A stretch of DNA of 55,101 nucleotides from an uncultured Lentisphaerota bacterium. GTDB taxonomy: Bacteria; Verrucomicrobiota; Kiritimatiellia; CAIQIC01. Positions 1 through 55,101 of the stretch are shown one piece after another (the first letter of the stretch is position 1; each line of letters starts with the position of its first letter). The notes below the pieces were generated by a model, which saw only the letters and a program-made list of their open reading frames with translations, was not told the origin of the DNA and searched no databases. The position numbers and the translations under genes are program-made. The DNA lies in the NCBI GenBank assembly GCA_903889245.1, contig CAISWQ010000079.1, positions 64,876-119,976 on the forward strand. Reading direction: 5' to 3'.

Positions 1-2
1 CG

Positions 3-2291
3 TACTGCGGCGCCGTCGCCGACGCCGCGGGCGCCGCGCGCCAGCCGTGGAACGTGACAACGCTCACCGTCAGCCGCGCGAACTACTCGAAGAGCGCGAC
101 CTCGCTGAACGAGACGCGCAAAGAAGTCCCGATGCCGCAGCTCTCGTGGCCGCTGCTCAACAAGGCCGAGGCGCTGCTGCGCGGCACGACGCAAAAGGGC
201 GTTGGCAACGCGTTCGCCTACAGCATGGATTTCCTGATGCCCACCCCGATCCTCGGCAAGATCACCGACGACCGCGCCACCTTCGCCGGGCCGGACGCGC
301 TCGACCTCGGCGTCTGCGAACCGCAGCACACCGCGCGGCTGCTCGTCATCGGCTCCTCCTGCGCCGTCAGCCGCGGGGCGGCGAAGGCGCTGATGCAGCC
401 GGTCGCGCTCGCCGAGGTCGGCGAGCGGCTCGGCGAGCGCGCCTTCCAGATGGCCGCCGCCATCCAATGGCCGGCGACCGTCACCGTCAAAGCACCTGCT
501 GTGGCCGGCGCGGCGGTGTCCGGGCTCGCGCTCAAGGAATTGAACGAGCGCGAGCGGCCCTACCGCCGGCAGCCGCTCGAAACGGTCAGCCAGCCCAAGC
601 TCGGCGTGCCGGTGCTGGCGGAATACGACGTCATCGTCATCGGCAGCGGGCCGGCCGGCCATTCGGCCGCGATCGCCGCCGGGCGCGCGGGCGCCAAGAC
701 GCTGATGATCGAGCAGGCCGGCTTCATCGGCGGCAATATCGCGCTCGGCGTCCCCGGCTTCTGGCGCGGCTACCGCAAGGGCTTCAACCAGGAATGGAGC
801 CCGACCAACTACCCAAAGTTTCTCGCCGAGGCTGGCGTGGATATCTGGCTGCACTCGCTCGCGATGGGCGCGGTGCTGCGCGGCAAGGAAGTCGCGGGCG
901 TCGAGATCGCCACGTGGCTCGGCCGCGGCGCGGTGCTCGGCAAGATCATCATTGATGCCTCCGGCGAGGGCGATGTCTGCGCCGCCGCCGGCGCGGAGTC
1001 GTTCTACCTCAACGAGGGCGACCTCTGCCTGGAGGAGGCGTCGTTCAAGGACATCGGCCTCTATAGCAACGTGCCACCACTGGACCCGATGGATGTCGCC
1101 GGCGCCACGTTGCATCACGTCATCGCCGTGCAGGCGGGTAAGGCGAAGTGGGACTTCTTCCCGATGGTGCAGCTCCGCGAAACGCGCCGCATCAAGGGCG
1201 ACTACGTGATCAACGAGCTCGACGTGAACGCCGGCCGCACCTACCGCGACGTGATCGCCGTCTCCGCCTCGGCCTTCGACCCGCACGGCTACTACAGCAG
1301 CGACTACTCGTTCGCCGGCCTCATGCCCTTTACCAAGCGCGTGAAGAAGGATGTCATTGCCTACATTCCGCTGCGCGCGATTTTGCCGGCCGGGCTGGAG
1401 AACATCCTGGTCGTCGGCCGCTGCCACTCGATGACGCACGACGTGCAGGCGATGATCCGCATGAACCCCGACGTGATCAACGAGGGCTATGCCGCCGGTT
1501 ACGCCGCTGCGCTCTGCCTCCAGCACGGCACCACGCCGCGCCAGGTCAACATCACCGAGCTGCAGGCGCACCTCGTCTCCAAGAAAATCCTCCCGGCCGA
1601 GGACCTGCCGCGCATCGCCACCGACCTGCCCGAACCCACCGACGCGGAACTCGCCGCGGCCGCCGCCGATCCTGCGCAGCGCGCGAACCTCCTGACCCTC
1701 GCCCGCGGCGGCGTGCGCGCGATTGAGCCGCTGAATAAAACTTTCGCCGCCGTGCCGGATGCCGCCAAGGCCAAGGCGCTCTGTCTGCTCGGCGATGGCA
1801 CCGGCGTGCCGCTGCTCGCCGACTGGCTGGCGAAGGAACCGCTGGGCACCGGCAAGCCCTACAACTGGGAAGGCTTCCTCGACGTGCCGGAGGTGGATGG
1901 CGCGATGTGGGTGCTCGCCATCCCGAAGGACAAGCGCGCCGTCCCCGCGCTCGTGGACAAGCTGCGCCAGTGCAAGGCCGATACCGGCTTCAACAAACTC
2001 CGCGCCGTCACCATGGCGCTCGGCCGCATCGGCGACCCGGCCGCCGCGCAGCCGCTCGCGGATTTCCTGCGGCAGCCCGGCATCCAGGGCCACATGAACC
2101 CCGGCGCCGATCCCACGACGATTCACGCCGCGAAATTTTCACAGGCCTTGATCGAGCTCTTCGCCGCCTCCGCGCTCTACCGCTGCGGCGACGCCGACGG
2201 CCTCGGAAAAAATATCCTGACCACCTACCTCGACGACTGGCGCGGCGTCTTCGTCCGCTACGCCGGCAACGTCCTCGCCGAACGCAAGTAG
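3..2291 (+). CDS. FAD-dependent oxidoreductase with C-terminal HEAT-like repeats (5' partial)
   Basis: The reading frame is open to the left edge, so the true start lies outside the window; the GTG at 54 is only the first start-type codon inside it. A dinucleotide-binding motif (VIVIGSGPAG) begins near codon 191 counted from 54, followed by the FIGGNIALG stretch and the AGLENILVVGRCHS segment usual in PF12831-type FAD-dependent oxidoreductases. The part before the GxGxxG (ARLLVIGSSCAVSRGAAKA) resembles the closing segment of another such domain, so two FAD domains may be in tandem, the first cut by the window edge. The last ~180 residues hold short helical repeats (ALGRIGDPAAAQPLADFL) like HEAT repeats. 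Substrate unknown. The family call is firm; the tandem arrangement is inference. Confidence 0.8.
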   Translation, partial: YCGAVADAAGAARQPWNVTTLTVSRANYSKSATSLNETRKEVPMPQLSWPLLNKAEALLRGTTQKGVGNAFAYSMDFLMPTPILGKITDDRATFAGPDALDLGVCEPQHTARLLVIGSSCAVSRGAAKALMQPVALAEVGERLGERAFQMAAAIQWPATVTVKAPAVAGAAVSGLALKELNERERPYRRQPLETVSQPKLGVPVLAEYDVIVIGSGPAGHSAAIAAGRAGAKTLMIEQAGFIGGNIALGVPGFWRGYRKGFNQEWSPTNYPKFLAEAGVDIWLHSLAMGAVLRGKEVAGVEIATWLGRGAVLGKIIIDASGEGDVCAAAGAESFYLNEGDLCLEEASFKDIGLYSNVPPLDPMDVAGATLHHVIAVQAGKAKWDFFPMVQLRETRRIKGDYVINELDVNAGRTYRDVIAVSASAFDPHGYYSSDYSFAGLMPFTKRVKKDVIAYIPLRAILPAGLENILVVGRCHSMTHDVQAMIRMNPDVINEGYAAGYAAALCLQHGTTPRQVNITELQAHLVSKKILPAEDLPRIATDLPEPTDAELAAAAADPAQRANLLTLARGGVRAIEPLNKTFAAVPDAAKAKALCLLGDGTGVPLLADWLAKEPLGTGKPYNWEGFLDVPEVDGAMWVLAIPKDKRAVPALVDKLRQCKADTGFNKLRAVTMALGRIGDPAAAQPLADFLRQPGIQGHMNPGADPTTIHAAKFSQALIELFAASALYRCGDADGLGKNILTTYLDDWRGVFVRYAGNVLAERK

Positions 2292-2310
2292 TCCGGACGC
2301 GGCGAGGAGC

Positions 2311-2329
2311 GCCGGGTCGGAGACCCGGC
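2311..2329. repeat. GCCGGGTC hairpin between convergent genes, possible terminator
   Basis: GCCGGGTC-gga-GACCCGGC is a perfect 8-bp stem with a 3-nt loop, 19 nt after the stop of the FAD oxidoreductase. It has no T-tract, so intrinsic termination is uncertain. The same stem with another loop recurs at 54973-54992, marking it as a dispersed intergenic element. Confidence 0.5.
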
Positions 2330-2382
2330 CAACAATAGCTGCTCTGTTGTCTTCTGTAAGCCGGCGTTCCGAGCCGACGTGG

Positions 2383-2489
2383 TTCCAAGCCCTGGAATTT
2401 TCAACGTGAATTTTTCCAAGGCTTGGAAAAATTTCCGCGAAATCTTCCAATCCCTGGAAAAACCCGTCTCGCGTTTTCCAATCCTTGAA
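2383..2489. repeat. TTCCAANNNTTGGAA array A, four units, 31-bp period
   Basis: Units start at 2383, 2414, 2445 and 2476, exactly 31 bp apart. The second is perfect (TTCCAAGGCTTGGAA inside a T5...A5 context). The first and third have CTGG in the right arm, and the fourth lacks one G. The 16-nt spacers differ in sequence. The array sits between two convergent genes, so it is not simply a promoter element. Confidence 0.85.
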
Positions 2490-2577
2490 AACGGCGCGGC
2501 TGGAACCGCGCCCGCCCGTCCGCTTTTTCTGTCTCTCGATTTTTCTGTCCACGCCCCAAGGCGGGGCCTAATCCTGC

Positions 2578-3807
2578 TCACAGCCGGATGAAAATTTTCC
2601 GCACGTAGAGGAAGCGGACCAGCAGGAAGGTCAGGCCCAGCTCAACCGCGGCGAGCAGCAGGCCGCCGGCGCCCTTGGCCAGGTGCAGGTCCAGCCACGC
2701 CTGCACGTCGCCGCCGGCGAGGCGCGCCGCGATTTTCGGGAAATCAATGAGGTTGTGCGCGAGATAGATCGTAATCGGGTTCATGCCGATCCAGACGAAC
2801 GGCTGGCACCACGTCCGCCATTGCCGGATTTCCACGAGCCAATAGAAAAGCCCCAGCAGCAGCGCGCTGCAGCCGCCGGTCACCAGCACGAACGACGGGC
2901 TCCAGAGTTTTTTCACCACCGGGAACTGGAGGCCCCAGAGATAGCCCAGCGCCACGCTCGCGACGCCCGCGAGCACCAGCCCGATGACCTTGCGGTGGTC
3001 ATCGGCGTCGCCGCGCCGCAGCCAGAGGCCCGCGAGCAGGCCGAGCAGGCAGACGGAGACGACGCCGAGGATGCCCAGCAGCGGTTGCGATTCGTAGGCG
3101 CCGTTGATCTTCTTCCCCGGCAGGTAGCGATAGTCAACGTAGTTGGAAAGGTTGTGGCCTTCCTCGTAGCAGCCGCGCGCCCGGCCGGCGGCGGTTTGCA
3201 GGACCTGCGCCGGCTCGCTCGACTTGAGCTGCGCCACGGTCTGCGCCAGCGTTTCCTTGTCCAGCCGCACATCGGGGAATGGGACGAACGCCATCAGCGC
3301 CCAGTAGCCGAGCAGGAGCGCCGCGCAAACCAGCGCGAGCGCCCGCGCGCGGCGCAGCAGGATGAAGAGCGCGCCGCCGCAGAAGGAGGCGACCGCGATG
3401 TACTGGAGCACGCCGGAAAGCCGGATCTCCGGCCAGCGGGCGCTGAAGCCGCCGTAGTAGAAGATACCCAGCAGGAACAGCAGCGCACAGCGCCGCGCGA
3501 GCCGCGCGATGGCTTTCCCTTGACCCTGCTGCGCCAGCGTCCGTTCCATCGAGAACACCAGCGAGACGCCGGCGATGAACACGAACAGCGGGAAGATCAG
3601 GTCGTAGAAGCGGAAGCCCTCCCATGGCACATGGTGGAGTTGGGTTGAGAGGAAGCGCGTGACGGCGTTGTCGCTCACCTTCTCGAGCGCGGTCACCAGC
3701 GCGGCCGCGCCGACGATCCAGAACATGTCGAAGCCGCGGAGCGCGTCAAGGGACAGCAGACGCTGGGCGCCGCCGGGGGTGGGAACAGGAGCCGGACCTT
3801 GGTTCAT
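2578..3807 (-). CDS. Multi-pass membrane acyltransferase-like protein (DUF5009/HGSNAT type)
   Basis: This 409-residue polytopic protein begins with the RLLSLDALRGFDMFWIVG segment characteristic of the DUF5009/heparan-alpha-glucosaminide N-acetyltransferase-like family, followed by about ten hydrophobic segments. HHVPWEGFRFYDLIFPLFVFIAG-type text with conserved His, Trp and Asp is seen early, and the WIGMNPITIYLAHNL motif near the C-terminus. Such proteins are thought to move acyl groups across the membrane onto sugars; the substrate here is unknown. I chose the ATG at 3807 over the GTG at 3813 because a purine-rich GGAGAGGAG lies 5 nt before the ATG. It is downstream of, and on the same strand as, tRNA-Val. 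Confidence 0.8.
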   Translation of the reverse strand: MNQGPAPVPTPGGAQRLLSLDALRGFDMFWIVGAAALVTALEKVSDNAVTRFLSTQLHHVPWEGFRFYDLIFPLFVFIAGVSLVFSMERTLAQQGQGKAIARLARRCALLFLLGIFYYGGFSARWPEIRLSGVLQYIAVASFCGGALFILLRRARALALVCAALLLGYWALMAFVPFPDVRLDKETLAQTVAQLKSSEPAQVLQTAAGRARGCYEEGHNLSNYVDYRYLPGKKINGAYESQPLLGILGVVSVCLLGLLAGLWLRRGDADDHRKVIGLVLAGVASVALGYLWGLQFPVVKKLWSPSFVLVTGGCSALLLGLFYWLVEIRQWRTWCQPFVWIGMNPITIYLAHNLIDFPKIAARLAGGDVQAWLDLHLAKGAGGLLLAAVELGLTFLLVRFLYVRKIFIRL

Positions 3808-3825
3808 ACGCACTCCTCTCCAAAC

Positions 3826-3902
3826 TGGTGGGCGGCACAGGACTCGAACCTGTGACCTCGTGCATGTGAGGCACGCGCTCTAACCAACTGAGCTAGCCGC
3901 CC
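3826..3902 (-). tRNA. tRNA-Val (anticodon CAC)
   Basis: Read on the minus strand the segment folds as a standard 77-nt cloverleaf. The acceptor stem is GGGCGGC/GCCGCCC, the D-arm contains GCTCAGTTGGTTAGAGC, the anticodon stem is CGTGC/GCACG with loop CTCACAT (anticodon CAC, reading GUG), and the T-arm contains GGTTCGAGTCC. The discriminator A and the 3' CCA are encoded in the DNA. Confidence 0.95.
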
Positions 3903-3961
3903 AAAAGAAAAGCGCGGCGACAATGGATTTTTCCCCGCGCGGTTTCAAGCCCAAATCTTGG

Positions 3962-5974
3962 TCACCGCGTCGGCCACAGACGCACGAGCAGCACGCCGTG
4001 GCGCGGGACCGAGGCCTCGAACCGCCCATCGAAGGCGCCGATGTCGGTCTGCCGCCAGAGGTCGCGCACGCGCTGCTTGCCGGTCAGGCCAAGGTCGCTC
4101 CATTTGGCGGTGACGCGGTTGGCGATGACGCCACGGTTGAACAGGCCGACCGCCAGCGAGCCATCCTCCATCTTCTTCGCCCACACCTCGAGGTTGCCTT
4201 CCTTGCTCACGCGCCCGGCCTGCTGGCCGAGCGGGTCCTGGTTGACCTCGAGCACCTCGTCGTTGGTCAGCAGGCCCAGGGTGAAGTCGTCGAACTGCGT
4301 CATGTCGCAGCCGATCAGCAGCGGCGAGCAGAGCAGGCACCAGAGGCTGATGTGCGTGTACTGCTCGTTCGGTGTCAGCCGGCTCGGATGCAAATGGCCC
4401 CAGCCCACCTGGCCGACGACGAGCATGTCCGGGTCGTTCCAGTGGCCCGGCCCCGCGTACAGTTCGTGCCCGGCCTGGCCAAAGCCGATGCCCGCCATGC
4501 TGCCCCAGGTGTCGGTGATGTCGCCGGTCGTGCGCCAGCAATTGCCACCGAGCGCCTCGCCCCACTTCCACACGTCGCCCATGCCGTACTGGCAGAAGCT
4601 GAAGAGGATGTCGCGGTTCTGCTTGTCGAGCGCCGCGCGCATGATGGCGTAGGGCCGCATCTGGTCGAGCAACTTCGCCGGCGCGCCATCCTTCTCGAAC
4701 TTGGCCATGGCCGCGCAGCTCACCGGCCGCGTCCGCGTCTTTTCCATGTTCGGACGATAGGAGCACCAGTCGTACTTCAGGTAGTCGAAGCCCCACGCCG
4801 CGTAGTCCTGCGCATCGAGCTCCTCGTGGTCGAAGCTGGCCACGCATTCGCCGCACGTCCACGGACCGGGCGAGGAATAGAGGCCGATCTTGAGCCCGAG
4901 GCCGTGTACATAGGCCGTCAGCCCTTTCATATTCGGGAAGCGCGGATTCGGGATGATGTGCCCATCGGCGCCGCGGTGCGGCCCTTGCAGCGTCGGGTCC
5001 TTCGAGTCCTTGTGTACCTCCCAGAAGTCGTCAATGTTGATGTAGCTCCAACCGTGCTGGATCAGCCCGCTCTCCACCATCGCCTTGGCCGCCGCCTGCA
5101 CCTTCTCCGCGCTGACCGCGTGCGCGAAGCAGTTCCAACTGTTCCAACCCATCGGCGGCGTCAGCGCGATTTTGTCGCCGACGACGATCTTGAGCACACG
5201 CTCCGCTTTGCCCCTGGCGTTGGAGGCTTTCAATAGGACCTCATAGGTCCTATGCGACCTATCGGTCACGCTCCCGGTGATGATGCCGGAGTTGGGGTCA
5301 AGCTTGAGCCCGGCGGGCAGCTTCTCCGCCGCGAACGTCATCGGCCGCTCGCCGGTCGCGGCCACCGTGTAGAGGAACTCGCGGCCCGGCCGCACGCCCG
5401 TGATGCGCGTGCCGTTGATGCGCGGCGTCGCCGGTGGCTTGGGCGTCAGGATGACCGCCTCCTCCTTGTGCGCCGGCCCGGCGGTGGGCTTCGCGCCGTG
5501 ATAGGTGATCTTCGCCTCCACCCAGTCGGCGTGATCGAAGTCGATACCATCGCCGGCATCGGTGACCTCCAGCAGCAGGCTCTTCACGCCTTTCAAATCC
5601 ACGTCGACCTTCGAGGGTTCCATGCCCGCCTTCTTCAGGCCGCTGGTGAAAACTTCCTTGCCGTCGGCCGTCACCTTGAACTCCACGCTCCCCGGTTGGC
5701 CCTTCACCTCGTCATCCACGCCGACGACCGCCGTGAAGCGGTCGGCCTCGCCGAGCAGGTTGAGTTCGAAGAGGCTCTCCGCGTGCGTGCCCACGCCGTG
5801 GGCATAGGTCTGGCCCGCGAGCTTCAGGGGATTTTTGTCCACCGACTGGTTCTTTTGAGGCGAGCCATAGCCCTGTGTCATGTTGGCCAGGCCGAGGTCT
5901 GCGACCCACACCTCGCCCGCCGCCGCCCAGCCCGCGATCAACAGCACCGACCAACCAAGCCGCCATGTTTTCAT
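3962..5974 (-). CDS. Secreted GH27 alpha-galactosidase with N-terminal NPCBM domain
   Basis: The 670-residue protein starts with a signal peptide (MKTWRLGWSVLLIAG...AAAG). Residues ~20-145 look like an NPCBM carbohydrate-binding domain (TYAHGVGTHAES). Then comes a putative Ig-like (He_PIG) domain, ~175-265, and a GH27 barrel starting at LTPPMGWNSWNCF. The nucleophile motif YLKYDWC puts the catalytic Asp near residue 402; the second motif GPGHWNDPDML lies near 511-518. GH27 enzymes release terminal alpha-galactose (or N-acetylgalactosamine) with retention. The ATG at 5974 has GGGGAGA upstream; longer in-frame starts lack a signal peptide. A palindrome pair (6034-6079) lies just upstream. It is the only GH gene of the window on the minus strand. 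Confidence 0.92.
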   Translation of the reverse strand: MKTWRLGWSVLLIAGWAAAGEVWVADLGLANMTQGYGSPQKNQSVDKNPLKLAGQTYAHGVGTHAESLFELNLLGEADRFTAVVGVDDEVKGQPGSVEFKVTADGKEVFTSGLKKAGMEPSKVDVDLKGVKSLLLEVTDAGDGIDFDHADWVEAKITYHGAKPTAGPAHKEEAVILTPKPPATPRINGTRITGVRPGREFLYTVAATGERPMTFAAEKLPAGLKLDPNSGIITGSVTDRSHRTYEVLLKASNARGKAERVLKIVVGDKIALTPPMGWNSWNCFAHAVSAEKVQAAAKAMVESGLIQHGWSYINIDDFWEVHKDSKDPTLQGPHRGADGHIIPNPRFPNMKGLTAYVHGLGLKIGLYSSPGPWTCGECVASFDHEELDAQDYAAWGFDYLKYDWCSYRPNMEKTRTRPVSCAAMAKFEKDGAPAKLLDQMRPYAIMRAALDKQNRDILFSFCQYGMGDVWKWGEALGGNCWRTTGDITDTWGSMAGIGFGQAGHELYAGPGHWNDPDMLVVGQVGWGHLHPSRLTPNEQYTHISLWCLLCSPLLIGCDMTQFDDFTLGLLTNDEVLEVNQDPLGQQAGRVSKEGNLEVWAKKMEDGSLAVGLFNRGVIANRVTAKWSDLGLTGKQRVRDLWRQTDIGAFDGRFEASVPRHGVLLVRLWPTR
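5233..5253. repeat. Inverted repeat ATAGGACC/GGTCCTAT inside the GH27 gene
   Basis: A perfect 8-bp inverted repeat with a 5-nt loop, followed by the related GACCTATCGG. It lies in frame in the putative He_PIG linker domain and encodes part of DRSHRTYEVLLKA on the minus strand. It is AT-richer than its surroundings and may be an inserted dispersed repeat. Confidence 0.5.
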
Positions 5975-6033
5975 AAGGTCTCCCCTGCGCGCGGCGGATG
6001 ATGCCGCAACCAACCATCACCCGCAACGCGCTT

Positions 6034-6079
6034 TTCCAAGCCTTGGGGGAAGCGACGTCTTGTTTTCCAAGGCTTGGAA
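6034..6079. repeat. TTCCAANNNTTGGAA array B, two units, 31-bp period
   Basis: Units start at 6034 (right arm decayed to TTGGGG) and 6065 (perfect). The pair sits between the stop of the cytidylate-kinase-like gene and the start of the GH27 gene, both on the minus strand. Confidence 0.8.
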
Positions 6080-6090
6080 AAGGCTGGCGG

Positions 6091-6789
6091 TCAACCATGA
6101 CGGCGGCGGTGGGCCTTCTCGGTCAGCAACCGGACGGTGGCGTCGGCGACGAAGGCGGTGTTGACTGCGCCCAGGTTCCAGACGCAGTCGAAGTCGAGCG
6201 GATTGGCGATGTCGCGGTTGAAGTAATCGCGCACCATCTCAGCGCGTTCGCGGTCCTGTTTTTCCATCTCGCGCCGCGCGGTCTCCTCGTCGGCGTCCAT
6301 CAGTTCCATCATCTGCTTGACGCGCAGCGGCATGGGCGCGACGAGCCGGAGGTGTACGCCGCTGCGCAGGTCGCGCGTGACGAGGTTGCCGGCGCGGCCG
6401 ACGATGACGACGCGGCCGATCATGCCGAGGATGCGGATGACCTCAAAGATGCGTTTATGGAGCTTGTACTGCTCGTCGTGGCCGGTGAGGATGTCGAACA
6501 GGGCCTGTTGGAAACTGCTCTGGTATTCCTCGCGCAGCAGCGAGTCGAGCGGTGCGTTCAGCTCCGGGTCCTGGGCCAGCAGCAGACACAGACGGTAATC
6601 GAAGACCTCCCAACCCCGCGCCCAGTCCGCGTCGGTGCTGCGTTCGAGCTGTCGGAGAATTTCGCGCGCGAGCGTGTGGCCGCCCGCACCGGACTCGCGC
6701 GAGATGGTGACGAAGGGAAAACCTGTCTGGTCCGGGTTCAGCTTCAGCCGCTCACGCAGATATTTTTTGACCAGTTCAATGGGATTCAT
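6091..6789 (-). CDS. Cytidylate-kinase-like P-loop family protein
   Basis: The 232-residue cytoplasmic protein matches the cytidylate-kinase-like family (PF13189). FVTISRESGAGGHTLAREI gives the modified P-loop near residue 26, followed by VVIVGRAGNLVTRDL and the basic-acidic lid segment MDADEETARREMEKQDRERAEMVRDYF. Members look like nucleoside monophosphate kinases but their substrate is mostly undefined. No signal peptide is seen. The ATG at 6789 is preceded by an AGGTG ribosome-binding site. It is divergent from the DegT operon. Confidence 0.85.
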   Translation of the reverse strand: MNPIELVKKYLRERLKLNPDQTGFPFVTISRESGAGGHTLAREILRQLERSTDADWARGWEVFDYRLCLLLAQDPELNAPLDSLLREEYQSSFQQALFDILTGHDEQYKLHKRIFEVIRILGMIGRVVIVGRAGNLVTRDLRSGVHLRLVAPMPLRVKQMMELMDADEETARREMEKQDRERAEMVRDYFNRDIANPLDFDCVWNLGAVNTAFVADATVRLLTEKAHRRRHG

Positions 6790-6804
6790 GGTTCACCTGT
6801 CGGC

Positions 6805-6832
6805 ATTCTACAAAATCCGTTGTCTGGCTCAA
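6805..6832 (-). promoter_or_regulatory. Putative sigma70-type promoter of the cytidylate-kinase-like gene
   Basis: On the minus strand TTGAGC and TAGAAT are separated by 16 bp. The -10 lies about 16 nt before the start codon, so the leader would be very short. Confidence 0.35.
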
Positions 6833-6850
6833 GCCACATCATACCGGGGA

Positions 6851-6879
6851 TTGACATCGCGCGGGGAGAGGAGTAGAGG
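6851..6879 (+). promoter_or_regulatory. Putative promoter of the DegT/ceramidase operon
   Basis: TTGACA with a 17-bp spacer to TAGAGG, about 55 bp before the ATG at 6935. The -35 is perfect and the -10 weak, in the only sizeable gap upstream of the five-gene operon. Confidence 0.35.
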
Positions 6880-6934
6880 CGCGACTGGCTGGCGGCGTCG
6901 CCGGCCGGGCGAAAAATCCAAGCGCGAGGCCAAC

Positions 6935-8260
6935 ATGCAGAACGAAATCAACCGGCGGCATTTCCTGAAGACCACGGCGGCGGCCAGCGTGGCGCTGCCC
7001 TCCCTCTCGTTCGCGGTGGATGACAAACCGGCGCTGCTCGGCGGCAAGGCGCTCCACACCGGCGGCTGGGCGCGCTGGCCGCAGTGGCGCGAGGCGTGGG
7101 AAGGCGACCTGCTCAAGGTCTATCGCAGCGGCAAGTGGTTCCGCGGCTCCGACAAGCACGTCGAGGAGTTCGAGATCGCCTACGCGAAGCTGCTCGGTGC
7201 GACCAAGTGCCTCGCCACCGCCAGCGGCACGACCGCGCTGATGGTCGCGCTGCATGTGATGGACGTGGACGCGGGCGACGAGGTGATCTGCTCGCCCTAC
7301 ACGTTCATCGCCACCTACAACGCGATTCTGAACGCGAAGGCGCTGCCGGTCTTCGCCGATACCGACCCGGCGACGCTGCGCATGGACCCGGCGACCATCG
7401 CCAGCCGCATCACCGACCGGACGCGCGCGATTCTGCCGGTCCACATCTACGGGATGCCGTGCGAGATGGACGCGATCAACGCCCTCGCCAAACAGCACAA
7501 GCTCGCGGTGGTCGAGGACGCGTGCCAGGCGTGGCTCGCGGAATATCACGGGAAGAAGTGCGGCACGCTCGGCGACCTCGGCGCGTTCAGCTTCCAGGAA
7601 TCCAAGCATCTGCCGGGCGGCGAGGGCGGCACGGTCAGCGGCATGAGCGAGGCGCTGATTGACAAGTGCAACTCGTTCCACAACTGCGGCCGCGCCTGCG
7701 GCACCAACAAGGGCGCGGGCAGCTTCACCCGCGGCAACAATTACCGCATGACGCAGGCGCAGGCGGTCATCCTCCTGCAACAACTCGACAAGTTGCAGCA
7801 GGACACCGCGGTCCGCCGCGCGAACGCCGATTATCTGACGGGGGAGCTGGGCAAGATTCCCGGCATCGCGCCCTCGCGCCAGCCGGAGAACAGCCGGCCG
7901 GTGTGGCATCTCTATCCGTTCAGCTACGACGCCGAAAAATTCAGCGGCCTGCCGCGCGACAAGTTCATGAAGGCGCTCGCCGCCGAGGGTGTGCCGAATG
8001 CGAGTCCCTACCGCGAGCAGTATTTTGATGGCCTGCTCGACGAGGCGATCAACTCGCGCGGCTTCAAGCGGCTGTGGGGCGCGGACCGGCTGAAGGCCTA
8101 CCGCGACAGCTTCCAGGAACTGAAGGGCAACAAGCAGGCGTGCGCCGCAACCGTCGCCTTCCCGCAGACGGTGCTGCTGGCCGACCGCGCCAGCCTCGAA
8201 CACATCATCGCCGCCATCCGCAGAATCCAGGCGCACAGCGCGGAACTGGTGAAGGCGTGA
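6935..8260 (+). CDS. Tat-exported DegT/DnrJ/EryC1/StrS-family aminotransferase 1
   Basis: The 441-residue protein opens with a twin-arginine signal (NRRHFLK followed by a hydrophobic stretch ending LPSLSFA). The rest is a DegT/DnrJ/EryC1/StrS sugar-aminotransferase fold: GTTALMVALHVMDV, DEVICSPYTFIATYNAIL, VVEDACQAW and FSFQESKHLPGGEGG. The Lys in the last motif (residue ~224) is in the place of the PLP-binding lysine, so catalysis looks possible. Family members usually aminate nucleotide-linked keto sugars in the cytoplasm; export as a folded PLP protein is unusual and the substrate is unknown. The ATG at 6935 has a GAGG 9 nt upstream. First gene of an operon of five. Confidence 0.88.
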   Translation: MQNEINRRHFLKTTAAASVALPSLSFAVDDKPALLGGKALHTGGWARWPQWREAWEGDLLKVYRSGKWFRGSDKHVEEFEIAYAKLLGATKCLATASGTTALMVALHVMDVDAGDEVICSPYTFIATYNAILNAKALPVFADTDPATLRMDPATIASRITDRTRAILPVHIYGMPCEMDAINALAKQHKLAVVEDACQAWLAEYHGKKCGTLGDLGAFSFQESKHLPGGEGGTVSGMSEALIDKCNSFHNCGRACGTNKGAGSFTRGNNYRMTQAQAVILLQQLDKLQQDTAVRRANADYLTGELGKIPGIAPSRQPENSRPVWHLYPFSYDAEKFSGLPRDKFMKALAAEGVPNASPYREQYFDGLLDEAINSRGFKRLWGADRLKAYRDSFQELKGNKQACAATVAFPQTVLLADRASLEHIIAAIRRIQAHSAELVKA

Positions 8261-8285
8261 CCAGGAAGCTGATGGAGGAAGGGAC

Positions 8286-9611
8286 ATGAGCATCCGTCAG
8301 GACAAGCAAAAGCAGGCGGTCACCCGCCGCTCGTTCATCAAGGCCGGCGGCGCGGCGGTCGCGGGGCTGGCTGCGGCGCGGCTCGCGCCCGTGGAGGCGC
8401 TCGCGGTCGAGGGCGGCGCGAAGGCCGTGACGGTCCCGCCGCAGAAAATCGCCGCGCTGACGCGCTGGCCGCGCTACGGCGCCGCCGAGAAGACCCGGCT
8501 GCACGAACTGCTTGACGCCAACAATTTCTACGGCGAGCTGCCGCTGTTCGAGAAGGAGTGGCAGGACTACACCAAGGCGCCGTTCGTCAAGGCGCACATG
8601 AACGGTTCGAGCGCGCTGACCAGCATGTACTTCGCGCTCGACCTGCCGCCGGGCAGCGAGGTGCTCGTGCCCACCTACACGTTCTTCTCGGCCTGCCTCG
8701 CGATGCGCTTCGCCAACCTGGTGCCGGTCTTCGTGGACATTGACCCGAAGACCGCGTGTTTCGATCTCGATGACGCCAAGCGCAAGCTGACGCCGCAGAC
8801 GCGTGCGGTGGAGGCGATGCACTCGTGGGGCCTGCCGTGCGAGATGGACCTGATCTGCGACTGGGCGAAGGAGAAGGGGCTCGTCCCGCTCGAGGATTGC
8901 GCGCACGCGCACGGCGCCGCGATGCAGGGGAAAAAGATGGGCAGGTGGGGGCAGATGGCGATCTACAGCTTCCAGACCTCGAAGCCGCTGCCGGCGGTCG
9001 AGGGCGGCATGGGCATGTACCAGACGCGCGAGTACTACGAACGCGCCTTCGCCTTCGGCCACTACGAGGCGCCGGAAAAATTCCCCAAGGAGAGCCCGGT
9101 GCGCGCCTATGCCGGGACGGGCTTCGGCCAGAAGTACCGGATGCACCCGTTCGCCGCCGCGGTCGCGCGGATGCAGTTGAAAAACCTGGACGCGACCAAC
9201 GCGCGCGCCGTGCAGAATGTCCGCGCGCTCAATGACCGGCTGACGCAACTGCCGGGCATCACCGAGCCGCGCTGCCGGCCCGACCAGCAGCGCGTTTACT
9301 ATCACGCCAGCATGCTGCTCATGGATTTCAAGCAGCTTGGTTTTTCGCGCGCGGCGCTGCTCAAGGCGCTCAAGGCCGAGGGTGTCAGCGCCAGCTTCTG
9401 GGACTACCCGCAGCAGCACACGCTGAAAATTTATTCCGAGGCGAAGTGGTGGCACCACCCGCCGAAGATTCCGGAGAAGATGCCCGGCTGCGAATACATC
9501 AACGCCAACCATATCTTCCTGCCGCTGTTCTACGGCGAGGCCGCCGACGTGGTCGAACAGTACGCGCAGGCGTTCGAGAAGGTCTGGGCCAAACGCCAAC
9601 AGCTCGCGTGA
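8286..9611 (+). CDS. Tat-exported DegT/DnrJ/EryC1/StrS-family aminotransferase 2
   Basis: A 441-residue paralogue of the preceding gene, also with a Tat signal (TRRSFIKAGGAAVAGLAAARL). Family motifs are MNGSSALTSMYFAL, SEVLVPTYTFFSACLAM, VPLEDCAHAHGA and YSFQTSKPLPAVEGG, with the PLP lysine near residue 233. The two proteins are clearly diverged, so they may act on different substrates or as a heteromer. It has a strong GGAGGAAGGGAC ribosome-binding site, 25 nt after the previous stop, and lies 9 nt before the beta-propeller gene. Confidence 0.88.
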   Translation: MSIRQDKQKQAVTRRSFIKAGGAAVAGLAAARLAPVEALAVEGGAKAVTVPPQKIAALTRWPRYGAAEKTRLHELLDANNFYGELPLFEKEWQDYTKAPFVKAHMNGSSALTSMYFALDLPPGSEVLVPTYTFFSACLAMRFANLVPVFVDIDPKTACFDLDDAKRKLTPQTRAVEAMHSWGLPCEMDLICDWAKEKGLVPLEDCAHAHGAAMQGKKMGRWGQMAIYSFQTSKPLPAVEGGMGMYQTREYYERAFAFGHYEAPEKFPKESPVRAYAGTGFGQKYRMHPFAAAVARMQLKNLDATNARAVQNVRALNDRLTQLPGITEPRCRPDQQRVYYHASMLLMDFKQLGFSRAALLKALKAEGVSASFWDYPQQHTLKIYSEAKWWHHPPKIPEKMPGCEYINANHIFLPLFYGEAADVVEQYAQAFEKVWAKRQQLA

Positions 9612-9620
9612 GGAGAACAC

Positions 9621-10973
9621 ATGAAGAGCATCGCCGCGTCACTTGTCGTTACGCTATGGGCCGTATCGTGCTTGGCGCAGACGCCTGATCCATTCCAGCC
9701 GGCGCGCAAGCTCGTCGCGCAGCGGTTCGACTCCGGCTTCCCGCCGGGGCACGACACCTATAACGGCATGGGCACCGGCAGCGATGGCCGCATCTACTAC
9801 GTCTTGAGCACCGAGCCGCACGACGTGGGCGGGCGGATGTTCGTGTTCGATCCCGCGACGCAGCAGGTCTCCGCCCTCGGCGACCTGACCGAGGCGTGCG
9901 GCGAGAAGGACAGGAAAACGGTGGTGCAGGGCAAGAGCCACGTGAACTTCGTCGAGAGCGGCGGCAAGCTCTACTTCGCCACGCACATCGGCTACTACAG
10001 CATCATTGATGGCATGGAAAAAATGGGCCTCCCGCCCGCGGGCTGGAAGCCCTATCCCGGCGGCCACCTGCTCGCCTACGACCTGCGGAGCAAAAAGTTC
10101 GAGGACCTCGGCCTGGCGCCGGAGGGCGAGGGCGTCATCACGTTCAACATGGACGCCAAGCGCGGCCGGATTTTTGGCGTCACGTGGCCGAGCGGCCAGT
10201 TCTTCCGGTTCGACCTGGCGACGAAAAACCTGAAGAACTTCGGCCGCACCTGCCGCGAGGGCGAGAACGGCAAGGGCGCGGCCTACAGCACGGTCTGCCG
10301 CTCGATCGCGGTGGACCCCGACGATGGCTCGGCCTATTACAGCACGGGCGATGGCGACATTTTCCAGTATCGCGCGGCCACCGACGATGTCGCGAAGCTC
10401 GCGGATGAGGACCTGCGGAAGGATTATTTCGGCATCTATGACTCCACCAACCCCGGCCACATGGGCTACAACTGGCGGCAGACGTTCTACCGCGCCGCCG
10501 ACAAGATGATCTACGGCGTCCACGGCAACTCTGGCTACCTCTTCCGGTTCGATCCGCGACAGAAGCGCATCGAGGTACTCGACCGCCTCACGTCCGACGT
10601 TTCCAAGCGCAGCGGCATGTTTGACCAGTTCAGCTACGGCTACCTCGGCTTCGCGCTCGGGCCGGATGGCGACACGATCTATTACCTCACCGGCGGCCCG
10701 ATCTACGTGGACGGCCGGCGCCTCAAAGGCAAGGACCGCATCGCGATGGGCGCGGCGAAGGGGCTCGAGGACCTGCACCTCGTCACCTACCACATCCCGA
10801 CCGGCCGCTGCAAAGACCAGGGCGCAATCTATTATCCCGACGGCACGCGGCCGCTCTACGTGAACTCCCTCGCCGTCGGCCTGGATGGCAGCGTCTATTC
10901 GCTCGCGCGCGTCCCGGAGAAAGGCCCCGTACGCGCCGACCTGTTCTGCGTGAAAGGCCCCTTCGCGCCGTGA
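9621..10973 (+). CDS. Secreted beta-propeller protein of unknown function
   Basis: 450 residues with an N-terminal signal peptide (MKSIAASLVVTLWAVSCLAQ). The body consists of repeated strands of the form GSDGRIYYVLST, SGGKLYFATHIGYYS, GHLLAYDLRSKKFEDLG, RGRIFGVTWPSGQFFRFDL and DGTRPLYVNSLAVGLDGSVYSLA, typical of a six- to eight-bladed propeller related to NHL/SMP-30-like proteins. I cannot assign an enzyme activity; an oligogalacturonate-lyase-like propeller was considered, but no diagnostic metal-binding histidines were recognised. The GAGGAGAA ribosome-binding site overlaps the end of the previous gene, and the downstream gene overlaps it by 4 bp, so the product probably acts with the ceramidase-like pair. 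Confidence 0.7.
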   Translation: MKSIAASLVVTLWAVSCLAQTPDPFQPARKLVAQRFDSGFPPGHDTYNGMGTGSDGRIYYVLSTEPHDVGGRMFVFDPATQQVSALGDLTEACGEKDRKTVVQGKSHVNFVESGGKLYFATHIGYYSIIDGMEKMGLPPAGWKPYPGGHLLAYDLRSKKFEDLGLAPEGEGVITFNMDAKRGRIFGVTWPSGQFFRFDLATKNLKNFGRTCREGENGKGAAYSTVCRSIAVDPDDGSAYYSTGDGDIFQYRAATDDVAKLADEDLRKDYFGIYDSTNPGHMGYNWRQTFYRAADKMIYGVHGNSGYLFRFDPRQKRIEVLDRLTSDVSKRSGMFDQFSYGYLGFALGPDGDTIYYLTGGPIYVDGRRLKGKDRIAMGAAKGLEDLHLVTYHIPTGRCKDQGAIYYPDGTRPLYVNSLAVGLDGSVYSLARVPEKGPVRADLFCVKGPFAP

Positions 10974-12325
10974 AGACTCTGCTGCGCTTTGGCTTGGCGT
11001 TGCTGCCTGCGCTGGCGCAGGCGGCGGAGTTGCGCCTCGCCACCTTCGATGCCGATATCACCCCGCCGGTCGGCAGTATGCTCGCCTACGATCCCGTGGT
11101 GCGCGTGGACGAAATGACGCTGCGCGGTCGCGGTGTTGTGTTGCTCGGCGCGGGCCAGCCGCTCGTGCTGTGCGCGCTGGACTGGCTCGGCCTGTTCAAC
11201 GAAGCGCACGAGCAGTTCCGCGCGGACCTGGCGCGCGCGGCGGGCACCACGCCGGAGCGCGTTGCCGTGCACTGCGTGCATCAACACGATGCGCCGCGCA
11301 TGGATACCAGCGCGGAAAAAATCCTGCGCGACTTCGCCCGCCCGGTGGGCGCGTGGGACAGCACCCATACCCGGCCGCTGCTGGCGCGCGTCGCCGAGGC
11401 CGTGCGCCTCGCGCTGACCAACGCGCAGCCGGTCACGCATGCCGGCTGGGGGTCGGCCAAGGTGGAGGGCGTCGCCTCGAACCGCCGCATTCCGGGGCCG
11501 GATGGCAGGCTGCTCGTCCGCTACACGACGGAGAAGAAACCGGAGAAGCGCGCCGCGCCCGAAGGCGTCATTGACCCCAACGTGGATGCCATCAGCTTCT
11601 GGAACGGCGCGCAGCCGCTCGCAGTGTTGAGTTATTACGCCTGCCATCCGCAGAGCTATTACCGCATGGGCATCCCCAGTCCGGATTTCCCCGGCATCGC
11701 GCGCTTCTTCCGCGGCCAGTGCGTGCCCGGCGCGCTGCATGTGCACTTCACGGGCGCGGGCGGCAACGTCGGCGCGGGAAAATATAACGACGGCGCCAGG
11801 GAGAACCGCCTGCTCCTTGCCACCCGCCTCGCCGATGGCATGCAGCGCGCGTTCGAGGCGACGGAGAAATTTCCACTCGCTGCCGCCGAGGTCGGTTGGC
11901 GCGTTGAGCAGGTGCGGCTGCCCATCGCCGCCCACCTGAACGAGGAGCAACTGCTCGCCCAGCTCAAGACCGGCCAGACCGCGCCGGGCAGCCGCGTACC
12001 CGCCGACGCCTCCGACGCGGAGCGCCTCGCCTTCCTGCGCCGCGCCGCGGCCGGGCACACCACCGCCATGCCCTGCCTGCGACTGGGCGGCCTCCGCGTC
12101 CTGCATCTGCCGGGCGAACTCTTCGTGGAATATCAACTGGCCGCGAAGGCTCTCCGGCCGCGCGTCGCCATGGCCGCCTACGGCGACGAAGGCCCGCTCT
12201 ACATCGGCACCCAGCGCGCCTACGCCGAGGTCGGCGGCTACGAAACGGAGCCGCGCTCCAGCAACGTTGCGCCGGAGGTCGAAGCTGTTTTGATGGACGC
12301 TGTGAAGAAGCTGCTCGCGGATTGA
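10970..12325 (+). CDS. Secreted neutral/alkaline ceramidase-like hydrolase 1
   Basis: Starts at a GTG overlapping the previous stop (GTGA). The 451-residue product has a signal peptide (MKTLLRFGLALLPALAQAAE). Features of the N-terminal catalytic domain of neutral/alkaline ceramidases (PF04734) are the DADITPPVG opening, CVHQHDAP, SYYACHPQSYY and HFTGAGGNVGAGKYND; the histidines are candidates for the zinc site. Short proteins of this type, lacking the full ceramidase C-terminal domain, are common in PVC genomes and their real substrate is mostly unproven. The next gene is a paralogue. Confidence 0.75.
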   Translation: MKTLLRFGLALLPALAQAAELRLATFDADITPPVGSMLAYDPVVRVDEMTLRGRGVVLLGAGQPLVLCALDWLGLFNEAHEQFRADLARAAGTTPERVAVHCVHQHDAPRMDTSAEKILRDFARPVGAWDSTHTRPLLARVAEAVRLALTNAQPVTHAGWGSAKVEGVASNRRIPGPDGRLLVRYTTEKKPEKRAAPEGVIDPNVDAISFWNGAQPLAVLSYYACHPQSYYRMGIPSPDFPGIARFFRGQCVPGALHVHFTGAGGNVGAGKYNDGARENRLLLATRLADGMQRAFEATEKFPLAAAEVGWRVEQVRLPIAAHLNEEQLLAQLKTGQTAPGSRVPADASDAERLAFLRRAAAGHTTAMPCLRLGGLRVLHLPGELFVEYQLAAKALRPRVAMAAYGDEGPLYIGTQRAYAEVGGYETEPRSSNVAPEVEAVLMDAVKKLLAD

Positions 12326-12346
12326 TCGCTGCGAAAGGAGCTCGTT

Positions 12347-13714
12347 ATGCGCCGCGGAAAAATGCTGGCCTGGCTCGCGGGAATGCTCTGCCTGACCGCG
12401 CCGCTGCTCGCCGCCGGGTTTCAGGCGGGTGTCGCGCGCATCAACATTACACCGCCGCTGCCCTACTGGCTCTCCGGCTACGCCTCGCGCACCAACCCCG
12501 CCACGCAGGTGCGCCACGAGCTGTTCGCCAAGGCGCTCGCACTGGCCGATGACCAGGGCCACAAGGCCGTCATCATCACCGCCGACATCATCGGTTTCTC
12601 GCGCGAGCTTTCCGATTCCATCGCCGGGCGCATTACGAAGCAGCATGGCCTCGAACGCTCGCAGGTGCTGTTCAACTTCTCGCACACGCACTACGGGCCG
12701 GTGGTCGGCTCGAACCTGTCGGTCATGTACACGTTCAGCGACGCCGAGCAGGAGCACGTCGCCCGCTACACCGCCAAGCTGGCCGATGACATCGTCGCGC
12801 TCGCGGGCGCGGCGCTGGCCGACCTCGCCCCGGCGCAGCTCGCCTGCGGCCACGGCACCGCCGGCTTCGCGATGAACCGCCGCGAGAAATTCACAGCCGG
12901 TTTCAAGCTGGGCGAAAACCCGGCCGGCGACATGGACCACGATGTGCCCGTGCTCCGCGTCACCGCGCCCGATGGCAAGTTGCGCGCCGTGCTCTTCGCC
13001 TACGCGTGCCACGGCACGACGCTCTCCGGCAAGTTCAACGAGGTGGATGGCGACTTCGGCGGCTGGGCCCAGCGCGCCCTCGAGCAGGCGCATCCGGGCG
13101 CGACGGCGCTCTACATGATCCTCTGCGGCGGCGACCAGAATCCCAAACCACGCGGCGAATACGAACACGTCGGGCAGCACGGCAAGGAACTCGCCGCCGC
13201 GGTCGAGCGCGTGCTCGCCGGCCAGCTCAAGCCGGTCCACGCGCCGCTCCGCACCGCGCACACGATCGCGCAGCTCGACTTCGCGCCGCACACGCGCGCG
13301 CAGTTCGAGCAGGAAGCGGCGGGTTTGCCCAAGCCGGATAAATTCAAGCAGCGCCGCGCCCAGAAAATGCTCGCCGCCTATGACACCGGCGCGCCCGCCC
13401 GGCCAATGCCTTTCCAAGCGCAGGCCATCCGCTTCGGTGATGACCTGACGCTGCTGGCGATGAGTGGCGAGGTCGTCGTCGGCTACGCGCTGCGCACCAA
13501 GCGCGAGTTCCCGCGCGAGAACCTCGTCGTCGCCGGCTACTGCAACGACGTCAGCAGCTACATCCCCACGCTGCGCATCCTGCGCGAAGGCGGCTACGAA
13601 CCCGACACCAGCATGATCTACTACGGCCATCCCGGCTTGTTCTCCGAAGATATCGAGGAGCAGGTCTGCGCCGCGCTCCACCGCGTGCTCCAGGCGGCCG
13701 GCGCGAAGAAATGA
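12347..13714 (+). CDS. Secreted neutral/alkaline ceramidase-like hydrolase 2
   Basis: 455 residues with a signal peptide (MLAWLAGMLCLTAPLLAAG after a basic start). It shares the ceramidase-like layout of its neighbour: AGVARINITPPLPYWLSGY, FNFSHTHYGPVVG, FAYACHGTTLSGKFNEVDGDFGG and ILCGGDQNPKP. The SHTHYGP motif is the classical zinc-ligand and substrate-pocket region. The AAGGAG ribosome-binding site is well placed. Being the last gene of the five-gene unit and paired with a diverged copy, it suggests cleavage of an amide or ester in a complex lipid or glycoconjugate; this is inference. Confidence 0.78.
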   Translation: MRRGKMLAWLAGMLCLTAPLLAAGFQAGVARINITPPLPYWLSGYASRTNPATQVRHELFAKALALADDQGHKAVIITADIIGFSRELSDSIAGRITKQHGLERSQVLFNFSHTHYGPVVGSNLSVMYTFSDAEQEHVARYTAKLADDIVALAGAALADLAPAQLACGHGTAGFAMNRREKFTAGFKLGENPAGDMDHDVPVLRVTAPDGKLRAVLFAYACHGTTLSGKFNEVDGDFGGWAQRALEQAHPGATALYMILCGGDQNPKPRGEYEHVGQHGKELAAAVERVLAGQLKPVHAPLRTAHTIAQLDFAPHTRAQFEQEAAGLPKPDKFKQRRAQKMLAAYDTGAPARPMPFQAQAIRFGDDLTLLAMSGEVVVGYALRTKREFPRENLVVAGYCNDVSSYIPTLRILREGGYEPDTSMIYYGHPGLFSEDIEEQVCAALHRVLQAAGAKK

Positions 13715-13777
13715 CGAGGGGCTAGGGACCGGGGAACGTGGCAAAGGTGGTGCGCGCTGGCGGTTTCGTTTGCCGAT

Positions 13778-13855
13778 TTCCAAGGCTTGGAAAAGGGCTG
13801 TTAATTTTTTCCAATCCTTGGAAAAATGCCGCCGTGACTGTTCCAACCCTTGGAA
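13778..13855. repeat. TTCCAANNNTTGGAA array C, three units, 31/32-bp period
   Basis: Perfect palindromes start at 13778, 13809 and 13841, with centres GGC, TCC and CCC. The last ends 20 bp before the GH16 start codon, so the array should be within or next to its leader. Confidence 0.88.
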
Positions 13856-13875
13856 CTTACAGGAAGGGAACTGTG

Positions 13876-14613
13876 ATGAAAAAGATGCTCCTGACCGTGT
13901 TGGCGTGCGCCGTGGTGGCGCACGCCGAGCCGCCGGTGGGCTACACGCTCGCCTGGTCCGACGAATTCGACGGCGCGAAACTCGACACCGCCAAGTGGGT
14001 CTATCGCACCGATAGCAAGCACTGGAGTACGCAGAAGCCGGAGAACGTGACGCTCGCCGACGGCAAGCTGCGGCTGAACGTGAGGAAGGAAGAGGCTGGC
14101 GACAAGCACTACACCGGCGCCGGCCTCATCAGCCGGCAGACGTTCAAGTACGGCTATTTCGAAGCGCGCTTCAAGGTGCCACCCGGCGCGGGCTGGCATA
14201 CGTCGTTTTGGATGATGAAGCATGATGGCCGGGGCGGTACCGATCCCAAGGCGACGAAGATCGAACTCGATTGCTGCGAGAACGACTCGGTCAACCTGCA
14301 CGGCTACGGCGTCAACACGCACCTGTGGAACCCATCGCCGCACAAGACGTTTGGCAACAAGCACGTCAAGACGCCGGACCTCGCGGCGGACTACCACGTC
14401 TGGGGCTGCGAATTCGCTCCGGAGTTCGTGAAGTATTATTTCGACGGCCAGCTCGTGCAGACGGTGGACGCGACAAAGTTTCCGCACGGGGAGAACCATA
14501 TCTGGCTGACCACGATCGCCTCGCACCTCGGCAAGACCAAGGCGGTGGACGATACCAAGCTCCCCGCTGCCGCGGACTATGACTACGTGCGATTCTACGA
14601 GAAGGGGAAATGA
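13876..14613 (+). CDS. Secreted GH16 family glycoside hydrolase
   Basis: 245 residues with a signal peptide (MKKMLLTVLACAVVAHAE). A single GH16 domain follows: LAWSDEFDGAKLDTAKW, YGYFEARFKVPPGAGWHTSFWMM, the catalytic E-x-D-x-x-E motif IELDCCE (Glu ~130, Asp ~132, Glu ~135), and WGCEFAPEFVKYYFDG. GH16 enzymes are endo-acting beta-glucanases/galactanases (laminarinase, agarase, carrageenase types); the substrate cannot be read from the sequence. The ATG at 13876 has AGGAAGGGA upstream; longer in-frame starts run into the palindrome array. The next gene starts 1 nt after the stop. Confidence 0.9.
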   Translation: MKKMLLTVLACAVVAHAEPPVGYTLAWSDEFDGAKLDTAKWVYRTDSKHWSTQKPENVTLADGKLRLNVRKEEAGDKHYTGAGLISRQTFKYGYFEARFKVPPGAGWHTSFWMMKHDGRGGTDPKATKIELDCCENDSVNLHGYGVNTHLWNPSPHKTFGNKHVKTPDLAADYHVWGCEFAPEFVKYYFDGQLVQTVDATKFPHGENHIWLTTIASHLGKTKAVDDTKLPAAADYDYVRFYEKGK

Positions 14614-14614
14614 C

Positions 14615-17194
14615 ATGCGCCCGGTTATGACTCTGTTGGTGATGCTCGCGCTGGTCGCGCGGGCGGAAAATCTCGCGCCGCTGGCGCAGCCCTCCACCTC
14701 GTTCGTCTCTGGCCATGAGACGCTCGAGGCGATCAACGACGGGTTCGAGCCGAAGGGCATCAACGATCACAGCCACGGTTGCTACGGCAACTGGCCGCAG
14801 TCCGGCACGCAGTGGGTGCAACTGGACTGGAGCCAGCCGATCAGCACGAAACAGGTCGAGGTCTATTGGTGGGACGACAATCGTGGCGTGCGGCTGCCGA
14901 CAGCGTGCCGCCTGCTCTACTGGGACGGCAGCGCCTTCGTGCCGGTGCGCGACGCCGTCGGGCTGGGCGTGGCGGGCAAGAAGTTCAACACGACCACGTT
15001 CGCCGAGGTAACGACGCCGAAGCTGCGGCTGGAAATGACCGGCCGCGAAAAATTTTCCACCGGCCTCATCGAGTGGAAAGTGTTGGACTCCGGCAAGTCA
15101 CCGAGGTTCCCGCCGCGCGTTTCGGCAGGCACGGACCGCATCGTCGTGCTGCCGGGCGTCGCGTTCCTGCGCGGCGCGGTGAAGGGCGTCGGATTCAAGA
15201 CGACGTGGGGCAAGCTCGCCGGTCCCGGCGCGGTCGCGTTCGCGGATGCGCACGCGCCGGTGACGACGGCGACGTTCACCAAGCCCGGCGCGTACACGCT
15301 ACAACTGGCGGCGCAGGATGGCGCACTCGCGGCGCACGCCCAGACGCAGGTGTCCGTCGAGGCGCCGCCGCCCGCACCACCGCTGGAAATGATCGAGCCG
15401 GTGCCGTACACGCTGACGAGCCCGTTCTGGCGCGACCGGATCAAGGGCCAGATCGTCAACTGGATCCCGCACTGCATCCGCAAACTCGATGAGCCCGACC
15501 TGAAAGAGGGCGGTATCCAGAACTTCGTCGAGGCCGCGCACAAGCTCGCGGGTCAGCCGGGCAAGCACGTCGGCCCGCCGTGGGCGAACGCCTATGTGCA
15601 CAACACCATCGAGTCCATCTGCCTCGCGCTGCTAGTGGATGCGCAGAACGACGCGGAGCTCCTCGCCGCGCAGGCCGCGCTGCGGAAGAAGCTCGAGGAG
15701 TGGATCCCCAAGTTACTCGCCGCGCAGGAGCCCGATGGTTACCTGCACACCGCGTACACGACCAGCGGCCACAAGCGCTGGTCGAGCAAGGGCGATCACG
15801 AGGGCTACTGCGCCGGCTACTTCATCGAGGCCGCGCTCGCGCACATGGCCCTGACTGGCGGCAAGGATACGCGCCTCTACGACGCCGCGAAGAAGCTGGC
15901 CGATTGCTGGGACGCGCACCTCGGCCCCGCGCCGAAGCAGGCCTGGTATGATGGCCACGAGGCGTTGGAGCAGGCGCTCGTCCGGCTCGCGTGGTTCGTG
16001 GAGAGGCACGAGGGCACGGGCAAGGGGAAGAAATATCTGACGCTCTCAAAATTCCTGCTCGACTGCCGGCGCAACGGCGAGGAGTACGACCAGAGCCATC
16101 TGCCGGTGATCGAGCAGGCCGAGGCGGTCGGCCACGCGGTGCGTGCGTCCTACCTTTACGCCGGCATGGCCGCCCTCGCGCTCGCCACCGGCGACGCCGC
16201 CTATCAGGGCGCGGTGCGCTCGCTCTGGAACAACACGGTCAACCGCAAATATTATGTGACCGGCGGCATCGGCAGCGGCGAAACCTCGGAGGGCTTCGGC
16301 AAGGATTTTTCGCTGGGCCATGGCGCCTACTGCGAGTCCTGTTCGAGCTGCGGCGTGGTGATGTTCCAGCACAAGCTGCAGATGGCGTGGCAGGACGCGC
16401 GCTACGCCGACCTGCTGGAGGAGACGCTCTATAACGCGCTGCTCGGTAGCGTGGACCTCGACGGGCAGAACTTCACCTACACCAACCCGCTCGACTCCAG
16501 CGCCGCGCGCTACAAGTGGCACGGCTGCCCGTGTTGCGTCGGCAACATCCCGCGCACGCTGTTGATGCTGCCGACGTGGATGTACACGCGGGACGCCGGG
16601 AGCCTCTGCGTCAACCTCTACGCCGGCAGCCGCGTGCAGCTCGGCGATCTTGAGCTCGTGCAGACCACCGACTATCCGTGGAACGGGAAGGTTTCGCTCG
16701 CCCTCAATCCGGCGACGCCGCGGAAGTTCACGCTCAAACTGCGCGCACCCACGCGCAACGTCAGCGGGCTCTACACGCTCGCTCCGGCCTGCAACGGATT
16801 CATCGCGCTTGCGGTGAACGGCGAGAAGCTGACGCCGCAAATCGAGAACGGCTACGCGGTCATCACGCGCACGTGGCGGGCGGGCGACAAGGTCGAGCTG
16901 GAATTGCCGCTCGCGGTTCAGCGCGTCAAGGCCGATGACCGCATCGTCGCCACGCGCGGCCGCGTCGCGCTGCGGTACGGCCCGCTGGTCTACAACCTAG
17001 AGAGCAAGGATCAGAATGTGGATGGCGCGCTCGATCCCGCCGCGCCGCTGACAACCGGGTGGCGGCCGGACCTGCTCGGCGGCGTCATGGTTATCAAGGG
17101 CGCGTTTGCCGATGGCCAGCCGCTGCTCGCGATTCCGAACTACGCGCGCCTCAACCGCGGCGGCCGCTCGCTCGTCTGGATTAAAGAGCGTTGA
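14615..17194 (+). CDS. Secreted GH127-type beta-L-arabinofuranosidase with discoidin and Ig-like domains
   Basis: 859 residues. A signal peptide is followed by a discoidin-like domain (~20-165, ending LIEWKVLDSG), an Ig/PKD-like domain (~170-250, SAGTDRIVVLPG) and a GH127 (old DUF1680) alpha/alpha barrel. The barrel contains NTIESICLALLV, AQEPDGYLHTAYTT, GHAVRASYLYAGMAALA and GGIGSGETSEGFG. The family's metal/catalytic cluster is visible: YCESC (Cys ~573, Glu ~574, Cys ~576) and CPCCVGN (Cys ~640-641). GH127 removes beta-L-arabinofuranose from plant-type glycans. It starts 1 nt after the GH16 stop, so the two are probably co-translated. Confidence 0.92.
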   Translation: MRPVMTLLVMLALVARAENLAPLAQPSTSFVSGHETLEAINDGFEPKGINDHSHGCYGNWPQSGTQWVQLDWSQPISTKQVEVYWWDDNRGVRLPTACRLLYWDGSAFVPVRDAVGLGVAGKKFNTTTFAEVTTPKLRLEMTGREKFSTGLIEWKVLDSGKSPRFPPRVSAGTDRIVVLPGVAFLRGAVKGVGFKTTWGKLAGPGAVAFADAHAPVTTATFTKPGAYTLQLAAQDGALAAHAQTQVSVEAPPPAPPLEMIEPVPYTLTSPFWRDRIKGQIVNWIPHCIRKLDEPDLKEGGIQNFVEAAHKLAGQPGKHVGPPWANAYVHNTIESICLALLVDAQNDAELLAAQAALRKKLEEWIPKLLAAQEPDGYLHTAYTTSGHKRWSSKGDHEGYCAGYFIEAALAHMALTGGKDTRLYDAAKKLADCWDAHLGPAPKQAWYDGHEALEQALVRLAWFVERHEGTGKGKKYLTLSKFLLDCRRNGEEYDQSHLPVIEQAEAVGHAVRASYLYAGMAALALATGDAAYQGAVRSLWNNTVNRKYYVTGGIGSGETSEGFGKDFSLGHGAYCESCSSCGVVMFQHKLQMAWQDARYADLLEETLYNALLGSVDLDGQNFTYTNPLDSSAARYKWHGCPCCVGNIPRTLLMLPTWMYTRDAGSLCVNLYAGSRVQLGDLELVQTTDYPWNGKVSLALNPATPRKFTLKLRAPTRNVSGLYTLAPACNGFIALAVNGEKLTPQIENGYAVITRTWRAGDKVELELPLAVQRVKADDRIVATRGRVALRYGPLVYNLESKDQNVDGALDPAAPLTTGWRPDLLGGVMVIKGAFADGQPLLAIPNYARLNRGGRSLVWIKER

Positions 17195-17220
17195 ACACGC
17201 CGCCCGCCATTGCCGTGCAA

Positions 17221-17458
17221 CGCGGGTATCCCACCCGCGCCACGTGGAGGGCCACGCTCCGTCGTGGCCGGGCACTGCGGAAGGTTTTGTGGGCGGGAGC
17301 TCCAGCTCCCGCGGCGGCACAGGTTGGCTGGTTGCGCGGGAGCTGGAGCTCCCGCCCACAGGAAAGTTAAGTGCTGTGTGCGAGGGCTGATCTGACTGGG
17401 AGGGGCGGTGGCTCACCGCCCATGAAAACCTGGTTGGTCGGCGGCTGGAAAGCCGCCG
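17221..17458. repeat. Mosaic of different intergenic palindromes
   Basis: The gene-free stretch 17195-17488 holds consecutive distinct inverted repeats: 17221-17239 (CGCGGGT/ACCCGCG), 17250-17269 (GGCCACG/CGTGGCC), 17293-17312 and 17336-17355 (GCGGGAGC/GCTCCCGC), 17404-17420 (GGCGGTG/CACCGCC) and 17439-17458 (CGGCGGCTGGAAAGCCGCCG). Several recur elsewhere in the window in either orientation. They resemble REP-like modules rather than a single terminator. No ORF or promoter is convincing here. Confidence 0.75.
17288..17360. repeat. 26-bp perfect inverted repeat, each arm itself a palindrome
   Basis: Arms 17288-17313 and 17335-17360 are exact reverse complements, separated by 21 bp. Each arm contains its own GCGGGAGC/GCTCCCGC hairpin with loops tcca and tgga, so the DNA can form either two small hairpins or one long one. 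Confidence 0.85.
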
Positions 17459-17488
17459 CTCCCAGTTAGACGGAGGTGGAAGAACATC

Positions 17489-19939
17489 ATGAAACAACTT
17501 CGGTGGCTGTCGGGATTACTGCTAGGGCTTACCGTTGCCGTGGTGGCGGCGGATAGGCCGCCGCTCACCAAGCTCGAACCGCCGGAAAAAGATTTCTTCA
17601 CCAAGCAACTACTCTATCACGGCCTCCCGATCAAGGCGCCGGCGGTCGTCGTGGATGACGCGTTATACGCGGCCCATGACCGGCTCGAACTGATGCTGCG
17701 GCACCTGCCCGGCGTCACCAAGCAACTCGTGGCCGCCGGCGTCGAGTTGCACATCATCGGCCGCGATCAGGTGACCACCGATCTGCCCGAGTGGCGGCAC
17801 GACAAGGGCAAACCGCTCGCCGAATACAACGGCCAGACGCGCGACGAGCGCACGCGCGGCATGGGCGGCAAGCTGGTCTCCTGCGGCGAGGAAAATCTGC
17901 TGAAGCTGGACCAGGACCGCTACCGCGGCCGCGACATCTGCCTGCACGAGTTCGCGCACGCGGTGAGGACCTACGGGCAGTCGAAAAAGGTCCGGGCACA
18001 GTTCGATGAACAGCTCAAGCGCTCGCTCGCCGCCGGCCGGTGGCGCGGCGCGTATGCCGGAACCAACGCACACGAGTTCTTCGCCGAGTTGACGATGTGG
18101 TACTTCGGCACGCACGGCGACCTCGGCATGTCCGGCCTCAAGCCGGCCAACGGGCCCGCCGGGCTCAAACACTATGACCCCGAAGCCTTCGGGCTCTTCG
18201 ATGCTTTCTATAAGGGCCGGCTGCATGAGGCGGAGCATCCTCTTGCCGAACTGCGGCAGCGGCTCGAAGCGGCCGTGAACGCCAGGGTGGACCGCGTCGT
18301 GATTCCACCGGGTGTCTATCGTGGTACGCCAGAGAAGGGCGGCAAAATTCACATCGCCATCCGCCAAGCCGCCAACCTGGAGATCATCGCCGAGGGCGTC
18401 ACGCTGCTGTGCGCGCAGCCGACGCGCGCGCTGGACCTCGCCGACTGCACGAACGTGACGCTGCGAGGACTGACGGTGGACTACGACCCGCTGCCGTTCA
18501 CGCAAGGCGACATCGTCGCGCTCGATCCCGCCGCCGGCTGGCTCGATGTGCAGATCCACACCGGCTATCCGGTGGAGCCCTACACGCGCGTGGACATCGT
18601 GGACCGCCAGACGCGCTACCGCAAACGCGACAAGCCGTTCATGTGGGACAGTTCCGCCGCCGTTCGCAGCGGCGGCGTGGTCCGCGTGCAGAACAAGGCG
18701 GCGGCGGGCTTCGCGCAGGTCGGCGACTTCGCCTCGCTCGGCGGCTTTCCGCCGGGCGTGATCGCCCACGCCGTGACGATCAGCGACTCCGCCCGCATCA
18801 CGCTCGATCGCGTGACGATTCACGCGGCTAACTGCATGGGCGTGGTCGCCTCCGGCGGCGCGGGGGCGCACGAGTTTCGCGGCTGCCGCATCGTACCGGG
18901 CCCGCCGCCGCCGGGCGCGACCGAGGCGCGCATCTTGAGCGTCAACGCCGACGCGATCCTGAACGGCCCGATGCGGCAGGGCGTGCTGACCGAAGGTTGC
19001 GAAATCCGCGACGCCGGTGATGATACGTGGAGCGTGCAGTCGGCCGACTACGTGATCCTCAAGCGCGAGGGCCAAACGCTCTGGCTCGCGCCGCGCGACG
19101 CCGCGGCGGTGCAGACCGGCGACCGCCTGCAGGCCGCGCTCGCGGGGCCGGTGGCGAAAGTGGTCGCCTGTGAAAAGGTGCGGCGCGCCGGGGTGGCCCT
19201 CGCGCCGGAGCTGGAACAGAAGCTGAACGCGGCCGCTTCGTGGAGCTTCTGGAAACTGCGCGACGACCTGCACAAGGTGATCATCGAAGGCGCGGTGCCG
19301 TGGCAGGCGGGTGACTCGGTGTATGACGTGGACCGGCAGGGGAACGGTTTTATTTTCCGCAACAACACGGTGCGCAGCTCCGGCCGCATCCTCGTCAAGG
19401 CGTCGGGCCTGATCGAGAGCAACCGCATCGAGGGCCCGTTCGCGGTCTCGGCGAACCCGGAGCTGCCGTGCCCGGCGGCCGCGGGCATCGCGGCGCTGGT
19501 GATCCGCCACAACACGATCCGCGACGCGCACCAGTTCAACCCGCATTATTCCTCGCCGCAGGCCGGCGCGATCTCGGTGACGGCCGAAGATGGCGGGAAA
19601 AACACGATGCGCCCCGCGGGCGTGTTCGGCCAGGTGGTCATCGAGGGCAACACCATCAGCGGCGGCAACGGCGCGGGGATCGTCGTCAGCTCCGCGCGCG
19701 AGGTGAGCCTGCGCGACAACCGGCTGGAAAATCTGCTGCACCTCCCGCCGAACTGCACCGGCGCCAAATACCGCATAGACAACCACGCCGCCGTCTGGCT
19801 GGCCGAGTGTGATCGCGTGACGCTCGCCGGCAACAAGCTGCTAAACCCCGGCTCTGAAATGAGCCGCCCGCTCGTCCGTGGCGAAAACGTGAAACAGCTC
19901 GACGGTGACCTGCTCGTTGTCCAAGGCTTGGAAAAATAA
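17489..19939 (+). CDS. Secreted zincin-type metallopeptidase fused to a right-handed beta-helix
   Basis: 816 residues with a signal peptide (MKQLRWLSGLLLGLTVAVVAA). Residues ~40-240 contain HEFAH (153-157) and, further on, NAHEFFAELTMWYFG, giving a gluzincin-like HExxH...E arrangement resembling the ATLF/lethal-factor fold. From ~265 the protein turns into a parallel beta-helix (VVIPPGVYRGTP, NVTLRGLTVDYDPLPFTQGDI, SGLIESNRIEG, VIEGNTISGGNGAGIVVSS, RVTLAGNKLLNPG) like those of polysaccharide lyases or GH110 galactosidases. The zinc ligands look intact; which half is catalytic is unknown. The start has a strong GGAGGTGG site. The last codons and the stop overlap a TTCCAA...TTGGAA palindrome, so the C-terminal VQGLEK is repeat-derived. 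Confidence 0.82.
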   Translation: MKQLRWLSGLLLGLTVAVVAADRPPLTKLEPPEKDFFTKQLLYHGLPIKAPAVVVDDALYAAHDRLELMLRHLPGVTKQLVAAGVELHIIGRDQVTTDLPEWRHDKGKPLAEYNGQTRDERTRGMGGKLVSCGEENLLKLDQDRYRGRDICLHEFAHAVRTYGQSKKVRAQFDEQLKRSLAAGRWRGAYAGTNAHEFFAELTMWYFGTHGDLGMSGLKPANGPAGLKHYDPEAFGLFDAFYKGRLHEAEHPLAELRQRLEAAVNARVDRVVIPPGVYRGTPEKGGKIHIAIRQAANLEIIAEGVTLLCAQPTRALDLADCTNVTLRGLTVDYDPLPFTQGDIVALDPAAGWLDVQIHTGYPVEPYTRVDIVDRQTRYRKRDKPFMWDSSAAVRSGGVVRVQNKAAAGFAQVGDFASLGGFPPGVIAHAVTISDSARITLDRVTIHAANCMGVVASGGAGAHEFRGCRIVPGPPPPGATEARILSVNADAILNGPMRQGVLTEGCEIRDAGDDTWSVQSADYVILKREGQTLWLAPRDAAAVQTGDRLQAALAGPVAKVVACEKVRRAGVALAPELEQKLNAAASWSFWKLRDDLHKVIIEGAVPWQAGDSVYDVDRQGNGFIFRNNTVRSSGRILVKASGLIESNRIEGPFAVSANPELPCPAAAGIAALVIRHNTIRDAHQFNPHYSSPQAGAISVTAEDGGKNTMRPAGVFGQVVIEGNTISGGNGAGIVVSSAREVSLRDNRLENLLHLPPNCTGAKYRIDNHAAVWLAECDRVTLAGNKLLNPGSEMSRPLVRGENVKQLDGDLLVVQGLEK

Positions 19940-20026
19940 ACGGCGGTTTTTCCAGGCCTTGGAAAATCTCGCGGAACATTTTCCAAGCCTTGGAGAAAAT
20001 GACGGCCTGTGTTCCAAGGCTTGGAA
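19919..20026. repeat. TTCCAANNNTTGGAA array D, four units, exact 31-bp period
   Basis: Units start at 19919, 19950, 19981 and 20012, each 31 bp apart. The first (GTCCAAGGCTTGGAA) is inside the 3' end of the metallopeptidase fusion gene; the last is perfect and ends 14 bp before promoter block 1. Two carry single substitutions, in the left arm of the second (TTCCAGG) or the right arm of the third (TTGGAG). Confidence 0.9.
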
Positions 20027-20040
20027 AGCCGGAAGCACGC

Positions 20041-20109
20041 AGGTCAAGAATGGATAGATGGAGGTCAAGATTGGCGCTTCCCCAGCGGAGCGGCGGCAGG
20101 TAGCGTGCG
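20041..20109 (+). promoter_or_regulatory. Fucosidase-regulon promoter block, copy 1
   Basis: Two direct half sites, AGGTCAAGAATGG at 20041 and AGGTCAAGATTGG at 20062, are 21 bp apart. They are followed by CGCTT, 19 variable bases and GGTAGCGTGCG. The TAGCGT hexamer starts 60 bp from the block start, as in the other four copies. No -35 box is evident, as expected for an activator-dependent promoter. It heads GH16 (20144) and the GH29 behind it. Confidence 0.8.
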
Positions 20110-20143
20110 TCCCGGTGTGTCTGCCGGGGAAAAAGGAACCTGC

Positions 20144-21415
20144 ATGAAGAAGCAGATGAGCATGGTGTTGCTGGGCGCAGGCGTGCTGCTGGCGACGACA
20201 TCCGGTGTAGGCGTGGCCGGCGTGCCGGCGCCCTCGCTGCCGCCCGGCGGCGCGGATAAATGGGAGCTGACGTGGAGCGAAGAGTTCGACGGCCCCGACG
20301 CGGCCTTGACCAACACGTGGGTTTCGCAGAATGGGCCGAGCGGCCACATCCTGTGCAGCCGGTGGCGCGAGAATGCGGTGGTGACCAACGGTCTGCTGCG
20401 CCTCGTGGCGCGCAAGGAAAAACGCGGCGGGCAGGAATGGACGGCGGGGAGCATTTGGACGAAGCAGGGCTTCCAATACGGCTATTTCGAGTGCCGCTAT
20501 AAATACGCCGGTGCGGAAGCGCTGAATAATTCCTTCTGGCTCATGCCCACGAGCAAGGTGCCCGAAGGGCAGAAGCACTTCGAACTGGATATCAACGAGG
20601 GCCACTTCCCCAACAAGCTCAACACCAACATCCACAACCACTCCGACCGCACCAAGGTCAATGGCAAGTTCACGCATCCCACCGCGTCGCGCAGCTTCAA
20701 CTTTGGCGTGCGGCCCGATGTGACCATCCAGCTCGAAACTCCCATCACGACCCGCCGGCTCCGCTTCTCGTCCCACCACGGCAGCTATGCGCACCTCGGC
20801 GAGTTCCGCATCTATAACGTCAATCCCGCCGGTTACCCCGGCGCGCTCTCCGCGACTGCCGACAAGGACAAGCCCGGCCTCGTCAACTTCGCGCGCGAAG
20901 CCGACACCAAGATCAGCACGAGTGGCTTTCTGAAGGCCGCGGACGACACCTCGAAGAATCTCCTCGACGGCCGCATCGAGACGCGGTGGACCTCGCAGAA
21001 GGAAGGCGAGAAGTGGGTGGAGTTCGAGTTTGCCGACCAGCGCACCCTCGGCTGCATCCAGTTTCTCAACGGATATGGCAAGCCGGGCGACTGGAAGGGC
21101 CTGCTCGATAATTACCGCGTGGCCTATCACGACGGCACCCAGTGGGTCGAGATGGCCAAGTTCGATGTCAAGGAAGGTACCTTCAACTTCGCCCGCGAAT
21201 TCCACATCTTTGGCCTCGACTGGACCGAGCAGGCGCTGGTGTTTTATCTCGACGGCAAGGAACTGCGTCGCGAGAAAAATAATTTCTGCTTCAGCCCCGC
21301 GCCGGTGTGGTTGAGCCTCGCGGTCATCAAGTGGGCCGGACCGGTCACCGATGCCATAGACGGCCAGGCCATGGAAGTGGACTACGTGCGGATTTATCAA
21401 AGGAAAGGGCCCTGA
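20144..21415 (+). CDS. Secreted GH16 hydrolase with a discoidin-like domain inserted in the catalytic domain
   Basis: 423 residues with a signal peptide. The N-terminal half of a GH16 fold (LTWSEEFDGPDAALTNTW, YGYFECRYKYAGAEALNNSFWLM) carries the catalytic motif HFELDINEGH (Glu ~147, Asp ~149, Glu ~152). Around residues 190-340 a discoidin-like segment interrupts it (DDTSKNLLDGRIETRWTS, WVEFEFADQRTLGCIQFLNGY). The GH16 fold then resumes with REFHIFGLDWTEQALVFYLDG and ends AMEVDYVRIYQ. Probably an endo-acting beta-glycanase with an internal binding module. The ATG at 20144 is supported by AAAAGGAA and follows promoter block 1; it is 5 nt upstream-coupled to the GH29 gene. Confidence 0.88.
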   Translation: MKKQMSMVLLGAGVLLATTSGVGVAGVPAPSLPPGGADKWELTWSEEFDGPDAALTNTWVSQNGPSGHILCSRWRENAVVTNGLLRLVARKEKRGGQEWTAGSIWTKQGFQYGYFECRYKYAGAEALNNSFWLMPTSKVPEGQKHFELDINEGHFPNKLNTNIHNHSDRTKVNGKFTHPTASRSFNFGVRPDVTIQLETPITTRRLRFSSHHGSYAHLGEFRIYNVNPAGYPGALSATADKDKPGLVNFAREADTKISTSGFLKAADDTSKNLLDGRIETRWTSQKEGEKWVEFEFADQRTLGCIQFLNGYGKPGDWKGLLDNYRVAYHDGTQWVEMAKFDVKEGTFNFAREFHIFGLDWTEQALVFYLDGKELRREKNNFCFSPAPVWLSLAVIKWAGPVTDAIDGQAMEVDYVRIYQRKGP

Positions 21416-21419
21416 CATC

Positions 21420-23204
21420 ATGAAGCTAACCAACCGTTCTCCTGTCGCGGCGCCGGGCCGCGTGCTGCTCGCACTCCTGTGCGGCGCGGGGCTGTGGGGT
21501 GTTCGCGTCGCTGCTGCGGCCAAGCCCAAGGACGCGCCGGCGGAAGGCGTGACGGTCGAGGCCGAGGCGGGGGCCGCCGGCAAGGAAACACCCGAACAGC
21601 GCGACGCGCGCATGGCGTGGTGGCGCGACGCGAAGTTCGGCCTCTTCCTCCACTGGGGCGTCTATGCCGTGCCTGCCGGCAAATATGGCAGCGAGACCAA
21701 CTACGGCGAGTGGATCATGCGCAGCGCCACGATCCCGGTCGCCACCTACCGCGAGTTCGCTGCGCAGTTCAACCCGGTGAAATATGATCCCATGCGCTGG
21801 GCGCAGCTCGCGCAGGACGCGGGCATGAAGTACATCGTCATCACCAGCAAGCATCACGATGGCTTCGCGCTCTATCCCTCCGCCGCAAGCAAGTGGAACA
21901 TCGCCGACGCGACGCCCTACAAGAAAGACCTGCTCGGCCCGCTCGTCAGCGCCGCGCACGACGCGGGGCTGAAGATCGGCTTCTACTACTCGCAGGCGCA
22001 GGACTGGAACAATCCCGGCGGTGCGAAGAGCGGCTTCAAGGAGGGCGAAGGCTGGGACGCGGCGCACAAGGGCGACTACGATGCCTACCTGAAAAAAGTT
22101 GCCGAGCCGCAGGTGCGTGAGCTGCTGACGCGCTACCCGATCGACATCCTTTGGTGGGACACGCCGATGTACATGGACGCCAAACGCATCGCGCCGTTCG
22201 CCGCGCTGCTGGGGTTGCGCCCCGGCCTCGTCACCAACAACCGGCTTGGCGGCAGCTTTGGCGGCGACACCGCGACGCCGGAGCAGTTCGTGCCCGTCAC
22301 CGGCTACAAGGGCGACTGGGAAACCTGCATGACGATGAACCGGCACTGGGGCTATAACGCCTACGATCAGGACTGGAAATCGTCCGCCGATCTCATCCGC
22401 AAGCTGGCCGATATCTGCGCGAAGGGCGGCAACTTTCTGCTCAACATCGGCCCAACCGCCGAGGGCGAGTTCCCGCCGGCGTGCGTCGAGCGGCTGCGCG
22501 ACATGGGCCGCTGGCTGCGCGTCAATGGCGCGGCGATCTACGGCACGCGCGCCGGTCCGTTTGTGCAGCTTTCGTGGGGCACCGCGACGCGCAAGGGCGG
22601 TAAACTTTTCCTGCACGTCTTCGATTGGCCGGCGGACGGCAAGCTGAAGGTGCCGTTGAAGAACGAGGCGAAGAGCGCCGCGCTGCTCGTCGCGCCGGAG
22701 AAACCGCTGGCCGTCACGCGCGAGAGCGAACGGCTGGTCATCAGCGTGCCGCCGGCCGCGCCGGATGCCGTGGACTCCGTCGTCGTGCTGGAACTCGAAG
22801 GTGAGCCGGTGACGCTGCCGCTGCCGACGGTCGGCGCGCAGGCCAAGGCCTCGGCCGAGCAGAAGGGCAGCGAGGCGGCGAACGTCTTCGACGGCACCAG
22901 CGCCAAGCGCTGGCGCGCGCCCGCCAACGTGAAGTCGGCGACGCTCGAAATCGCGCTTGCCCAGCCCGCGACCATCGCCGGCTTTGGCCTCGATGAACCC
23001 GACGTCTGGCCGCGCATGCGCCAGGCGTACACGCTGGAGGTCGCCGAGGGCGAGGGCTGGCGCAAGCTCGCGGGCGGCCCGACCGATGGTCACGGCCTGA
23101 AGAAAAACCTGACGCCGGTGACCGCGCAGAAGTTCCGGCTGACGATGACCTGCGAAAAGGGCGCGCCCGGCGTCGCCGAGCTGCAGCTCTATCGCGCGGA
23201 GTGA
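21420..23204 (+). CDS. Secreted GH29 alpha-L-fucosidase with C-terminal discoidin-like domain
   Basis: 594 residues with a signal-type N-terminus. GH29 motifs: MAWWRDAKFGLFLHWGVYA, MKYIVITSKHHDGFALY, LKIGFYYSQAQDWNNPGG, and PIDILWWDTPMY with the nucleophile Asp ~247. WETCMTMNRHWGYN and GGNFLLNIGPTAEGEFP follow. The C-terminal ~130 residues (SEAANVFDGTSAKRWRAP) resemble an F5/8 type C module. GH29 releases alpha-L-fucose with retention. It lies 4 nt after the GH16 stop and belongs to the unit driven by promoter block 1. Confidence 0.95.
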   Translation: MKLTNRSPVAAPGRVLLALLCGAGLWGVRVAAAAKPKDAPAEGVTVEAEAGAAGKETPEQRDARMAWWRDAKFGLFLHWGVYAVPAGKYGSETNYGEWIMRSATIPVATYREFAAQFNPVKYDPMRWAQLAQDAGMKYIVITSKHHDGFALYPSAASKWNIADATPYKKDLLGPLVSAAHDAGLKIGFYYSQAQDWNNPGGAKSGFKEGEGWDAAHKGDYDAYLKKVAEPQVRELLTRYPIDILWWDTPMYMDAKRIAPFAALLGLRPGLVTNNRLGGSFGGDTATPEQFVPVTGYKGDWETCMTMNRHWGYNAYDQDWKSSADLIRKLADICAKGGNFLLNIGPTAEGEFPPACVERLRDMGRWLRVNGAAIYGTRAGPFVQLSWGTATRKGGKLFLHVFDWPADGKLKVPLKNEAKSAALLVAPEKPLAVTRESERLVISVPPAAPDAVDSVVVLELEGEPVTLPLPTVGAQAKASAEQKGSEAANVFDGTSAKRWRAPANVKSATLEIALAQPATIAGFGLDEPDVWPRMRQAYTLEVAEGEGWRKLAGGPTDGHGLKKNLTPVTAQKFRLTMTCEKGAPGVAELQLYRAE

Positions 23205-23217
23205 CCTTGGCAGGAAG

Positions 23218-23245
23218 CCGGCCACGACGGAGCGTGGCCCTCCAC
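23218..23245. repeat. 28-bp dispersed repeat with GGCCACG/CGTGGCC hairpin
   Basis: These 28 bp are the exact reverse complement of 17244-17271. The stem 23220-23226/23233-23239 has a 6-nt loop. It fills most of the 55-bp gap before the SGNH lipoprotein and lies directly before its ribosome-binding site, so it should be transcribed in the leader. Confidence 0.85.
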
Positions 23246-23259
23246 ATAGGAAGGGGAAG

Positions 23260-24177
23260 ATGAAGCTCATGAAGAAACTGTTCGTGGTGGGGTTGCTCGG
23301 GCTGCTGGCGGGCTGCGCGACACCGCCGGCGGCAACGCCGGGCGTGGAGGCACTCGCCGGCCGGCGGATCATCGTGCTCGGCGATAGCATCACGCAGGGC
23401 GGGGGCTATATCAGCTTCATCTCCTACTATCTCAACCGGCTCCATCCGGGGAAAAACTTCGACATCTACCCGCTGGGCCTTTCCAGCGAGACGCTCTCCG
23501 GCTTGAGCGAAGAGGGACACGCCGGCGGGAAGTTCCCGCGCCCGTGCCTGTTCGAGCGGCTTGGGCGCGTGCTGGAGAAAGCCAGGCCGGAGATCGTCTT
23601 CGCCTGCTACGGCATGAACGATGGCATCTATCAGCCGCTGGATGATGCGCGCTTCGCCGCCTTCAAAAGCGGCGTCACCAAGTTGATTGAACAGTGCCAG
23701 GCCGCCGGCGTGCGGGACATTTTCCTCGTCACTCCGCCGATTTTCGATGCGCAGACCAGACCGGGCGAATTCAACTATGACTCCGTCCTGACCGCCTACG
23801 CCGCTTGGGAAATGTCGTTGAAGCTGGAAAGCGTCCACGTGATTGACCTGCACACGGCGATGCGCCAGGCGCGCGACGCGCGGGCGGAGATATTCTCCCG
23901 GGACCACATTCATCCCGGCGAGGAAGGTCATCTGCTGATGGCGCGGACGATCCTCGCCGCGCTCGGCGTGCAGGTGCCCGACGAACCGCTGGCGACGCTC
24001 AAGGCCGATCCGCTTTATAAGCAGGCGGATCTGCTGCGCCGCCACCGCGCCAGCCGCTGGATGCAGCACATTGGCTACACCCGAGAAAAAACCGTCGCCC
24101 CGCAACCGCTCGGCGACGCCGAAAAAGAGGCGGCGGAGATGCAGGCGAAGATTGACGTGCTCCGCAGGAAAAAATGA
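23260..24177 (+). CDS. SGNH/GDSL-type hydrolase lipoprotein (carbohydrate esterase-like)
   Basis: 305 residues with a lipoprotein signal (LLGLLAGC, lipobox Cys ~20), so anchored in a membrane. SGNH blocks are present: block I IIVLGDSITQGGG with the nucleophilic Ser, block II Gly in LGLSSET, block III ACYGMNDG, and block V FSRDHIHPGEEGH with Asp and His. Such enzymes often remove acetyl groups from polysaccharides; the substrate is unproven. The ribosome-binding site AGGAAGGGGAAG supports the ATG at 23260. It follows the GH29 gene by 55 bp, and palindrome array E separates it from the GH43 trio. Confidence 0.88.
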   Translation: MKLMKKLFVVGLLGLLAGCATPPAATPGVEALAGRRIIVLGDSITQGGGYISFISYYLNRLHPGKNFDIYPLGLSSETLSGLSEEGHAGGKFPRPCLFERLGRVLEKARPEIVFACYGMNDGIYQPLDDARFAAFKSGVTKLIEQCQAAGVRDIFLVTPPIFDAQTRPGEFNYDSVLTAYAAWEMSLKLESVHVIDLHTAMRQARDARAEIFSRDHIHPGEEGHLLMARTILAALGVQVPDEPLATLKADPLYKQADLLRRHRASRWMQHIGYTREKTVAPQPLGDAEKEAAEMQAKIDVLRRKK

Positions 24178-24205
24178 GCCGGGCATCGTAATGGCATGGC
24201 GGGAT

Positions 24206-24251
24206 TTCCAAGCCTTGGAAAAACATCCGGGAAAAGTTCCAAGGTTGGGAA
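24206..24251. repeat. TTCCAANNNTTGGAA array E, two units, 31-bp period
   Basis: Units start at 24206 (perfect) and 24237 (right arm TTGGGAA). They lie between the SGNH lipoprotein and the first GH43 gene and end about 17 bp before its ATG. Confidence 0.85.
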
Positions 24252-24267
24252 CTGAATAAAGGGAAGC

Positions 24268-25884
24268 ATGAAGAAAAAGCGTGGGTGGGCGATCGGTGCT
24301 GGATGGTTTGCGTCGCAGTTGTGTGGCGGCCTGCTGATGGCAGCCGGTGTGCCGCATGCGCCGGCGGCGTGGGGTGACCAGGGCGACGGGACTTTCCGGA
24401 ATCCCGTCCTGCCGGCGGATTACAGCGACGTGGATGCGATCCGCGTCGGCGCGGATTATTTTGCGATCTCGTCCACGATGCAGTTCTCGCCGGGCATGGT
24501 GGTGTTGCAGTCGCAGGATCTGGTGAACTGGCGGATTGCCGGGCACGTCGTGGACGATGTCTCGCGCCTCTCGCCGGAGATGAACTGGGACCGGATGAAC
24601 CGCTATGGCCGCGGCGTCTGGGCGGGCGCCATCCGTCATCACGCCGGAAAATTCTGGGTCTACTTCGGCACGCCGGACGAAGGCTATTTCATGAGCACGG
24701 CGACGAATGCGGCCGGACCGTGGTCGCCGCTCACGCAAGTCATGAAAGCCGCCGGTTGGGACGACTGCTGTCCGTTCTGGGACGACGACGGGCAAGGCTA
24801 TCTGATCGGCTCGTGTTTCAAGGAGCACTACAAGATTCATCTCTTCAAGCTGACCGCCGACGGGAAGCAACTGGTGGAAGGCTTCGATCATGTGCTGCAT
24901 CAGGGGCAGGGGCGCGAGGCGAACAAGCTCTATAAATGGAACGGGCTCTATTACCACTTCTTCAGCGAGGTGAACCGGGAAGGCCGCGTGACGATGATGG
25001 GCCGCGCGCGGAACATCACCGGGCCTTATGAATATCGCCAGTTGAATCACGTGAATCCGCGCGTGGACCGCGAGCCGAACCAGGGCGGCCTTGTACAGAC
25101 GGAGAAAGGCGATTGGTGGTTCGTCACGCATCAGGGCACCGGCGCCTATGAAGGACGGGCGCTGTGTCTCTTGCCGGTGACGTGGCGCGACGGCTGGCCC
25201 ATCATCGGCGAGGTGGGCGCGGACGGTCTCGGCAACATGGTGTGGCAGGCCCAGAAACCCATCGCGGGTTTGCCGGTGCTGCTGCCGCAGATGAGCGACG
25301 GGTTCGCGTCGCGCACACTCGGCGCGCAGTGGGAGTGGAACCATCAGCCACGCGCGGATAAGTGGTCGCTCGTCGAGCGGCCCGGCTGGTTGCGCCTGTA
25401 CGCGTTCCAGCCGCTGCAGCGCGGTAATCTGCTCAAGGCCGGCAACACCCTGACGCAGCGGCTCATGGGCACCGGCGGCGGCGAAGTGACGGTCCTGCTC
25501 GACGTCTCCCGCATGGCCGATGGGCAGCGCGCGGGGCTTTGCCACTTCGGCAAGCACTATGGCTGGATCGGCGTGACGCAGACCGGCGGCGTCCGGCGCA
25601 TCACCTATTCGGCGAACGGCCGCGAGACGTGCGGAGTGGTGGTGGATGCAGCGGAGGTCTGGCTGCGCTCGCTCATCTCCGCGGACGGCACCTGCACGTG
25701 GGCGCTCAGTTTTGACGGCCGGAGCTTCACTCCGTTTGGCGAGCGCTACACGTTGGAGTGGGCTTTTTATCGCGGCGACCGCATCGGCCTCTTCTCCTTC
25801 AACAACGACGCCGACACCGGCCAAGCCGACTTTGCCGGGTTCCGCTACGACATCAACCGCGCGAAAGGTATGCCTACGAAATGA
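24268..25884 (+). CDS. Secreted GH43 glycoside hydrolase with C-terminal beta-sandwich
   Basis: 538 residues with an N-terminal signal region. The five-bladed propeller starts FRNPVLPADYSDVDAIRVG (catalytic base Asp region); WDDCCPFWDDDGQGYLIG carries the pKa-modulating Asp and GQGREANKLYKWNGLYYHFF the general-acid Glu. Residues ~345-535 form a beta-sandwich as in two-domain GH43 enzymes of the xylosidase/arabinofuranosidase groups. AAGGGA precedes the ATG. Its stop overlaps the next start (ATGA), so the three propeller genes are translationally coupled. Confidence 0.9.
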   Translation: MKKKRGWAIGAGWFASQLCGGLLMAAGVPHAPAAWGDQGDGTFRNPVLPADYSDVDAIRVGADYFAISSTMQFSPGMVVLQSQDLVNWRIAGHVVDDVSRLSPEMNWDRMNRYGRGVWAGAIRHHAGKFWVYFGTPDEGYFMSTATNAAGPWSPLTQVMKAAGWDDCCPFWDDDGQGYLIGSCFKEHYKIHLFKLTADGKQLVEGFDHVLHQGQGREANKLYKWNGLYYHFFSEVNREGRVTMMGRARNITGPYEYRQLNHVNPRVDREPNQGGLVQTEKGDWWFVTHQGTGAYEGRALCLLPVTWRDGWPIIGEVGADGLGNMVWQAQKPIAGLPVLLPQMSDGFASRTLGAQWEWNHQPRADKWSLVERPGWLRLYAFQPLQRGNLLKAGNTLTQRLMGTGGGEVTVLLDVSRMADGQRAGLCHFGKHYGWIGVTQTGGVRRITYSANGRETCGVVVDAAEVWLRSLISADGTCTWALSFDGRSFTPFGERYTLEWAFYRGDRIGLFSFNNDADTGQADFAGFRYDINRAKGMPTK

Positions 25885-26924
25885 ACAGATACGCTCGAAG
25901 AAAATGGCTGTGTCTGGCCGTGCTGGGCGGTCTCGCCGTTGCGGCTGGCGCGCAGAGCAACAACGATGAGGTGCTGCTGCTCACCTATTTCCGCGACAAC
26001 GGCAAGGATGGCGTCCATCTCGCCACGAGCACAGACCGCGTACATTTCGCCCCGCTCAACGACGACAAGGCGGTCTTCGCGCCGCCCGCGTGGCCTGGAC
26101 AGAACTTGACGCGCGACGCCTCGATTCTTTTTCGCGACGGCACGTTTCGCATGGTCTGGACCAGCGGCTGGAAGGGACGGATTTTCGGTTATGCCGATTC
26201 CGCCGATCTCGTCCACTGGTCCGCGCCGCGGCAGATCAAGCCGTTCCCCGTGAACCTGCCGGCAGACGATCAGCCGGACAATATCTGGGCGCCGGAAATC
26301 CATTTCGATCCGCTGAAGCAGGACTATTTCATCCTCTTCGCCAGCACCACGCCGCGCGAGCGGAACGATGCCGATAACAGCAACAACAACGGGAAAAAGG
26401 GCTCGCAGTACGACAACCGGATCTACATCACGCGCACCAAAGACTTTCGCACCTTCACCGACGCGAAGCTGTTCTTCGACCGCGACTTCGCCTCGATTGA
26501 CGCGGTAATGCGGCGCGACGAAGAGCACCGGCGCTGGGTGATGGTGATCAAGTGTTCGCGCGACGAAAATTTGAAGGTCATGCCGGGCCGTAATCTCTGG
26601 CTCGCCTTCACGGGCCTGGACATGGACCAGCTGGATTTCTCGCCGCTCGAAGGGCCGATTGCGGGCAATCACTCTCCGATGTTCAGCAGTCCCGAGCCAC
26701 GCAAGGCGATGGCAGAAGGCCCGTCGCTCCTGCGGCTGGACGGCCGGTGGTTGCTCGTATGGGACGAGCCCGCCGGCGGCGGCATGCAACTCGCGACCTC
26801 GCCGGACCTCAAAACGTGGACGCACAACAAATCCGCCACGTTCCCGCGCGCAGCGCAGCACGGCACGCTCTTCCTCGCGCCGCGATCTGCTGTCGGTTGG
26901 TTCTACGCCAAGGAAACGCCATGA
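25881..26924 (+). CDS. Secreted GH43-superfamily propeller hydrolase
   Basis: 347 residues with a signal peptide (RKWLCLAVLGGLAVAAGAQ). Propeller repeats such as ASILFRDGTFRMVWTSGW, DNIWAPEIHFDPLKQDYFILFAS and GPSLLRLDGRWLLVWDEPAGG resemble the GH43/beta-fructosidase superfamily; the APEIHFD motif holds a conserved acidic residue. Exact family and specificity are unclear. The ATG at 25881 overlaps the previous stop by 4 bp; the longer in-frame start at 25758 lies inside the neighbour and gives no signal peptide. Confidence 0.78.
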   Translation: MNRYARRKWLCLAVLGGLAVAAGAQSNNDEVLLLTYFRDNGKDGVHLATSTDRVHFAPLNDDKAVFAPPAWPGQNLTRDASILFRDGTFRMVWTSGWKGRIFGYADSADLVHWSAPRQIKPFPVNLPADDQPDNIWAPEIHFDPLKQDYFILFASTTPRERNDADNSNNNGKKGSQYDNRIYITRTKDFRTFTDAKLFFDRDFASIDAVMRRDEEHRRWVMVIKCSRDENLKVMPGRNLWLAFTGLDMDQLDFSPLEGPIAGNHSPMFSSPEPRKAMAEGPSLLRLDGRWLLVWDEPAGGGMQLATSPDLKTWTHNKSATFPRAAQHGTLFLAPRSAVGWFYAKETP

Positions 26925-27997
26925 ATATTCGCATGGTCATGCTTCTGTTTGTTGCCGCCGTTGCTCGTGCCGATGAACTCGATCTCGGTGCAATGGTGCA
27001 GCCGGTGCCGCTGGCGGCAAAGTTTTCCGTGCTGGGCTACTACGTCTGGTGCGGCGCGCCGGTGAAGGGCGCGGATGGGAAATATCATCTCTTCTACTCG
27101 CGCTGGCCGGTGGCGAATCCATCTGGCTTCGCGCCGGGCTGGGCCATCTGCTCCGAGATCGCCTACGCCGTCGCCGAGCAACCACTCGGGCCCTACCGAC
27201 ACGTCAACGTGGCGCTGCCGGCGCGCGGCCGGGAATTCTGGGACGGCACGACGACACACAATCCGAACATCCTCCTGAAGGGCGGGAAATATTACCTGTT
27301 CTATATGGGCAACACCGGCGATGGGAAATCCTATCCGATGCACCGGAACAACCAGCGCGTCGGCGTGGCCGTGGCGGACAAGCCGGAAGGGCCGTGGAAG
27401 CGTTTCGACAAACCCATCGTGGATGTCAGCGCCGACCAAACCGCCTTCGATTCGCTGTGCGTCACCAACCCCGGCGCGACCGAACGGCCGGATGGCGGCA
27501 TACTGCTGATCTACAAAGCGGTCGAATTTGTGGCTGGCAAACTGATGGGCGGCAAGGTGCGCTATGGCGCGGCGCTGGCCGATAGGCCGGAAGGCCCCTA
27601 TGTCAAGGCGCCCGGCCGGATCTTCGAGTCCGATGCCGCCGATGCCGGCAAGCACTGGATGCTCGCGGAAGATCCCTTCATCTGGTTCAGCAGGAAATAC
27701 GGCAACCGCTACTACGCTGTCGCGCGCGATGTGGTCGGGAAATTCACCGGCTCCTCGGGCGGTCTCGCGCTGTTCCAATCCGACGATGGCCTCCATTGGA
27801 AAGCCGCCGCGCAGCCAAAGGTGCTCGCCAATCGCTTTACGTGGGCCGATGGCACGCCGAGCAACACTAACGTCGAACGTCCCGCGTTACTGTTCGAGGG
27901 CGCAGAACCCATCGCCCTCTTCGGCGCGACCGATGGCTACAAAAAGAACGGCCGCATCTCCTGCAATATCCAGATTCCGTTGAAGCCCGCGCCGTGA
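26921..27997 (+). CDS. Secreted GH43/GH117-like propeller hydrolase
   Basis: 358 residues with a signal peptide (MNIRMVMLLFVAAVARAD). Typical propeller text: YHLFYSRWP, TTTHNPNILLKGGKYYLFYMGNTGD, WKRFDKPIVDVS and LAEDPFIWFSRKYGNRYYAVARD. This type of secreted propeller is often called a GH43- or GH117-like family protein; activity is not established. The start overlaps the upstream stop as ATGA. Last gene of the coupled trio; the next gene begins after promoter block 2. Confidence 0.75.
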   Translation: MNIRMVMLLFVAAVARADELDLGAMVQPVPLAAKFSVLGYYVWCGAPVKGADGKYHLFYSRWPVANPSGFAPGWAICSEIAYAVAEQPLGPYRHVNVALPARGREFWDGTTTHNPNILLKGGKYYLFYMGNTGDGKSYPMHRNNQRVGVAVADKPEGPWKRFDKPIVDVSADQTAFDSLCVTNPGATERPDGGILLIYKAVEFVAGKLMGGKVRYGAALADRPEGPYVKAPGRIFESDAADAGKHWMLAEDPFIWFSRKYGNRYYAVARDVVGKFTGSSGGLALFQSDDGLHWKAAAQPKVLANRFTWADGTPSNTNVERPALLFEGAEPIALFGATDGYKKNGRISCNIQIPLKPAP

Positions 27998-28028
27998 AGG
28001 TCGCGGGGTCCAAGGCCGTGAACACACC

Positions 28029-28097
28029 AGGTCAACAATGGATAGCTGGAGGTCAAGATTGGCGCTTTCCCGGGGCGGGGTAGCCGGTTAGTTTGCG
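28029..28097 (+). promoter_or_regulatory. Fucosidase-regulon promoter block, copy 2
   Basis: Half sites AGGTCAACAATGG at 28029 and AGGTCAAGATTGG at 28050 are 21 bp apart, then CGCTT, 19 bases and GTTAGTTTGCG, with TAGTTT at 28089 (60 bp from the block start). It heads the DUF5703/GH29 gene pair. A decayed GTCCAAGGCCGTGAA lies 21 bp upstream. Confidence 0.8.
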
Positions 28098-28132
28098 CGT
28101 CGGTTGTCTCATCCACGGACAAAGGTGATGAA

Positions 28133-30841
28133 ATGAGAAGATTATTTTTGCTGGGCTTCTTTTTTGTGGCAGCGGCGAATGCGCTGGCGCTGTCGGAATA
28201 CAACATTGTCTGGGATGCGCCTTCGAAGGATTCGCTGGATTCGATGCCGCTTTCGGGGCGGCATGGTGCGGGTGCGAATGTCTGGGTGCAGGATGGCTCG
28301 ATCTGGTTGTACCTGGCTCACAGCGGCGCGTATGACGAGCAGGGCAGGTTGCTGAAACTCGGTTGCGTCCGCATCACGCCAGCCGGTGTGAAACTCGGCG
28401 GAACCGGATTCCGGCAGGAACTCGATGTGGCGACCGGCGTCGTCAAGATTCAACAGGGCGACTTCATGGCTACACTTTCGTTCGCCGACCAGACACTGGT
28501 GTTCGAATCTTCGACTACGCAGCCAGACACGCTCGACCTGGCGTTCGCCTCGTGGCGGGACAAACCCTTGAAGAACGTTTTGGTGGATATGCACCACTCC
28601 CGCGGAAGTTTTTCGGCGGACCACATTCAAGCCGGCACAAACGGGTTCGTGTGGTTCCATCGCAACGCGGATGCACCCTTGGACCTCGTCGGCAAAGCCA
28701 GGGCACAGGGCATTTCCGCCGATGCCGTTTGCGACTCCACCACGCGCCGCGTTTCCGGTGGGGCGATCGCCGTCGCGGGAAACATCTCCGCGCCTGTTGA
28801 ATCTGACGTGCGGTGGCAGTTCTGGCATGGCAAGGCGTGGACGGGGAAGACAGCAGCCCGCAAAGCGCAGCTCATCGCGATGCGTCTCGGCGCGGGTCTC
28901 GATGCCGATCCGCCAACGTGGATGAGCGCGGCGAATTCATTGCTCGATTCCGCGGCGTTGAAAACTGCGAAGGATGGCGAGGCAAAACGCTGGAACGAGT
29001 TCTGGAATCGCAATCACATTTTCATCAATGCGAGCACCGGCACGAACGATCCCGGCTGGCTGATGGGCCGCAATTATCAATTGTTCCGCTACATGCTTGC
29101 CTGCAATCGCGACGGGGAACTGCCGCTGCTTTTCAACGGCGGCATTTTCACCACCGACAACAACGGCCGCATCAAGGGCAACAACAACGACGAGCTGCCC
29201 ATCTTTGCGGGCGAACCGGTCACGCCGGATTTTCGCCGCTGGATGGGCTGTCATTTCATGTCGCAAAATCAGCGCTGGCTCGGCTGGCCGGCGCTCGCGA
29301 ATGGCGATGCGGACTTGCTCGCGCCGTCACTCGCCTTTTATCGCGACCGCGCCGCGACAGCGGCATCGCGCGCAAAGAAAAACGGAGCGGATGGCGTGGT
29401 CTATCCCGAGCCTCTCGACGTCTGGGGACTTTGCTGCGTCGCGCCGCGGCCCGATGGTCTGTGCGGCGCGCAGCATCTCACGCATCATTTTTCGATGATG
29501 CTGGAGCATGCGTGGATGGCGCTGCAGGCGCACGACGCGCTGGGTATTCCCATCGAGAAGGATCTGCCGTGGATCGAAGGAACAGTTTTCTTCTACGACA
29601 GTTTTTATCGCAGCGAGACGAAGAAGCGAACAGGCAGGGAACTCGGCGACGACGGCAAACTCGTGATCTATCCCGCGTGCGGCCTCGAATTCGCCGGCGG
29701 GGCGACCGATCCGATGGAAGTGGTTTGCGGACTGAAGCGAATCACCGCCGGTTTACTCGCGCTGAAGGAAAGCTCGCCAGCGTCTCGCGAACGCTTGCAA
29801 CGGGTACAGGCAATTCTTCCCGATCTGCCGAAGGGAACGCGCAAGGGTCGCCCGTCGTTGCTGCCGGCGAAGTCGTGGGAGCGCGATTACAACAAATGGG
29901 AACCGATCGAGATGTACGCCTGCTGGCCCTACCGGCTGGTCGGCATCACCAAGCCGGACACGCTGCAGCTTGCGCGCGATACGTGGGAGACGGTTCCCGC
30001 AGATCGCGCGCGGCTGTGCAAACAGGATTACTCGTGGATGGCAAACCTCGTAAACATGGCCGCGCTCGCGTGGCCCGAAAAAGCGAAGGAGCGCGCCATC
30101 TACAAGATGGCCAACATCGCCGCGCCGCAAGCCCGTTTCCCCGCGTTCTTCGGTCCCGGCCACGACTGGCTGCCCGATCACAACTGGGGCGGCAGCGGCA
30201 TGACCGGCATACAGGAAATGCTGCTCGCGCCCGAGCCTGGTCCGGATGGAAAACTGAATCTATTTCCCGCGTGGCCGGCGGAGTGGGATGTTGACTTTAA
30301 GTTGCACGCGCCCGGCGGAACGGTGGTCGAAGCCGTCTTGCGCGGCGGAAAATTGCAGATGCTCAATGTCACGCCCGCCGCTCGCGAAAAAGACATCGTG
30401 AACTGGCTCGGAAAATCACCGGCTTACTCGCCGCCGCCAGTACCGCTCAGCCAGGGCAAACCGGTGACAGTTTCCAGTCAGTTCAAGGAGCCCGGCTATG
30501 ACCCAGCGCGTGCCGTGGACGGCGATTTGAAAACCCGGTGGGCGTCGGACTTCGCGGCGCGCAGCGGCTGGCTCGCCGTGGATCTCGGCGAAGAGAGAGA
30601 AATCGGCCGCGTCTGGATCTCCGAAGTCGAGTGGCGGGAGACGCGCGAGTTCGCCATCGAAATCCAGCAGGGCGAGGCGTGGAAAGAAATCGCCCGCGGC
30701 ACGACCATCGGCGCCGATAAAGAAATCGCCTTCGCGCCGGCGAAGGCACGCCACATCCGCCTGAACGTTTTCAAAGCCGTCCGCCCGATTAACATCAATG
30801 AGTTTCAGATTTTCGCGCCAGACCGGAGTGCAACACCATGA
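28133..30841 (+). CDS. Secreted DUF5703-type alpha/alpha-barrel glycosidase-like protein with C-terminal discoidin domain
   Basis: 902 residues with a signal peptide (MRRLFLLGFFFVAAANALA). The N-terminus (YNIVWDAPSKDSLDSMPL, ANVWVQDGSIWLYL, GRLLKLGCVRITP) matches DUF5703-domain proteins, which precede a GH95-like six-hairpin barrel. The usual GNGD-like loop reads SGRHGA here. The barrel includes NGGIFTTDNNGRIKG, MSQNQRWLGWP, GLKRITAGLLALKE and DHNWGGSGMTGIQEML. The last ~130 residues are discoidin-like (DPARAVDGDLKTRWASDF). Probably a glycoside hydrolase, family unassigned. The AAAGGTGATGAA site supports the start. It overlaps the next gene as ATGA. Confidence 0.8.
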   Translation: MRRLFLLGFFFVAAANALALSEYNIVWDAPSKDSLDSMPLSGRHGAGANVWVQDGSIWLYLAHSGAYDEQGRLLKLGCVRITPAGVKLGGTGFRQELDVATGVVKIQQGDFMATLSFADQTLVFESSTTQPDTLDLAFASWRDKPLKNVLVDMHHSRGSFSADHIQAGTNGFVWFHRNADAPLDLVGKARAQGISADAVCDSTTRRVSGGAIAVAGNISAPVESDVRWQFWHGKAWTGKTAARKAQLIAMRLGAGLDADPPTWMSAANSLLDSAALKTAKDGEAKRWNEFWNRNHIFINASTGTNDPGWLMGRNYQLFRYMLACNRDGELPLLFNGGIFTTDNNGRIKGNNNDELPIFAGEPVTPDFRRWMGCHFMSQNQRWLGWPALANGDADLLAPSLAFYRDRAATAASRAKKNGADGVVYPEPLDVWGLCCVAPRPDGLCGAQHLTHHFSMMLEHAWMALQAHDALGIPIEKDLPWIEGTVFFYDSFYRSETKKRTGRELGDDGKLVIYPACGLEFAGGATDPMEVVCGLKRITAGLLALKESSPASRERLQRVQAILPDLPKGTRKGRPSLLPAKSWERDYNKWEPIEMYACWPYRLVGITKPDTLQLARDTWETVPADRARLCKQDYSWMANLVNMAALAWPEKAKERAIYKMANIAAPQARFPAFFGPGHDWLPDHNWGGSGMTGIQEMLLAPEPGPDGKLNLFPAWPAEWDVDFKLHAPGGTVVEAVLRGGKLQMLNVTPAAREKDIVNWLGKSPAYSPPPVPLSQGKPVTVSSQFKEPGYDPARAVDGDLKTRWASDFAARSGWLAVDLGEEREIGRVWISEVEWRETREFAIEIQQGEAWKEIARGTTIGADKEIAFAPAKARHIRLNVFKAVRPININEFQIFAPDRSATP

Positions 30842-32544
30842 AAACTTTGCTCGCCCTTGTCGTTTTCCTGCTCGTAACCGGACGTGCCCCGGCCGGGTGG
30901 TCGCTGGAGCGGCCGCCCGCCGTTCCGCCACCGGCCGCGCGCGACAGCAAACAGCCGGCGGACCCCAAGGCCTTCGTGGAAGTGAAGATGGATTTCCCCA
31001 TTGCGGCGGGGCCTTTCGAGCCAACGTGGGAATCCATCCGGAAAAACTATCCGGGGGAGCCGGCGTGGTTTCGCGAGGCGAAGTTTGGCGTGTTCGTTCA
31101 CTGGGGGCCGCAGGCGTTCGGGCGCAGCGGAGACTGGTATGCGCGCAATCTCTATCGCGAGGGCTCGGGGCCGTACAATAATCACCTGAAGAATTTCGGG
31201 CATCCGTCGGAGTTCGGTTACAAGGATGTGCTCAATGCATGGAAGGCGCCGAAGTGGGACCCCGTCACGCTGACCAAAAGGTTTTATGACGCGGGCATGC
31301 GCTTCATGATGGTCGTGGGTGTCCATCACGACAACTACGACCTCTGGGATTCGAAGTGGCAGCCGTGGAATTCGGTGAACGTTGGGCCGAAGAAGGACAT
31401 GCTCGGCGGCTGGTCGGCGGAAGCGCGCAAGTTCGGCATGAAGTTCTGCATCACGTTCCACCACGAATATAGCTGGTGGTGGTGGGCCGATGCCTATAGG
31501 TCCGATGCGAAGGGGCCGAAGGCAGGCGTTCCGTACGATGGCAATCTCTCGCTCTCCGACGGCAAAGGAAAATGGTGGGAGGGCCTTGATCCACGACTGC
31601 TCTACAACAGCGACCTCGGCGAATATTTCCAGGTCACCGAAATTCCGTTTACGCGGAAGGGCATTTTTCAGGATCATCAGGCTTACGCGAAGTGGTATGC
31701 CGAGCGCTGGGCGCGGCGGATTCAGGACGCGATCGAGAAATACGATCCGGACATGTTCTACACCGACGGCAACTCGGCCGAGCCGTTTACCGGCGACCAC
31801 AGCGGCTCGGGTTTCAAGTGCGATGCGGGCCGCCGCGTCGTCGCGCATTTCTACAATCGCGCGCTGGCCAAGCACGGCAAGGTGGATACGCTCGCGCTGA
31901 TCAAATTCCAGAAAGGAAATCCCGCGGTCGGCGTCACCTCCGAAGTCGGCGTGCCGCGCGACATCAAACGCGACCAGGCGTGGATCGGCGAGAATCCGGT
32001 TGGCGACTGGTACTACGGCCCGAATTATCACTACGCGGCCGTGAACCTCGTGCGCAGCCTGCTCGAATATGCCTCGCGCGGTGGCAGCTATGCCTGCGCC
32101 GTGCCCGTCACGCCCGATGGCGATCTTGAACCGGCGTGTGTGCAGATGCTGGCCGACATGGGCGCCTGGATGAAGATCAACGGCGGGGGCCTCTATGGTT
32201 CCACCGCATGGAAAAAATGGGGCGAGGGGCCCGGAAAGGTGTTCAGCGGCAAACTTGGCGCCGAGACAGCGGCGATGAAATATGGCGAATCGGACTTTCG
32301 TTTCACTCAAGGTAAAGACGGCAGTGTCTATGCCTGGTGCCTGACGGTGCCGCGGCCCGGCGCAAAGTTGCGCATCCTTGCGCTCGGCACCAACGCCAAG
32401 CTGCTGGACCGGCCCATCAAATCCATCCACCTGCTCGGCGGCCCGGACGTGGACTATCATCAGACCACCGAGGCGTTATGCCTGACCTGCCCCGATGCGA
32501 TGCCGTTCCGCCACGCTGTGGGCTTCAAGTTTTCATTCCAATAA
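30838..32544 (+). CDS. Secreted GH29 alpha-L-fucosidase
   Basis: 568 residues with a signal peptide (MKTLLALVVFLLVTGRAPAG). GH29 motifs: AWFREAKFGVFVHWGPQA, MRFMMVVGVHHDNYDLWDSKWQPWNSV, and YDPDMFYTDGNS with the nucleophile Asp ~310. It belongs to a subgroup distinct from the other GH29s here, having longer loops and a beta-rich C-terminal domain but no discoidin module. It is coupled to the DUF5703 gene by a 4-bp overlap, so promoter block 2 should drive it. Confidence 0.92.
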   Translation: MKTLLALVVFLLVTGRAPAGWSLERPPAVPPPAARDSKQPADPKAFVEVKMDFPIAAGPFEPTWESIRKNYPGEPAWFREAKFGVFVHWGPQAFGRSGDWYARNLYREGSGPYNNHLKNFGHPSEFGYKDVLNAWKAPKWDPVTLTKRFYDAGMRFMMVVGVHHDNYDLWDSKWQPWNSVNVGPKKDMLGGWSAEARKFGMKFCITFHHEYSWWWWADAYRSDAKGPKAGVPYDGNLSLSDGKGKWWEGLDPRLLYNSDLGEYFQVTEIPFTRKGIFQDHQAYAKWYAERWARRIQDAIEKYDPDMFYTDGNSAEPFTGDHSGSGFKCDAGRRVVAHFYNRALAKHGKVDTLALIKFQKGNPAVGVTSEVGVPRDIKRDQAWIGENPVGDWYYGPNYHYAAVNLVRSLLEYASRGGSYACAVPVTPDGDLEPACVQMLADMGAWMKINGGGLYGSTAWKKWGEGPGKVFSGKLGAETAAMKYGESDFRFTQGKDGSVYAWCLTVPRPGAKLRILALGTNAKLLDRPIKSIHLLGGPDVDYHQTTEALCLTCPDAMPFRHAVGFKFSFQ

Positions 32545-32586
32545 ATCCCCATCGCGCGATGTCCACCGGCGGAACGTGTGGTGGGA

Positions 32587-32655
32587 AGGTCAAGATTGGA
32601 TAGCTAGAGGTCAAGATTGGGGCTTCCCCGCGATGGGGTGGGCGGCTAAGGTGCG
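32587..32655 (+). promoter_or_regulatory. Fucosidase-regulon promoter block, copy 3
   Basis: Half sites AGGTCAAGATTGG at 32587 and again at 32608 (21 bp apart), GGCTT, 19 bases and GCTAAGGTGCG, with TAAGGT at 32647 (60 bp from the block start). It lies 34 bp before the ATG of the 1224-residue protein. Confidence 0.8.
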
Positions 32656-32688
32656 CCCCCATCGCGGCGGCGGAAAGGGAGCGCGGCA

Positions 32689-35600
32689 ATGAAAGCAGCG
32701 TGGGCGATAGTGACGGCAAGGCGGCTGATGCTACCGGTATGGGCGGTGCTGGTTGCCTCGCCCGGCGTGGGGCCGGCACAGGCGCTGGAGAAGGAAGTTT
32801 CGCTGGTCACAAGTCAGCCTGTCGGCGAACTGGCGGTGGCGGGCCGCCTTGCCATTGACCTGCACGCGGAGTTCATGGTGTCGCGCACGCTGGATAAGGA
32901 CACCGTGCTGAACTGGTACAACTGTGGCTACTCCGGCGGCGGGCGCGGCACAAAGGTCGGCGGTACATTCGGTGATTTCGGATTCCAGGTGTCGTGGCAG
33001 CAGCGCGACGAGAAATATCCGCACGCCGTGACGGTGGAGAAAATCCGCGCGGTCCAATTCAGCGGTGGCCAGTTCCTGAAGGGCACTTTCGAGGTGGAGC
33101 CGAAGCTCGCCGGCGCGCAGAGCATGGCGCTGGAGGTCTGGCTGCGCGCGGCAAGCCCGGCGCGCGGCGCAGTCATCCTCGGCTGGCAGTCGCGCGATGG
33201 CAAAGAGACGAGCGGCGCGTTGGCGTTCCCGGAAAAATTCCAAGGCTCGGACCAGTGGCGGCATATCGTCGTGAACTGCACGCCGGAGCGGGAGGACTGC
33301 TATCTCGATGGCGTGAAGGTGGCCGGCGGGCCGCGGGCGCTGCTGATCAAGGCGGGACACGTCTTGGTGCTCGGTGGGGCGGCAGCGGAGAAGCCGTCGT
33401 TCAAGGGCGAGCTGGCGGCGGTGCGGCTGCACGATGCGGCGCTGACCGAGGAGGAACTCGCGCACAATTTCCGGGGCGGCGTGCTGCTGGGGACGGAGAT
33501 GCACACCTGGTGGCGGACAGAACCGGACAAGTGGTTCGTGGTCGAGTCGGAGCATTTCCGGCATGCGATCGACAAGGCGGAGATGGCGAAGTGGACGCCG
33601 CAGCAGCGCAAGGAATTCGACCAGCGCGTGCCGGATATGTTCCGGCTGGCGGAGCTGGTTTATCACAGCTACTCCGAAAGGCTCGCGCTGCGCTCGGCGG
33701 TGGTCAGCCGCCGCCCGGAAAAGCGTGGCGACGGCATCAAGTATAAAACGCCGATCCAACCGACCGATGGCGGCAACTTCATGGGCTGCGATGATGACTT
33801 CGGGTGGGCGTGCCAAGGGCCGGGCTTCATCAATCCGCACGAGCTGGCCCACGGTTGGGACGTGATGACCGGCAACATGCAGGGCAATTTCTGGGAGGCA
33901 CACGCCAACTGGCCGCAGACCTATAACGGCATCTACCAGACGATGCCGCCGGGCTGCGTCAGCCTCGTGTGCTCGTGCTGTCCCGCCAACGGGCGCGACT
34001 ACTATCACGATCGCCTGATGTTCGATCATCTCGCGCAATTACCGGAGTACGGGCCGATGTTCATCGCGAAGCTCTGGTTCGATGGCCCCATGCCCGGCGA
34101 GGATACGCCGTATCCGTGGCTCACCTTCAGCCGGATCAATCCCTATCCCGAGCGGACGCTGGCGCAGGAGTACACGAAGATGGCGATGCGCAACGTGACG
34201 TGGGACTACGCCACGTTTGCCGAGGCCGGCGAGGGCCAGGGCAACACACCGTACGGCAATTTTGGCGTGCCGAGCGCCGAGAATCTGTTCCGCCAGGACG
34301 CCGCCCACCACCAACAGGAGATCCAGCGGTTTGCCCGCATCATCCTCGAGCGCGTGCCCTATGCCGGCGACTGGTGGCGCGTGCCCAGGGAGCAGGCGCC
34401 GCAGCAGCTCGGCTGGAACATCTGTCCGCTGACCTGCCAGCCGGGCACGGTTTCGGCCACGCTCGCCGGCTACGCCAACCCCCAGCGCGGCGCGGATTGG
34501 CGCGCGGGCTTCGTGAGCGTGGACGCGGGCGGCCAGTCCACCTACGGCGAAATTTTCGCGCCGGGCAAGACGCACAGTTTCACGGTGAAGCCGGACGCCA
34601 GGGAATTGTTCCTGGTGGTCTGCGCCGTGCCGACGAACATCAGGGCGGTGGACATGGTCGGCGACTTCCGCGGCTTCGATCAGGAGCCGTTCCCCTATGC
34701 CGTCAAGTTCACCGGCTGTGCTCCGCTCAACGTCATGCTGCCCGGAAAAACGACGGATCGCGGCGCGAAGCACCCCAACGGCGGCGGTTTTGTGGCGGCG
34801 AGTGCCAAGGTGGCGGCCACCGCCTACGTGGGCCCGCAGGCGCGCGTGCTCGGCCGCGCCAACATCACCGGCCGCGCCCGCATCGAGGGCTACGCCGTGG
34901 TGAACGACGCCACCGTGGGCGACGACGCGGTCGTCTCCGGCCACGCGCTCATCACCGAGCGCGCGCAGGTGGGCGGCCGGGCCAGGGTACGCGACTACGC
35001 CGTGGTCAAAGCCAAGAGCACGTTGCAGGGTCACGCGCGCCTACTGGAGCACGCAACGCTCGCCTCGCAGAAAACCTGCGGCGACGATGTGACGGTCAAG
35101 GGCGTGGCCCATGTGTATGGCGGCAACCAGTCGGGCACCACGCTGATGGATGGCTTCTATGCCAAGGGCAACGAGCTGACGAAGGGCAAGTGGTTCACAT
35201 GGAGTTGGGGCCAGGGCAAAAATCCCGGCGAGGTGGAGGAGGACTTCGGCGGACTTTACGCGGATTATGATTTCGAGCAGGAGCACGCGTGGATGGCGCG
35301 CGACGCGTTCGGCGCCTCGTGGGGCTATCTGCTGAACGCGCCGAAGTTCGCGCTCGACGAGCAACGCGCGAAGAAGACCAGCACGCTGCGCAAGCCGGAA
35401 GCCGTGTTGCCAAAGCTGGAGGTGGAAGCCGGCGGTGGCAACTACGTCCTGCAACTGGCCGCCTATCTTGCGCCGCCGGCGAGCGGTGACTACACCTTCC
35501 TCGTGCAGGGCGACGACGAGGCGAAGCTCTGGATCGGCGACGCCGGCAAGACCACCGCCGAGAGGGAGCTGTGCAGCAATCCGTTCTTTGCCGGTTACCA

Positions 35601-36363
35601 CGACTTCCGCAAATTCCCCGCGCAAAAGTCCGCCGCGGTGCAGCTGGAGAAAGGCCGCCTCTATCCGCTGAACGCGCTCGTCGCGAACCACCATTCCGTC
35701 GGCTCGCTCTCCGTGGCGTGGCTCAAGCCCGGCGCCAGCAAAACCGAAGTCATCCCCGCGGCGCATCTGTTCGTGACGCCCGACGGCCGCCAGCCCGGTG
35801 TGCGCCAGCGGATGTGGGGCGGCGTTTCCAAGATTCCCGACCTGCTGAAGCGGGCGGATTATCCCGAGGGCTTCCGGCGTACCGGCGGCATGTCCCTCGT
35901 GCTCGATGGCCGCAGCCAGTGCGTCGAGCTGCCGAAGGATGTCGCCGACTTCCAGCACTGTACCTACAACGCCGAGTTCAAGGCGACCGGCGGCGGCAAC
36001 GGCGCGCGGCTCTTCGAGTTCGCGAACCCGAACGGCGACGCCGTCTGGTGCAGCCCGTGGGAAAACGGGCGGCTCGTCTTTGGCATCCGGCAGGGCGCGA
36101 AGTTCGAGCAGGTCACCGCGGCGGCCATCCAGCCCGGCGTGTGGACCAGCGTGCAAATCGTCCTCGACGGCAAACGCGCCACGCTCTCTTTGAATGGCCG
36201 GAAGGTGGCGGAAAACAGCGCAATGACGCTCGCGCCGGAGAGCGTCCGCGCGACGCAGTGTTACCTCGGCCGCGGCCTCAAGGGCGGCTATCTCGGCGGC
36301 CTGCTCGACCGCTTCACCATCCACAGCGTGCCCCTCGCGGTACCCAACGCAGCCAAACCCTGA
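32689..36363 (+). CDS. Secreted LamG / zincin peptidase-like / hexapeptide helix / PA14 / LamG protein
   Basis: 1224 residues with a signal-type N-terminus. Domains in order: LamG-like ~120-262; a zincin-like domain ~275-560 with NPHELAHGWD (HELAH 384-388) and FWEAHANW (Glu ~403), reminiscent of DUF6055/Svx-type metalloproteins; and a hexapeptide left-handed beta-helix ~703-795 (AKVAATAYVGPQARVLGRAN and similar turns). A PA14-like domain follows at ~915-1025 (SGDYTFLVQGDDEAKLWIG), then a second LamG at ~1066-1215. This suggests a secreted peptidase that binds glycans, perhaps acting on glycoproteins; activity is inference. AAAGGGAG precedes the ATG. Single-gene unit behind promoter block 3. 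Confidence 0.82.
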   Translation: MKAAWAIVTARRLMLPVWAVLVASPGVGPAQALEKEVSLVTSQPVGELAVAGRLAIDLHAEFMVSRTLDKDTVLNWYNCGYSGGGRGTKVGGTFGDFGFQVSWQQRDEKYPHAVTVEKIRAVQFSGGQFLKGTFEVEPKLAGAQSMALEVWLRAASPARGAVILGWQSRDGKETSGALAFPEKFQGSDQWRHIVVNCTPEREDCYLDGVKVAGGPRALLIKAGHVLVLGGAAAEKPSFKGELAAVRLHDAALTEEELAHNFRGGVLLGTEMHTWWRTEPDKWFVVESEHFRHAIDKAEMAKWTPQQRKEFDQRVPDMFRLAELVYHSYSERLALRSAVVSRRPEKRGDGIKYKTPIQPTDGGNFMGCDDDFGWACQGPGFINPHELAHGWDVMTGNMQGNFWEAHANWPQTYNGIYQTMPPGCVSLVCSCCPANGRDYYHDRLMFDHLAQLPEYGPMFIAKLWFDGPMPGEDTPYPWLTFSRINPYPERTLAQEYTKMAMRNVTWDYATFAEAGEGQGNTPYGNFGVPSAENLFRQDAAHHQQEIQRFARIILERVPYAGDWWRVPREQAPQQLGWNICPLTCQPGTVSATLAGYANPQRGADWRAGFVSVDAGGQSTYGEIFAPGKTHSFTVKPDARELFLVVCAVPTNIRAVDMVGDFRGFDQEPFPYAVKFTGCAPLNVMLPGKTTDRGAKHPNGGGFVAASAKVAATAYVGPQARVLGRANITGRARIEGYAVVNDATVGDDAVVSGHALITERAQVGGRARVRDYAVVKAKSTLQGHARLLEHATLASQKTCGDDVTVKGVAHVYGGNQSGTTLMDGFYAKGNELTKGKWFTWSWGQGKNPGEVEEDFGGLYADYDFEQEHAWMARDAFGASWGYLLNAPKFALDEQRAKKTSTLRKPEAVLPKLEVEAGGGNYVLQLAAYLAPPASGDYTFLVQGDDEAKLWIGDAGKTTAERELCSNPFFAGYHDFRKFPAQKSAAVQLEKGRLYPLNALVANHHSVGSLSVAWLKPGASKTEVIPAAHLFVTPDGRQPGVRQRMWGGVSKIPDLLKRADYPEGFRRTGGMSLVLDGRSQCVELPKDVADFQHCTYNAEFKATGGGNGARLFEFANPNGDAVWCSPWENGRLVFGIRQGAKFEQVTAAAIQPGVWTSVQIVLDGKRATLSLNGRKVAENSAMTLAPESVRATQCYLGRGLKGGYLGGLLDRFTIHSVPLAVPNAAKP

Positions 36364-36400
36364 CGCAACACCACTACACAAGCCCGGTGCGGCTATGGTT

Positions 36401-36447
36401 TTCCAAGCATTGGACATGGTGATGGAAAAAATTTCCAAGCCTTGGAA
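36401..36447. repeat. TTCCAANNNTTGGAA array F, two units, 32-bp period
   Basis: Units start at 36401 (TTCCAAGCATTGGAC, one mismatch) and 36433 (perfect). The array ends 14 bp before promoter block 4, the same gap as between array D and block 1. Confidence 0.82.
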
Positions 36448-36461
36448 GACTGGCGCAGGGC

Positions 36462-36530
36462 AAGTCAAAAATGGATAGCAAGAGGTCAAGATTGGCGCTT
36501 CCCCGCGGCAGGCCGTACCGCTAGGTTGTG
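36462..36530 (+). promoter_or_regulatory. Fucosidase-regulon promoter block, copy 4
   Basis: Half sites AAGTCAAAAATGG at 36462 and AGGTCAAGATTGG at 36483 are 21 bp apart, then CGCTT, 19 bases and GCTAGGTTGTG, with TAGGTT at 36522. It heads the six-gene unit running to 48524, including two GH29 genes. The distal half site is the most diverged of the five. Confidence 0.8.
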
Positions 36531-36566
36531 CGCCGGTCGGCGCAACCGGGAATCTAGGAGCAACAC

Positions 36567-38861
36567 ATGAAGTCAGCGTGGGCGATGATGGCGGCGCTGG
36601 GGCTGCTAATGCCGGCGGGGGCCGCGCCTGAGCCGCTCAAACCGGCGGGGGCCAGGGCCAGTTCCACCTATGAAAAGTATGCGGCCGCCAAGACGGTGGA
36701 TGGCGAGGTCAGCGATGCCTCGCGTTGGATCAGCAAGAAGTCGGACCAGCCGGCGTGGCTGGAGATCAGCCTCGGTTCCACGCAGAAGTTGGCGGGCGTA
36801 CATCTCTACTCCGGCTACGGCAAGGACACACCACTGGATAGTTTCGCCCTCCAATTCTGGAGCGGCGGGCAGTGGCAGGATATCCCCTCGGCCAAGGTTG
36901 CCAACAACCAGGAGCTCGCGCTGGCCATCGCGTTCGACGACACCGTGCCGGTGGTCACCGACCGGCTGCGGCTGTGGGTGACAAAATCGCACCAGGGCAT
37001 CGCGCGCGTGAAGGAAGTGGTGATCTGGCCCGCGTCGGTCGGCGATCTGCCGCCGTTGCCGGCGTCGGCAGCCAAGTTGCAGGCGCAGCCGCAGGCGGCC
37101 ATTCCGCCGCTCTACCTCAACCAGAGCGGCTTCAACCTCGGCAAGCCCAAGCGCTTCACGGCGCCGACGCTGCCGGACGGGACGAAGTTCGCGGTGCGCC
37201 CGGCGCAAGGCGGCGACGCGCTGCTGGAGGGCGTGCTGCAAAATCACGTCGGCGATTTCTCGGCGTTCAATCCGGCGAACGCGCAGGATTACGTGGTCGA
37301 GGCCGGCGGGTTGCGGTCAGTGCCGTTCCGCGTCGGGCCGTGGTGGCTGGAGCGGGTGACCTACCAAGGTGCGGTGGACTTCATGGTGGACAGCCGGCAC
37401 TACGTGGGCAACTCGCGCGCGCCGTGCAAGGGCTCCTATGGCTGGCGTGACGATCATCACTTCGGCTGGGAACTGCACACGCTGGTGCCGCAGTGGCTCT
37501 CGAACCCCTCGGCCTATGAGCGCATGCCGCGCCAGGTCAAGTATGAGCGGGCCAAGGACCCGAAGTTGTGGGGGAAGCTGGAGCCCTACCGCGAGGACGC
37601 GCCCGATCTCGTGAAGCTGATCCACTGGGGCGCGGACGTGATCGTCACCGAGGAACTCACGCATGAACTGATCAAGGCGCAGCTCGCCTACTTCCTCTAC
37701 GCGTGGCCGACGCTGCAGCGCCATCTGCCAGAGCAGAACTATCGCGTGGTGCGCGACTACGCGTTCGCGCATTGGACCGGGGACAAGGCCGACCGGAAGT
37801 ATCCCTATGACGAAAGCCCGGAGCACAATCTGCTCGCGCTCAAGACCAAGGTGGGCACGACGAAGGGCGCCTATCCGCCGGGCTTCTCCATCGAGCCGAA
37901 CCTGCTGATGTTTGAGGTGGCCAGGCGCGAGCAGCGACCGGACGCGGAGCGTTTCTTCGAGGCCGCGCACAAGCAGGCCGCATGGCTGATCGCCAACCTC
38001 GACTGGAACGAGCCGCTGACGACCAAGGGCCAGCGCATGAGCGAGTTCATCACGCTGACCGGGCTGGGCCATTTCCTCCGCGTCTATCCCGACCGCGCGC
38101 CGCCGGGCCTCGCGGCGAAGATCGCGGCGTGGGCGCAGGTGGTCATCCGGCGCTCGTCGAACATGTGGGATTTCCGCAAGCTCGATGACGGGGCCAAGTG
38201 GACGCCGATGGGCGAGAAGCCGACGATGTGGAACGAACCGGGCAACGTGCTCGGCCTGCCCGCCGCGCTGCTGGCCGCGCGCGAGGTGCTCACCGATGCG
38301 GCCACGCGGGCGCGGCTCGAGGAGCTGGTCTACGCGCACTTCGACAACGGCTTTGGCCGCAACCCGGTCGGCCGGCACTTCTCGTTCGATGCGCCGCGCG
38401 AGATCGAGGGCGTCGAGTTCGGCTGGTTCAAGTTTCTGCCGGGCGGTATCGGCCAGCTCGCCGCGGCCCGCTTTGTGATAGATGGCAGCCCGAAGGACGG
38501 CCACTATCCCTATCACCCCGAGAAGGGCGACTTCGGCTGGACCGAGGGCTGGGTGCAATTCAACGCCGCCTTCGATATCAGCCTTGCGTGGCTGGCCTTC
38601 GCGGAGACGCAGCTCGCGCTCACGCGGGAGGGCGACGAGGTCGCCATCCGCCTGCGCGCGCCGCTGAACTTCGACTACACCAAGGTCGAGACCGGCACGG
38701 TGCAGGTGCGCGTCGGCGGCGGCGCGTGGCAGCCGCTGACCGTGACCGAGGAATCCGCCAGTTCCTTCTTCCTTTCCGGCCGCGTCAAGGCGCCGCCCGG
38801 CGCAGCGGTCGAGGCCGCCTACGGCTTTGGTTATCTGGGGCGCAACGCCAAGGTGAAATAA
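36567..38861 (+). CDS. Secreted GH9-like glycosidase with N-terminal discoidin and cellulase-type Ig-like domains
   Basis: 764 residues with a signal peptide (MKSAWAMMAALGLLMPAGAA). Residues ~25-155 are discoidin-like (AAKTVDGEVSDASRWISKKS). LYLNQSGFNLGKPKRFTAP (~190) matches the Ig-like domain that precedes GH9 catalytic domains. The remainder is an alpha/alpha barrel (WRDDHHFGWELHTLVPQWL, DLVKLIHWGADVI, GWTEGWVQFNAAFDISLAWLAF). A GH9-like endo- or exo-glycosidase is likely; I could not place every catalytic acid with confidence. First gene behind promoter block 4, with CTAGGAG as ribosome-binding site; its stop shares one base with the next start (TAATG). Confidence 0.78.
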   Translation: MKSAWAMMAALGLLMPAGAAPEPLKPAGARASSTYEKYAAAKTVDGEVSDASRWISKKSDQPAWLEISLGSTQKLAGVHLYSGYGKDTPLDSFALQFWSGGQWQDIPSAKVANNQELALAIAFDDTVPVVTDRLRLWVTKSHQGIARVKEVVIWPASVGDLPPLPASAAKLQAQPQAAIPPLYLNQSGFNLGKPKRFTAPTLPDGTKFAVRPAQGGDALLEGVLQNHVGDFSAFNPANAQDYVVEAGGLRSVPFRVGPWWLERVTYQGAVDFMVDSRHYVGNSRAPCKGSYGWRDDHHFGWELHTLVPQWLSNPSAYERMPRQVKYERAKDPKLWGKLEPYREDAPDLVKLIHWGADVIVTEELTHELIKAQLAYFLYAWPTLQRHLPEQNYRVVRDYAFAHWTGDKADRKYPYDESPEHNLLALKTKVGTTKGAYPPGFSIEPNLLMFEVARREQRPDAERFFEAAHKQAAWLIANLDWNEPLTTKGQRMSEFITLTGLGHFLRVYPDRAPPGLAAKIAAWAQVVIRRSSNMWDFRKLDDGAKWTPMGEKPTMWNEPGNVLGLPAALLAAREVLTDAATRARLEELVYAHFDNGFGRNPVGRHFSFDAPREIEGVEFGWFKFLPGGIGQLAAARFVIDGSPKDGHYPYHPEKGDFGWTEGWVQFNAAFDISLAWLAFAETQLALTREGDEVAIRLRAPLNFDYTKVETGTVQVRVGGGAWQPLTVTEESASSFFLSGRVKAPPGAAVEAAYGFGYLGRNAKVK

Positions 38862-40603
38862 TGAAAAACAAAATCATGCTGGCTTTCCTGCTGGCGCTGG
38901 TAGCGGTGCGGGCCGAGGAGTCCATGGACAAGCTGTGGGGCTCGGCGGGCGTCAAGGGCGGTACAAAGGCCGAGCGGATGGCGCTGTTCCGCGACGGCAA
39001 CTACGGGATGTTCATCCACTGGGGCCTGTTCTCGCACCTCGGCGGGCAGTGGCGCGGCCAGACGTTCTACGGCATCGGCGAGTGGATCAAGCGGCAGATG
39101 AAAATCTCCGAGAGCGACTACATGGCGCTGGCCAAGGAGTTCAATCCCTCCGACTTCGACGCCCGCGAAATCGCGCGCGTCGCCAAGGCCGCGGGGATGA
39201 AGTGGATCATCATCACCTCGAAGCATCACGAGGGCTTTGCGATGTTCAAGTCGGCGCACCCGTTCAACATCGTGGACGCCACGCCGTTCCACCGCGACCC
39301 GATGAAGGAACTCGCCGCCGCGTGCCGCGAGGCGGGGCTCGGCTTCGGCTTCTACTACTCGCACAACCAGGACTGGACCGCGCCCGGCGGCAGCGGCGGC
39401 CCGGCGCAGAATCCCGACGGCACGCCCGCGACGTTCGAGAAATATTTCCGCGAGAAGTGCTACCCGCAGGTGAAGGAGATTTGCACGCAGTACGGACCGC
39501 TCAACTATATCTGGTTCGACACGCCCGGCCGGATACCCAAGGAGTTCGTGATGGAGCTGGCCGAGCTCGTGCGCAAGACGCAGCCGGGCGCGCTGCTGTG
39601 CAGCCGCATTGGCTACGACATGGGCGACTACGTCAGCAAGGGCGACATGGAAGTGCCGCCGCGTAACATCGAGGGCGACTGGGAGACGTGCGACACGACC
39701 AACGACTCCTGGTCATACGCCTGGTATGACCAGAACTGGAAGGACGCGCGCGAAATCCTGCTGCGGTTGGTCCAGACGGTCGGGCGCGGCGGCACCTACC
39801 TGCTGAACATCGGCCCTGACGGCAAGGGCCGCGTGCCGCCACAGGTGGCGAAGTATCTGGTGAAGGCCGGCGAGTGGATCAAGCGCTACCCGCAGGTGGT
39901 CTATGGCGCCGGCCCTTCGCCGTTCGGCCACGCGCTACCGTGGGGCGATGCGACGACGCAAAGCAACACACTCAACCTCGTCGTGTTCGATTGGCCCGGC
40001 GATGGCCAGTTGTGGCTGCCCGGCTTGCAGTCAGAAATTGCCAGCGCCACGCTCATCGGCAGTTCCGCGCCGGTGACGTGGACGAAGCGCGGCACGTGGA
40101 CGGCGTTTCAACTGCCCGCCGCACGACCGGACGCGCCCGCGGCGGTCATCGCCGTGCAACTCAAGGGCGCGCCCAAGGCCGACCAGACGCTGGGTGTGTA
40201 TCCGAATGCGCCGGCCACCTTGCTGGTCGAGTTCGCCGAGGTGCAGAACGCGGAGAAGAAGGAGAACCGCTGGATGGAAAAATTCGGCGAGTGGAAGCAC
40301 GCCACGCAGATCAGCAAGTGGCAGCCGGATGGCAAGGCGGTCTGGAGCGTGGATGTGTGTGCGGCGGGCGATTACCGGCTGGACCTCGTCTATAAGGGCG
40401 AGGGCCGGCCCGTGTGGCGGATCGAGAGCGATGAAGGCGTGACGCTGCAAAACCAGCAGGCGGCCTCGGCGATTTATCACGCGCAGCCGATGGGCCTGCT
40501 GACCTTCAAGACACCGGGAAAGCGCACGCTGACCGTCACGCTCGTCGAGGGCGACCGTGCCAAGACCAGCCTCGAAGCGCTGCGCTTGAGCCCGGCGGAA
40601 TAA
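38861..40603 (+). CDS. Secreted GH29 alpha-L-fucosidase
   Basis: 580 residues with a signal peptide (MKNKIMLAFLLALVAVRAE). GH29 motifs: LFRDGNYGMFIHWGLFSHL, MKWIIITSKHHEGFAMFKS, LGFGFYYSHNQDWTAPGG and NYIWFDTPG with the nucleophile Asp ~220; WETCDTTNDSWSY and GGTYLLNIGPDGKG follow. The C-terminal ~110 residues (ATLLVEFAEVQNAE...GDYRLDLVYKGEG) form a beta-sandwich found after some fucosidases. The start overlaps the GH9-like stop by one base and AAGGTGA precedes it; the longer in-frame frame to 38198 is inside the neighbour. Confidence 0.94.
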   Translation: MKNKIMLAFLLALVAVRAEESMDKLWGSAGVKGGTKAERMALFRDGNYGMFIHWGLFSHLGGQWRGQTFYGIGEWIKRQMKISESDYMALAKEFNPSDFDAREIARVAKAAGMKWIIITSKHHEGFAMFKSAHPFNIVDATPFHRDPMKELAAACREAGLGFGFYYSHNQDWTAPGGSGGPAQNPDGTPATFEKYFREKCYPQVKEICTQYGPLNYIWFDTPGRIPKEFVMELAELVRKTQPGALLCSRIGYDMGDYVSKGDMEVPPRNIEGDWETCDTTNDSWSYAWYDQNWKDAREILLRLVQTVGRGGTYLLNIGPDGKGRVPPQVAKYLVKAGEWIKRYPQVVYGAGPSPFGHALPWGDATTQSNTLNLVVFDWPGDGQLWLPGLQSEIASATLIGSSAPVTWTKRGTWTAFQLPAARPDAPAAVIAVQLKGAPKADQTLGVYPNAPATLLVEFAEVQNAEKKENRWMEKFGEWKHATQISKWQPDGKAVWSVDVCAAGDYRLDLVYKGEGRPVWRIESDEGVTLQNQQAASAIYHAQPMGLLTFKTPGKRTLTVTLVEGDRAKTSLEALRLSPAE

Positions 40604-40617
40604 ATGGAGCGCCGCGC

Positions 40618-42303
40618 ATGATGTCCAGCCCGCCCGTTTCCAAGGCTTGGAAAATCGCAGCCCTGCTCGTTCCAATCCTTGGAAACGTGTGTGCTTCCGC
40701 GCAGTCGCTGCCGGCGTTTCCCGGCGCGGAGGGCTTCGGCGCGTGCTCCACGGGCGGGCGCGGCGGCGATGTCTATACGGTCGCGAATCTGAACGCCTCC
40801 GGTCCCGGCTCGTTCGCCGAGGGGCTCGCGACCGCGCCGCCGCAGGGGCGCACGATCGTCTTCGCGGTCAGCGGCTACATCCCCATCCGCAAGCTGAAGC
40901 TCAAGGCCTCCAACATCACCATCGCCGGGCAGACGGCGCCGGGCGATGGCGTCGCACTGCGGGGCAGCATTTTCTGGATCTCCGGCAGCAACGTGGTGAT
41001 CCGGTTCATGCGTTTCCGGCGCGGCGTGGATCGCGACGGCGGCGACTGTGTGGAAACCGATAGTGGCGCCCGCAACCTGCTGCTCGATCATTGCGACGCC
41101 ATGTTCTCGACCGACGAAAACTTTTCGATGTTCAAAACGGCGCCGCCGACCATGACGTTCCAGTGGTCCATCAACGCGTGGGGGCTGCAAACGCACTCGG
41201 CCGGCGGGTTGTGGATGGTGGACCATACGACGGTGCATCACTCGCTCTGGGCGCACAACCACACGCGCAATCCCAAGGTGATCCGGCCGCTCGCGTTCGA
41301 CTGGGCGAACAACGTCACCTTCGGCTGGGACATCGGGATGAACCTCGCCGGCGCCGACGTGCCCGGCGCCTACAAGGTCAACCTGCGCGGCAGCACGTTC
41401 ATCCACGGCGGCAAGGCGCGCGACGCGGTGTTCGGCGGCGGCCAGACCAACGGCGTCACCTCGTTTCACGTCCATGTGAGCGACTGCGCCTTCGATGGCA
41501 ACGGCAATGGCCGGCTCGATGTCTCCGCCGCCGATCACAACATCATCGCCAAGGACAGCCTCTATCACAAACAGCCGGCGCCGTTCCCGCAGACCCTCAA
41601 GGCCGATCCCGCCGCGCCGCGCGACCCGGTGCTGGGCGTGCCCGTGACGCTCGACGACCGGGCCACCGCTTACAAGAAGGTGCTCTCCCACGTCGGCCCG
41701 CTGCGCCTGGAACTTGATCCCGCCAAGCCGCTGCGCGACGAGGCCGATGCGCTGCTCATTCGCGATGTCGCCCAGCAACATCGCCGCATCATCAGCCACG
41801 AAAAGGAACTTGGCCTGGGCGATGGCGGTTGCGGCGCGCTGAAGTCCGCGCCCGCGCCGGTGGATGGCGATGGCGACGGCATGCCCGACTACTACGAGAC
41901 CGCGCTTGGCTGGGAGGCGACGAAGCAGGACCACAACACGCCGCTCGCCGGCAACGGCGGGAAAATTTCCGGGGTGACCTTTTTCCCGACCGGCACCGCC
42001 GCGGGCTACACGAGGCTGGAGGAATATCTGCACTTCTGCGCCAGCCCGCACGGCGTTGTTGCCTCCGGCGGCAGCGTGATGGTGGACCTGAAAAAGTTCA
42101 CCAGCGGTTTCACGGCCTCACCGAAATTCACCGTGGCGCAGGTCCTGGGCGGCAGCGTGATGACCGGCGGGCCGGGCGGCAGTCAGGTCACGTTCAAGCC
42201 CGCGCCAGGCCACACCGGCCGCGCGCGTTTTGATTTTACCGTCAGGGACAGCGAGGGCAGCCAGTGGACACAGACGTGCGTGCTGGTGGTACTCAAACCA
42301 TGA
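40618..42303 (+). CDS. Secreted pectate lyase-like (PL1-type) protein with repeat-encoded signal peptide
   Basis: 561 residues. The mature part begins AFPGAEGFGACSTGGRGGDVY, the hallmark of PL1-type bacterial pectate lyases, and continues as a parallel beta-helix (ITIAGQTAPGDGVALRG, VVIRFMRFRRG, LLLDHCDAMFSTDENFSM). A calcium-loop segment DGDGDGMPDYYETALG follows at ~415, then a beta-rich C-terminus. It should cleave polygalacturonate-type chains by elimination. The signal peptide (SKAWKIAALLVPILGNVCASA) is encoded by two TTCCAA...TTGGAA palindromes, yet has a fitting n-, h- and c-region. GGAG lies upstream of the ATG at 40618; no better start exists downstream. Confidence 0.88.
   Translation: MMSSPPVSKAWKIAALLVPILGNVCASAQSLPAFPGAEGFGACSTGGRGGDVYTVANLNASGPGSFAEGLATAPPQGRTIVFAVSGYIPIRKLKLKASNITIAGQTAPGDGVALRGSIFWISGSNVVIRFMRFRRGVDRDGGDCVETDSGARNLLLDHCDAMFSTDENFSMFKTAPPTMTFQWSINAWGLQTHSAGGLWMVDHTTVHHSLWAHNHTRNPKVIRPLAFDWANNVTFGWDIGMNLAGADVPGAYKVNLRGSTFIHGGKARDAVFGGGQTNGVTSFHVHVSDCAFDGNGNGRLDVSAADHNIIAKDSLYHKQPAPFPQTLKADPAAPRDPVLGVPVTLDDRATAYKKVLSHVGPLRLELDPAKPLRDEADALLIRDVAQQHRRIISHEKELGLGDGGCGALKSAPAPVDGDGDGMPDYYETALGWEATKQDHNTPLAGNGGKISGVTFFPTGTAAGYTRLEEYLHFCASPHGVVASGGSVMVDLKKFTSGFTASPKFTVAQVLGGSVMTGGPGGSQVTFKPAPGHTGRARFDFTVRDSEGSQWTQTCVLVVLKP
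40638..40684. repeat. TTCCAANNNTTGGAA array G, two units, inside the pectate lyase signal peptide
   Basis: Perfect palindromes TTCCAAGGCTTGGAA (40638) and TTCCAATCCTTGGAA (40670) are 32 bp apart. They encode SKAWK and VPILGN in the signal peptide of the pectate lyase. Confidence 0.9.
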
Positions 42304-42344
42304 AGCCCTCCAGGATTAAGCAGCCCGAAAATAAGGCGGCAACC

Positions 42345-45300
42345 ATGAAGCATAGCCTCATGCTCGGAGCGCTGGCGTTCGCGCTGGCGGCGGAGGGCGG
42401 CACGGTGGGGCGTACCGACCTGGAAACGCTGAAAACACCGGTCTATCAAGCCGCCGGCACGGCGTTTGTGCGCCACAACGGAGACCGGTTCAACAACCGG
42501 CCGCTGTACTGCAATCAGATCAGCGCGATCGTGCTCGCTGGCGACCGGCCGCTGGTGCGGTTCGGCACCGGCACGGTGCTGCACGGCACGTTTATGGCGG
42601 CGTTGGTGCGTGGCGACCGGGCGAAGTGGTTGCACGATTTCTCCGACATCACCGCGAAGTATCGCGCGGATCATATGGAATGGCTGCTCAAGGATGCCGG
42701 CTTCGGCGACACGACCCTGACGCTCGATGCGGTACCGGCAGCCAAGGGCGCGGGGATGGCGTTGCGGCTGCGGCTGGAGAACATACAGGCCGGTGACCGG
42801 TTGATCTGGGTTTGCGGCGGAACGGTCCGGCAGCCGAAGAGCATGTTGGATGTGTGGGATGTGACGACGGCCGGGCGCGAGAAGATATTGGCGAAAGGCT
42901 TCGCACCGGACGATTGCCTTGAAGATCGGGTGAAGATCGCTGGTGACCGGTTCATGGTCGAGATCAACGACGGCAAGCCCGTCATCATGACCGGCCAGTG
43001 CAGCGCGGCTTCCCAAATGTCTGTCGCGGATGCGTCGGCATGGAGCGATCCGCTGAAGTTGTTGGCGAGCGCCGGCCAGCAGCGGCCGCTGGCGTGTGGC
43101 GTGGTGGAGTTGGCCAAACAGCAGGAAATTTGTTGGGCGGTGCGCGGTGGCCGGCCCAGCCCGGAGCCGGCAGCCGCGGTGTTCGCGGCCGGGTTGCAGC
43201 GCGCGGAAGATATCGGGCGGAGGATCGTTGTGGATACGCCCGATGCGCAACTCAACGCGCTGGTCGGCGCTTCGAGCGCGGTGATGGATGGCGTGTTCCG
43301 CGACGGAATCTTCACGCACTCCGGGATGCGCTGGGGCGTGCCGCTGCTCGGTTGGCGCACGCTGTTCGGCGGCACGGCGTACGGCTGGCATGACCGGGTG
43401 CTGACGCAGGCGCGCACGTGCCTCGCAAAGCAGATCACCGCGTCCGACAAGATCAGCGCGAAGGCCGATGCGAAGACCGGTTTGAGCTGCCAGTCGCTTG
43501 ACTCGCGGTTGTTCGGGAAAGGCCGCGTGGCTCTTCATCATCCATGGCACTATGACATGCAGAGCCAGTTCTTCGATCAACTCATCCACGCGTGGCGCTG
43601 GACCGGCGACGCGGAACTGGAAAAGATTTTGCGTCCCGCGCTGGAACTGCATCTTGAATACATCCGCGACTGTTTTGATCCCGATGACGACGGCCTTTAC
43701 GAGAGCTACGCCAACACGTGGCCGACGGATGATCAGTGGTACAACGGTGGCGGCACCGCGGAGGAAACCGCCTACGCCTACACCGGTCACAAGGCTGCGC
43801 TTGAACTGGCACGCCGCGCTGGTGATAGCGCCGCCGTGAAACGCCACGAGGCCCGGCTGGCGAAAATCCAACGGAGCTTCATGGAGAAGCTGTGGATTCC
43901 ATCGAAGCAATATGTCGGCGCGTATGTCGAACAGGGCGGGCTGGGGCGGTTGCACGAGGACTGCTGGCTGTACGCGATCTTCTGCCCGATTGACGCCGGA
44001 ATGCTCGATACTGTGAAGGCCGCGCAAGCGCTGCACTACACCGAGTGGGGACTCGAACGCGAGCAGATGCCCTACGGTGGCGAGCGCGTCTGGCCATCGA
44101 ACTGGGTGCCGAGCATCTGGTCGTTGCGCGAGATGTGGCCCGGCGACAACTACCACCTCGCGCTCGCCTATTTCCAAACCGGCCTCGCCGATGACGGCTG
44201 GTCGGTGCTGCGCGGGACGTTTCCCCACATGGCGTTCTACGGCCCCGTGCCCGGCGATCTGGGCTATCCCTGCGGCGGGACCGACTTCAACGATTGCGCC
44301 AGCATGTTCTGTCGCGTGGTGGTCGAGGGACTGTTCGGCTACCGCCCGGATTATCCCAACCAGAGCGTGACCATCGCCCCGCAGTTCCCGGGTGACTGGA
44401 ACCGTGCCGCGATCACGACGCCGGATTTCTCGCTGAACTACCGGCAGGGCCGATACGAAGTCACTCTCGCCAAACCGGCCACCCTTCAGTTCCGGCTGCC
44501 GGTGCGAGTGGCGAACCTCAAGCGCGTGCTCGTCAACGGCCAGCCCGCCCAATACCGGCTCGAGCCTGCCTTCGGCTACGGCGCGCTGCTCGTGACGGTG
44601 CCGGCCTGCGCGAAGGCGGAGGTCGTTTTGGAAACCAGTGGCGACGTGGTCAACACTCCCGTGGTCGCCAAGACCGGCGAGAAACCGGAATTGGCGGTGG
44701 CCCAGTTGGAGGGCGCTGTGCCGCGCTACCAAGTCACGAAGGTCCGGCCGCTGCCGCCGCTGGTCAGCAAGCCCCCGCAGGTGCCGGCCGGCGCGAAATG
44801 GGCAACCCTCGACATGGCCGGCAGCTTCAATGGCGATGTCCGCACGATTTTCCAGCAGCAGTATCTCACGCCGCGTCCGAACACATGCTCGCTGCGGCTG
44901 GCGACGGACGGCTATTCCACCTGGCAGATGATGCTCAACCCGAAACACAAGCCGCCGGAGATCAAGCTCGATAAGCCCGGCGAACCGGTGATGACTCCGC
45001 AGGGCGTGCCCTTCGGCAAGATCGGCGCGGAAAAAAATATCGCGTTCACGTCGCTGTGGGATAACTGGCCCCGGCGCGTCAGCGTACCGGTGAACAAGGC
45101 CGGTGACGCGGTGTGGCTGCTGGTCTGCGGCTTCACGCCGCCGATGCAGGGCCGCATCGCCAATGCCGAATTGCGCTTCCGCTATGCCGATGGCGCGGAA
45201 GAAAAACTGGAACTGGTGCCGCCGCTCAACCTCTGGTCGCTCTGCCCGTTTGGCGGGGTGGACTATAACTACAAGCGCGATGGCTTCGCTCTGCCGCAGG

Positions 45301-45458
45301 AGCCGCCGCCGCAAGTGCAGCTCGGCCAAAACTGCCGCGCGATGGTCTATGGCTGGAAGCTCCGCCCCGGCGTTGCGCTCAAAGATGTCACGCTCGAAAC
45401 GCTCTCCCAGGAAGTCGTCATCGGCCTGATGGGTGTCAGCATCATGGGGCCAAGGTGA
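42345..45458 (+). CDS. Secreted DUF4450-domain glycosidase-like protein
   Basis: 1037 residues with a signal peptide from the ATG at 42345 (MKHSLMLGALAFALAAEG). An alternative ATG at 42300 overlaps the previous stop (ATGA) and would add 15 polar residues. The body matches DUF4450-type proteins: a beta-sandwich (NNRPLYCNQISAIVLAGDRP), then a six-hairpin alpha/alpha barrel with MRWGVPLLGWRTLFGGTAYGWHD, HHPWHYDMQSQFFDQLIHAW, DDDGLYESYANTWPTDDQW and GTAEETAYAY. C-terminal beta domains follow. Activity of the family is poorly defined; the operon (GH9-like, GH29, pectate lyase, GH29, GH43) argues for a pectic or fucosylated glycan. Confidence 0.82.
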   Translation: MKHSLMLGALAFALAAEGGTVGRTDLETLKTPVYQAAGTAFVRHNGDRFNNRPLYCNQISAIVLAGDRPLVRFGTGTVLHGTFMAALVRGDRAKWLHDFSDITAKYRADHMEWLLKDAGFGDTTLTLDAVPAAKGAGMALRLRLENIQAGDRLIWVCGGTVRQPKSMLDVWDVTTAGREKILAKGFAPDDCLEDRVKIAGDRFMVEINDGKPVIMTGQCSAASQMSVADASAWSDPLKLLASAGQQRPLACGVVELAKQQEICWAVRGGRPSPEPAAAVFAAGLQRAEDIGRRIVVDTPDAQLNALVGASSAVMDGVFRDGIFTHSGMRWGVPLLGWRTLFGGTAYGWHDRVLTQARTCLAKQITASDKISAKADAKTGLSCQSLDSRLFGKGRVALHHPWHYDMQSQFFDQLIHAWRWTGDAELEKILRPALELHLEYIRDCFDPDDDGLYESYANTWPTDDQWYNGGGTAEETAYAYTGHKAALELARRAGDSAAVKRHEARLAKIQRSFMEKLWIPSKQYVGAYVEQGGLGRLHEDCWLYAIFCPIDAGMLDTVKAAQALHYTEWGLEREQMPYGGERVWPSNWVPSIWSLREMWPGDNYHLALAYFQTGLADDGWSVLRGTFPHMAFYGPVPGDLGYPCGGTDFNDCASMFCRVVVEGLFGYRPDYPNQSVTIAPQFPGDWNRAAITTPDFSLNYRQGRYEVTLAKPATLQFRLPVRVANLKRVLVNGQPAQYRLEPAFGYGALLVTVPACAKAEVVLETSGDVVNTPVVAKTGEKPELAVAQLEGAVPRYQVTKVRPLPPLVSKPPQVPAGAKWATLDMAGSFNGDVRTIFQQQYLTPRPNTCSLRLATDGYSTWQMMLNPKHKPPEIKLDKPGEPVMTPQGVPFGKIGAEKNIAFTSLWDNWPRRVSVPVNKAGDAVWLLVCGFTPPMQGRIANAELRFRYADGAEEKLELVPPLNLWSLCPFGGVDYNYKRDGFALPQEPPPQVQLGQNCRAMVYGWKLRPGVALKDVTLETLSQEVVIGLMGVSIMGPR

Positions 45459-45462
45459 GCAA

Positions 45463-47154
45463 ATGAAAAAAATTATGCTGGCGGGTATCTCGCTTTTGGC
45501 CCTGCACGCTGCCGCGTCGCAGGAGGTGGAGAGCAACGGGCGCATGGCCTGGTGGCGCGAGGCGAAGTTCGGGATGTTCATCCACTGGGGGCTCTACTCC
45601 GCACTCGCCGGCAGCTACAACGGCAAGGAGATTGATAACAACGGCGAGTGGATCATGGACCGCGCGCTGATCCCGGTCGCCGCCTACGCGGCCTACGCCA
45701 AGGCTTTCAATCCCGTGCAATTCGACGCCGAGGAATGGGTCGGCATCGCGAAGCGCGCGGGGATGAAATACATCGTCATCACCGCGAAGCATCACGACGG
45801 GTTTGCGATGTACCCCTCGAAGGTCAGCGCGTTCAACCTGCATGACGCGACGCCGTTCAAGCGCGATCCGCTTGCGGAGTTGGCAGCGGCGTGCCGCAAG
45901 GCGGGGTTGCGGTTCGGGCTCTACTATTCGCAGGCGATGGACTGGCATCATCCCGGCGGGCAGCCGCCGAACCGCGGCTGGTGGGATGCCGCGCAGCATG
46001 GCGACATGACCAACTACATCAATACCATCGCCGCGCCGCAGGTGCGGGAAATTTGTTCCAGCTATGGACCGCTCGCGGAAATCTGGTGGGACATGCCGCG
46101 CAACATGACGCCGGAGTTCGCCGAGAAACTGCACGCTGTGGTACGCGAGTTGCAGCCGCAGGCGATCATGAACAACCGGCTCGGTGGCGGCATCAAGGGC
46201 GATATTGATACGCCGGAACAGTTCATTCCGTCCACCGGCGGCCCGGAAGGGCGTGACTGGGAAACGTGCATGACGATGAACAACACGTGGGGTTTCAAGC
46301 AGCAGGACACCGACTGGAAGAGCACCGCGGATTTGCTCCGCAAGCTGCTCGATATCTGCCATAAGGGCGGCAACTTCTTGCTCAACGTCGGGCCGACCGC
46401 CGAGGGTGTGATCCCGCCGGCGAGCGTCGAGCGACTCGCCGCCATCGGCGCGTGGCTGGAGAAGAATGGCGAGGCAGTCTATGGCACCACCGCCAGCCCG
46501 ATCCCGTTCCTCTCGTGGGGCCGCTCTACACGCAAGGGCAACGTGCTCTACCTGCACGTCTTTGACTGGCCCGCCAACGGCGAACTGCGCGTGCCGATGC
46601 AGGCACAGGTTACCGGCGCGTGCCTGCTCGCGCAGCCCAGCGATCCGCTGCAACACGAGCAGCGCGATGGCGCGGTGGTGGTTCATGTGCCGCGCGATCA
46701 GACCCATCCGTCTGATCCGTCGGATCAGCTGGCGCGCGTGATCAAGCTCACCATCGCGGGCGAGCCGGTGATCGCTCCGCCGCTGACACGCAACAAACCA
46801 GCGCAGGCTTCGTTCGGCGATACGGCCAAGGCGTTCGATGGCTCGGCGGGCCGGTCGTGGGAAGCGAAGAAGGGCGACAAAGCCGGCTGGCTCGAAGTGG
46901 ACCTCGGCGCGCCGACGGCTGTCGCGGCGATGGCCTTCGATGAAATGCATCGCGGCGCAGGTAAGCGCGGTCAGAAATTCCGGCTGCAGGTCAAAGCTGG
47001 TGACGCGTGGAAGGAAATCGTAACCGGCGCGACGAAGGGTTACGGCGTCACACAGACTTTCCCCCCGGTCACAGGGCAGGTTTTCCGTCTGGAAATTTTC
47101 GAGTCGAAGGACACCGCTGCCGTTGCCGAGTGGCAGCTCTACCGGCCGGAGTGA
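45463..47154 (+). CDS. Secreted GH29 alpha-L-fucosidase with C-terminal discoidin-like domain
   Basis: 563 residues with a signal peptide (MKKIMLAGISLLALHAAAS). Motifs: RMAWWREAKFGMFIHWGLYS, MKYIVITAKHHDGFAMYPSK, FGLYYSQAMDWHHPGG and LAEIWWDMPR (nucleophile Asp ~210); WETCMTMNNTWGFK and GGNFLLNVGPTAEGVIPP follow. The C-terminal discoidin-like part contains AKAFDGSAGRSWEAKKGD. It is closest in layout to the GH29 at 21420, so the two may be paralogues from duplication. AAGGTGA precedes the ATG, 4 nt after the DUF4450 stop. Confidence 0.95.
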   Translation: MKKIMLAGISLLALHAAASQEVESNGRMAWWREAKFGMFIHWGLYSALAGSYNGKEIDNNGEWIMDRALIPVAAYAAYAKAFNPVQFDAEEWVGIAKRAGMKYIVITAKHHDGFAMYPSKVSAFNLHDATPFKRDPLAELAAACRKAGLRFGLYYSQAMDWHHPGGQPPNRGWWDAAQHGDMTNYINTIAAPQVREICSSYGPLAEIWWDMPRNMTPEFAEKLHAVVRELQPQAIMNNRLGGGIKGDIDTPEQFIPSTGGPEGRDWETCMTMNNTWGFKQQDTDWKSTADLLRKLLDICHKGGNFLLNVGPTAEGVIPPASVERLAAIGAWLEKNGEAVYGTTASPIPFLSWGRSTRKGNVLYLHVFDWPANGELRVPMQAQVTGACLLAQPSDPLQHEQRDGAVVVHVPRDQTHPSDPSDQLARVIKLTIAGEPVIAPPLTRNKPAQASFGDTAKAFDGSAGRSWEAKKGDKAGWLEVDLGAPTAVAAMAFDEMHRGAGKRGQKFRLQVKAGDAWKEIVTGATKGYGVTQTFPPVTGQVFRLEIFESKDTAAVAEWQLYRPE

Positions 47155-47156
47155 AA

Positions 47157-48524
47157 ATGAAACCACTGCTGTTGTTGATCGCGGCGTGCCTCGCGGCGCG
47201 CGCGGGCGAACCAGGGCGCGAGCCGCACATGGGCAACCCCATCGTGCCGGGCTATTACGCCGACCCGAGCCTCGTGCAGTTTGCGGGGACGAACTATCTC
47301 TATGCGACGCTCGATCCGTGGGGCGACAAGACGCTCGGCTGCTGGGAGTCGGCGGATTTCAAGAACTGGACCTATCGCATTCTCAACTGGCCGACGAAGG
47401 ACGCGTGCCGGAGCAAGACCAGCGGCGGGGCCGCGGTCTGGGCGCCCTCGGTCGTGCGCGCGGCGAGCGGGAAATTCTTTATGTACGTCTCGGTCCACAA
47501 CGAGGTCTGGGTCGGGACGGCGGAGCATCCGCTCGGGCCGTGGCGCGACGCGAACGGCGGCCAGCCGCTCGTGCCTGGCAATTTCCGGCCGGGCTTCCAC
47601 ATGATTGATGCCGAGGGCTTCGTGGATGATGACGGCACCGGCTGGCTCTACTGGGGCTCCGGCCACGGCTGGAAAAACGGCAAATGCTGGGCCGTGCGGC
47701 TGAAGCCCGACATGGTCACGTTCGACGGCGAGGTGCACGACGTCACTCCCCCGCATTATTTCGAGGGGCCTCTCATGGTCAAGCGCGGCGGGCGCTACTT
47801 CCTGATGAACTCCACCGGCATCACGATCAAGGACAACTACCAGGTTCATTACGCCGTCGGCGCCAGCCCGCTCGGCCCGTTCACCGAGCCGACGAATCAT
47901 GCGATCCTCGTGACCGACAAGGCGCGCAACGTCATCAGCCCCGGCCACCACACGGTGTTCAGCAAGGATGGCCGCGACTACATCCTCTATCACCGCCACA
48001 GCATTCCGTTTGATCCCAAGTTCGTCGCCCGCCAGCTCTGCGTGGATGAAGTGAACTTCACCGCCGACGGCCGGATCGAGGTCGTGACGCCGACGCACAC
48101 CGGCCCGCCGCTGGTCCGCGACCGGCTCGCCGGCCGCGACGTGCTGCCGGCGACGGCGACCGCATCCAGCACGGCCGCGCCGCACTTCGCTGCTGCGTGC
48201 GCGCTCGATGACAACTACGCGACGCGCTGGAGCCCGGCGCGCGATGCAAAGGGCGCGTGGCTGCAACTCGACCTCGGCTCGGCGCGGACCTTCTCGCGGC
48301 AGGAGCTGCGCTTTGAATATGCGTGGAAGCCCCACCGCTTTGCGCTGGAGATTTCTGACGACGGCGCGCAGTGGCGGAAGCTCGCCGACCGCACGGAGCA
48401 ACCGGTGACCGGCTCGCCCGTCGTGATCGAGCAACCAGCCACCGCGCGCTATCTGCGCCTTGTTTTTCCCGCGGATATTCCCGGCAGCGCGGTCTCGGTC
48501 TTCGAGTGGCAGGTGTTCCGTTGA
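47157..48524 (+). CDS. Secreted GH43 glycoside hydrolase with C-terminal discoidin domain
   Basis: 455 residues with a signal peptide (MKPLLLLIAACLAARAG). GH43 features: GNPIVPGYYADPSLVQF (catalytic base Asp), MIDAEGFVDDDGTGWLYWGS (second Asp) and PPHYFEGPLMVKRGGRYFLM (general-acid Glu). Residues ~325-455 are F5/8 type C-like (ACALDDNYATRWSPARDAKG). Likely an exo-acting arabinofuranosidase, xylosidase or galactosidase. It starts 2 nt after the GH29 stop and closes the unit behind promoter block 4; hairpins at 48629-48656 follow. Confidence 0.9.
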   Translation: MKPLLLLIAACLAARAGEPGREPHMGNPIVPGYYADPSLVQFAGTNYLYATLDPWGDKTLGCWESADFKNWTYRILNWPTKDACRSKTSGGAAVWAPSVVRAASGKFFMYVSVHNEVWVGTAEHPLGPWRDANGGQPLVPGNFRPGFHMIDAEGFVDDDGTGWLYWGSGHGWKNGKCWAVRLKPDMVTFDGEVHDVTPPHYFEGPLMVKRGGRYFLMNSTGITIKDNYQVHYAVGASPLGPFTEPTNHAILVTDKARNVISPGHHTVFSKDGRDYILYHRHSIPFDPKFVARQLCVDEVNFTADGRIEVVTPTHTGPPLVRDRLAGRDVLPATATASSTAAPHFAAACALDDNYATRWSPARDAKGAWLQLDLGSARTFSRQELRFEYAWKPHRFALEISDDGAQWRKLADRTEQPVTGSPVVIEQPATARYLRLVFPADIPGSAVSVFEWQVFR

Positions 48525-48628
48525 GTGCTTCAAGCATCTGATGACGACGTTCATGGGTTGGAGCTACAGCGCCCGCACCATCTACCCCGCAACACAAACA
48601 AGGCTTATTTCCACGAGAATTTGTACAA

Positions 48629-48656
48629 AATCGCACACCTCTTGAGGTGTGCGATT
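48629..48656. terminator. Perfect 13-bp stem hairpin after the six-gene unit
   Basis: AATCGCACACCTC-tt-GAGGTGTGCGATT lies 105 bp after the GH43 stop and before the isomerase-like gene. No T-tract follows, so it may terminate, stabilise the 3' end, or belong to the leader of the next gene. The stretch 48525-48628 shows nothing recognisable. Confidence 0.45.
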
Positions 48657-48693
48657 GGGGTGGGGCGGTCTTGGAGATTGCCTGCGCCGGTGG

Positions 48694-48713
48694 GGTCCGG
48701 TATAAGCCGGACC
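48694..48713 (+). other. Hairpin GGTCCGG/CCGGACC in the leader of the isomerase-like gene
   Basis: A 7-bp stem with loop tataag, flanked by GGTCTTGG at 48667 and its complement CCAAGACC at 48732, so a nested stem could form around it just before the AAAGGA ribosome-binding site. A cis-acting RNA structure is possible; no known riboswitch was recognised. Confidence 0.35.
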
Positions 48714-48751
48714 ATCGGTAGGGAAAATCCGCCAAGACCAGAAAGGAACGA

Positions 48752-50311
48752 ATGCCGATGAAACACACAGCACATACTTGCCACTGTCACTGTTGCGCCG
48801 CGCACGGCATGAGCCGCCGCCACTTCCTCTACAGCGTCGGCGCCGCCACGGTCGCGGGCCTCGCCGCGCCGGTGTGGGCTGCCGAGGCGGCCAGCGGTTA
48901 CGCGCCACAGCGCCGCCCGCGCACGCGGCAGCCGCTCTGCGTCCAGCCGGTGCTGACCTACGATCTGCCCAAGCGCCGCGAGGCGACGAGCTGGCGCAAC
49001 TGGGGCGGCATCCAGACGGAGCAAGATGTGCAGGCCGAGCGGGAACGGCTCGCCAAGGAACTGAAGAAGATCGCCGACACCGCTGACTTTCCGCTGGAAC
49101 TCAAACCGCTGACGCCAGTGCGCACGCTGGAGCAGGCCGGTGAGATTGCGAAGGGCCGTCACGATGTGCTGCTGCTGTTCGCGGCGGGCGGCGGGGTCAA
49201 GCTGCTCGAGGCGCTGACCGTGGCGGGCAAGCATAACCTGATGTTCCTGCGTCACGATCCGGGGCCGGCCTATCTCTGGTATGAGATCGTCCATCCGCGT
49301 TTTCTGCGCAAGACGGTGGACGACTACGGCCAGCCCGGCTGGGACGTGAACGACGTGGTCGTGGATAGCTTCGCGGACCTCACCTGGCGGCTGCGCGCGC
49401 TCGGCGGACTGAAGAACACGCTGAACAAGCGCGTGGTCTGCATCGGCGGCGCAAGCGGGTGGGGCGCGGGCGGCCGCACGGCGCCGGCGCGCACGCAGGA
49501 ATTGTGGAAGATGGACTTGGTCAACTATCCCTACAAGGACCTCGCGCCGCGTATTGCCGCCGCGCGCCAGAACGCCGCGCTCGTCGCCGCGTGCGCCGCG
49601 GCAGCGGAGAAATATTTGAGCCCGTGGCGCGTCTCGCTGAAGACCACGCGCGAGTTCGTCAACAACGCCTTCGTGCTGACCGAGGTGTTCAAGGACGTCA
49701 TGGATGAGGTGCAGACCGATGCGTTCACGATCAACTCGTGCATGGGTACGATCATGGGCATGTCGCAGACCACAGCGTGTCTGCCGTTGAGCCTGCTCAA
49801 CGACGAGGGCTACCTCGCGTTCTGCGAGTCGGACTTCGTCGTGATCCCGTCCGGCATCCTGCTGCACTACATCTGCGGCCTGCCGGTCTTCCTCAATGAC
49901 CCGACGCTGCCGCACGACCGCGTTGTCACGCTCGCCCACTGCACCGCGCCGCGCAAGATGGACGGCAAGCGGAGCGAGCCGGTGAAGATCCTGACGCACT
50001 TCGAGTCCGACTACGGCGCGGCGCCGAAGGTCGAGATGCGGACCGGCCAGCTTTGCACCAACCTCGTGCCGGACTTCGCGAGCAAGAAGTGGGTCGGCTT
50101 TGCCGGGACGATCACCGGCAACCCGTTCCACGACATCTGCCGTTCGCAGATTGACGTGCAGATCCACGGCGACGCCGGCGCGCTCCTACGCGAGATGAAG
50201 GGCTTCCACTGGATGATGTCCTACGGCGATTACCTGCGTGAGACCGGCTACGCGCTGCAGAAGGTCGGCGTGGACTTCCTCAATGTCAGCGCCCCGCCGC
50301 CGGCGACGTGA
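48752..50311 (+). CDS. Tat-exported L-fucose isomerase-like protein
   Basis: 519 residues. A Cys/His-rich leader (HTCHCHCCAAH) precedes a twin-arginine motif SRRHFL and a hydrophobic stretch ending APVWAAEA. The C-terminal half (MGMSQTTACLPLSLLNDEG, AFCESDFVVIPSGILLHYICG, VVTLAHCTAPRKMDG) matches the L-fucose/L-arabinose isomerase-related group COG2407, including a CE pair and AHC in places where metal ligands sit in that group. Such enzymes are normally cytoplasmic; export through Tat is unusual and a true isomerase activity is unproven. AAGGA supports the ATG at 48752. It lies among fucosidases, upstream of GH95. Confidence 0.75.
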   Translation: MPMKHTAHTCHCHCCAAHGMSRRHFLYSVGAATVAGLAAPVWAAEAASGYAPQRRPRTRQPLCVQPVLTYDLPKRREATSWRNWGGIQTEQDVQAERERLAKELKKIADTADFPLELKPLTPVRTLEQAGEIAKGRHDVLLLFAAGGGVKLLEALTVAGKHNLMFLRHDPGPAYLWYEIVHPRFLRKTVDDYGQPGWDVNDVVVDSFADLTWRLRALGGLKNTLNKRVVCIGGASGWGAGGRTAPARTQELWKMDLVNYPYKDLAPRIAAARQNAALVAACAAAAEKYLSPWRVSLKTTREFVNNAFVLTEVFKDVMDEVQTDAFTINSCMGTIMGMSQTTACLPLSLLNDEGYLAFCESDFVVIPSGILLHYICGLPVFLNDPTLPHDRVVTLAHCTAPRKMDGKRSEPVKILTHFESDYGAAPKVEMRTGQLCTNLVPDFASKKWVGFAGTITGNPFHDICRSQIDVQIHGDAGALLREMKGFHWMMSYGDYLRETGYALQKVGVDFLNVSAPPPAT

Positions 50312-50530
50312 CATTGTTGAGGCCTCCTGAAAGCCGCTGTGCGTGCCGCATTTCCGGTTAACTGGGAGCGGCGGTTTTCCAACCGCCGCATGACCTACAT
50401 CCACGCGGCCTTGGCTGGTTCGGCGGGTGGTTTACCCATGTTGGGATAAGGTTTCATCGGCGGCTGGAAAGCCGCCGCCCCCAGTCAGCCGGACGGCACA
50501 AAACCGGGCGTGAGGTTTTGGCTGTCAAAG

Positions 50531-50564
50531 TGGAAGCCCCCGCGGTGAGCCGCGGGGGCTTCCA
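50531..50564. terminator. 15-bp perfect stem with TGAG loop
   Basis: Arms 50531-50545 and 50550-50564 are exact reverse complements and G+C-rich. It lies about 220 bp after the isomerase-like stop. There is no T-tract; it overlaps the start of the palindrome at 50560. Terminator or REP-like element. Confidence 0.45.
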
Positions 50565-50574
50565 ATCCTCGGAA
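50560..50574. repeat. Single degenerate TTCCAANNNTTGGAA palindrome H
   Basis: TTCCAATCCTCGGAA differs from the consensus at one position and ends 6 bp before promoter block 5. It is the third case in the window of this palindrome directly preceding a promoter block. Confidence 0.6.
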
Positions 50575-50580
50575 AGCGGC

Positions 50581-50649
50581 AGGTCAAGATTGGATAGCTG
50601 GAGGTCAAGATTGGCGCTTTGCTCCCCGCGCGAGAACGGCTAGGTTGCG
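50581..50649 (+). promoter_or_regulatory. Fucosidase-regulon promoter block, copy 5
   Basis: Half sites AGGTCAAGATTGG at 50581 and again at 50602 (21 bp apart), CGCTT, 19 bases and GCTAGGTTGCG, with TAGGTT at 50641. The ATG of GH95 is only 6 nt after the hexamer, so the transcript should be leaderless or nearly so if the hexamer is the -10. Confidence 0.82.
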
Positions 50650-50652
50650 CGC

Positions 50653-52923
50653 ATGAAAAAGTTCATCGCGATATTGATGGGGCTGGTGATTTCGATGGCG
50701 GCGCAGGCGGCGGAACCGCTGACGCTGTGGTATCGGCAGCCAGCGCAGAAGTGGGTCGAGGCGCTGCCGGTGGGCAATGGCAGCCTCGGCGGGATGATCT
50801 TCGGCGGCGCGGCGAGCGAGCGCATGCAGTTCAACGAGCAGACGCTCTGGCTCGGCAACGAAACCGAGATGGGCAGCTACCAGCCGTTCGGCGATGTGTT
50901 CATCGAGTGGCGGCAGGGCGCGCCGGAGGCTTACCGCCGCGCGCTCGACCTGCGCGAGGCCATGCACCGCGTCAGTTACCGCGCCGATGGCGTACAGTTC
51001 ACCCGCGAAACTTTTTCCAGTTATCCCGACCAGGTACTGGTCATGCGCTGCACGGCGGACCAACCGGGCCGGCACAGCGGCGTGATCCGGCTCACCGACA
51101 TGCACAAGGCGAAAATTTACGCCGAGGGAAACAAGCTCATCGCGACAGGCGCGCTCACCAACGGGCTGGCCTACGAGGCGCAGCTCTGGGTGCTGAACGA
51201 AGGCGGCACAGTGGCCGCGGCCGGCAGCACGCTCACGGTGAGCAAGGCCGACAGCGTGACGCTGTTGCTCGCGGCGGGCACGGCGTTCGCCAACGATCCG
51301 CTGAAGCACTGGCGCGGCGAGCCGTCGCACGCGCGCCTCACGCAGCGTCTCACGGCTGCTGCTGGGAAAACTTTTGCGCAGTTGCGCGACACGCACGTGG
51401 GCGACCACCAAAAACTTTTCAGCCGCGTGCAACTCGAACTCGGGGCGGCACCGGCCACCGTACCGACCGACAAACGGTTGGCGGCGCGGAAGGAAGGCCA
51501 GGGCGACCCGGCGCTGGAGGCGCTGCTGTTCCAGTACGGGCGCTATCTGCTCATCGCCAGCTCGCGGCCCGGCGGCCTGCCGGCCAATTTGCAGGGCATC
51601 TGGAATGCCGACCTCAAGCCCGCGTGGTATTCCGGCTACACCTGCAACATCAACCTGGAGATGAACTACTGGCCCGCCGAACTGACCGGACTTTCCGAAT
51701 GCCACGAACCGCTGTTCCAGTGGATCCAGAACATGGCGGTGGTCTATAAGCGGACGCAGGATGAGCGCGTCAAGACGTCCAAGGGCCGCGGCTGGTCGAA
51801 CTACAGCACGACGAACCCGATGGGCGGCACGTCGCGCTGGGGTGTGCACCGCCCGAACAGCGCGTGGCTCGTGCAGCACCTGTGGCTGCGCTACGCCTTC
51901 ACGCAGGACAAGGACTTCCTGCGCCGCGTCGCCTATCCGGCCCTCAAGGAGATCGTCGAGTTCTGGGAGGACCGTCTCGTCGCGGGACCCGGCGGCACGC
52001 TGATCACGCCCGACGGCTGGTCGCCGGAGCACGGCCCGGTGATGGTGAACGGCAAGCTCGTGATCAAGGAGGGCGACCGTACGCCGCATCCGGGCACCTC
52101 CTATGACCAGCAGATCGTCTGGGATTTGTTCAGCAACTACCTCGAGGCCTCCGAGGCGCTCGGCGTGGATGCCGATTACCGCGCGCGGGTGGCGGCGATG
52201 CGCTCGAAATTGCTCGGCCCAAAGATTGGCAGGTGGGGTCAGCTTCAGGAGTGGATGGAAGACGTGGATGACCCGAACGATCATCACCGCCACACCTCGC
52301 ACCTGTTCGCGCTGCATCCCGGCCGGCAGATCAGCCCGCTGACGACGCCGGAGTGGGCCGCCGCCGCCAGAGTCACGCTCAACGCGCGCGGCGACAAGGC
52401 CACCGGCTGGAGCAAGGCGTGGAAGATCAACTTCTGGGCGCGCCTGCACGATGGCGACCGGGCGCACAAGGTCATCGGCGAACTGTTCAAGGTCAGCATT
52501 CTCGATAATCTCTTCGACACCCATCCGCCCTTCCAGATGGACGGCAACTGGGGCTACACCTCGGGCGTCGCCGAGATGCTGCTGCAAAGCCAGAATCTGA
52601 AACCTGAAACCGGAAACCTGAAACCTGAAATGGAAAAGCAAGCGTCCGCAACTCAAGTTTCAGGTTTCAAGGCTCCCGTTTATCTGCTGCACCTGCTGCC
52701 GGCGCTGCCGGCGGCGTGGCCGGTCGGCAGCGTCTCCGGCCTGCGCGCGCGCGGCGGCTTTACGGTGGACCTCGCCTGGCGCGACGGCAAGCTGACCGCC
52801 GCCACAATCCACAGTACCCACGGCACGCGCTGCCTCGTCCGCTACGGGCAGCACACCACACAGCTCGACCTCCCGCCGGGTTCAGCGCGGCAACTCGACG
52901 CCGGCCTGCAACCGGCGCGCTGA
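50653..52923 (+). CDS. Secreted GH95 alpha-L-fucosidase with an in-frame repeat insertion
   Basis: 756 residues with a signal peptide (MKKFIAILMGLVISMAAQAAE). GH95 motifs: LWYRQPAQKWVEALPVGNG, LGGMIFGGAASERMQFNEQ, LPANLQGIWNADLKPAW, CNINLEMNYWPAE (Asn ~332, ~334), DGWSPEHGP (Glu ~459) and WARLHDGDRAHK (Asp ~600), matching positions known as catalytic in the family. It cleaves alpha-1,2-linked fucose with inversion. Between EMLLQS and LLHLLPALP, normally almost contiguous, lie about 25 extra residues (~648-673) encoded by a heptad repeat. No ribosome-binding site precedes the ATG; an in-frame ATG at 50677 would remove the basic start of the signal peptide. Confidence 0.93.
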   Translation: MKKFIAILMGLVISMAAQAAEPLTLWYRQPAQKWVEALPVGNGSLGGMIFGGAASERMQFNEQTLWLGNETEMGSYQPFGDVFIEWRQGAPEAYRRALDLREAMHRVSYRADGVQFTRETFSSYPDQVLVMRCTADQPGRHSGVIRLTDMHKAKIYAEGNKLIATGALTNGLAYEAQLWVLNEGGTVAAAGSTLTVSKADSVTLLLAAGTAFANDPLKHWRGEPSHARLTQRLTAAAGKTFAQLRDTHVGDHQKLFSRVQLELGAAPATVPTDKRLAARKEGQGDPALEALLFQYGRYLLIASSRPGGLPANLQGIWNADLKPAWYSGYTCNINLEMNYWPAELTGLSECHEPLFQWIQNMAVVYKRTQDERVKTSKGRGWSNYSTTNPMGGTSRWGVHRPNSAWLVQHLWLRYAFTQDKDFLRRVAYPALKEIVEFWEDRLVAGPGGTLITPDGWSPEHGPVMVNGKLVIKEGDRTPHPGTSYDQQIVWDLFSNYLEASEALGVDADYRARVAAMRSKLLGPKIGRWGQLQEWMEDVDDPNDHHRHTSHLFALHPGRQISPLTTPEWAAAARVTLNARGDKATGWSKAWKINFWARLHDGDRAHKVIGELFKVSILDNLFDTHPPFQMDGNWGYTSGVAEMLLQSQNLKPETGNLKPEMEKQASATQVSGFKAPVYLLHLLPALPAAWPVGSVSGLRARGGFTVDLAWRDGKLTAATIHSTHGTRCLVRYGQHTTQLDLPPGSARQLDAGLQPAR
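52597..52671. repeat. CTGAAAC heptad repeat inserted in the GH95 gene
   Basis: Five tandem heptads (CTGAAAC x2, CGGAAAC, CTGAAAC, CTGAAAT; 52597-52631), then 25 bp, then two heptads in reverse complement (52657-52670), so a hairpin can form. The insertion keeps the reading frame and is AT-richer than the gene. Confidence 0.85.
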
Positions 52924-53011
52924 AACTTTTCAAGGACGGTCTGGCCGCGGTGGTGCTCGAAAACGGCGGCGGGCGTGACGGGCGGCGGCGCGCCTGTTAC
53001 CATCGCGCGCC

Positions 53012-53515
53012 ATGCACGCCTTTGAATTGCGCCGCGCCACGCGCGCCGATGCGCCGGACCTGCTCCGGTTGATCCGCGCCCTGGCGGAGTTCGAGAAACT
53101 GGCGCCGCCAGACGCCGCCGCCGAGGCCCGCCTCGTCGCCGATGGCTTCGGCGAACGTCCGCGCTTCGAGAGCTGGCTCGCGTTCGTTCCGGAGGTGGAG
53201 ACGCCGGTGGGCTACGCGATTTTCTTCGAGACCTATTCCTCGTTCCTGGCACGGCCAAGTCTCTATTTGGAGGATGTGTTCGTGCTGCCGGAATTCCGCG
53301 GCCGTGGCATCGGTCTGGCGCTGTTGCGCAGGTGCGTGGAGTTGGCGCACGAGCGCGGCTGCGGCCGGATGGAATGGACCTGCCTCGACTGGAATCGGAA
53401 CGCGCAGCGCGTCTACGAAACGCGCGTCGGCGCCCAGCACATGAAGGAATGGTTTCTCTACCGCCTGACGCGACCGGACATGGAAGCTTTTCTGAAGGGA
53501 GAACAGGTACGATGA
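53012..53515 (+). CDS. GNAT-family N-acetyltransferase (diamine/spermidine acetyltransferase-like)
   Basis: 167 residues, cytoplasmic. The acetyl-CoA site is in LEDVFVLPEFRGRGIGLALL (R-G-x-G-x-G type motif A, ~residues 88-110). WTCLDWNRNAQRVYETRVGA is motif B and contains the Tyr often used as general acid. The layout YLEDVFVLPEFRG is typical of SSAT-like acetyltransferases. No clear ribosome-binding site is seen at 53012. The stop overlaps the GH5-like start (ATGA), which couples a housekeeping-type enzyme to a secreted hydrolase; the pairing may be fortuitous. Confidence 0.88.
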   Translation: MHAFELRRATRADAPDLLRLIRALAEFEKLAPPDAAAEARLVADGFGERPRFESWLAFVPEVETPVGYAIFFETYSSFLARPSLYLEDVFVLPEFRGRGIGLALLRRCVELAHERGCGRMEWTCLDWNRNAQRVYETRVGAQHMKEWFLYRLTRPDMEAFLKGEQVR

Positions 53516-54927
53516 ACAAACTCCTCGCCTGCGGTTGGTTGTTCCTCGTTGTGGCGACGATGGCGGCGGAGAACTTCGTGCGGGTCAGCCCGCGCGACGC
53601 GCGCTATCTCGAACTCTCCGACGGCCGGCCCTATCTGCCGATCGGGCTGAACATGGTCGGGCCGGACGCGAAGGGCAGCGATACCGCCGGCGGACTGCGC
53701 TGCATGGAGACGTGGTTCCAGAAACTCTCCACCAACGGCGGCAATTTCGTCCGCATCTGGATCAGCAACGGCTTCTTCGATGTCGAGCACGCGCGTAGCG
53801 GCGTCTACGACGAGGCGCAGGCGCGGCGGATCGAGGCCACGCTTGCATTGGCGAATAAATATGGCATCCGCGTGAAACTGTGCCTCGAACACTTCCGCTC
53901 GCTCGATCCTAACTACAAACAGACGTGGAGCCAGAAGCTGCTGCACCGCGCCGACCGCGGCGGGCCGGCGGTGAACATGGACGACTTCTACACCAACGAG
54001 CGCAGCCGCGAGCAGTTCAAGCGCAAGCTGGCGTGGCTCGCGCAGCGCTTCGGCAATCGCCCGGAAGTTTTCGGCTGGGAGTTGTGGAACGAGATCAACG
54101 CCGTCGCCGCGAAGCCGGAAAGCTATGTGCCTTGGACGCAAACGATGCTCGCCGAACTGCACCGGCTCACGCCGCGCAATCTCGCGGTGCAAAGCCTCGG
54201 CAGCTACGACCGCGAGGGCGCGCGCGAACTCTACCGCCGCCACAGCCTCCTGCCCGGCAACGATCTCGCGCAGGTCCACCGCTACCTCGACTGTGGCGCG
54301 CAGTGGGACGTCTGCCACGGGCCGGTGGACGTGCTCGCCGCCGGCGCTGTGCGCGAGCTGCTTGCCTTCCAGCCGGGCAGGCCGGTGCTGCTCGCGGAGA
54401 GCGGCGCGGTGGAGAACAACCACAGCGGCCCGTTCAAGCTCTACGCCAAGGACACGGAGGGGATCATCCTGCACGATGTTCTCTTCGCGCCGTTCTTTGC
54501 CGGCGCGTGCGGCCCCGGCCACTGCTGGCACTGGAACCAGTACGTGGACCGCAATAACCTCTGGTGGCAGTTCGGGCGTTTCGCCGCCGCGGTGAAGGAC
54601 CTCGATCCGCCCGCGGAAAATTTCCAACCCTCGCTGCCGGCGCATCCGCGGCTGCGCGTCTACCAGTTACAGGGCCGGCAAACGTTGCTGCTCTGGTGCC
54701 GCGATCCGCGGAACACGTGGCAGAGCGAACTCGCTGAGGGCCAGAAGCCGGAGACGCTCACCGGCCAGACGCTCGACCTCGGCACCGCGTTGCAGGGCGC
54801 CAAGGTACATCAGGTGAAAATCTATGATCCGTGGCAGGACCGCTGGAGTGGCGGCGTCCTGCGCAACGGCCAGTTGACGTTGCCTGCCTTCGCGCGCTCG
54901 CTCGTCGTGCGGATCGAGTTGAAGTGA
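53512..54927 (+). CDS. Secreted GH5-like (clan GH-A) glycoside hydrolase
   Basis: 471 residues with a signal peptide (MNKLLACGWLFLVVATMAAE). A clan GH-A barrel: PYLPIGLNMVGPD, GGNFVRIWISNGFFDVE, ALANKYGIRVKLCLEHF, the acid/base motif FGWELWNEIN (Glu ~194) and the nucleophile region VLLAESGAVE (Glu ~296). The last ~100 residues form a small beta domain. It is closest to GH5 mannanase/cellulase-like proteins, but the family number is not certain. The ATG at 53512 is translationally coupled to the GNAT gene; the longer frame to 53332 lies inside that gene. Confidence 0.82.
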   Translation: MNKLLACGWLFLVVATMAAENFVRVSPRDARYLELSDGRPYLPIGLNMVGPDAKGSDTAGGLRCMETWFQKLSTNGGNFVRIWISNGFFDVEHARSGVYDEAQARRIEATLALANKYGIRVKLCLEHFRSLDPNYKQTWSQKLLHRADRGGPAVNMDDFYTNERSREQFKRKLAWLAQRFGNRPEVFGWELWNEINAVAAKPESYVPWTQTMLAELHRLTPRNLAVQSLGSYDREGARELYRRHSLLPGNDLAQVHRYLDCGAQWDVCHGPVDVLAAGAVRELLAFQPGRPVLLAESGAVENNHSGPFKLYAKDTEGIILHDVLFAPFFAGACGPGHCWHWNQYVDRNNLWWQFGRFAAAVKDLDPPAENFQPSLPAHPRLRVYQLQGRQTLLLWCRDPRNTWQSELAEGQKPETLTGQTLDLGTALQGAKVHQVKIYDPWQDRWSGGVLRNGQLTLPAFARSLVVRIELK

Positions 54928-54930
54928 AAC

Positions 54931-55101
54931 GGCTCGCGAGGACGCCCGCTTGACGAGCGCACCAAGCCTCCCGCCGGGTCAGGTGACCCGGCCTACAGCG
55001 GGGCAAGTTTGATGGAAGGCCGCGTGCCCCGCCTGCGGCGCCTTCCAATCACGGCTCGCGAGTACGCTCGCCCTCCCGTGGTTGGCTGGTTGGGAGGGCG
55101 A
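54931..55101. repeat. Mosaic of intergenic palindromes at the window's right edge
   Basis: Contains GGCTCGCGAGGACG (54932) and a near copy GGCTCGCGAGTACG (55054), the GCCGGGTC/GACCCGGC hairpin (54973-54992, shared with 2311-2329), a TGGAAGGC/GCCTTCCA pair (55013-55047) and GGTTGGCTGGTTG (55081), the last also between the two arms at 17288-17360. No gene is visible; the mosaic runs off the window. Confidence 0.65.

Follow-up and report, generated by a model that had tools for sequence, protein, structure and literature searches.

The window (the whole stretch of 55,101 nucleotides that was analysed) carries five copies of a promoter block, and these blocks and four further strong copies elsewhere in the genome are very probably class-II-type activation sites of a single AraC-family regulator, P0001 (here called FucR), which would control the genes for L-fucose use. 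Computation directly shows where the sites lie and how they are spaced, that a regulator gene has a site of its own, that sites co-occur with the regulator, and which genes follow the sites.

A search with the two-half-site pattern (up to 3 mismatches) gave exactly five matches in the window and none in 100 dinucleotide shuffles, and the block starts given in the preliminary description (20041, 28029, 32587, 36462 and 50581) were all recovered to the base. The 21-bp half-site repeat and the hexamer 60 bp from the start, found as TAnnnT at block positions 61-66, were likewise present in 5/5 window blocks. All blocks and units are on the + strand, and the gene content was assigned with Pfam. Block 1 (20041..20106) has its half-sites at 20041-20058 and 20062-20079 and the hexamer TAGCGT at 20101-20106. 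It heads a unit (20144-27997) encoding a GH16-like/F5_F8 protein (20144), GH29 (21420), an SGNH hydrolase (23260), GH43 (24268) and two GH43-like ORFs (25758 and 26747) whose start positions are uncertain. In block 2 (28029..28094) the half-sites are at 28029-28046 and 28050-28067 and the hexamer TAGTTT at 28089-28094. This block heads a unit (28133-32544) with a DUF5703 protein carrying an F5/8 domain (28133) and GH29 (30838), and block 3 (32587..32652; half-sites 32587-32604 and 32608-32625; hexamer TAAGGT, 32647-32652) heads a gene for a DUF6055/PA14/LamG protein (32689-36363). The half-sites of block 4 (36462..36527) lie at 36462-36479 and 36483-36500, and its hexamer, TAGGTT, at 36522-36527. 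The block heads a run of genes (36567-50311) with an F5/8 protein (36567), a GH29 ORF (38198) whose real start is probably near 38858, a gene at 40618, a DUF4450/GH116-like gene (42264), GH29 (45433), GH43 (47007) and a gene at 48752, which lies behind a 228-bp gap and may be separate from the unit. Block 5 (50581..50646; half-sites 50581-50598 and 50602-50619; hexamer TAGGTT, 50641-50646) is followed by the 50653..54927 unit encoding GH95 (50653), a GNAT acetyltransferase (53012) and a GH5-like protein (53332), with the GH95 start codon 6 nt past the hexamer. As proposed earlier, all four GH29 genes (21420, 30838, ORF 38198 and 45433) and the GH95 gene belong to gene runs on one strand, each with a block at its head, and judging from gene spacing these runs are presumably operons. 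A promoter and terminator scan of 36000-55101 called no block as a promoter, and predicted fewer terminators than in shuffles.

Over 21 blocks from three genomes, positions 40-58 carried little shared information, in agreement with the 19 unconserved bases described before. The view that the promoter lacks a -35 held in part: the G that would follow was found in only 2/21 blocks, but TT at positions 38-39 was present in 21/21 and fits a -35 with a 17-bp spacer. Similarly, the exact hexamer spacing claimed earlier holds in the window, but across the genus it was exact in 18/21 blocks and off by one in 2/21, while one block (G005:C55:59333) has no TAnnnT. The TT may be a -35 remnant and the TAnnnT a -10 element, placing the centre of the block site at about -53 relative to the assumed transcription start. 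Two sites, C38:76280 and C115:12119, were rejected as regulon members, having the promoter half only and no GTCAA in the preceding 70 bp; read by eye, these two cases have a fuller -35 (TTGCGC or TTGAGC) at the same 17-bp spacer, and one FucR block (G004 C119) likewise has TTGAGC. The weak site C115:12119 sits just ahead of a sulfatase match.

Searching the complete genome with a similar pattern (up to 3 mismatches) gave 12 matches, comprising the five window blocks, four further blocks and three poor ones, with none in the reversed control. The genome-wide model search called for in the preliminary description returned nine strong sites (61.6-75.9 bits), the score falling after the ninth from 61.6 to 21 bits, and the diverged blocks scored 16.7-21 bits; in this search 150 of 1404 candidates were scored, and since each model search covered a subset of candidates (150 per genome, or 16 per genome in the 288-genome survey), sites can be missed. 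Half-site spacing was 21 bp in 9/9 strong blocks, and each of the nine precedes an ORF in the correct orientation rather than being scattered at random or inside unrelated genes, the pattern named beforehand as speaking against a regulon. Of the four blocks elsewhere in the genome, one heads a GH29 gene, one a GH29-GH95 pair, one a unit with GH29 and L-fucose isomerase (C65) and one a cluster in which TPR and ExbB genes come after a small ORF (C33). Fucosidase-gene units are headed by 8/9 blocks, counting block 3, whose gene sits inside the fucosidase cluster; the exception is the C33 block, which has no fucose genes.

The regulator had been described as absent from the window, and among the 14 HTH_18 matches of the genome the only one on the window's contig (C79) is indeed outside it, at C79:45167-45394. 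It belongs to P0001, an AraC-family gene (C79:44540-45418; product of 292 aa) that precedes the window by 19.5 kb, and the AraC gene with its own block that had been anticipated is thus found, the block lying between P0001 and a divergent GH29 gene. P0001 has a C-terminal double-HTH domain (PF12833, HTH_18; 71.4 bits against a curated cut-off of 33.6) and an N-terminal AraC_binding ligand domain (PF02311; 42.1 against 21.1 bits), a feature of sugar-sensing AraC/XylS members. It falls under every NCBIfam equivalog cut-off (AraC 37.4 vs 208, RhaS 37 vs 288, MelR 43.2 vs 253 and RhaR 24.3 vs 525 bits), and its best score among the 25 models listed is 47.3 bits against a cut-off of 350, indicating by these cut-offs an AraC/XylS-family member that is not an ortholog of AraC, RhaS, RhaR or MelR. 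A search of solved structures gave 12 matches, nearly all across the DNA-binding domain, together with a weak match to 9gfp at residues 132-285. P0001 is a fitting candidate regulator, with predicted binding to the blocks.

Sites and regulator also occur together in other genomes. Two other genomes of the genus, whose regulators are 86-89% identical to P0001, have blocks, and in the family (150 candidates scored per genome) strong blocks were found in 3/3 genomes with a regulator ortholog, while 3/3 genomes without one gave no block match at E <= 0.1. G004 and G005 have the same arrangement of regulator, block and divergent GH29, the GH29 being only 61-62% identical, and their gene clusters retain blocks yet head partly different genes. 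Across the class, a GTCAA pair at 21 bp was found beside the own gene of 19/39 members of the AraC subfamily exactly and of 31/39 with one mismatch (8/39 had none at that tolerance), whereas among the remaining spacings between 8 and 60 bp none gave more than 1/39 exact and 8/39 with one mismatch; the sample was the first 41 of 61 homolog matches, minus 2 with too little upstream DNA. None of 5 other AraC genes of the own genome had the 21-bp pair (12 genes were considered, and 7 without a tblastn match were left out).

A tree of 40 homologs and one outgroup (L079 and the other 20 of the 61 matches were left out) placed FucR in a clade of 18 rows with support 99/98, and the 18 genomes whose homolog fell there are the FucR clade among the 288 genomes surveyed. 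The divergent partner in this clade is GH29 in 7/18 and L-fucose isomerase in 7/18, as identified with Pfam (G000, L053, L054, L056, L058, L060, L061, L063 and L065), tblastn (L009, L010 and L059) or by eye (L055 and L057). A model built from 11 clade sites of genomes not belonging to the genus, at least one site per training genome (150 candidates scored in each), found sites in 7/7 held-out clade genomes against 4/270 others (16 candidates scored per genome; Fisher p 1.4e-11, a value that ignores relatedness, the 7 held-out genomes coming from few genera). Of the held-out genomes, four lie outside the genus; 6 such sites were found in them, 3 heading L-fucose isomerase and 1 heading GH29. 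Across the survey, the labels of L118 and L120 as L-fucose isomerase and of L117 as GH95, and the autotransporter and epimerase labels, were assigned by eye. In G101, 2/3 sites head ORFs resembling autotransporters by eye; in both G160 and G101 a site lies at L-fucose isomerase away from the regulator gene, and no GH29 or L-fucose isomerase was found in the 3.8 kb surrounding that gene. In G073 there is only a regulator fragment (44% over residues 8-182) with a site adjoining, and this genome may belong to the FucR clade.

Under the proposed mechanism, two FucR subunits would bind the two direct half-sites, 21 bp or two helical turns apart. The GGTCAA box of each half-site would be read by one HTH, and a box about one turn further (GATAG in half-site 1, CGCTT in half-site 2) by the other HTH. 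Half-site 2 would abut or overlap a weak -35 reduced to TT, and because the -35 keeps only TT, polymerase is proposed to need FucR at the TAnnnT -10. With L-fucose or a product of it as the putative inducer, FucR would activate the nine promoters together, yielding fucosidases (GH29 and GH95), companion hydrolases and L-fucose isomerase. The AraC-type activator originally suggested for the blocks thus gains support from the AraC gene with its own block, the nine-site scan and the co-occurrence of site and regulator, and it is from site geometry alone that we infer activation rather than repression.

The same regulator could, at the same sites, chiefly repress or work through looping, with fucose relieving it, as AraC without arabinose represses through looping (PMC4486848, PMC7408454) and as in C. 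jejuni and B. thetaiotaomicron, where fucose regulators are repressors according to the available part of PMC12566272; the window blocks lie 3.9-14.1 kb apart. This is quite unlikely, given that each block is a single tandem pair placed directly upstream of a weak -35 and touching it, like the activator sites of araBAD, and that the two promoter-half sites without GTCAA have the fuller -35 (two cases only, with the same TTGAGC in the G004 C119 block). It is still less likely that one or more related AraC paralogs read the sites rather than P0001 alone. A paralog 43% identical (C3:32023-32871) adjoins a diverged block, further diverged blocks lie ahead of various genes, one of them GH29-like by eye (C3:49112), and half-site sequences are alike; against this, the diverged blocks score far below the nine and carry GACAT instead of GATAG in box B, and the C3 paralog falls in its own tree group (100/100) beside an aldo/keto reductase.

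The strong likeness of the window copies could also reflect recent duplication or a repeat element without a regulatory role, but this is extremely improbable, and recent copying was rejected, since block bases outside the boxes and hexamer share little information, just as the preliminary description had argued in favour of functional constraint. The placement of 9/9 blocks upstream of ORFs in a single orientation, their retention ahead of partly different genes in G004 and G005 and the class-wide association of sites with the regulator also argue against it.

The name fucose/fucan regulon, given before, is borne out for fucose, by the fucosidases and L-fucose isomerase, but not for fucan. 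The first catabolic enzyme, L-fucose isomerase, is by its sequence in the regulon, as a fucose regulon calls for: it is the second gene after the C65 block (1060.8 bits against a cut-off of 775) and also lies directly after a block in other genomes. Kinase, aldolase and transporter genes were not among the annotated genes after the nine strong blocks. A strict fucan or fucoidan regulon for sulfated algal fucan degradation would suit the many GH29 genes with a GH95 gene and the growth of two cultured Kiritimatiellales strains on fucoidan, reported in the available part of PMC6388578. It is nevertheless unlikely and was disfavoured: the fucan label is unsupported because none of the 107 sulfatase matches of the genome is in the regulon, with 0 on contigs C79 and C33 and the closest matches on the other two lying about 86 kb (C24) and 91 kb (C65) from the blocks, and the companion enzymes are GH43, GH16-like and GH5-like.

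FucR may, more tentatively, belong to an AraC subfamily with an evolving recognition code, in which one HTH and its GTCAA box are nearly fixed and the other HTH and box vary between paralogs on a 21-bp araBAD-like frame, the fucose member being local in most lineages and spread in the window's genus. For most of the lineages examined, a single site of the fucose member was detected, next to one divergent fucose gene, whereas in the window's genus its sites are at as many as nine promoters; G092, with a more distant homolog, shows a separate spread of sites. The code between HTH2 and box is not clean and its correlation is confounded with ancestry, as the C3 paralog has a non-fucose HTH2 motif (HFSH) and yet the GACAT box of the fucose clade outside the genus.

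FucR resembles E. coli AraC at araBAD I1-I2 in being an AraC_binding and HTH_18 protein, with an NCBIfam AraC model covering residues 47-285 (although far under its cut-off), in its direct half-sites, the second of which meets the -35, and in a site centre of about -53 against -52.5 in the available part of PMC7408454, but the blocks differ in half-site sequence, head fucose genes and number nine in one genome. According to the same partial text of PMC12566272, known FucR regulators are a DeoR-type activator in E. coli, a repressor in B. thetaiotaomicron and an IclR-type repressor in C. jejuni; P0001 would share with them the control of fucose-use genes and differs in coming from the AraC family and in having many glycoside hydrolase genes in its regulon. 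In the available part of PMC3557285, an AraC-family protein is tied to rhamnose and the BMC-locus regulator is DeoR. In that of PMC5583593, AraC appears in a reference only, and the main text of PMC6388578 is without 'regulat', 'promoter' and 'sigma factor'. A literature search, with most subscription papers outside its reach, gave no report of an AraC-family fucose regulator in the portions available. P0001 differs from RhaS in matching the RhaS model at residues 194-290 only and in the sugar. RhaS and RhaR, the rhamnose activators, are AraC-family regulators of a deoxyhexose pathway. Overall, the present system is a well-defined new regulon that follows an established pattern.

These results provide a regulator, a likely binding site, a regulon and an evolutionary history for a lineage that is uncultured and whose named relatives carry the label Lentisphaerae, and a single purified protein together with a few DNA fragments of 70 bp would suffice to test each prediction step. 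The predicted fucose activator comes from a family other than DeoR and IclR, those named for fucose in the available part of PMC12566272. If the evolving code is true, the passage of a local regulator to a global regulator would be observable in this AraC subfamily.

The five promoter blocks of the window (starts 20041, 28029, 32587, 36462 and 50581), units of about 66 bp with two direct half-sites 21 bp apart and a TAnnnT hexamer, were confirmed in the sequence in the place and form given by the preliminary description, and the two-half-site pattern (up to three mismatches) matched just these five in the window and nothing in 100 shuffles. A similar pattern gave 12 matches over the whole genome (5.26 Mb), nine blocks and three poor matches, and the reversed-pattern control gave none over the same 5.26 Mb. 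The genome-wide scan with model R1, a sequence-only model built from the nine blocks, placed nine sites at 61.6-75.9 bits, after which the score fell to 21 bits (150 of 1404 candidates scored). Outside the window, the block at C79:44472 lies between a GH29 gene, which it heads, and a divergent AraC-family gene; the block at C24:4573 heads a GH29 gene followed by a GH95-like gene; and that at C65:152867 heads a double-GH29 gene followed by L-fucose isomerase (1060.8 bits, cut-off 775). The fourth, C33:9170 (locus L005, 9170-14500), is the one poor fit among the four: the unit it heads starts with a small secreted-looking ORF and continues with a TPR gene, an ORF of unknown kind, an ExbB gene and an ORF that by eye is ExbD-like. 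A link between the regulon and TonB-type uptake is possible.

The regulator had been expected outside the window, as an AraC-type gene with its own block. Both expectations were borne out by P0001, here called FucR (C79:44540-45418), which sits 19.5 kb before the window start on contig C79 and adjoins the block at C79:44472. The genome holds 14 HTH_18 matches (profile search), P0001 among them. P0001 contains AraC_binding and HTH_18 domains and passed none of the 25 cut-offs listed for named-regulator models; it belongs to the AraC family by domain tests and, by cut-off, is not an ortholog of AraC, RhaS, RhaR or MelR. Its matches in named genomes were two uncultured Lentisphaerae metagenome bins (86-88% identity) and an Oscillospiraceae bin (22%). 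Of the fucose regulators described in one source (PMC12566272), that of E. coli is of DeoR type and that of C. jejuni of IclR type, and B. thetaiotaomicron has a repressor. The E. coli and C. jejuni regulators belong to other families than P0001, and an AraC-family fucose regulator was not found in the literature searched.

Over 21 blocks from three genomes, information is concentrated in GGTCAA..T.GATAG, GGTCAA..T.G...TT and TA...T, with little shared at bases 40-58 (counted from the first base of half-site 1) and in the flanks. Each half-site shows two boxes about one turn apart, a form that a single AraC-type subunit could read with its double HTH. The hexamer, said to lie at a fixed distance, occupies positions 61-66 in 18 of the 21 blocks, is one base off in two and is absent in one. 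The proposed lack of a -35 stands only in part, since TT at 38-39 could start one that is separated from the hexamer by a 17-bp spacer; a G comes next in 2/21 only. If the start is set 7 nt past the hexamer, the half-site pair is centred at -53, close to the -52.5 of araBAD I1 and I2, where, according to a review, the -35 is partly overlapped (PMC7408454), and FucR is predicted to act similarly to AraC there. Because this action would be AraC-like and P0001 is of the AraC family by domains and not an ortholog of the four named regulators, it is best viewed as a putative new fucose regulator of a known type.

The HTH1 motif [YH][LIM]CRL[FY] was present in 17/18 members of the FucR clade, the tree group of P0001, and in 13/22 others, and the HTH2 motif NF[ST]R[AT]F in 18/18 and 0/22, with HFS[RH] in 21/22 non-clade homologs. 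This parallels, imperfectly, the constant GTCAA box and the varying second box; the exception is a paralog (C3:32023-32871, 43% identical to P0001), which has HFSH yet a GACAT box, as in the fucose clade outside the genus. At block 5, 6 nt separate the hexamer from the GH95 ATG (50641-50655), which coincides with the predicted start, and a leaderless mRNA is possible; the other four window blocks have 36-39 nt from hexamer to start codon.

Diverged blocks in the 21-bp frame, probably sister regulons, were found at L044 (C3:32023-33208), L045 (C3:49112), L047 (C43:28277) and L048 (C25:14584). The neighbours of the first are the AraC paralog and a gene for an aldo/keto reductase; judged by eye, the others head a gene like GH29, one for a beta-helix-like protein and an ORF without assigned identity. 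Promoter-like sites without GTCAA boxes, L046 (C38:76280) and L049 (C115:12119, directly ahead of a sulfatase match), have TTGCGC or TTGAGC, 17 bp, and TAGCGT or TAGGCT, perhaps a general promoter form of the organism. The palindrome TTCCAAnnnTTGGAA has 19 window matches (one mismatch allowed; 0.02 expected), at 2383-2490, 6065, 13778-13855, 19919-20026, 24206-24251, 36401-36447, 40638-40684 and 50560, and 115 copies in the 273,918 bp of genome examined, where neighbours lie 31 bp apart 33 times and 32 bp apart 23 times. Copies lie no more than 150 bp ahead of blocks 1, 4 and 5 and the C33 block; the other five blocks have no copy in that interval.

The fucan label of the regulon was not upheld: of the genome's 107 sulfatase matches, C79 and C33 carry none, and on C24 and C65 the closest match is about 86 and 91 kb away from the block, respectively. 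On this basis, the regulon would serve to remove and use the fucose of glycans that lack sulfate or have already lost it. Many sulfatase matches are packed on C26, C38, C44, C46, C103, C113 and C123, distant from the fucose regulon.

Among the six genomes of the family, strong blocks were found in 3/3 with a P0001 ortholog (nine in the window's genome, seven in G004, four plus one at 34.5 bits in G005), and the 3/3 without one, including one of the same genus, gave no block match at E <= 0.1. The orthologs in G004 and G005 are 89% and 86% identical to P0001, and in each a block lies between the regulator and a GH29 gene only 61-62% identical to its counterpart in the window's genome. Six of the 12 G004/G005 blocks head orthologs (80-90% identity) of genes of the window genome's regulon, one heads the unit holding the ortholog of the GH29 gene at 30838 (91.5%), two head the regulator-adjacent GH29, two another GH29 (about 38%), and one has no recognised gene downstream. 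The genes headed differ partly from those in the window's genome; one G004 block directly heads the ortholog of the GH43 gene at 24268, and another that of the GH29 ORF at 38198.

In the class, P0001 homologs (E <= 1e-40) occur in 49/288 genomes. Of 39 homologs whose upstream DNA was scanned (drawn from the first 41 of the 61 matches), 19 have an exact GTCAA pair 21 bp apart and 31 have one when a single mismatch is allowed; no other spacing between 8 and 60 gave more than 1/39 and 8/39, respectively. The best pair is directed away from the AraC gene, toward the divergent promoter, in nearly all 21-bp cases. In the FucR clade (18 rows, support 99/98), the divergent partner is GH29 in 7/18 and L-fucose isomerase in 7/18; two rows are cut by contig ends, and G160 and G101 have neither gene in the 3.8 kb examined. 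More distant homologs have, in the 21-bp frame, a divergent partner that is an aldo/keto reductase gene (two confirmed) or an epimerase-like one (by eye).

Model R2, trained on 11 FucR-clade sites outside the window's genus, found sites in 22/288 genomes (16 candidates scored per genome): 18/18 with a FucR-clade gene, including seven held out, and 4/270 others (held-out Fisher p 1.4e-11, relatedness ignored). Six sites lie in four held-out genomes outside the genus, three heading L-fucose isomerase, one GH29 (30% identity) and two, both in G101, autotransporter-looking ORFs. Among the four others, the site precedes L-fucose isomerase (by eye) in G063 and G073, and in G073 and G215 it adjoins an AraC homolog. 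The fourth, G092, has seven sites, one ahead of a GH95 gene (by eye); at these loci (L117, L124-L129) the 21-bp pair is followed, close to the expected -10, by a TTCCAA...TTGGAA-like palindrome (by eye). Each of the 11 training genomes gave its known site alone at E <= 0.01 (150 candidates scored per genome; a lower bound); a regulon of many sites thus seems peculiar to the genus of the window and perhaps to G092. The class-wide history of site and regulator is clean, with an apparent spread of the fucose regulon from local to global.

Follow-up and report, generated by a model that had tools for sequence, protein, structure and literature searches.

Members of an AraA/FucI-fold protein family from uncultured bacteria carry a conserved cysteine leader ahead of a predicted Tat signal

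Introduction

Sugar isomerases of the AraA/FucI fold are known as cytosolic enzymes, and the Tat pathway exports folded proteins. The locus studied here lies in a 55,101-nucleotide stretch of contig CAISWQ010000079.1 from an uncultured Lentisphaerota bacterium (hereinafter the window) and combines the two, encoding an isomerase-like protein that begins with a Tat-type signal preceded by a cluster of cysteines and histidines. This raises three linked questions: whether the leader is a genuine part of the protein, what kind of protein follows it, and what a peptide placed in front of the twin arginines might do before the signal is removed.

Organization of the gene

The gene occupies positions 48752..50311 of the forward strand, on which all features below are located, as a reading frame of 519 residues plus stop that is open throughout and starts MPMKHTAHTCHCHCCAAHGMSRRHFLYSVGAATVAGLAAPVWA. 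The frame, its orthologues and its fold point to a Tat-exported protein of the AraA/FucI fold. Just upstream of the first ATG, and hence of the Cys/His leader, the sequence AAAGGAA (48742..48748) is a likely ribosome-binding site. The n-region leader comprises residues 1–21 (48752..48814), with four Cys and five His, and includes the cluster HTCHCHCCAAH at residues 8–18 (48773..48805). It is followed by the twin arginines R22 and R23 of an S-R-R-x-F-L motif (48815..48820), which are invariant in the alignment discussed below, and then by the hydrophobic and c-regions, residues 24–43 (48821..48880), ending in V-W-A, the predicted signal peptidase I site. The predicted mature enzyme extends over 48881..50308, with the alignment to the AraA/FucI fold beginning at about residue 56.

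Fold and metal ligands of the mature part

Family databases leave the mature part without a name. In Pfam, no domain scores above cut-off for the window protein, the only match being an irrelevant tRNA-synthetase-arm domain at E 0.25; NCBIfam does not name its isomerase domain and PHROG gives no convincing match. Two close homologues match nothing in Pfam, the Fucose_iso and AraA families included, and a distant exported paralogue matches only AraA_central, whose 17.2 bits fall short of the cut-off of 24. Profile and structural comparisons are more informative. A profile of 42 family members searched against the PDB recovers AraA (E 3e-6) and FucI (E 2e-4), the remaining matches being AraA/FucI-type isomerases only, save for two weak unrelated ones at E 0.16, and hhalign aligns the family profile to FucI at E 9e-6. 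The AlphaFold2 model (mean pLDDT 86, pTM 0.84) matches AraA in Foldseek at E 4e-18, while VIA places FucI and AraA at Z 26.5–28.8 over 420–438 residues, with FucI at Z 28.8 and the next unrelated fold at Z 8.6. The window protein thus resembles the known AraA and FucI structures (PDB 2ajt, 4f2d, 1fui and 4c21) in full-length fold, profile homology and metal-ligand positions, but differs from them in its low identity (9–14%), its predicted Tat export, its Cys/His presequence and the lack of a match to their Pfam families. On the strength of the model, the whole mature part is predicted to adopt the AraA/FucI fold; its subfamily lies outside the coverage of Pfam.

Four residues align with metal ligands of these enzymes, and we take the roles of the aligned FucI and AraA residues to be those of metal ligands. 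E359 (49826..49828) aligns with FucI E337 and AraA E306, and H396 (49937..49939) with AraA H350, both being invariant in 42/42 family members. D383 (49898..49900) aligns with FucI D361, with AraA E333, which is the ligand in AraA, aligning one residue before it. H486 (50207..50209) aligns with AraA H450 in a forced global alignment and is nearly invariant in the 42 members. The equivalences come from profile alignment at 10–17% identity, in which the C-terminal part is forced and the correspondence is weakest at H486. All four residues are invariant in the alignment of the window protein with 18 orthologues. An absence of metal ligands, which the earlier note had considered fatal to its description of the protein as isomerase-like, is ruled out by this alignment and conservation, and that description is borne out by the full-length fold and the profile matches in the PDB.

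The earlier note had also offered a sugar-binding role. In its N-terminal half the protein does weakly resemble periplasmic binding proteins (Z about 7), a similarity to be expected of folds that have a Rossmann-like arrangement in common, and one could imagine from it that catalysis was lost and that the protein, once exported, now functions in sugar binding or as a structural component. However, periplasmic binding proteins stay below Z 8 in VIA, against Z 27–29 for the isomerases, and the aligned metal ligands together with much of the surrounding sequence do not vary across the 19 aligned sequences, which span several phyla. A sugar-binding role is therefore unlikely, and we regard a loss of catalysis as very improbable. 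Membership of the AraA/FucI isomerase type, instead, is a class assignment that we make with high confidence.

Signal-less AraA/FucI-like proteins from the same phyla (L028, L031, L047 and others) are homologous to the window protein and share E359 and H396 with it without exception in the joint alignment. They differ in lacking both signal and Cys leader, in being shorter, in having Asn at the position of D383 in most cases, and in forming a separate branch of the tree. A further kind of exported isomerase-fold protein is encoded at L264 (G000:C48), which matches Fucose_iso_C (PF02952) and has a Tat-like start, MNNPRWKARPLAACGRRSFFQQAGW.

A conserved leader before the twin arginines

A homologue scan covering one genome per species of GTDB bacteria and archaea recovered 21 loci with 60–76% identity over the best segment. 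The leader alignment consists of the window protein and 18 distinct full-length homologues (59–73% identity) from MAGs labelled Verrucomicrobia, Kiritimatiellae, Lentisphaerae, Planctomycetia and Acidobacteria. All 19 aligned sequences have three to five Cys before the twin arginines, with a CxCC or CCxC core; in window numbering, C12 is invariant and C15 nearly so. The earlier note had seen a Tat signal preceded by HTCHCHCCAAH in this reading frame and had proposed looking for the leader in orthologues, and both its observation and the conservation of the leader hold, a Cys leader being present in 18 of the 18 close homologues. The leaders are 14–38 residues long and poorly conserved at non-Cys positions, although His often accompany the Cys.

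The same note had held that orthologues starting at the Met directly before the twin arginines would refute its reading. In at least 14 of the 18 close homologues, the stretch from the Cys cluster to the twin arginines contains no in-frame start codon, making a later start impossible in those. Together with the AAAGGAA preceding the first ATG, this indicates that the leader is translated, and a start at Met20 is ruled out because most orthologues lack a start codon at that point. Likewise, the 19/19 conservation and the control Tat signals described below rule out a chance composition of the leader.

The Cys of the aligned leaders are encoded by a mixture of codons, 53 TGC and 22 TGT, as would be expected if the residue rather than a DNA word is conserved. 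This bears on whether the Cys codons constitute a cysteine-responsive translational attenuator or regulatory leader, with the peptide having no role of its own. Cys-rich leader peptides do control downstream genes in other bacteria, but the leader here is in frame with the enzyme rather than in a separate reading frame, TGC and TGT vary while Cys is kept, and length and spacing vary too; we consider such regulation the least probable of the explanations discussed here. The spacing of the Cys ranges over CxCxCC, CxCC, CCxC, CCP and CxxC, and this variability is easier to reconcile with a loose metal or thiol chemistry than with a single defined site.

A literature search, with subscription journals mostly outside its reach, found neither a Tat signal with such a Cys motif nor an exported isomerase of this kind, an absence that weighs little in either case. 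The fold and the export route are already known, and it is the conserved Cys feature of the signal peptide that appears to be undescribed, in that we found no description of it.

The Tat signal and its controls

The Tat model TIGR01409 matches residues 21–43 of the window protein, twin arginines included, at 16.0 bits, just under the cut-off of 16.7, and at 20.7 bits, above it, in the genome scan. TatC is encoded in the same genome, and inspection by eye finds a small-x-Ala cleavage-type site approximately 18–27 residues past the twin arginines in about 18 of the 19 aligned sequences. By its motif, hydrophobic region and cleavage site, and with TatC in the genome, the gene product is a predicted Tat substrate. 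The cleavage-type site also speaks against a different arrangement, in which the signal stays uncleaved as an anchor, the Cys/His cluster serves as a sensor or attachment point on the cytoplasmic face, and the enzyme faces outward. Tat signals are inserted N-in, so that an uncleaved leader would indeed remain cytoplasmic, but with this site so widely kept we think an anchor improbable.

The signal resembles ordinary Tat signals (TIGR01409) in its S/T/N-R-R-x-F motif, hydrophobic region and Ala-type cleavage site, and departs from them in its leader. As controls we sampled 90 of the 135 Tat-model sites of the same genome and 30 of 75 from an Acidobacteriota genome. Against the 14–38 residues and three to five Cys of the window family, the 90 own-genome leaders average 9 residues, 83 of them have no Cys, and none contains a CxCC, CCxC or CxCxC motif. 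The single instance among the 30 Acidobacteriota leaders, GCACC before the twin arginines, belongs to a paralogue that is 26% identical to the window protein. The motif is thus seen in none of about 118 unrelated Tat signals of the two genomes, and a general Tat-signal trait of these genomes is ruled out, the only case among the 120 sampled being itself a family paralogue.

The only other three-Cys leader in the own-genome sample belongs to a GH116 enzyme. This beta-glucosidase-like, Tat-type protein (L181; G000:C87:10787-13867) has a Cys leader of its own, MKCESKNCGCTGSTRRDF, as does the copy in one congener (L184), MTETCSGKQCACGGSTRRDF, while the leader is missing from the more distant GH116 homologues that could be read. 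In several exported paralogues of the window protein (L026, L037, L049, L072, L074 and L244), a Cys cluster is found within the hydrophobic region right after the twin arginines (GCAACAGC type). Three Cys in the hydrophobic region occur in none of the 120 control Tat signals.

The wider family

Beyond the close homologues, Cys leaders are present in homologues of 44–58% identity and in several exported paralogues of 24–31%, as exemplified by MCNCCQNLNRRQF, MNPSHHHHHCQCCISRRDC and MKRKHNCLCCRPAGRREF. The genome itself encodes a second copy with a Cys leader, MQTNLGCAGCPMNRRRF. In a tree built from the catalytic part, the leader is found in 43 of 61 exported family members and in 29 of the 31 members of the window's clade (the labels for L071, L078, L086 and L253 being set by eye), and the trait requires five changes, with gain and loss not distinguished in direction. 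The other 18 of the 61 exported relatives have no such leader, so export of this fold does not strictly require it.

The gene is rare: at E 1e-60, 4 of the 387 genomes sampled from the phylum carry it, and no relative of at least 60% identity was detected in the three congeners searched. In the phylum of the homologue L019, 12 of 247 genomes carry a homologue at E 1e-40. A Kiritimatiellae MAG (G412, the genome of L008) contains eight matches to the isomerase family, several with Cys leaders, and the exported branch is apparently expanded there.

Genomic context and the question of fucose

In the window, the isomerase-like gene follows genes for a DUF4450/DUF608 glycosidase-like protein, an alpha-L-fucosidase (GH29) and a GH43 protein, and is followed by GH95 and GH5-like genes. 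The fucosidase and GH95 surroundings described in the earlier note are thus confirmed, with GH43 as a further neighbour. From them the note had suggested that the enzyme converts L-fucose freed by the neighbouring fucosidases outside the cytoplasm, a proposal with which both the flanking GH29, GH43 and GH95 genes and the fold shared with FucI agree. The orthologues tell against it. Their loci supply 69 neighbour proteins matching 131 Pfam families; among the top 25 families listed, none occurs in more than three of the 69 proteins, and no match to the window's GH29 or GH95 proteins was found among these neighbours. A conserved operon is ruled out by the unrelated genes around the orthologues, one of which adjoins a GH78 rhamnosidase. 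Moreover, the same genome encodes an ordinary canonical cytosolic FucI, and the fold is equally close to AraA and FucI. With neighbours that are not conserved and a cytosolic FucI at hand, fucose becomes one possible substrate among many. Given also the lack of a relative in the three congeners, extracytoplasmic fucose conversion is unsupported as a claim about this protein, and as an account of its role we rate it as decidedly unlikely.

Two orthologue loci, L010:12246-15520 and L011:11288-14836, share nearby genes for an AP_endonuc_2 TIM-barrel protein, a Tat-type GFO/IDH/MocA protein and a DUF6807-type protein, differently arranged.

A possible role for the leader

As signal peptidase would cut the leader off, it is best seen as a pre-export device that the mature enzyme lacks. 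A loosely spaced Cys/His cluster resembles soft-metal- or thiol-responsive peptides, and for this reason a pre-export metal or redox device is the role we favour, in conjunction with the enzyme reading and at tentative strength. Taken as a whole, a Tat-exported metal-dependent isomerase-type enzyme whose Cys/His leader acts as a metal or thiol device before export is a combination to which we grant somewhat less than an even chance. In outline, the protein would fold, assemble and acquire its catalytic divalent metal while still in the cytoplasm, leave in folded form via Tat, and then have a sugar or keto-sugar as its extracytoplasmic substrate. The least certain step concerns the precursor while still cytoplasmic, in which the cluster might bind a soft metal such as Zn, Cu(I) or Fe(II) or respond to thiol state. 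That state could then govern the availability of the adjacent twin arginines to TatC, or bar the wrong metal from the active site, after which signal peptidase would remove leader and signal together. The more specific proposition that this cleavable presequence is a built-in metal or thiol checkpoint, by which only a folded and correctly metallated isomerase is passed to Tat, is one that we advance as doubtful.

Precedent for loading metal in the cytoplasm before Tat export comes from MncA as compared with CucA; for MncA, a Mn-cupin, metal selection takes place in the cytoplasm, out of reach of the Cu and Zn of the periplasm (PMC4192464). By analogy, a Mn/Co/Fe-type isomerase-like enzyme may have its metal chosen in the cytoplasm prior to Tat export. 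MncA is a working analogy as a metalloenzyme exported folded, but it has an unrelated fold, and in the passage describing it no Cys/His leader is mentioned (PMC4192464).

The position of the leader also permits an interaction with another protein. Cofactor-loaded Tat substrates have signal-binding chaperones of the TorD/DmsD type, and the leader sits in the n-region adjoining the twin arginines, where such chaperones attach. It might accordingly serve as a tag by which a dedicated export chaperone or a particular Tat component recognizes the precursor, with the Cys making protein contacts rather than binding metal. Its confinement to one family among the sampled Tat signals agrees with this, a flexible peptide would suit the variable Cys spacing, and docking of a partner would yield equal conservation. 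Nevertheless, the orthologue loci offer no conserved neighbour gene as a chaperone candidate, and only Cys, often with His, is conserved where a protein contact should retain other side chains. We hold such a tag to be unlikely, though somewhat less so than the uncleaved anchor, and prefer to both the pre-export metal or redox device.

Implications

On the tree, family members devoid of a signal group apart and have no Cys leader, and in uncultured environmental bacteria one branch of the family is, judging by its signals, apparently exported in folded form. Folded export of an isomerase branch would imply that sugars are interconverted outside the cytoplasm. The Cys/His presequence opens the question of whether a signal peptide is itself able to monitor metal or redox state ahead of Tat export; were the checkpoint to hold, the presequence would perform a job so far assigned to separate chaperone proteins. 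For the family as such, CxCC before the twin arginines would provide a usable annotation mark for a so far unnamed isomerase-like subfamily.
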